This document shows positions 1 through 27,442 of a stretch of DNA of 27,442 nucleotides, one piece after another. The stretch's first letter is position 1; every line of letters begins with the position of its first letter. Below the pieces are notes generated by a model. It did not search any database and was not told where the DNA came from. It worked only from the letters and a program-made list of their open reading frames with translations. A program made the translations under genes and the position numbers. Source of the DNA: Isohypsibius dastychi (Eukaryota > Tardigrada > Eutardigrada > Parachela > Isohypsibiidae); assembly GCA_034696485.1 (NCBI GenBank), contig JAQIWT010000224.1, positions 1 to 27,442 of the forward strand, in the 5' to 3' direction.

Positions 1-544
1 CAAAAACGCGATTTCTGCTGATCCGCCACGCCTGCGCAGCGACCGTGTCAGTCAGTTGTCGAGCGAGGCGGGAGGGGCTCGATCGAAACTGACTAACCGC
101 TCGCTTTGCTGATTCTGATTCCGCTCGCTGACGTCCTTTCGCATAAGCTCTAGTATAGTATTGTATTGGGAATCTTGTACTGTTACCAGTGCTGGATTTG
201 CGAGGAGGGAAAGGGGATTTCCGCGACTTCGAGGGGCTTCCCCCTACATCAGATAACGCCCCCCCCCCCCCGTTTCCCACTTGGCTAAGGAAAGCAAAGC
301 GGTAAGCGGTTCCGCTTCGCTAATGGAAGCGGAGCGGAGCCAAAGACTTTAGCCAAAGACATATACTGTAGTATGGCGGAGCTCCCCCCTCCCCCATGGA
401 ACTTTTGTCAAATCCACCACTGACTGTAACACGTATCAGTATCACATAAATATCGTGGATTCTTGTGGCATATTTTACGTCAAACGAAAAGTTGATTTCT
501 GCCGATTTTTTTTGGTTTTTGTCGCTTTGTAAATATTTTGCATT
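1..544. other. Non-coding left flank of the BTB gene
   Basis: No open frame here looks like a gene. The stretch holds a 13-base run of C (259-271), a second C-rich run (about 384-396), and a short purine/GC-rich fold-back zone around 295-345 in which gcggttccgc and ggaagcggag partly complement each other. It should contain the promoter of the BTB gene that starts at 545, but I could not identify a core promoter element with confidence. Confidence 0.5.
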
Positions 545-1750
545 ATGGATGGTCTATATCCAATCACTCTGCACGAGCACTCAGCTTATCCGCACTATGG
601 AGTCGAAACTTTCAAGCTATTCTGGCGTTTTGACGAGGATCGAATATTAGAACTGAATGGAAATGATCGTGTCTTCTCGTCTGATGTTGTGGGTAGAGGA
701 ACGCCATCTCGATCTGACAAGTGGCAAGTCCACATCACCCAAAGCCAGAAGAAAGCTGTGAAAAAAAGTTACAATACTTATTGTTGTCCTGATTCTCCTT
801 CGGCCCACCTCAGATTAGAGGCAATTGATGAACCAAGCGTTCGTGTTCTTGAATTGGAATACACGTTAGTGAAAAATATTGCCACTATTCGGGTTGGTAA
901 AACTAATATTCGCAGCTGTAGGTCCAAGCGTTACTCGGAACCAGGCTATGACATGTATTCCGGAGTAATCAAACGAAGTAACTGCATCACCGCTCAGTTC
1001 GATTTTCGTCGCTCCCCAAGACCGATTTTCGGAAATTTTCTACGTGAAAACATGCACTTTGAATTCACTGTCGTGGTCGGATATGCGCCTGTAGCTATGT
1101 ATGGGAATTCATCTGGTAAAATCCGCGACCTCCGTGAACTAAATGTCCTAACGGACGCAGTCCTGGTTCCCCGGAATGGTTGCGGTATCCCAGTTCATCG
1201 CGCGATTGTTTCGACTCAGTCGCAGTTTTTTTACGCTGCGCTTCGTGGAGACACATCAAATGATTCTTTGGGAAGGATCAAGATTTTGATGGACGTCGAT
1301 TCGAGTGTTTTGAATGATTTTGTGCGTGTTATTTATGGAGCCTCTTTGGATGAGTTGCCAACGGAAATGCTGCAGAATATATACGTGGTCGCTGGAAAAT
1401 ATGAAACCGGAAGCATCGAGCAGCAGGCTAAAAACACGCTGTTAAAGCGAACGTTGAAACTGGAGGAGCTGGTTGGTTTCTATATCTTCGCAGAACGTCA
1501 TGGTGAGAAAGAACTCCGAGAAAAAGCACTGAGAAGCGTCATTGCGCAGCGGGACAAGTTCTTCATGTGCGGAGGATCGGATGAAACAGACGAAGGTGAT
1601 CGAGATGGTTTTCGCGAATTAGCAGAAGATTTTACGCACGATCTTGAACTGAATTCGCTTTCTAAGAAATTTTCGGGGGCTGAGCTCTTCCCAGCTGGTA
1701 AGAGCTATGAGAACTTCAAAGATCGAAATTGTCGGTATGCTATTGAGTAA
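545..1750 (+). CDS. BTB/POZ-domain protein, intact single-exon gene
   Basis: An uninterrupted 401-codon frame from ATG to TAA. Residues 1-195 are a divergent, probably beta-rich N-terminal region that I do not recognise firmly; MATH-like is possible. Residues 200-300 carry the BTB fold signature: LTDAVLVP, then an HRAIVSTQS segment in which the dimer helix starts after a conserved H, then RVIYGA and the YVVAGKYETGSIEQQ helix. Residues 303-335 resemble the start of a BACK-like helical region. BTB proteins of this layout usually act as homodimeric adaptors for Cullin-3 ubiquitin ligases, so substrate recruitment is the likely role; that is family knowledge and is not shown here. The start is chosen because degenerate paralogues at 18939 and 23009 (minus strand) begin at the same residue with the same MD.L/MDA.. 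opening. It is the only copy in the window without a visible lesion. No intron is apparent. Confidence 0.8.
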   Translation: MDGLYPITLHEHSAYPHYGVETFKLFWRFDEDRILELNGNDRVFSSDVVGRGTPSRSDKWQVHITQSQKKAVKKSYNTYCCPDSPSAHLRLEAIDEPSVRVLELEYTLVKNIATIRVGKTNIRSCRSKRYSEPGYDMYSGVIKRSNCITAQFDFRRSPRPIFGNFLRENMHFEFTVVVGYAPVAMYGNSSGKIRDLRELNVLTDAVLVPRNGCGIPVHRAIVSTQSQFFYAALRGDTSNDSLGRIKILMDVDSSVLNDFVRVIYGASLDELPTEMLQNIYVVAGKYETGSIEQQAKNTLLKRTLKLEELVGFYIFAERHGEKELREKALRSVIAQRDKFFMCGGSDETDEGDRDGFRELAEDFTHDLELNSLSKKFSGAELFPAGKSYENFKDRNCRYAIE

Positions 1751-2239
1751 CTATCGGTGCACTGTTATATTCTCCACGGCATGAGTTTTTACGCTTTTCA
1801 TTGGCGCTTTTCAATATCGCGTTACTCCCGGAATTTTGATCTCTTATCGTGTTCGTTCGTTTTTCTTTCTTGATGGCAGTCTCTGTTGTTCCGGCTCCGG
1901 CCCAATCCTCAACGTAATGCGCCGCTTTATACCTTGTTATTGAGTTGTTAATATGCTTTCGCCTTTTCAATTCGAAATTTATGAGCTGGTTCGGACTTGC
2001 GCATGTTCTATGGTTGTATTGCGACTGCATACATGTATTTAGGAGTACTATATATAAAGTGCACAATTTCAAACTGAAACACGTTTTCGCGAGTTAGTTA
2101 TTGACCATAAATGGCTGTGAAGCGATTAGAGCTTACAAGACACACCGCCACAGTCAAATTTCGTCATTCTTCTGTCCATTGATCTCGTGCCTGTGGCGTT
2201 CAGGTCTCATGCGCATAGACACGATCGAACTCATCGCCG
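1751..2239. other. Intergenic stretch after the BTB gene
   Basis: Presumably the 3' flank of the BTB gene, rich in T on the plus strand. I see no convincing coding sequence; the open frames on the minus strand lack family features. A TATA-like string lies at about 2048-2056 but there is no clear gene for it to serve. The last part (2215-2239) may already belong to the PRISE relic that follows. Confidence 0.4.
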
Positions 2240-2640
2240 AACAATTTGATCTGATTAACCTATGTCATGAACATGACCTCCTGCTCCTGCATCGGAATTT
2301 ATTCAGCTGTCTAAAAAACTTGGACTTCCGCTGACCTTTCTCGGAAACCCTTTCAACTGGGACATGTTCCAGAAGCACTCTTCGGCGGATAACAATGCGA
2401 AATTCCAGCTGTATGTCAGCACTCACGAAAAAGCCGGGAATCGGGCGTATAACATCAACGGCGATGTGTGTAAGTATCGCCTTGTCTGGCCGAAACTCGC
2501 TGAGTGATGAAGAATACATTGGGATTGAATTTTCCGCAATTTGTTTTTGTCCACATATTAAGGTTTTCCGCTTTCTGGTCTGCTCTCCACCTTTTCCACC
2601 GCTCTCCACCGTCAGCGAATTGAAACAAATATTATGCAGC
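2240..2640 (+). pseudogene. PRISE-like reductase, C-terminal fragment (copy B)
   Basis: Matches the second half of the PRISE-like gene at 6197-7803. A run equivalent to MNMTSCSCIGIYSAV is followed by a stop and frame change, then LGLPLTFLGNPFNWDMFQ, then KAGNRAYNINGDVCKYRLVW and WPKLAE. The NGD...WP pattern is typical of the C-terminal substrate-domain region of progesterone 5-beta-reductase/iridoid-synthase-like short-chain reductases. A splice donor in the same place as in the longest copy (CTGA then gtgatg, 2503) and a following segment that still aligns to its exon 3 show that the intron was retained. The Rossmann N-terminus is absent. It runs straight into a BTB relic of the same orientation at about 2660, although the two families are unrelated. 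Confidence 0.75.
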
Positions 2641-2659
2641 AGCGTTTAACGGACTACAT

Positions 2660-3100
2660 CAAACAGTTCATCGGAACGGATCAAGATATTGATGGACGTC
2701 GATTGGAATGTTTTGGAGGCTCTTGCTCGTGTTGTTTATAGAGTATGCTTAGATTAGAGAAGCTGCCCAGTACTGGAGAATATGTACGTGGTCGCCGGAA
2801 AATATGAAGCAGGATGGATCGAGTCGGTCAGTTTCTTTATCTTCGCAAAACATCACGGCGAAAAAGAATTCCGAACAAAAGCATTGAAAGCGTCACTGCT
2901 CATCGGGAGAAGTTCTTCATGAACGGAGGGTTGGATGAAATGGACGAAACTGATGAAGGTGTTTTTGAAGAGTCCGTAGAAGATTACGAACGATGTTAGA
3001 CTGAGTGCTATTTTTAGGGAGTTTTCGGAGGCTGAGGTCCTCTCAACTGCGAGAAGCTATGAGAATTTCAAAAAATCGAACACTTCGGTATGATATCAGT
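2660..3100 (+). pseudogene. BTB-domain gene, decayed C-terminal half
   Basis: Starts abruptly in sequence equivalent to residue 244 of the intact BTB gene at 545 (RIKILMDVD, here with a frame slip before it). It continues through remnants of VLEALARVVYRVCLD, then a stop, then MYVVAGKYEAG, a deletion, and FFIFAKHHGEKEFRTKAL. The end resembles the REFSEAEVLSTARSYENF tail. There are at least one nonsense codon (TAG at about 2754), a deletion of roughly 25 codons after the GKYEAG segment, and several frame changes. It lies immediately downstream of a PRISE fragment, so its 5' half was lost by rearrangement. It cannot encode a BTB protein. Confidence 0.8.
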
Positions 3101-3500
3101 AACCTCCACCGGTAGTTATCACACTGTTATGTTCTCCGCTTGCGGTGTTGAACCAATTAATGATGGATACCTTGACGTCAAAGTCCCAGATGCCATTAGA
3201 ACAACTTGAATTAACAAGACTGTCACTATTCATCTTCACATCGTGCATAATTCAAGAATAACAAGAACCAGACTGACGTTTTAAGATAATTCGAAAATCG
3301 GAAGTCGGATTTGATTTACAATCAGTTGTTTTGCAGGAAAATTGCGTCAACAATAGATATCAACACGGATAAATTGCACTTTATAAGATCTTACAACAAC
3401 AGGAGCAAATAGACTATTCTGTCAGGATACCAAGAAAATACGTACTCTCAACCAAAACATCCAAACAAAAAAAAATCAGAAATGAACCACTTTTCTCGAA
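3101..3500. other. Intergenic, no feature recognised
   Basis: AT-rich sequence between two convergent relics (BTB on plus, DRG1 on minus). No coding signal, hairpin or repeat stood out. It should include the old 3' flank of the DRG1 copy. Confidence 0.4.
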
Positions 3501-5227
3501 CTACGCTTTCTTGATAATCTGAACAACATCCTCGTCATTCAACACATGGTTCTTTCCCACTCTTTAAGGCTGATGTTTAACTGATGATCCCCACACAAGT
3601 GCAATTTTGAAGTCTTTCAGCAGCGTATTGTGAATTTTCGTACAAAAATCGCGAACAGTAGTCCGGTCGGAAGAGAGAATAGCCGGCGAATCGTAGTCCG
3701 GCAGCTGACCTCGAGGTTTCGTGTAGACCCGCACAAGTTTCAGCAATTCCCATAATTTCTCCAGCACTAAAAAACCGAGATATTGAAACTTCAATCAAAA
3801 ATCGAATTTCCGGCGAATTCTTACGGTCGTGGAAGTCCAATTTGTGGTAAGCGGAAATCGGAACGCAATGAGGAATTTTGTAGACGATATTGAGCTCTTC
3901 AATGGAAATTTGATCAATTTTGTTGAGGGTGTAGATACATGGCATATGAACTCGATTTCCTTCAACGATATCATCAAATCATCCGCAGTTGCATCATAAC
4001 GCAAAGTGATGTCGGCGTTATGGATTTTGTATTCTGCGAGGATCGCGCGGACAGTTTCCAAATCCAATTCAGACTGCGGAACCTGAAACAGAACCAAAGA
4101 TTGGAAAACCAAAAAAAAGATTAAACAACATGCGAATTTACCAGCATGTTCAAATTGATGCCTCTTTTTTCTTTCTGTCGGAAACCAATATTGGGTGGCT
4201 GCTTATTCAGGCGGATTCCAAATCCAGAAGTTTCTTATGCTGGAGAGGTTTGAGTACATCGAGAACGATAAAAATAAAACTGCATGTCCGCGCAACTGCA
4301 AATACACAAAAAAATATTTATCGTCCGCTTTTCACCATTTCACAACGAAAAAATTCAGAAAATTAATTTTCAAAGATTTCCAAATACTGCAAGAATTTAC
4401 CGGCTATAACTTGGCGACCACGACCCGTTCCGTCCTTGGCGCCTTCAATAATTCCCGGAAGATCCAACAGCTGAATTTTGGCTCCCTTGTACTTGATAAC
4501 ACCTACAATTATATCAAATTAGCGTTCTGTTTCCGTGAAAATATGACAAAATACACCTGAGCGCTCGATGAAAAGGACTTCAGTACTCAACATTTCCCGA
4601 CGATAAAATATGTTCAGTATTTTTACCTGGAACAGTTGTCAGTGTCGTGAATTCGTAAGCCGCAACCTCAGAATAAACCCCAGCGAGCGTAGTTAGAAGC
4701 GTAGATTTTCCAACCGAAGGAAATCCTATAAAACAAATAGATAGATTCCCACTCAATTAATGAACTCCAGATTTTCGAATCAGCTTTCGGTTTCCAAATA
4801 TGTCGAAGCAAAATCCGTGAGCAAAATAGTCAGTTCTGGTACCGATTTCAACCGTAACATATAAATCGGTCGTATCAAAGATCCACTCACCCACAAATCC
4901 AATACGAGCGTCTGAAAGCAGATTAGACACTTCGTAATCTCTGAAAGAAATTTCAAAGTGAGAAGATGCTAATATAACCTCCAGTTTTGGCAACGTCGAA
5001 TCCTTCACTGGTGCCGCCGCCACCTCCTTTCGGTGTGATCAGTTCTCGTCGCAGTTTAGCCAATTTAGCTTTCAGTAAACCCAGATGGTAAGATGTGGCC
5101 TTGTTCTTCTGGGTCCTGTTCATCTACAAACAAAACATGCCCGTCTCAAGAACGACGAAGAACCTCTTGTCTCGATTTGAATACATACCTCAGCCTCGAT
5201 CTCGGCGATCTTCTGTAACACCGACAT
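3501..5227 (-). pseudogene. DRG1: DRG1-type developmentally regulated GTPase, intron-containing but disrupted
   Basis: Eight exons can be laid out on the minus strand: 5227-5189, 5123-4979, 4911-4891, 4725-4627, 4502-4401, 4295-4142, 4082-3825 and 3766-3501, all with GT-AG introns that keep phase. They give the full DRG/OBG-family order: [33 protein letters not shown], the G1 motif GFPSVGKST, the G3 motif [12 protein letters not shown], the NKID G4 motif within [13 protein letters not shown], and a C-terminal TGS domain (QLPDYDSP...[10 protein letters not shown]). Three lesions break it: a deletion in exon 6 near 4222 (about 16 bases or 5 codons lost, shifting frame between HKKLL and FGIRLN), a 1-base deletion near 3972 (DDLI), and a premature TAA at 3564-3566 where CAA is expected, 20 codons before the family's usual end. 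DRG1 normally binds Dfrp1 and acts on ribosomes. Retained introns make this a duplicated, not retroposed, copy. Assembly error is the alternative, but three independent lesions argue against it. Confidence 0.88.
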
Positions 5228-5375
5228 CTTGAATGATTGATAAACCTCTTTCCTAATAAGACAACAGATGAGTAGAATTCCAAGATCGCGACAATAACTT
5301 CCAGAAAATAATTTCCAGAACTTGAACTAAAACTGTGAGACTTCAAGTCCAAATCAAATTTTCATGCACGGAGAT

Positions 5376-5454
5376 GGTAATTGGTAATCGTATTCAGTAG
5401 TACGCAGTAACCGTAACGGTGAGGCACGATACCAGTTACTCTTACCAAATTACC
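5376..5454. repeat. Short fold-back element beside DRG1
   Basis: The ends ggtaattggtaa (5376-5387) and ttaccaaattacc (5442-5454) are inverted complements apart from one base, and the inner sequences also pair in part (gtatt/gatacc). At about 80 bases it resembles a very small fold-back or MITE remnant. It sits between the DRG1 start and a PRISE fragment. Confidence 0.45.
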
Positions 5455-5464
5455 GCTGCTGAAG

Positions 5465-5716
5465 CCGGAACTTGGATTGCCGCTGACCTTTCCCGGAAAT
5501 CCTTTCAACTGGGACACGTTCCAAGAGCATTCCGCGGTGTACAACAACGCAAAATTCCAGCTGTTTCTAAGCACACATGTAAAAGCCGGGAAGCAGGCGT
5601 GTAACATCTCTACCGTCTCGTTTGGCCGAAACTCGCTCAGTAAAAAATATTTACATTTTGTGTTCTTCGCAAGATGGTCCTGTTCCTCCAGATATTTTGG
5701 TATCCCTCCTTCTGAC
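5465..5716 (+). pseudogene. PRISE-like reductase, C-terminal fragment (copy C)
   Basis: The plus strand reads LGLPLTFPGNPFNWDTFQEH, then NNAKFQLFLSTHVKAGKQA, then, after loss of about 25 bases including the NGD codons, YRLVWPKLAQ. The intron donor follows at the same position as in the longest copy, and the next exon restarts at about 5690 with YFGIPPSD. The homology stops near 5716, where a hairpin begins. The fragment lacks the N-terminal cofactor domain. It faces away from the start of the DRG1 copy, 238 bases away, and the same DRG1-PRISE pairing recurs near 15.4 kb. Confidence 0.8.
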
Positions 5717-5720
5717 CAGG

Positions 5721-5751
5721 AACGCTACTACCGTAGTGCCGTAGTAGCGTT
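5721..5751. repeat. Perfect 11-bp hairpin
   Basis: aacgctactac (5721-5731) and gtagtagcgtt (5741-5751) are exact inverse complements around a 9-base loop. It marks the point where homology of PRISE copy C ends. Confidence 0.7.
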
Positions 5752-5815
5752 CGGCTTTGCAACTACTAGTGCTGTGTGTTCGTTCGTTGTCCTGCTACAG
5801 TTATACATTGATACT

Positions 5816-5831
5816 TTGGTTGTACAACCAA
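5816..5831. repeat. Palindrome ttggttgtacaaccaa
   Basis: A perfect 16-base palindrome preceded by ac/t. The same core sits inside a longer 26-base perfect palindrome at 10962-10987, so it is a recurrent element and not a chance fold. Confidence 0.65.
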
Positions 5832-6196
5832 TCTTCCTTGGAGACCACGGGATTCCCCAGGTTGTTTGAATTGCCATCAATTGCCTAATAAAAAGATGAC
5901 CTACCCCACCTAACCAACCCCGCAACCCTGCAACCCAGCTATCCCGTTACCCCGCGCGTTACTACCCCGCCCCGCCAGCCCAGTCTTTTGACACATCCCT
6001 GTTCGGGAACCGATAGTCCGGTGGTAAATTATTAATGTCGACGGTTTGTTACCCAGTTTCAAGGATTTTCACGATGGAGAACAAGAGCTCCGAAGACTGT
6101 TCACAACGGCACACTACGGTAAACCTAACTGAATTTGATTTTGTATCAGATACAGACATTCGGTTCTGGTAACTCTTGACACGTTCTTCAATACCA
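5832..6196. other. Non-coding stretch with a C-rich tract
   Basis: No gene seen. Positions 5899-5985 are strongly C-rich on the plus strand, with irregular repeats of ccccg, taccccg and aacccc; the G-rich complement could form quadruplex-like structure. The rest (5990-6196) lies downstream of the stop of PRISE copy A and looks like its 3' flank. Confidence 0.45.
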
Positions 6197-7803
6197 TCAC
6201 AACGCAAGATGCACTGCGTTACTCTTCTTATCCAAAAACGAAAACGGATACAAAAGTCTAATATCTCTATCCGATTCAACTCGCTGACCAATCGGAATTT
6301 CCGTCGGGGCAGAAACGGTGAAAAGCGGGTCGGAAAGCGGTAGACCGAAATATCTGGAAGAAACAAGCCTGTTTGGCGAAAAACAAAAGCCGAAAATGCT
6401 TTCTTTTTCTTACTGAGCAAGTTTTGGCCAAACGAGCCGGTATTTGAACAAATCTCCGTTTGTAATGTTATACGCCTGATTTCCGGCTTTTCCGTGTGTG
6501 CTGACAAACAGCTGAAGTTTCGCGTTGTTATCCGCCGAGGAATGCTCTTGGAACATGTCCCAGTCGAAAGAATTTCCGGAAAAGGTCAGCGGAAGTCCAA
6601 GTTCCTTTTGGACAGCCGCGTATTCCTTTTGGAAGCCATGTTCATGACACTCGCTAATCGGAATAAATATTGGGCAAGCGGATTCCGATTTCGTCTGCTG
6701 TCTACACAGGGTCTCACCTTTGGAAACGCCGATAATAAGACCGGGTCGAGTGTCGATCCATTGAACGTTGTGTTTGCCGGCATATTCGACCAAGAAGGTC
6801 TAGTTGGTCGTAGTAAAAATTTGGATCATTCGGCTCGCGGCAAATCTTCAACGAACGGCATTGGGGCTGCGGCGAGATGGCAGCGATAGTGCTGGAATAC
6901 AAACAAAAATACATGTCAATAATTCGTCGAAACCTGTATTCATCATTGCGGACAAGCCTTCCAAAAAACTGCTGAGTTTAAAAGAAATTAAAAAAATTAA
7001 TTAAAAATTAAATGAAGAAAAAAGATATCGAATGTAAAACTATGAAAGTTACTAGTAAATAATGGATTAATTGGAACTGGAAATTTCTGATTTTTTCTGC
7101 ATGAATAAAAGTAAAACAGGAATGAAAAGAAATTTTGCGAAATAAGTAGAGACTGATTAATCATAAGAAGTTTCTTCGGGTTTTCGGAATGCTTATCTAA
7201 AACTGAACTAGAATTCGAACTGGATAGAAAACAGATTGAATGGAAAATAACAGAAATTAAATTATAACTACATCAGAAATTCCGAATTTCTGATTTGTTT
7301 TTGTTTGTGGCTGTACTTCAATCACAGGTCATCGAAAAACCAGAAAATTGGGTTGTAAAAAGAACGGTACGATGAAATCGCAATTTCCTACAAGAGCTGA
7401 AAAATACCGTAACGAAAATTACCTTCAGACCAGTTCGGAGCATGAAGACTTCCAGATGTTTTGCAACAGCGACAACCGCATCCAACGCTTTGTGCAATAA
7501 AACGGTGTTGACTTCCGCCTGATTTTTTGCATTTTTTCCTTCGATATAAGTGTAGTGAAAAAACGTGGGTGACCTTTTCACCGCCGGCATCCTTGAGAAT
7601 CTTCGCGATTTCTCGGACGTCTTGAGCGAGAATATCGAAGGCAGAAACTGCAGTCTAGAATCAGTCAGGTTGACTTGCTGCGGTTTGCGAGAAACGGCGA
7701 TGATGGAACTCCATTCCCAGGGCGAAGTCTCGATGAGCTCTTCGAGCATAGCATGACCGGAAATGCCGTTTGCAACGAAAACCAACGCAGTTTTTGGAGC
7801 CAT
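6197..7803 (-). pseudogene. PRISE-like short-chain reductase, near full-length but frameshifted (copy A)
   Basis: Three exons: 7803-7423, 6891-6414 and 6353-6197. Exon 1 starts MAPKTALVF with the Rossmann motif VANGISGHA, in which the first glycine is Val where copy E has Gly. Exon 2 has HYRCHLAAAPMPFVEDLP, DPNFYYDQLDLL, VEYAGKHNVQW, RPGLIIGVSKGE, LGLPLTFSGNSFDWDMFQ and NGDLFKYRLVWPKLA. Exon 3 has YFGLPLSDPLFTV. This order matches the progesterone 5-beta-reductase/iridoid-synthase (PRISE, SDR75U) family, NAD(P)H-dependent reductases of enone substrates; about 340 residues compares with 350-390 usual. Lesions: paired frame slips in exon 1 (about 7560-7640), a slip after FVEDLPRAE, an extra base before VEYAGK, and a slip after MNMASK. 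The introns (531 and 60 bases) splice in phase. It is the longest of five copies. The activity of the ancestral enzyme in this animal is unknown. Confidence 0.85.
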
Positions 7804-8110
7804 TCTAAAACGGTGTTTTAGATTGTTTTGGAAACGGTGACAAAAATCAAGGTAAGAAGAAGCTGAATGCCAAATGACAACAATAACATGGAAAATCTTC
7901 AATATTAGCGCAGAGCGGAAATCCAAACTAGCTCATAATTTCCAATCGATTGTTGGCGGCAGCCTGCTCTGAACAAGATAAAAAGTGGACTATGACGGAG
8001 CAGAATTAAGGGGGACAAATACAGGCTATCATCAAGAATGAAAAGAAATATGAACGAGGGCGATAAAAGAAATCAAGATTTAAAGAATAATGCGATACTG
8101 TAGAAGCTGC
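7804..8110 (-). repeat. Upstream flank shared by PRISE copies A and E
   Basis: The sequence upstream of copy A resembles the sequence upstream of copy E (21404-21720): aagtggactatgacggagca matches aagtggaatacgatggagca, and the following gggacaaatacaggct matches gtggacaattagaggct. Duplication therefore included the promoter region and was not limited to the coding exons. Copy E carries an extra inverted arm here that A lacks (see 21643-21699). Confidence 0.6.
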
Positions 8111-9344
8111 AATCTCTTCAATGCAAGAACGATATACCGGTATGCATAACTTCAAACCAGCTCAGAAATTATTTTTATTTGCCACAGCCCATGCGATTGC
8201 TACTTGCATGTTCTTGTCTTCCAGTCTGTCGGTATGCAATCACCCTGTGGTCAACTTATATGCCGGAAAGGGTTTGAATGTATTGGCTGAACTCCGAGCA
8301 GCTGTGGCCCAACATTTGTGTGCCACAATTCCAAAGTGTGTCTCCCATTGTCGATGCTTCCGGACAGTTCCGAGTGGATCATCAAACTGGATCTCAGCTC
8401 TGTGAATGTTCGAATCCAGCAATGCATTCACAAAACGGCTGTATTCCGAACTCCACAGACTGCCTCCTTGAACCAGGTTCCCACTCGCAGCCATCGATTG
8501 ATTCCGCTTATGTCTAGGTTCCAGTAGCAGCGGTTTCTCTAAATTTGCTAGTCGGACGTCATCCTCCGCCAGCATGTGCACCGTTGCCTTTATGGAACAT
8601 GCTGCAGCCCAGCCAACAACAACAACATGGTAATGCGTCTCTACCTCGGTTAGCAGGAAATTCTGACCCATGCCACCCGTATGATCAAGAACAATGTTGA
8701 ATTACCGAAAGGAACATGAGGTAGAGTACAACGACCACGGTGAGGTGCACTGTGCGATCGGCTAGCAAAATTTCCACCCAGTGATTGATCCCGGTGTGTC
8801 AGTACGTATGTTCAAAATCTTCAATGATGACGTTTTGCTCAGCATGTCAGCGACTGGTGTGTTTCATTTCAAAATCTCTTTTGCACTGATGTAGATTGTT
8901 TTTCCCTCACCTGATCTATGCAGATCTGCGCTTTTTTCTGTTTGGCAAGAATATTGATAAAAGGCCGCTTGGAACGATACTGGAAAGGTCATCAAGGTAT
9001 CCGCTTCACGTTTATTGTCGTAATCGGTAAGCTACACATCTTGTAAATCTGTGCTTCTTTACATGTGAACAAAAGATGCCAGCGAAAAACAAAACGATTT
9101 TAAAAAGACGGAATTATTCAACACCTGTTAAAAATCGCAAGTAAAAAAAAATCGTACGAGAAAATCAGGCCTGCATACGTTTACAAGAAACATGTGGTCA
9201 AGAAAGTTCGTTCAGTTATGACGGTTTGGGCAAATCGATCATCCATCAAGTCTTCATCCATTTTCCTTCGTTCAAAATCCGTGATGGTACGAATGTATCT
9301 AAATGAAAATAAGGCCATTGCGAATGGAGGACAGCTTTTGAAAG
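8111..9344. other. Region without an identified gene; weak ORF at 8240-8671 (-)
   Basis: The longest open stretch is 143 codons on the minus strand at 8240-8671. It contains RLANLEKPLLLEPRH, which might be a worn leucine-rich repeat, but no repeat periodicity holds and it lies beyond the TIR end of the Toll relic. I do not call it a gene. 8700-9340 shows nothing recognisable on either strand. Confidence 0.35.
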
Positions 9345-9527
9345 TACTGTACTATCTATCTCGATGTCTTTGGCCACTTTTTGGACCGTGGTGGTAATTT
9401 ACACCCGGCCATTTTATCTTACCGATGCAGGGTACCACCATACGCTGGCTTACGGTGGCTTGTTGCCCCAGTGGTAAATTACCACCACGGACTAAAAAGT
9501 GGCCAAAGACATCGAGATAGTACAGTA
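9345..9527. repeat. MITE-like element with ~53-bp terminal inverted repeats
   Basis: The arm 9345-9401 (starting tactgtactatctatctcg) and the arm 9475-9527 (ending cgagatagtacagta) are nearly perfect inverse complements, differing by a 4-base atct insertion and a few substitutions (ttggac/agtcc). The ~73-base centre has no coding potential and holds a second partial inverted repeat (ggtaccacc/ggtggc). The size, long arms and lack of genes fit a non-autonomous fold-back element. The flanking ta could be a target duplication but is too short to be sure. It lies just outside the TIR end of the Toll relic. Confidence 0.7.
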
Positions 9528-9544
9528 ATGATTCTCCAGAATCG

Positions 9545-10905
9545 GCTCGGGATTCAGCAGAGCGTAATATAGTTTCTTCCAAAATATTTTCTCGCCCCAT
9601 TTGAAGACAAGGATTTGACTTGAGCTACCCTCAAATCCATATCCAAATTCGTGCTCTGAATGTCACCCAGCAAAACCTTGTTTTTCTTGTTCTCATGAAG
9701 TGGTGATGCGCCGTTTTGATATCCAATTCCAATATAAAAATTCTCCGACGGTCCCAAATTGTTCATTTACTTAGCTGGAATCTGGATAGTGCATTCGAAA
9801 TGCGGTTTCTCCGATGGGTGATCGCGATAAGGCAGAAGCAAATTGTATTTGGGCGACCCGAATTCCAAACGGGAGGCCGATAACCCGATGATAAATTGCT
9901 CATCGAGATCAATGCCGTCCATGAAAGCATCATAATTTTCTCATATCCATAGTCACTCTCTTCATCTTCTGCGATTAAAGATGCACAAAGTCGTAAATGG
10001 AATCTCGAGTGAAGCCGAACTTGGATTTCATAACGGTAGCGCATGAGTACATCTACCATCAACAGCACCATGAAGCACACACAGTCGTGAATGATTCCGA
10101 TGACAGTCTTGAGCTGGTCCGAGCTTTCGCTGAAGACAGGATCCCTCACATGAGACAGTTCTTTGGCGGAGGAGCACCTTTCGGCATGGTTCTTCATATC
10201 TCGTAACAAAGCTCGTACTCTGGGTGCTGAGTCCAGCAGTGCATGTGTTGAAGGTCAACAATTCGTGATGAAGGCTTTAGTAGCCAGTCGGTCAGGGTCT
10301 TCTCCCGATTATCGGCACACCAGCATTCCCATATGTTGTTACCCAAGTAGAGCTGCACTGAATTATGGATCAGCTGAAGCGGCAGAGTAATCAGTGTATC
10401 TAGTTGGTTACCAGCCAGACTTTCAGCTCGGTTAAATAAATAATGTGTGAGGAATTTAAGGAATTAATGGAACGGATGTCGTTCCATGGCCGGTCACAGA
10501 TCGCCACGTATTCTAAAGCGCAGACTCGCAATCCCGAAGGATGGTGATCTGATTATGGTAGAGGTAACGTTCTTTGAGAATCGATAAGCCGCTAAAGGTG
10601 TAATCATCGATTTCCTGGATTTGGCCATTATCCAGAAATAGCGCCAACATCCGGCCTTACTCGATAACGGCATGTTCAGGCAAGATTGGCCAAATATTTC
10701 CGTCCATGTAGACATCGGTTGAGTGCATGGGCAACATGACCGGCATGGTATCCAATTGTTCAGCACTACAGTTCACAATATTCTTCTCCTACTCAAAGGT
10801 CATGGTAGCAGGTGCAGTTGTTTAGGCAAGTATCTTACAATCACAGCCACCGAAATCACAGCAGGAGCATTTCGAAAACATTGTTCGACATATGACGAAC
10901 CGGGA
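9545..10905 (-). pseudogene. Toll-like receptor relic, C-terminal half (LRRCT/LRRNT, LRRs, TM, TIR)
   Basis: Read down the minus strand, the parts come in Toll order. About 10855-10700: a cysteine cluster CCDFGGCDCK, then after a slip LNNCTCYHD and CSAEQLDTMPVMLPMHSTDVY, the classic second LRRNT. About 10690-10450: LRRs including IDDYTFSGLSILKE. About 10340-10215: an LRRCT with IWECWCADNREKTLTDWLL. About 10110-10000: a hydrophobic segment and RYRYEIQV juxtamembrane. About 9960-9545: a TIR domain with DAFMDGIDLDEQFIIG, box-2 remnant YRDHP, SENF, and box-3 KIFWKKLYYALL. Stops and frame changes occur in nearly every part (TGA after HAVIE, frame change before DAFM, TAA before the SENF segment, two slips near box 3). 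The double cysteine cluster marks a protostome-type (Toll-6/7/8-like) receptor. It is the continuation of the block at 13684-14465. Confidence 0.85.
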
Positions 10906-10961
10906 CGAGTGAGAGAAAAACTTGCTGCTGTAAATGCAGATTACTATCTCCGTGACAACAA

Positions 10962-10987
10962 GGACTTTGGTTGTACAACCAAAGTCC
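10962..10987. repeat. Perfect 26-bp palindrome at the edge of the Toll split
   Basis: ggactttggttgt followed by its exact complement acaaccaaagtcc. It shares the core ttggttgtacaaccaa with 5816-5831. It lies between the end of recognisable Toll sequence (10905) and the start of the antisense gene at 11084, so it may mark an insertion boundary. Confidence 0.7.
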
Positions 10988-11083
10988 CAAACATAGATTA
11001 AACTCTAAACTGGCTCAACCAACATCTTTTAGATCGTTAGTCTAGCTCCTCAATACAACGACTTGTTCGAACCTCGAAGCATA

Positions 11084-13446
11084 ATGGGGAAGCCCGGAGC
11101 AGTGAAGAATGGCATTCGCAAGAACATCACTGCCAATAAGCCAAAAGGGCCCAAAGTCATGGCAGGGAGAAGCGGAATCTCCAAGGCCAAGAAAACTCCC
11201 CCTCCACCCAAAGTTAGTTCAAATCACACAGTCTCTGTCGCTGTCGTGTATGAAAATCACATTGCATCTGTTTTTCATACAAACAAGGACCCTCTGGAGC
11301 TAGAACTTGAGGAGCTGGACAGGACCATAGCGGCAAATTTTGAGGGTACATTTGAGATCGACCTGAAACAAATCGGTATTGCCCCAGACGATTGGTGCTT
11401 GCGGCCAGTGTTCCCCGACTGGGTGAGGCTGTTGAAGCAGGAACCCTTCAAACCAGAACAAGCCACTATTGTCGGCGTGGTAAAAGGGTGTTTTACGAAA
11501 AGCTGCGCAAAGCGAGTGCAGCTTATTGCAGGTAACAATAAGACATAGTGTTCTCCAGAATACGTAGCGGACAGACTGTTTTCACAGGACGTCACATTTT
11601 CACCGCCGCTCAAGAGCAGTTTCGAGAGTCGCCGCATAACGGTCCAAACACAATACAGGTAACTGGCACCATGAAATTTCGCAGACAGAGACTTTTCGTA
11701 GTCTTCAGGTTTCGAAATTGACCTTTCGTAGTCTCGGCCAAATCGTAGACAAGAGCTCTCGTTGTTGAAACCCTCCATATTCACAATAACCATGGGGCAG
11801 CATTTTCGTAGAACTCCCGGGTGGAGCCACAATAGTTCTAACTACGAAATGTGGACCACGAAAAGTCTTGACATTAAGGACAAGAGTCTTCACACCCCAC
11901 CCCAATAACGAGCCCAAGACACCGATACAAGCGACTGACTACCCATTGTTTCCTTTCTGCAGGTCCGGGTGTATCGAGACCTCGACAAGTCAATGTCCCG
12001 TGTATTGGCAGGTGGTCTCCAACGTACTGACGAGAAGGTGCGGAAGATCCGTGTCTCCGATGTGATGCGGATTTTCCGCGTCCTAAAATACGAATACATG
12101 CAAGTGGAGGCAGAGAGCATAGACTTGCCGTTAGACCGGTCCAGCAAACATCTAAGGACAAAATAGACCACAGCACGATTTCTCGAGATTTTTCGAAACA
12201 TGAAGGTACAGGATATTCTCTTGTGGAGGGGGGGGGCTGCGTAATGTTAAATTTTGCTAAGGATTTAACTGCGAACGTTTTACAGAAGTCTCAAATATTC
12301 ACTTCCGTCAAACATCTTTCGTACATGGCAGATGCCTCGCGGAGGTTGTGGGAAGAAACTGAAAGGTTTCTAAAGTGCCTCGATTCGGGAACCATCAAAA
12401 ACTTCCCTCCCGACCGGCATGGTTTGTTTGAGGGTTCGGCATCGGCTTTTCAGGAATTCCTCAGTAAATTTAAGACGGACACGGAGCGCATGTCGGCCTT
12501 CCGCAGTATCAGAGACGGAAGAAACTGGAATTACGTAAAAGAGATTGTCAAGTCACCACAGCAGCCGGATGTGGTTGCAAGGCAGCCAGCGGCCAGTAGG
12601 GACCATAATTTTGCCAGCACTTCACACTGGTCCTGGGGTGAGACGACCGATGGTGAGACTGACGTGGACGACCAAGGGGTGAGTGGACGGTGCCACATAA
12701 CCTCAAATACAACCAACGCTGTATGAAACTAATCTTTTAACAGGATGAAACTGCGGCCAGTGAGGATGACAATGAGGCGGAAACCCCGGATGCTGACTTC
12801 GATGATGACCCAAAATCCAACTATAAAACAGATTCTGAAGTGAGCCGAAATAGCCATGTTTAATCAGAATTTTTGACCATCCATTACATCTAGGCTGATG
12901 ATAACGAAAGGCAAGATAGCAGGGAACGTCAGCTCGAGGGACGGCTACAAGATGAGGTTATATTCACCTCAATAGGGTCCCATAAAAATATCCCTCAATC
13001 TGTTTGTTTTTCAGACCGATGAGGTGCACCGGCTGAAGCGGCACAACAAACTCTTGGCGCTCACGAACTTTGCTGTAAGTTTTGAATCTAATACAAGACC
13101 TACTGTGACCCTCATTTCTTTGAATTTGTCCAAGTTCAAAGAAGACTGCAACATGATTGGCCGAATTATAATTGGAATCGGAAATGAGCTGCTCCGCGTT
13201 GTGAGCAAGGTACGAAACCTGGAAGAAGGGGAGGTGCAAACCTACAATGCGAACCGATATGGTTTTCTGGCTCCGAGGCGGTCTGAATATACATTCACGG
13301 ACAAGGTTCAGAGAGATATTAGCCCGGAAGGCTTCTATCCGATTCCCAGCCGACTATATAAATACGACAAGAAGAAGAACATCTTGACCATCACCATTCA
13401 TGATATTGAATACATTTTTAGTTCCAAAACACTAGTTGATGAATGA
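11084..13446 (+). CDS. Unidentified multi-exon gene, antisense to and inside the Toll relic
   Basis: Well-supported exons: 12286-12678, 12744-12839, 12894-12956, 13015-13074 and 13135-13446 (TGA), all joined in phase 0 by GT-AG introns (65, 54, 58 and 60 bases). Upstream, 11963-12205 (VRVYRDLDKSMSRVLAGG...) joins in phase 0 to 12286 but holds an in-frame TAG at 12164-12166. The first exon starts at ATG 11084 and runs to a donor at 11531/11532. The join 11531-11963 is out of phase; an optional exon 11560-11655 stays open but does not fix it. The protein has a Lys/Pro-rich N-terminus, a segment FEIDLKQIGIAPDDWCLRPV faintly like a ParB/sulfiredoxin-type opening, an acidic low-complexity stretch (DETAASEDDNEAE), and a C-terminal YNANRYGFLAP...YKYDKKKNILTITIHD. 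I recognise no family with confidence. It may be a functional nested gene with a wrong 5' model, or a recently damaged one. Confidence 0.6.
13075..13134 (+). other. In-frame 60-base intron of the unidentified gene
   Basis: Donor gtaagt, acceptor gtccaag, a length divisible by three and no stop inside, so retention would add 20 residues and leave the frame intact. The retained reading (VSFESNTRPT...) is less charged than its neighbours, so I treat it as an intron. Confidence 0.55.
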
Positions 13447-13648
13447 TTTTGTTTGCTGGATGTTATTTGGAGATTGAACTGGAATGAGCATCTAAATGAA
13501 GTCATGAGCGTGGCAAGCCGTACAGATACGTAATAAGTGAACTTGATTGTTGGACACATTGCTCTGAACTATATCGAATAGCTTATTCCGAAATTAAGTG
13601 ACCATGAACCAAAGTGAATTTCCGTCCAGCTGCAGCTCCTCTAAGCGT

Positions 13649-13654
13649 AATAAA
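13649..13654 (+). terminator. Possible poly(A) signal AATAAA
   Basis: AATAAA about 200 bases after the TGA at 13444-13446, in the expected orientation. The motif is short and the region AT-rich, so this is only suggestive. Confidence 0.35.
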
Positions 13655-13683
13655 TCATAACGATGACAATTTCCGGTAGACCT

Positions 13684-14465
13684 ACAAGTCATTGTTGGAT
13701 AAGATCAGCAGCTTGAGATTCGGCTTGCGGGTGAACGTCTCCGGGCCCAGGTCCTTCAAGCGGTTCTCCGAGATGTCAAGAACTTTGGGTCTGTCAGATG
13801 GCGCAAAGAGCTCGAGTGGATGGTTTGAATTTTAATACGGCAAACATGAAACACCTAGAAAAATCATTAGACCACCAAAGCAAGTGCTTTTAATATAATT
13901 GCTTTTGCGCACTTTGAGTGAACGAACAAGATGGAAACGGTGGGATCCAACTGCTGGAGGGGATCGTTGCACAAGTACAAAGTAGTAATTTATTTCGAAT
14001 CCCACAGGGTGGCTTGCGATAAGGACTTCAGAGGATTTGTGCTCAGATTGAGATGACTCAGGGCAAAGAAGCTGTCTACGCCTTCGTTGATCTTCCAGAG
14101 TGGGGAGTAGACCCTGACTGTCAAGGATTTCAAGTTTGTGTTGATAAGTGAAAGCTTGTGGTGCAATCCACTCAATGCGGATTTGTTGAAGATGATGTCG
14201 ATCTAAATTACCCAGATTACGAAATACCGGTCGATCCACGTGGGTCAACTGATTCTGGGATACATCCAACACGTTACACTTGAAGTTGGAGACGTTGCGC
14301 AAAAGGTTCCCATTGATCCAGTGGTAGGTCAAGTCATACTGACTCAAGCTTAAATGACGAAGATTATGGTACTCAATATGGCGAAAGCCTGAAATTAAAA
14401 ATCAAATTAGCTGAACACGCACCTCTGGATTTTTCCATGTCGATTTGAGGCTTACAATACATTAC
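13684..14465 (-). pseudogene. Toll-like receptor relic, N-terminal LRR block
   Basis: An exon ending CKPQIDMEKSR (about 14465-14424) splices by a gtgcgt donor to an exon that begins GFRHIEYHNLRHLSL at about 14389. Successive leucine-rich repeats follow: LSQYDLTYHWINGNLLRNV, CNVLDVSQNQLTHVDRPVF, WIAPQAFTYQHKLEILD, then after frame changes LSHLNLSTNPLKSL, and near 13760-13690 VLDISENRLKDLGPETF and PNLKLLILSNNDL. The repeats have the 24-residue LxxLxLxxN spacing of extracellular LRRs. At least three frame changes separate them. Orientation and order continue into 10905-9545, giving one receptor interrupted by a 2.8-kb block that carries an antisense gene. The last repeat ends in a TAG at about 13684. 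Confidence 0.75.
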
Positions 14466-14599
14466 CCGGAGGAAATTTGATTTTAATCCCACTCAACAAC
14501 AGAACAACAAGACACGTACTTCTGGACCTTTCGTTCATGTCCTTGTCCGTTGTCCGGATACAGTAGCATGTAGCATCTCCGTCCAAAAATACGGCCTCA

Positions 14600-15000
14600 A
14601 GGCCAGGCTGGCTAGGCCGCCGGCATTTGTTCCAAGAGGGGCTAAACTACCGATGGCGTTGTTCTGCAAAAGCAGAAATCTGGTTCGAATCGTTCATACA
14701 ATTAATTTCCGGCAAGCGTAGGACATATAAGCGGTGTAAATCAAGAACATCCAAGCATCCAAGACGCCGTAACGGGCCTTCCTCAACTTGTAAATGGCTG
14801 ACTAACGTGCGCGTCAAGATCTATCAACTCTCGAGCTTTTTCAGACCAGCAAATATTCTCAATGAGCTGATTCCAGACACATCGAGCCACTTTCGATTAG
14901 ATGATTTAAGTTTAATACATGTTTCCAGGTGGACCAAGACGATTTCAGGAGGTGGAGCTCTTCTTTACGGGTGGTTCGGTGATTTGTGGAGGAAACATGC
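14600..15000 (-). pseudogene. Possible further N-terminal LRR remnants of the Toll relic
   Basis: The minus strand holds short leucine-rich stretches such as KWLDVSGISSLRIFAGLKKL (about 14890-14830) and RRLGCLDVLDLHRLYVLRL (about 14770-14710) in different frames, in the place where the first Toll repeats would be expected. They could equally be chance. The 134-codon plus-strand frame over the same bases shows no family feature and I read it as a shadow. Confidence 0.3.
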
Positions 15001-15031
15001 CGGTACGGTGACTTTGTCATGCAATCTATGA

Positions 15032-15358
15032 AAAACACATTTCAAAGCGTTTCCCAGTTCCCACACGATTAATAAGTACCAAAAACTTTCAGGGAAAGAA
15101 GTCATTCATTCTCTTATTTATCGGAAAATAAAAGAACAACAACACATTACGTCGTTCAAATGTTCATGCCTGACTTCTAAAATTCAACAACCCGCCATCA
15201 GAAATCGTGTCAGGCATATCCGTGAAACCAGCCGCATTTAGATGTTTTCAGCACGACAAAAAGATCTGAAATTTCCAATTGAAATTGTATTTCATGCACA
15301 GGACAGCAGCTCCAAACAGCAAACTACAATGTATCTCTGCTGCTAATATTTACCAAGT
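15032..15358. other. Intergenic, no feature recognised
   Basis: AT-rich sequence with short aacaac repeats near 15135. No coding or structural signal was found. Confidence 0.4.
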
Positions 15359-15490
15359 GCACACAAGTGCAATTTGAAATCTTTCAGCAGCGTCTTGTGA
15401 ATCTTCGTACAAAAATCGCCAACTGTGGTTCGGTCGGGCGAGAGAATAACAGGCGAATCACAGTCCGGCAACGTGGTTTCGTGGTTTTCG
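15359..15490 (-). pseudogene. DRG1: DRG1 last-exon fragment
   Basis: The minus strand reads [20 protein letters not shown] and [13 protein letters not shown], clearly the TGS-domain part of the last exon of the DRG1 copy at 3501-5227 ([19 protein letters not shown] there). The match stops at the bases for ALV, so the final ~25 codons are gone, as is everything upstream of the YTKP segment. The two copies differ by several substitutions, so this is an old duplicate. It is followed within 30 bases by a plus-strand PRISE fragment. Confidence 0.85.
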
Positions 15491-15519
15491 AGGTTGCAAG
15501 AAATAACCTCTTGGTCATA

Positions 15520-15720
15520 ACGCAAAACTCCAGCTGTTTGTTAGCACACATGAAAAAGCCGGGAATCAAGCGTATAACATCACAAACGGAGATTTGTTCA
15601 AATACCGTCTCGTTTGGCTGAAACTCGTCAAGGAAAAAATACTTACAGTTTGTGTTCTTCGTAAACTGGTCCTGTTCCTCCAGATAGCTTGGTCTGCCTC
15701 CTTCCGACCTTACTTTTACA
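15520..15720 (+). pseudogene. PRISE-like reductase, C-terminal fragment (copy D)
   Basis: The plus strand reads NITNGDLFKYRLVWLKLVK with the preceding [14 protein letters not shown]-like segment spread over two frames. An intron in the expected place follows; its tacttacagtttgtgttctt stretch is closely like the intron of copy C. The next exon restarts after cctccag with remnants of YFGLPPSD. Copies C and D are closer to each other than to A, intron included. The homology ends near 15716. Confidence 0.8.
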
Positions 15721-15760
15721 AAACTGGGATGGAAGCTGGACACTGGATTGTGACTTGCAG

Positions 15761-16003
15761 AGACAAATGCCCAAATTCGGGAATATTCAGAAAAATCTCC
15801 AAGATGTCTTGACTGGGTATAATGTGTTGGAGGCAGTTCTGGTCACCACCGTCATCGTGGCAATGATGGAAAGAAGATTCGAAGAACAAGTAAACACCTG
15901 GTCGGCGATTGTGGCAAAAGCGAAGGATTACATCTCCGAGCAAATTGGGAATGACGTAATGGGAAAGGTCATGGAACAGGCTCGCAGCCTGGCCATCGCG
16001 TGA
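15761..16003 (+). CDS. Orphan exon-like ORF, unidentified
   Basis: Starts after an acceptor-like ttgcag at 15760 and runs open to TGA at 16001-16003; the first Met is at 15767. The 80 residues include MPKFGNIQKNLQDVLTGYNV, a hydrophobic LEAVLVTTVIVAMM, then a charged, probably helical segment (ERRFEEQVNTW, AKDYISEQIGNDVMGKVMEQ). I do not recognise the family. It may be the last exon of a gene whose 5' part was replaced by the PRISE fragment, or a relic. Confidence 0.35.
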   Translation, partial: RQMPKFGNIQKNLQDVLTGYNVLEAVLVTTVIVAMMERRFEEQVNTWSAIVAKAKDYISEQIGNDVMGKVMEQARSLAIA

Positions 16004-16120
16004 CCATGAAGAGAACTTGATACTTTCGGACCTGTCAATCAAAACGAGTCTTGCCAGGAATCAGCGCTCTGTTCTCCGGAATAACATGCGGCTCCCTTTT
16101 CCAAAACCAGGGACAAGCCC

Positions 16121-16153
16121 GTTACTATTATCTAAGCTCCATGTAATAGTAAC
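16121..16153. repeat. Perfect 10-bp hairpin
   Basis: gttactatta (16121-16130) pairs exactly with taatagtaac (16144-16153) around a 13-base loop. It lies in non-coding sequence. Confidence 0.6.
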
Positions 16154-16159
16154 TGATAT

Positions 16160-16737
16160 TTCCATACGTACTACATAAGTATTTATTGCCGGACGTTATG
16201 AAATGAGGGAACCTTAACTTATCAATATCATCGTGTTTCTACCATTTCTCTGTTTTGCATTTTTACGCGATCTGACGATCAGGCTCCAAAAAAACGATGT
16301 GCTTCAAAGAATTTGTGCAGTAGAATATTTAGTTTTTTTGAGTTATCATGACCGTCGATTTGATCTAGATTTAGCTTAGTATTAGAACTAGCATCGCATG
16401 CAATCTAACATGCCACCATTCCTCGTATACAGTAAGTTTGAATGCCACCCACGCCCGTCAACGAAAGCCTGACATGTTAAATGGGAAAGGTGAAATCGCC
16501 TACGCTCCGCCAGAAACAAAGGCTTGGGTGGCCTTCGAACCTACACCGGGAATGGTGGCATCTAAGGCTGCATGCAAGGCTATAGTACCCATAACAGTGG
16601 TGAAGACCGAATGACATCCTGTACGACCATGCAATTCAAAATGGCCAGCAATATTTTACGGTGTGTTTTAGCGACGGTGGGCATCTCGTCAAAACTTCTG
16701 TTCTCTTCACAAATATCTGTTTCCATCACCAAGACCT
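16160..16737. other. Region without an identified gene
   Basis: A plus-strand stretch around 16480-16610 stays open for about 45 codons (with AYAPPETKAWVAFEPTPG) but has no start, no family match and no neighbour to join. Nothing else stands out. Confidence 0.35.
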
Positions 16738-17100
16738 TTATTTAAAACATCGGCTGTCCGTTTCTCGTTCAACAGCACTGAGGGCATCCAAGTAGCCTTG
16801 TGGTCTGTAGGTGAATGTACACAAGGGTACAGATGGGTAGAATGGATAAAGTGTGATTTCCGTATGATCCATGCAGTAAGGGATCAAGGTCGCATCCAAA
16901 ATGCTGTTGATCGCCACAGTTTGTGCCGAGTCAGTTCGGACGGTGGCTTGTGGGTGTACACTTGCACATTGCCACGTTCGCAAGATTAGCAATCCTCACT
17001 TGGCATCATACAGACAGCGGAATTCCACTTGAATAAACCTGGGTTCAATGTAGAAATACTGTTTCCTGCCCGGTTCTGTCAGAACATATTGTGAAAGCAT
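16738..17100 (-). CDS. Unidentified cysteine-containing ORF pair, possibly spliced
   Basis: From ATG at 17100 the minus strand reads LTEPGRKQYFYIEPRFIQVE and FRCLYDAK, then meets a TGA. A 39-base GT-AG interval (gtgagg...tgcaag) would remove the stop and continue in frame with VHPQATVRTDSAQTVAINS, IPYCMDHTEITLYPFYPS and VPLCTFTYRPQGYLDALSA to a stop at 16740. Regularly placed cysteines suggest an extracellular protein, but I recognise no domain. The intron would be very short; a nonsense mutation in an old exon is the alternative. Confidence 0.3.
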
Positions 17101-18134
17101 AGGTCACTCGCATATCAAATAATAAGAACCAACTTAAAAACTCTCCCAACCAGAATCTGTGGTCCTTGTCTCCGTGGCAGCTGATAATCTGCTGGTTGTA
17201 ATAAATGTAATAATGTTGTAATAATGTGCACGAAGCCGCACCTGGAACGCGAAATTGAAGTTCTCAGGCTAGGGAAGAGTTAACTAGGTCCCAGATAGCC
17301 CAGCCCTGTGTGGACAGTCATGACGTTTTTCTATACTTGTAGGTCTTCGGTCACTTCATTAAGCCCGCAACCATAAATGTACCATATGCCAAGATTCTGA
17401 AAAGAAAACGTTCGATGTTGTAATAGATACTGCAGATGCTCAACTGCTCCTCTCGACGTCCCATGGGTAGGGGGTTGGTTAAACAGGGAATCACACCTGG
17501 TTTCGCGGATTTTTTCGTGCATTCATAACATAACGTGCGATCATAACAAGTGTGGTTAGCGCTACAAGCAATTGCTAGGATTGTTCTGAGGAGTTAGGGT
17601 ATAAGTTTGAACTGAGCAGCTTTTACATAGCTTAACAAGTGTGCATTAACATTGTCCATCTCCTCACCTAGCGGCACACTAAGTAAACTATACAAGTTTG
17701 TCAGTACGATGCGCACACGAGAAAACTCTCCGGGCTGACAACGACCCCACGAGTTTCTAGTTTCTTGAGGTTCGATGGGGATTTGAACATTTCAAATTGC
17801 GTCTGAAGGAGGTTCGGTCTCGTTGCCATTTGGTGATTATGAGCATTCGTCAACTGGAAGTTTTGAACAGGGCTTTCAACGTTTTCTATCATAGTTATGA
17901 AGGGTCATGCTTGATATTTGTGTCGACTCCCTGGAATTTTTAGGAATTTGAAAGATAAGAAAACAGCTATATTCCATAACCAGTTTAGGACGTTTTCTCA
18001 TCCTTAACGAATTCCCTCGTCTTTCTGGACGAGCAAACTCAACCTTGGATCTAAGATCCAGGATCAGTGGTGCCAGGTACCAATGGTTAAGTCATTCCTA
18101 TCTTACATTCTGCGTGTAAATTTTGCCTACAGTA
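17101..18134. other. Region without an identified gene
   Basis: About 1 kb with no coding signal I can support on either strand. A tandem taataatgt-type duplication occurs near 17200-17227 (ataaatgtaataatgttgtaataatg). Confidence 0.4.
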
Positions 18135-18939
18135 CATTTAGCTTCCTGCTCGATGCTTCCGGCTTCATATTTTCCGGCGACTACGTATGTATTCTGCAGC
18201 ATTTCCGTGGGCAACTCATCTAAGCAGGCTCCATAAGTAACACTCACAAAAACATTCAGAACACTCGACTCGAGTCGACGTCCATCACCTTCTTGATCTT
18301 TTCCGATGGATCTTTTGATACATCTCCACTAAGTGCAGCATGAAAAAATGGCGACTGAGCCGAAATAATGACGCGATGAACTGGAATGCCGCAGCCATCT
18401 CGAGGAACCAGGATGGCATCAGTCAGGACATCCAGTTCACGCAGTGTCCGGATGACGCTACATGAGTTCCCATACATTGCTACCGGCGCATTTCTGACCA
18501 CGACGGTTACTTCAAAGTGTATGATATCTCGATTGCGTTTTGTTGGGACAGGACTGAAATCGAATAGACCGGTGATGGAGTTACTTCCTTTAATAACCTC
18601 CGGATATATGACATAGACCGTTTTTGAATAGCGTTTGTACCTAAGATTGCCAGTATTAGTTTCGTTCATCCACATAATGACAACAGTCTTTACTAGCATA
18701 ACAATAACCCACGTAACTTTTCTCCACAGCTTTCTGAGGACTCTAGGAAATATGGACCCGCCATCCGTCGGCTCTAGATGGCGTTCCTCGTGAAACAATA
18801 TCAGATGCGAAGACGTGATCATTTCCATTGAGCTCTAATATTCGATCTCTTGAAAACGCCAAAATAGCTTGAATATCTCGACTCCATAGGGCGAGTAAGC
18901 TGATTGCTCCACGAGGCTAATTGGATTCGATGCATCCAT
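18135..18939 (-). pseudogene. BTB-domain gene, decayed and 3'-truncated (copy 3)
   Basis: Starts MDASNPISLVEQSAYSPYGV, parallel to the intact BTB gene at 545. A 1-base deletion at about 18854 shifts frame after FWRFQE. A TAG replaces a sense codon in the HIS*SPQKAV region. The N-terminal domain continues open through GNLRYKRYSK and HFEVTVVVRNAPVAMYGNSC. The BTB core follows (LTDAILVPRDGCGIPVHRVI, SAQSPFFHAALSGD). A 5-base duplication (tcgag) near 18275 then shifts frame, after which GACLDELPTEMLQNTYVVAG-equivalent codons are still visible. Homology stops near 18135, so the C-terminal ~110 residues are missing. It is closer to copy 4 at 21800-23009 than to the intact gene. Confidence 0.85.
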
Positions 18940-19165
18940 GGTGCAAATGAAACTGGAAATGATGAGTAACATCTGAATTATCTGAATTGTATGTGGAGCA
19001 CGAGCTACTCTGGAGCACACGGATACAGGTGAAGTGAAGAAGCTTCGAGCTTGACCAATGGTCAGCCAAAATGAGCAAATACTGTTGTTTGAAACGCGTA
19101 ATCCTCCTAAATTTTTCACCACAGATCCACGTGTAGCACAGTACTGTACAAAATGACACCGGCGA
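18940..19165 (-). repeat. Upstream flank shared by BTB copies 3 and 4
   Basis: gtgaagtgaagaagcttcgag (near 19030) matches gtgaagtgaagaagctccgag at about 23147-23167, and tggtcagccaaaatgagcaa matches tggacagccaaaacgaggag (about 23225). The copies were therefore duplicated with their 5' flanks and later drifted. Confidence 0.6.
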
Positions 19166-19901
19166 ATAACAGCTAACATTGGAACTGTTGCAGGGATAAT
19201 GCAATCAGACCCGACATCTCCACGTATTGTCGATGTTCGATGCCGGTAAGATCTGTTCCGAAGTACTAGTCAACAAGATTCTACGAGCCAGTCTTCTATT
19301 AGTAATCAATGTAGAACATGTAACATGTAACTGAGTCATTGTTTATGCTATATTTTGCTCTTACGACTGCCTGTTTAATTATTTTGCATGGACAATCCAC
19401 ATCAGTTCTTGCTTTCTTTTCAGATTCAAACACGAATGTGGAAGCGCATTATACTCAACCGAAGCGTTGGAAAAGGATCCAAATTGCATGATGATTTATA
19501 TTGATTCAAAAAAGAGAAGAAGAGGTGGCTGGTCAGAAAGACTGTCCGATTCGCATCGTTAAGTGAACAATGTCAGATTGAAAGTGGATTTGAGGTGACT
19601 GTTGGGGACCCTGTCATTGCCGGGAAGAGTATTTGCCAGAGTATTTCGGGTTTTCGCCGGTCCAACGTCTTCACGGATGCCATTCTAGTATCCAGCGACG
19701 GCAAAGAATTCCCGGTCCATCGTATCATTATCATTTTAACTGGCGCTTCTTTCTGAATTTTTCAATTGCCATGATACGAAAGAAAGTCGGTCGGGAAAAT
19801 TCACGAGTCCAGACGGGGCTCATGATTCTCTGGAGCGCCTTATTCGTCTCGTGTATGGCAATCGTTATAAGGTACTCATTCAAGTTCTCTGCTGAAGGAA
19901 T

Positions 19902-19940
19902 GTGTCTGTAGCGGGTGAAACTTTCACCCGCTACAGACAC
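19902..19940. repeat. Perfect 19-bp palindrome, 1-base loop
   Basis: The 19 bases 19902-19920 (gtgtctgtagcgggtgaaa) and 19922-19940 (tttcacccgctacagacac) are exact inverse complements around a single C. The left arm is BTB coding sequence; the right arm looks like its inverted copy at the start of the insertion. Confidence 0.8.
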
Positions 19941-20160
19941 GACGGAAAACACGACGGATATTCTATTGCTTGCTTTATTCCGTCTCCGTCGCCGTCTGTC
20001 TAAAAAAACTCCGGCCGTCCGTCTTCCAAAATTTCCGGCCGTCGCCGTCCCGTCTCACAATTTTTCCGTCCCGGTTAAAGACGGAAAAAGACGGAAAGAC
20101 GGAAGGAGCCGGAAAAAGACGGCAATACAGGACTTTCCGGCAAAAAGACGGCCCATGACT
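19921..20160. mobile_element. Fold-back insertion made of CCGTC/GACGG repeats
   Basis: About 240 bases with no coding capacity. The left half is rich in ccgtc units (ccgtctccgtcgccgtctg), the right half in gacgg units (gacggaaaaagacggaaag), so the whole can fold back on itself. It sits inside a BTB codon run and is flanked on both sides by gggtgaaa (19913-19920 and 20161-20168), an 8-base direct repeat that fits a target-site duplication. The left end is also inverted against the host sequence (see the palindrome at 19902-19940), so the exact element end is ambiguous. The paralogue at 25370-25400 lacks it. Confidence 0.6.
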
Positions 20161-20419
20161 GGGTGAAAGATATCAGCTGACCAGCGCTATGCAGCAGATT
20201 GCCGACGAGCTGCATAAACGAACGCCACCTGCCGAAGACCTTGCCGATACTTATTTGTTTGCGAAACATTTTGGATTCAACAAGATGGAGAGAATGATCT
20301 TGAAAGAAATGGTTGAAGAATGGAAACATTTCGTCGATGCCGGCGAAATGGCGGAAATCGAAGGACTGATCCGGGACTTCTTAGACTATTTCACGCACGA
20401 GTTCGTTTTCGAAGAATGA

Positions 20420-21049
20420 TGATTGCTGCGAAATCCTCCAGTGTTTTTCTGGTTGGTTAACCTTTTGCTAAGACTTCACAGCCTGTGTGATTCCAACGAT
20501 TATACTGTATTGCCCAGTATCGTAATTGTGATATCAGACTGACCAGCTGCTGGATTTGTGCTTAACTTTCAATATCTTACACATTTAGCCTGATGAGAAA
20601 ACAAGATATATTCATATATTCAACATGTTGTTCAGTTCCACTTCCCATGACTGAAACCGGGGGATAATAAAAACTGTCGGTTTCCAGTTTTAGCCACTCG
20701 TTTTCTGGCCTGCGTCGAAGCGCCATTTGAGTTCTTCCGGATCCTCGGACGACTACCAAGTGAGTAATCACCTACACATGCGCATGATTCCGGGTGGAAA
20801 AGTTGCTTCTCGATTTTGATTGCAATGATCCAAATACAGAGTACTTGGCGGTAGCCAGAAAGGTTTTCGAACCTGTCTAGATCAAACGGAACTCGCGAAT
20901 TCATGTTGATTCTCCTGCCTATGTGCTTTAAACAAAATTTCAAATTCGAGATTTGAAATGATGATAAAATTATTAAATTAACACACACGGATTCAGCTAT
21001 GATAAACGTAGAAAATTGTATTTGCTCGAAATTGTAGAAGTATGGAAGT
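20420..21049. other. Intergenic, no feature recognised
   Basis: The 3' flank of the BTB relic, then sequence without a gene I can support. The minus-strand frames at 20577-20988 have no family features. Confidence 0.4.
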
Positions 21050-21403
21050 TACCTTTTTTGAGAAATGGAACAACTGCGTCCGAGGGTTTTGTAGCAAGAT
21101 ACAGTAGTGTCCACTTCCGCTTGATATTTTGCATTTTCCACTTCAATGTACGTAGTGACAAACAGGGGTAACCTTTTGACCGCCTTCATCTTAGAGGATT
21201 TTGCCTGATGTCCTCTTCAAGACTATCAACTGACAGGGTTTTATATCTACCACAGCATCGTTCAGAGTGATTCGTTACGGTTTGCGAGAAACGGTGAAGA
21301 CCTCGTCAAGACTTCCCAAAGGCGAAGTCTTGACGAGGTATTCAAGCATGCCATGACCGAAAATGCCATTCGCACCGGAAACCAAAGCGGTTCTTGAAGC
21401 CAT
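21050..21403 (-). pseudogene. PRISE-like reductase, exon-1 fragment (copy E)
   Basis: Starts MASRTALVSGANGIFGHGML with an intact GxNGxxG Rossmann motif, unlike copy A. It continues EYLVKTSP, then an inverted duplication replaces the expected bases, then FTVSRKP followed by a stop. Remnants of KVTPVCHY and ENAKYQAEVDT are still alignable to exon 1 of copy A. The exon ends at a gtaact donor at about 21050, close to the donor of copy A. No exon 2 or 3 was found on this side. Upstream it shares flanking sequence with copy A. Confidence 0.8.
21300..21339. repeat. Perfect 16-bp hairpin inside PRISE copy E
   Basis: acctcgtcaagacttc (21300-21315) pairs with gaagtcttgacgaggt (21324-21339), loop 8 bases. 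In copy A the matching place has ordinary coding sequence on one side only, so one arm here was probably created by inverted duplication of the other. Confidence 0.8.
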
Positions 21404-21642
21404 TCTTCTGGGAAGGTGTTCTTAGAAGTATTGAAAACTGCAACGTTATCGAGGTCAGCAATGCAGAAGCCAACAGTAACACATACTGTAACCTGAACTC
21501 TTCAGTGCTAAGAACAGTGTATACGGAAGTTCAAACCAGCTCATGAATTTCATATCTGTTGTGGCCAGTCTTCATCAAATCAAAAGTGGAATACGATGGA
21601 GCAAAAAAAACGTGGACAATTAGAGGCTGTCACAAAGAACGC

Positions 21643-21699
21643 GTTATCGTGTTCGTTCATATTTATTTTCGCGGAAAAAATATGAACGAACACGATAAC
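21643..21699. repeat. Perfect 22-bp hairpin upstream of PRISE copy E
   Basis: The arm 21643-21664 (gttatcgtgttcgttcatat plus tt) and the arm 21678-21699 are exact inverse complements around a 13-base loop. Upstream of copy A only the right-hand arm has an equivalent (aaatatgaacgagggcgata), so the left arm appears to be a new inverted copy. Confidence 0.8.
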
Positions 21700-21799
21700 A
21701 GAAAACTCCAGGAATAAGGCTAAAGAATGCACTAATGAATAATGTACGAACTTATGACATGGACGATACAATAGCAGGGGAACTATCGCCCGTAGTTAA

Positions 21800-23009
21800 T
21801 TACCGCATAACGTAGCGAAATCTTCGATCTCTGAAATTCTCATAGCTTTTACCAGTTGAGAAGAGCTCTGCCTCAGAAAATTCCTCGGAAATGGATCTCA
21901 GTTCGAGATCGTTCTTGAAAGCTTCTGCAGATTCATCAAAACCATATTTATCACTTCCTTCCAATTCATCCAGTCCTTCGCACTCGAAAAACATCTCGCG
22001 ATGAGCAATGACGCTTTTCAATGCTTTCGTTCTGAGGTCTTTCTCGCCATGACGTTTTGCGAAGATATAGAAACTGACCAGCTCCTCCAGTTTCAATTTT
22101 CGCTTTAACAGCGCGTGCTTAGCCTGCTGCTGGATGCTTCCGGCTTCGTATTTTCCGGCGACCACGTATATATTCTGCAGCATTTTCGTGGGCAGCTCCT
22201 CTAAGCAGGCTCCATAGATGACACGCGCAAAAACATTCAGAACACTCGAATCGACATCCATCAAAATCTTGATCTTTTCCGATGGATCCTTTGATGCATT
22301 TCCACTAAGAGCAGCATGAAAAACCAGTGACTGAGCCGAAACAATGACGCGGTGAACTGGAATACCGCAGCCGTCTCGAGGAACCAGGGCCGCATCAGTT
22401 AGGACATTTAGTTCACGCAGTGTTCGGAATGCACTACATGAGTTCCCGTACATAGCTGTTCGAGCATATCCAACCACGACAGTCAACTCATAGTTTACGT
22501 TCTCTCGTTGACGATTTCCGTAAACCAGTCTTGCGGAAGGACGAAAATCAAACAGAGCGTTGATGCAATTATTTCTTTTAATTACTCCGGCAAAGATGTG
22601 AATGGCCGGCCCCGAGTAACGTTTAGACCTACGATTGCAAATGTTAATTTTACTTGATCCACCTAAAAGCAAAAGTCTTTACTAGCCTGTATTCAAGTTC
22701 CAGAACACGAACACGTGGTTCATCAATCGCTTCCAATCTCAGTAAAGTCGAAGGAAAATCCGGGCAATGCAGATATATTGTATCCTTTTTCTTCACAGCT
22801 TTCAGCGGGCTTTTAGTGATGTGAACCCGCCATTTGTCAGCTCTAGATGGCGTGCCTCTTTGAACAATACCAGATGAAAAAACACGATTTGATCCATCGA
22901 GCTCTAATAGACGATCCTCGTCAAAACGCCAGATTAGCTTGAACGTTTCGACTCCATAGTGCGGATAAGCCGAGATCTCGTGCAGACTGATTGGATATAA
23001 ATCGTCCAT
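21800..23009 (-). pseudogene. BTB-domain gene with a single frameshift (copy 4)
   Basis: From ATG 23009 to TAA 21800-21802, this is close in length to the intact BTB gene. It opens MDDLYPISLHEISAYPHYGV; the N-terminal domain is open to EYRLVKTFAFRWIK and then stops. One base too many near 22650-22665 shifts the frame, after which it runs open to the end: INICNRRSKRYSGP, YELTVVVGYARTAMYGNSC, the BTB core LTDAALVPRDGCGIPVHRVI and FARVIYGACLEELPTKMLQN, and the tail SEAELFSTGKSYENFRDRRF. Apart from that one lesion it looks young. A sequencing error or a tiny intron could in principle restore it, but copy 3 and the 545 gene show the same spacing without an intron. Confidence 0.85.
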
Positions 23010-23335
23010 GGTTCGAGAAATAAGCGGTGGGACACCAAAGGACTCTGTTGGTTTTCTGAATCGATCACTACCTTGGAGGAATAGTCTGAATCTAAAGACG
23101 AAAGTGACGAAGTGTACTTAGAGCAACCAGGCAGCACGAACTCAAGTGAAGTGAAGAAGCTCCGAGAATGATCAGAAACCATTAAACATGTAGACTGTGT
23201 CTTTGATTGTTTGGATTGACCACTGGACAGCCAAAACGAGGAGAACGATTGTTTGATGAGCTAATTGCGCGCGTACTTACCAATGCCAGCCTTTTCATCG
23301 CAGGTCCGGGTGCAGCACAATAGAATAAAGTTGAT
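23010..23335 (-). repeat. Upstream flank of BTB copy 4, shared with copy 3
   Basis: This is the partner of 18940-19165. It includes gcaggtccgggtgcagcaca at 23302-23321, which matches the acagatccacgtgtagcaca stretch upstream of copy 3. It probably contains the former promoter region. Confidence 0.55.
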
Positions 23336-24420
23336 GCAAGCTTATGGTAAGAATAACAACGCAAGAACTGCACTTTGCAGGAATTGGGATTAAACTGCAT
23401 TCTGTACAAGATCATTAAATTTTGTTAAATGTGCAATGGATTTGGAATACAACATGTCTTTCGCTTCTTATTGCAGTCCGACGATCCGCGTAGCCCTAGC
23501 CCTTTTCGGAACAATTTAAAGGTTAGCCGCAAGAGTCCATGATGGGATCGAGGTCTTAATCGGATTAATTCTAATGAACCAGAACATTTTATCTATTCAT
23601 CAAGCGTGGTAGTAATCCGGTAGCGGGAGTGGGATAGCAGGGCCCACTAGATTATTCTGCATCATACTGTATTGTATAGCGGGAATGGTCTGATTCTGCC
23701 GGAATCATTCCGGTATGCTTTTAATGCCAAAGATCAGTTATTACTCTGAATATGATGTTCAGTGTTAGGCGTACGTAGCCAGTGTAGCCTCGTTTTGCAA
23801 TGGCGCCAGGATTCGGGTTTTCGTTGGGAAAGCCGGGTTTCCGACTTCACCCCATGTTCAGTCTAGGGATTTAATTAAAACCAAAAAATCTCGCTATGAC
23901 GAATAAAAGCCCTAATTAAAGATGCTCCTATCCTATCCTATAGGAGCATGGACATAATGACCGAGGTTCCGTTGGAGAGGGAGATTCTGCCGAGGAACCG
24001 GGACAGGGAGTAAGAGCAAGAGCACTTGGTAAGAGGTACTTAACCCCCCCCCCCCCCTGGCCCAATATATCGCGGGGTTGGACCATAGACCGGCCCATGA
24101 CAGTATCAGTCTCAGTGGGCGTGGGTATAGACCGTAATGGTGTATGGTTTCGGATTCGAGTGCCGCGTGCGTTGAGTTTCGCAGGAATGTATAGCGTGTA
24201 TAGAAAGATGTTATCAGCAATTTCTCATAATTCTCGGATCCGAGTACTTAGCCCTCGTCGGATCAGTCAGCGCTGGATCCCGGACAGCGACTAATATTTG
24301 TGTGAGCGACTTCGCCTAGCCAAAAAATCGTCATACGCGGTATGTACCATAGACACAGAAAGCAGAAATTTTCATTAGTAGTCTTTGGGTATGTACAGTA
24401 TAGTTAACATTTTTCGACTG
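23336..24420. other. Region without an identified gene
   Basis: No coding signal that I trust. It contains a hairpin (23922-23949: atgctcctat against ataggagcat, 8-base loop cctatcct) and a run of 13 or so C at about 24043-24057. Short repeats of agcgggagtggg and tagcgggaatgg occur near 23622-23690. Confidence 0.4.
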
Positions 24421-24524
24421 GAATGGCGGCTCAAATAGGAGAAAGTTGGAGAGCAAATGATCGACGCGGTTACTCCTCACTTCTTCAACAGAATTTCTCC
24501 TATAACCGCCTGGGATTGGGAGTC

Positions 24525-25340
24525 ATACATACGTGGCGCATTCTACTATATATGCATGCAAGATCAGCAAACCATGATTATTCTGCTACTGCCGTGTGGA
24601 GGTCCTCATCGCGGTAGTCGTTTCGGTAGGCATTGTCGATGTGCAATTTCGAATTATTACTGAATAAGAGATTAAATTAGCTATTACATAAAATACTGCT
24701 GGATAAAATAATGATGATAATTTAGAATCGTTGCATAAAAAATGCTTTCGGTATCGAATATTCATTTGTTTCTGAAGAAATAAAACGTACTGTATATTTT
24801 AGACTGTTTTTTCCAGATTCAAGCACGATCGCGGAATTTATAATCATCAACCGATTGGCCAGAGAAAGATCCAGATCATGCCATAATTTCCATTCCGCAA
24901 CAATTTGTAGCGTGAATTGCATGAGAGAGCCGGATACGTGGCGCGTTCACTTTGTACGTGCAGGATCAGCAAACGATAGTTATTAGGCTACTGCAGTCTA
25001 GGTCGCCACGTCATCTTTACGCATTGTCGATGTTCGATGAATTCGCGTTCTACTTGATAACGTAACAGTACGGTATTGTCCAAATAGTCTATAAATAAGT
25101 AGCAAGTTAAATATAAGTGTTTTTTGAAACTAAGAGAACTAGGTATTTCTGCTAAAACATGTGAGCGGTTGCTGTTAAGCAGTGGGAAGCTGGCGGAAAT
25201 TGCTGGAGCATCGTACATGAATCTGCTCATTGCACTAAAATTTCTATTTTTCAGGTAGAACGGTGTTTTGTTTATTTTTAGATTTATGCACAAGCTCGGA
25301 GATCGTTATACTTAACCGAATGGCAAAGCACTAGAGGTTA
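24525..25340 (+). pseudogene. Tandem N-terminal fragments of the second BTB subfamily
   Basis: 24525-24660 and 24934-25060 are related (tacgtggcgcattctactat against tacgtggcgcgttcactttg; ggcattgtcgatgtgc against cgcattgtcgatgttc), and a third piece lies at 19213-19240. They carry remnants like PDTWRVHFV, comparable with DKWQVHI of the intact BTB N-terminus. After each there is an acceptor followed by a short exon: ttttccag at 24811-24818 then IQARSRNLIIINRLARERS, and tttttag at 25275-25281 then a similar worn stretch. This is a tandem duplication of about 400-450 bases of a BTB gene 5' part. No intact frame survives. Confidence 0.6.
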
Positions 25341-25636
25341 CCCATCCAAGTTCTCTGTTGAAGGAGGTGTTTGTTGCGGCTGAAACATATGGGCTGACTA
25401 ACGCAGTGCTTCGGATTGCTGACGAGCTGCAAGGACAAACATCCAGCGCTGAAGATCTTGTCGATACTTATTTGTTTGCGAAACATCAGCCACGCAAGCT
25501 GGATAGCATGTTCTTGAAAACACTAGTAAAAAAGTGGAAACATTTCATGCTACCCGGCGGGCTGGTTGAGATCGGAGAACTGGGCCAGGAATCTCTTCAT
25601 TCGATCACGATTCACGAAGAAGATTATTTTCGGTGA
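25340..25636 (+). pseudogene. C-terminal fragment of the second BTB subfamily
   Basis: Reads SSLLKEVFVAAETYGLTNAV, LRIADELQGQTSSAEDLVDT, YLFAKHQPRKLDSMFLKTLV and KKWKHFMLPGGLVEIGELGQ, ending at TGA 25634-25636. This parallels the end of the relic at 20189-20419. The C-terminal part is open, but the BTB core is missing: the N-terminal remnant at 25282-25335 joins directly to it, which implies an internal deletion. It gives the uninterrupted sequence across the site where the 19921-20160 insertion lies in its paralogue. Confidence 0.75.
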
Positions 25637-25850
25637 GTTAGAACTACCTGGTTCAAATTCAGTCAAGCGAATCCCGTGGCGCAGCCTGAACAAGAGGTAA
25701 ATCTTAGTGATTGTATTTTGGTATTTGTTTTGCAATAAGCTTTTTTTTATTATGTAAAAAACACGCTGGTGATGCTGAAAGATTTGGTGGAAATGCTTTT
25801 GATCATTATCGGATTATTCTGACGGACTCCGTGTTAACGTCCTCTTATAG

Positions 25851-26205
25851 TATTTCAGGTGGATTTGGAAATGGTGCGAAGCAAGATGATCACAGCTTAC
25901 TGGATCTATGGATCTTTGTTCGGGCTCGCTGCACATTTGTAGGATGAATGTCATTGGATCCATATGAGGTATTTTGTAAAACTGAATTAGTAGGAATTTG
26001 ATTAGTTCGGGTTTCTGTACACGTAATCGACTTACGTATCGGTTCCATCTTTGACTCGAATTTAGGCTTTAGTATTTTAGGCGGATCTGAAGATGGTGCG
26101 AAACAGAATTATAAAAGCTTGCTTGATCAAAGGAAACATATGTTCGGACTTGCTGCGCATTTGTTTGTTGAATGAATTTCTTCTGGATCGACGCGAGGTA
26201 CTTTT
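25851..26205 (+). repeat. Duplicated exon-like segment
   Basis: 25851-25977 and 26072-26205 are diverged direct copies: tttcaggtggatttggaaat against ttttaggcggatctgaagat, then atggtgcgaagcaagatg against atggtgcgaaacagaatt, and a shared end ..gaggtatttt/gaggtacttt. Each looks like an exon with an acceptor before and a gt donor after. The better frame reads GGSEDGAKQNYKSLLDQRKH in the second and GGFGNGAKQDDHSLLDLW in the first. The family is unknown. Confidence 0.5.
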
Positions 26206-26439
26206 TTGTTCCATCTGGATTTTATTTTTTATTCTATTTATAATTTATGTCAGTAATGAAATAATAATTAAATCACTTTTTAGAAAGTATATATCAAAAT
26301 AACAAAAGCAATACTATAATTTTAATAATACTTTAATGTGTCTATGGAATTAAATTCATTTTTTTTTATTTTCGTGCTTTGATTCTATTTCATTTCATTT
26401 TCGGTTAAAATTATCATAAAACTTCATGCTTCATGTTGA

Positions 26440-26950
26440 AATTATCTCGTTGTTTTGTTATTATGTTTATTTGATAACAAATTTCAGTTTGTTATGAATT
26501 ACAATGCTTAATGTTTAGTTTGGCTATTGGGTTTATTAATACAATTAATATTACGACTTTGCTCACATTTTTATTCGAGATTCTAGTTCATTTTGAATTT
26601 TATTGACCTTCGTTTAGTTTAGCTGTTGAATTTATTTACAAAACAAATTTCATAATTTTATCGGTAGTTCTATTTGATATTTTATTCGATTACTGAATTT
26701 TACTGTATTATGAATTTTCCCGTCGTTCGTTCGTGTAGTTTGCTCTTGGATTTATTGATAAAGTACAGTAGTTTTATAATTTTATCATTATTAAAGTTGG
26801 TGATTTTAGTCTCTTCTGAATTTTACTGACTTTGATTGTTAGTTTTGCCCTTGAATTTATCAGCAGAACTAATTTCACATTTTTATTGAAAATTTAATCT
26901 GATAATTATTTTACGATCAGTTTTTTTATGTTGTTTAGTTTTGCTCTTGG
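26440..26950 (+). repeat. Degenerate AT-rich tandem repeat, period about 100 bases
   Basis: A motif like tttagttttgctcttg.gtttatt recurs at about 26514, 26615, 26734, 26838 and 26935, each followed by a variant of taatttcacatttttattga and ttgaattttactgact. Spacing is 97-118 bases. The copies are strongly diverged. The last unit runs directly into the coding frame that starts near 26954. Confidence 0.6.
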
Positions 26951-26953
26951 GTT

Positions 26954-27442
26954 GTGGAAACCCTGGAAAGAGCCAGATCGTCGGCGGATGGGGGATTGCT
27001 GAAACTTCTGATTCCATCAATAATGAAATTTCTCCATGAAATATTCCAGTCGGAAATTCTGACCAGAAAACTCGCTAGTTTTTGTTCGAAATACATCGCG
27101 TCGGTTATCAGTCCGAATCCGTTGAAAATCGTCAAAGGAAACGGGGCGATGAAGTCTGTTGAACAGTTGACGGAAGAAGCTCTTGAATGCCCTCATCACG
27201 GTGTCAACCTCCAGTTTTCAGTTTGTATTCTCCAGTTGATTGTGACTCAGTGGTCCTCGGCTTGTATTTGGAATTCGATTATTGGAGAACGGGTCAGTTC
27301 GCTGTTTGATGGGTCACGAACCGTCAAAACTGCCGATTTCACCGTCAGTGGAACGCGAGATGCCTGATTTTAAAATGCGGATTAAATGGAAGGAAGAAGA
27401 GATTCAGGAGCGCTCTAGACAAGTGGAAGCTCGATGGGCTAA
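26954..27442 (+). CDS. Unidentified gene, partial, cut by the right edge
   Basis: Open from about 26954 to 27366, with ETLERARSSADGGLLKLLIP, SIMKFLHEIFQSEILTRKLA, VISPNPLKIVKGNGAMKSVE and ALECPHHGVNLQFSVCILQL. The composition and regular hydrophobic spacing look like an alpha-helical protein. The frame meets TGA at 27364-27366, but another frame is plainly coding to the edge (REMPDFKMRIKWKEEEIQER then SRQVEARWA). A frame switch lies between 27290 and 27355; an intron ending ccgtcag (27352) or a frameshift could explain it. I do not recognise the family. The start is unclear, since no ATG upstream is convincing; the first in-frame Met is deep in the sequence, so an upstream exon is likely. Confidence 0.5.

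Follow-up and report, generated by a model that had tools for sequence, protein, structure and literature searches.

How did pieces of three gene families, BTB, PRISE-type reductase and DRG1, come to lie truncated and intermingled on one contig of the tardigrade Isohypsibius dastychi? We analysed the whole stretch of 27,442 nucleotides (the window, C224; other C numbers are contigs of the same genome). The pieces counted in a sequence-only reading were all recovered, namely six of BTB, belonging to two families (BTB-A and BTB-B), five of PRISE on both strands and two of DRG1 (Table 1). It is very probable that the window was pieced together, as a mosaic, from duplicated blocks of low copy number and that these pieces are the remains of repeated copying of a block of the type found on C341. 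One neighbouring BTB-DRG1-PRISE block, still present on C341, would have been copied repeatedly, block by block, via unequal exchange or replication-based copying, and the copies would then have undergone deletion, insertion and fresh joining. Our verdict is ordinary old segmental duplication with birth-and-death.

Table 1. Features of the window
Feature	Position	Strand	Description
Block A	531-8110		decayed copy of the BTB-DRG1-PRISE region C341:989-10477
BTB-A gene	545-1750	+	single open frame, 401 aa; Pfam BTB 42.5 bits
PRISE relic, fragment 1	2216-2659	+	later exons with intron; C341:8967-8500, 76%
BTB-A relic	2657-3103	+	C-terminal part, joined directly to PRISE relic
DRG1 copy	3501-5227	-	full length with introns, broken
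PRISE relic, fragment 2	5467-5717	+	inverted relative to the PRISE copy ~600 bp further on
PRISE copy	6268-7803	-	without last exons, frameshifted; Pfam PRISE 28.3 bits (cut-off 27)
Block B	8233-14917		decayed copy of C251:14416-19209 reversed, 74-82%
MITE-like inverted repeat	9343-9532		inside Block B, missing from C251
Paralogue-less stretch	10893-13457	+	missing from C251, which has ~650 bp there
DRG1 3'-end relic	15334-15470	-	second DRG1 piece
DRG1 3'-end relic with PRISE fragment 3	15334-15709		order and orientation as 3592-5717
PRISE relic, fragment 3	15519-15709	+	beside DRG1 3'-end relic
Block D	15709-18097		copy of C1423:6720-4478, VWA gene and downstream DNA, 75-76%
BTB-A relic	18122-18939	-	frameshifted, without 3' part
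BTB-B relic	19413-20438	+	split by insert 19921-20160
Repeat insert	19921-20160		flanked by 8-bp direct repeat GGGTGAAA
PRISE 5' relic	21070-21405	-	upstream DNA to 21720; contains hairpin 21300-21339
Hairpin	21300-21339		perfect, inside PRISE 5' relic 21070-21720
Hairpin	21643-21699		22-bp perfect stem at the joint of PRISE 5' flank and BTB-A 3' flank
BTB-A copy	21797-23009	-	nearly full length, one frameshifting indel
BTB-B relic	25316-25636	+	second BTB-B piece
MED12 piece	26073-27442	+	Pfam Med12-LCEWAV; PDB MED12 E 5.2e-7; reaches contig end

When window positions 531-8080 were compared with C341:989-10477, broken collinearity was found over coding and non-coding DNA at 74-86% identity, interrupted by insertions, deletions and unrelated stretches. 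The order and orientation of BTB, DRG1 and PRISE on C341 are those of the window's left 8 kb. On C341 both DRG1 (5855-7730, minus strand; 8/8 exon pieces) and PRISE (8200-10520, minus strand; 5/5) are open. The BTB there is frameshifted by one 2-bp insertion and C341 is therefore not a pristine parent; the direction of copying was inferred from which copy is open. The window's DRG1 is broken by an early stop and by two deletions that shift the frame. DNA resembling DRG1 or PRISE turned up on two contigs only, C224 and C341 (among the best 39 of 73 candidates for one piece search), and a PRISE profile search of the contigs gave the same pair.

Introns are kept in DRG1 and in three 3' PRISE fragments, and non-coding flanks were copied alongside the genes, supporting the proposal of DNA-level duplication. 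Processed pseudogenes arising by retroposition were rejected because the DRG1 and PRISE copies keep their introns. Two pairs of duplicated flanks had also been proposed. The first, 7804-8110 with 21404-21720, was reproduced as a match of 7505-8038 to 21107-21639 (68%), which by eye continues towards 8110 and 21720. The second, 18940-19165 with 23010-23335, was not, the window-to-window match ending at 18942/23012 at E 1e-8.

The two DRG1 copies bear on when the window's copy failed. DRG1 matches that of Paramacrobiotus and Hypsibius at 92%, which points to a tardigrade genome. A nematode origin, which the BTB family might suggest, is set aside on this ground; a cuticle-collagen search returned nothing, as did its controls. 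Between the window and C341, differences number 18/359, 6/359 and 62/357 at the three codon positions and 138/760 in non-coding DNA, with third-position divergence of ~17%, a codon-position skew that indicates long constraint. Of 18 polarised amino-acid changes 17 fell on the window side, and one more was ambiguous. These counts suggest that the window DRG1 was under selection for about three-quarters of its life and then failed late. Identity between C224 and C341 is patchy over DRG1, the longest identical non-coding run being 47 (shuffle P=0.0076); this may reflect gene conversion, which would blur the dates, and intron constraint confounds the longest-run test. Changes in the BTB-A relic at 2657-3103 are evenly spread over the codon positions (38/147, 39/148 and 36/148), which would mean long neutrality, and the pattern in a Toll copy within Block B (65/469, 73/465 and 94/462) looks like that of a long dead gene; both have probably been free of selection for a long time.

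Some pieces appear to have been rearranged before they were copied. PRISE fragments 2 and 3 end at the same PRISE base and are mutually closest (144/166 shared columns), and fragment 2 lies by eye within an insert of ~305 bp that is missing from C341. The pair at 15334-15709 was likely copied from a block that had been rearranged beforehand, with part of the interior deleted. Furthermore, PRISE adjoins BTB in the same orientation at both 2216-2659 and 21070-21405 and does not do so in C341, which calls for at least two ancestral arrangements. The PRISE gene itself clusters next to sequences from chytrids, mucoromycote fungi and a rotifer, and is a likely, though not proven, horizontal acquisition nearest to fungi.

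The BTB pieces have a wider set of relatives. Among the window's BTB-A copies, only the gene at 545-1750 is both open and full length; it aligned to C246:12989-14230 with 0 frameshifts and 0 stops. The window's BTB-A copies are not one another's nearest relatives, several forks of the tree being poorly supported. Paralogues of the BTB-B relic at 19413-20438 were found on C246, C1179, C1291 and C877 (BTB array). A word-based protein search gave no BTB homologue among 5043 candidates. The MATH-BTB expansions of nematodes are a fast-evolving BTB family with many clustered copies and relics; unlike these, the window's BTB sequences showed the BTB domain only and no MATH domain in Pfam.

The remaining blocks come from other neighbourhoods, with partners on C251, C1423, C387, C246, C1179, C1291, C877 and C419. 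Block B includes a Toll-like receptor (LRR and TIR, by Pfam on the C251 frames) as well as a frame of WAP type. Frameshifting indels and stops number 17 and 3 in the Toll copy, and 5 and 2 in the WAP copy. Within it, the stretch 10893-13457 has open frames resembling an intron-bearing gene and gave no match among the best 39 of 73 candidates. Block D begins inside the VWA frame, and the remaining 98 codons are open with no frameshift or stop; hence not all pieces are visibly decayed. Its VWA partners are on C1423 and C387, and more VWA-family matches occur on C356, C697, C836 and C161. DNA paralogues of the MED12 piece were found at C1179:1-1337 and on C419 and C1291.

Taken as a whole, 19,662 of the 27,442 bases (~72%) have a low-copy paralogue, be it at a second place in the window or on a different contig, a figure that excludes the repeats 9343-9532 and 19921-20160 and is built from hand-entered intervals, a few of whose ends are rounded or come from by-eye alignments. 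The searched assembly is 30 Mb and the contigs seen were all at least 10 kb; the E-values of the gene-piece matches are far below chance. Several partner contigs have blocks in common with one another, which together with the low-copy paralogues supports the idea of a duplication-prone region. That the concentration of copies is unusual, as had been suggested, held only in part: a second copy lies inside the window for 27.3% of its length, less than in C246 (43.9%) and more than in C341:1-20000 (3.3%) and C127:1-10000 (0%). C225:1-10000 was internally duplicated over 50.9%, as a satellite-like array that makes a poor control, and a Pfam scan of its three forward frames gave zero matches. No telomere-like arrays of six motifs were seen in the stretches examined, the contig being only 27 kb and the motif perhaps not this animal's. 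Scans of the window for tRNA (bacterial code) and Rfam families returned nothing.

Segmental duplication in the strict sense calls for at least 90% identity over 1 kb. Blocks of at least 1 kb in the window have 73-85% identity to their partners, below this threshold, and the duplications are old. In keeping with birth-and-death, further copies of at least 1 kb occur elsewhere (C341, C251, C1423, C246 and C1179), the copies carry introns and non-coding flanks, and BTB at 545-1750 is open beside broken DRG1, PRISE, Toll and WAP. The window thus resembles segmental duplications and birth-and-death clusters in its kilobase blocks with introns and flanks, its mix of open and broken copies and its partners on multiple contigs, and differs from them in uniting at least four gene neighbourhoods within 27 kb and in a rearranged piece that was likely re-copied. 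It offers a base-level view of serial block copying, with open, likely late-dead and long-dead-looking copies and with the joints located.

Two described systems are close to this arrangement. Like the human subtelomeric duplicon mosaics described in PMC2323237, the window places duplicon blocks of varied divergence side by side; unlike them, it has no telomere repeats that we could see. In Hypsibius dujardini and Ramazzottius varieornatus, horizontally acquired genes occur in tandem-duplicated clusters (PMC5531438), and the part of that report drawn on names dioxygenases, UDP glycosyltransferases and hydrolases and not PRISE. The likeness lies in several local tardigrade copies of a likely foreign gene, here PRISE; the difference is that the window's copies are mostly broken, some inverted, and mixed with native genes. 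PRISE, being likely fungal, would be a further foreign gene to enter an animal duplication cluster. Among titles and abstract beginnings in the open-access literature we found none on this region, on PRISE in tardigrades or on fold-back joints in tardigrades.

Searches with pieces of the window returned no other contig that unites the two sides of any of the joints at 2657, 8110-8233, 15709 and 21640; one of these searches scored the best 39 of 73 candidates and the rest scored every candidate. The hairpins at 21300-21339 and 21643-21699 are not present in the aligned parents. The window has three hairpins (one at a repeat edge) against eight in ~145 kb of other stretches, a weak excess. Six of these eight control hairpins lie in dispersed repeats, five in the MITE family (C281, C950, C841, C149 and C522) and C225:2017-2101 in another, and those of C147 and C341 lie in no recognised repeat. 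With that weak excess over controls, the two window hairpins are likely template-switch scars, and under block copying some joints may have formed where the polymerase folded back onto its own strand and left hairpins behind. Template-switch mutations between inverted repeats have been described in coding genes of yeast strains (PMC8604942). The feature shared with such mutations (PMC8604942, PMC8794818) is perfect inverted arms where the aligned parents have none; compared with the yeast work, the window has two cases only, in a gene relic and at a duplication joint of an animal. A broader proposal treats the window as a hub of duplication in a tardigrade, with joints that arose by fold-back template switching, the breaks perhaps coming from drying and rehydration and the polymerase copying nearby strands inverted. 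This would scatter inverted gene fragments, leave perfect hairpins at joints and shuffle a horizontally acquired fungal gene among native genes; we consider it unlikely. If hairpin scars were common at tardigrade joints, genome shaping by post-drying repair would become testable.

Alternatively, the tardigrade could be asexual, hybrid or polyploid, and the window and its partner contigs could represent a single locus in the form of diverged haplotypes or subgenomes, with the window's set decaying. Block A does have a single collinear partner with DRG1 open there, at the third-position divergence given above and with long constraint on both DRG1 copies, and C341:10478-20000 is partly collinear with C419 (88-89%) and C1291 (83-86%). 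However, four BTB-A copies on one contig cannot all be alleles, and C341 and C251 extend past the shared parts, so that no single partner spans the joints. A single-copy set of proteasome genes has 14 members and a doubled set 28; proteasome domains matched 9 contigs at E 1e-3 (23/23 candidates; short exons can escape). Nor was a partner of at least 80% found elsewhere for C718:4013-5502, chosen for the longest open frame among 22 loci, for C127:3400-10000, or for C225:6900-10000 (among the best 39 of 61 candidates), although absent partners weigh little in an assembly of 30 Mb made up of such contigs. Diverged haplotypes are quite improbable.

Misjoining of reads from paralogous loci would also produce a mosaic, and duplicated stretches do lie at or near the first bases of C127 (56), C877 (119), C1179 (1) and C341 (136), as in short-read repeat assemblies. 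A misjoin needs exact overlap at the joint, whereas the window's blocks have 65-89% identity to their partners overall, and the longest exact match to 10 partner contigs (part or whole) is 64 bases, the run shared with C1423 that starts at 15709 and covers one side of that joint only. Scars such as the common end base of PRISE fragments 2 and 3 are unexpected from random misjoins. An artefact is very improbable.

The sequence-only reading had also suggested a large mobile unit carrying the fragments. Such a unit, whether a giant transposon or one resembling a Helitron or Pack-MULE, would have captured pieces of BTB, PRISE and DRG1 and transported them as a set. It would account for unlike fragments being directly joined (15709 and 2657) and for a rearranged block being copied again (15334-15709), but is scarcely credible, as none of the matches scored places the joints on a second contig, their two sides match different contigs, DRG1-like and PRISE-like DNA was found on just the two contigs named above, and the copied stretches hold whole intron-bearing genes with ends that differ each time. 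Terminal repeats or target-site duplications were seen in the window only at the small elements 9343-9532 and 19921-20160, the latter with its 8-bp duplication, and neither holds BTB, PRISE or DRG1. The first matches at least 29 other contigs; the second is missing from C877 and C246, and copies of 19958-20161 occur on C744, C1018 and C1411 at 94-95% identity.

Self-comparison of the window recovered BTB sequence in six stretches, PRISE-type reductase (PRISE) in five and DRG1 in two, spread over both strands and with introns retained, so that the recurrence described in the sequence-only reading is real in its main counts. Of the two pairs of duplicated flanks that this reading had also described, 7804-8110 with 21404-21720 was found again, whereas no match at E 1e-8 linked 18940-19165 to 23010-23335. 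Two families, BTB-A and BTB-B, make up the BTB stretches.

Stretches of the window assigned to the two BTB families
Family	Positions
BTB-A	545-1750, 2657-3103, 18122-18939, 21797-23009
BTB-B	19413-20438, 25316-25636

With the BTB-A protein of 545-1750 as query, a word-based search across 5.8 billion proteins gave no homologue at E 1e-3 among 5043 candidates; the same database names three tardigrades for DRG1.

When the assembly was searched (30.4 Mb, 1648 contigs, the window being all of contig C224), low-copy paralogues, either on other contigs or at other places in the window, were found for 19,662 of the 27,442 bases (71.6%). A second copy within the same stretch covered 27.3% of the window, compared with 43.9% of contig C246, 3.3% of C341:1-20000, 0% of C127:1-10000 and 50.9% of C225:1-10000, the last being mostly a satellite-like array of diverged repeats (2936-5090, L053). 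The genome search gave no match elsewhere for C127 from about 3400 to 10000, and nothing for the 1490 bases of C718 beyond two short C990 matches (67-74%). The region is thus tangled, with controls too few to gauge how rare this is. No telomere arrays were seen with six motifs in the stretches of this assembly examined. A phage tail collar domain (Pfam Collar, 40.4 bits) occurs in an open 426-aa frame of C718 (L039:1-1278), although this is an animal assembly.

One partner of the window was contig C341, on which BTB, DRG1 and PRISE are neighbours. Positions 531-8080 and C341:989-10477 were collinear at 74-86% across coding as well as non-coding DNA, with gaps interrupting the match. All eight DRG1 and all five PRISE exon pieces of C341 are open; its BTB has a single 2-bp insertion. 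In the window, DRG1 carries an early stop and two frameshifting deletions, and PRISE is frameshifted and without its last exons. For the C341 DRG1 model, the closest among the matches listed came from Paramacrobiotus metropolitanus and Hypsibius exemplaris (92% identity each) and Ramazzottius varieornatus (90%), ahead of insects (85%), which points to a tardigrade genome. Furthermore, 15334-15709 holds a DRG1 3′ end and then a PRISE fragment, arranged and oriented as in 3592-5717. The PRISE fragments of the two places share their end point to the base and are mutually closest (144 of 166 columns shared); a stretch that was already rearranged seems to have been copied a second time, in shortened form, at 15334-15709. 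Three neighbours would have been copied together and their copies broken and copied again, which is most likely why the same three families recur. C341 also carries a tandem duplication around a PRISE exon end (9402-9606 and 9660-9868, 82%) and, immediately upstream of BTB-A, a 40-bp perfect palindrome (821-860).

The codon positions suggested when the copies failed. Window and C341 DRG1 differed at 18/359, 6/359 and 62/357 of positions 1, 2 and 3, and at 138/760 outside the exon pieces; third positions therefore changed at about the non-coding rate, with change at positions 1 and 2 restrained. Polarised by outgroups, 17 of 18 amino-acid differences fell on the window side, with one more ambiguous and 8 of 364 codons unreadable. 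By a rough estimate, the window DRG1 has spent about one quarter of its lifetime unconstrained. PRISE was intermediate (20/294, 12/292 and 46/290). The BTB relic at 2657-3103 (38/147, 39/148 and 36/148) and the Toll-like copy (65/469, 73/465 and 94/462) look long dead by the same counts. With DRG1 late and these two early, the region seems to mix late and early failures. DRG1 introns at 4290-4400 and 3740-3801 were about 97% identical between copies, which may reflect conversion or constraint, and other introns were nearer 75-80%.

Duplication extended to further genes. Positions 8233-14917 correspond to reversed C251:14416-19209 (74-82%), where a WAP-type frame and a 504-aa Toll-like frame with LRR and TIR domains (16581-18095, L074:2282-3796) are open; the window copies have 17 frameshifting indels and three stops (Toll) and five and two (WAP). 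Positions 15709-18097 match reversed C1423:6720-4478 (75-76%) and also part of C387; the C1423 match begins at a sharp joint within a VWA frame that stays open over its remaining 98 codons. VWA matches for 15709-15990 also lie on C356, C697 and C836, and the gene therefore belongs to a wider family. BTB-B and its surroundings have partners on C246, C1179, C1291 and C877, and part of MED12 (26073-27442) on C1179, C419 and C1291. Outside its shared part, C341 is collinear in places with C419 and C1291 (83-89%), which links the partner contigs into a network. A MITE-like inverted repeat (9343-9532) matches at least 29 other contigs. The stretch 10893-13457, inserted relative to C251 and without a paralogue among the matches scored, has open frames and looks like an intron-bearing gene, with a sub-threshold Endonuclea_NS_2 match (E 0.064).

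By eye, an insert at about 5455-5762 with an inverted PRISE fragment is absent from C341. The joint at 15709 overlaps by about 1 base, and that near 21640, between BTB-A 3′ and PRISE 5′ flanks, lies within a motif (TTATCG...TCGTTC) partly common to both and carries a 22-bp perfect-stem hairpin found in neither aligned parent. A 16-bp-stem hairpin in the PRISE relic (21300-21339) is likewise missing from aligned parents, and a third (19902-19940) lies at one border of a small inserted repeat, which has an 8-bp direct repeat. This insert (19921-20160) splits BTB-B and has an inverted flank copy at its left edge. The three hairpins would fit fold-back template switching; their excess over controls is weak (eight in about 145 kb of other stretches, five in one MITE family, one in another dispersed repeat and two in neither).

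The large mobile unit proposed earlier as carrier of the fragments is unlikely, because none of the window's joints of unlike fragments turned up on another contig among the matches scored (39 of 73 candidates for one of four window pieces), and DRG1-like and PRISE-like DNA was confined, among these, to C224 and C341. Diverged haplotypes are unlikely to explain everything, given that copies lie inside a single contig, the partner contig differs block by block and proteasome domains match 9 contigs only. Misassembly is also unlikely, the longest exact match to 10 partner contigs (in part or whole) being 64 bases. The window is best read as the product of ordinary segmental duplication of old date, combined with birth-and-death and local rearrangement, in a tangled region of the genome.

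The origin of PRISE was examined separately. Its best 9 of 421 matches were eight fungal sequences (40-46%), which we take to be chytrids and mucoromycotes, and the bdelloid rotifer Rotaria (43%); no tardigrade name appeared among the best 120, many of them nameless. A 27-row tree was built from the query and 26 sequences picked from the 120; in it the query shared one fork with these fungi and Rotaria (support 94/93, under the program's own star), branching beside their group and not inside it. These data suggest that PRISE was likely, though not provably, acquired horizontally from an early-branching fungus; the tree gives no direction. PRISE has introns both in the window (6268-7803) and on C341 (8200-10520; L049, L050).
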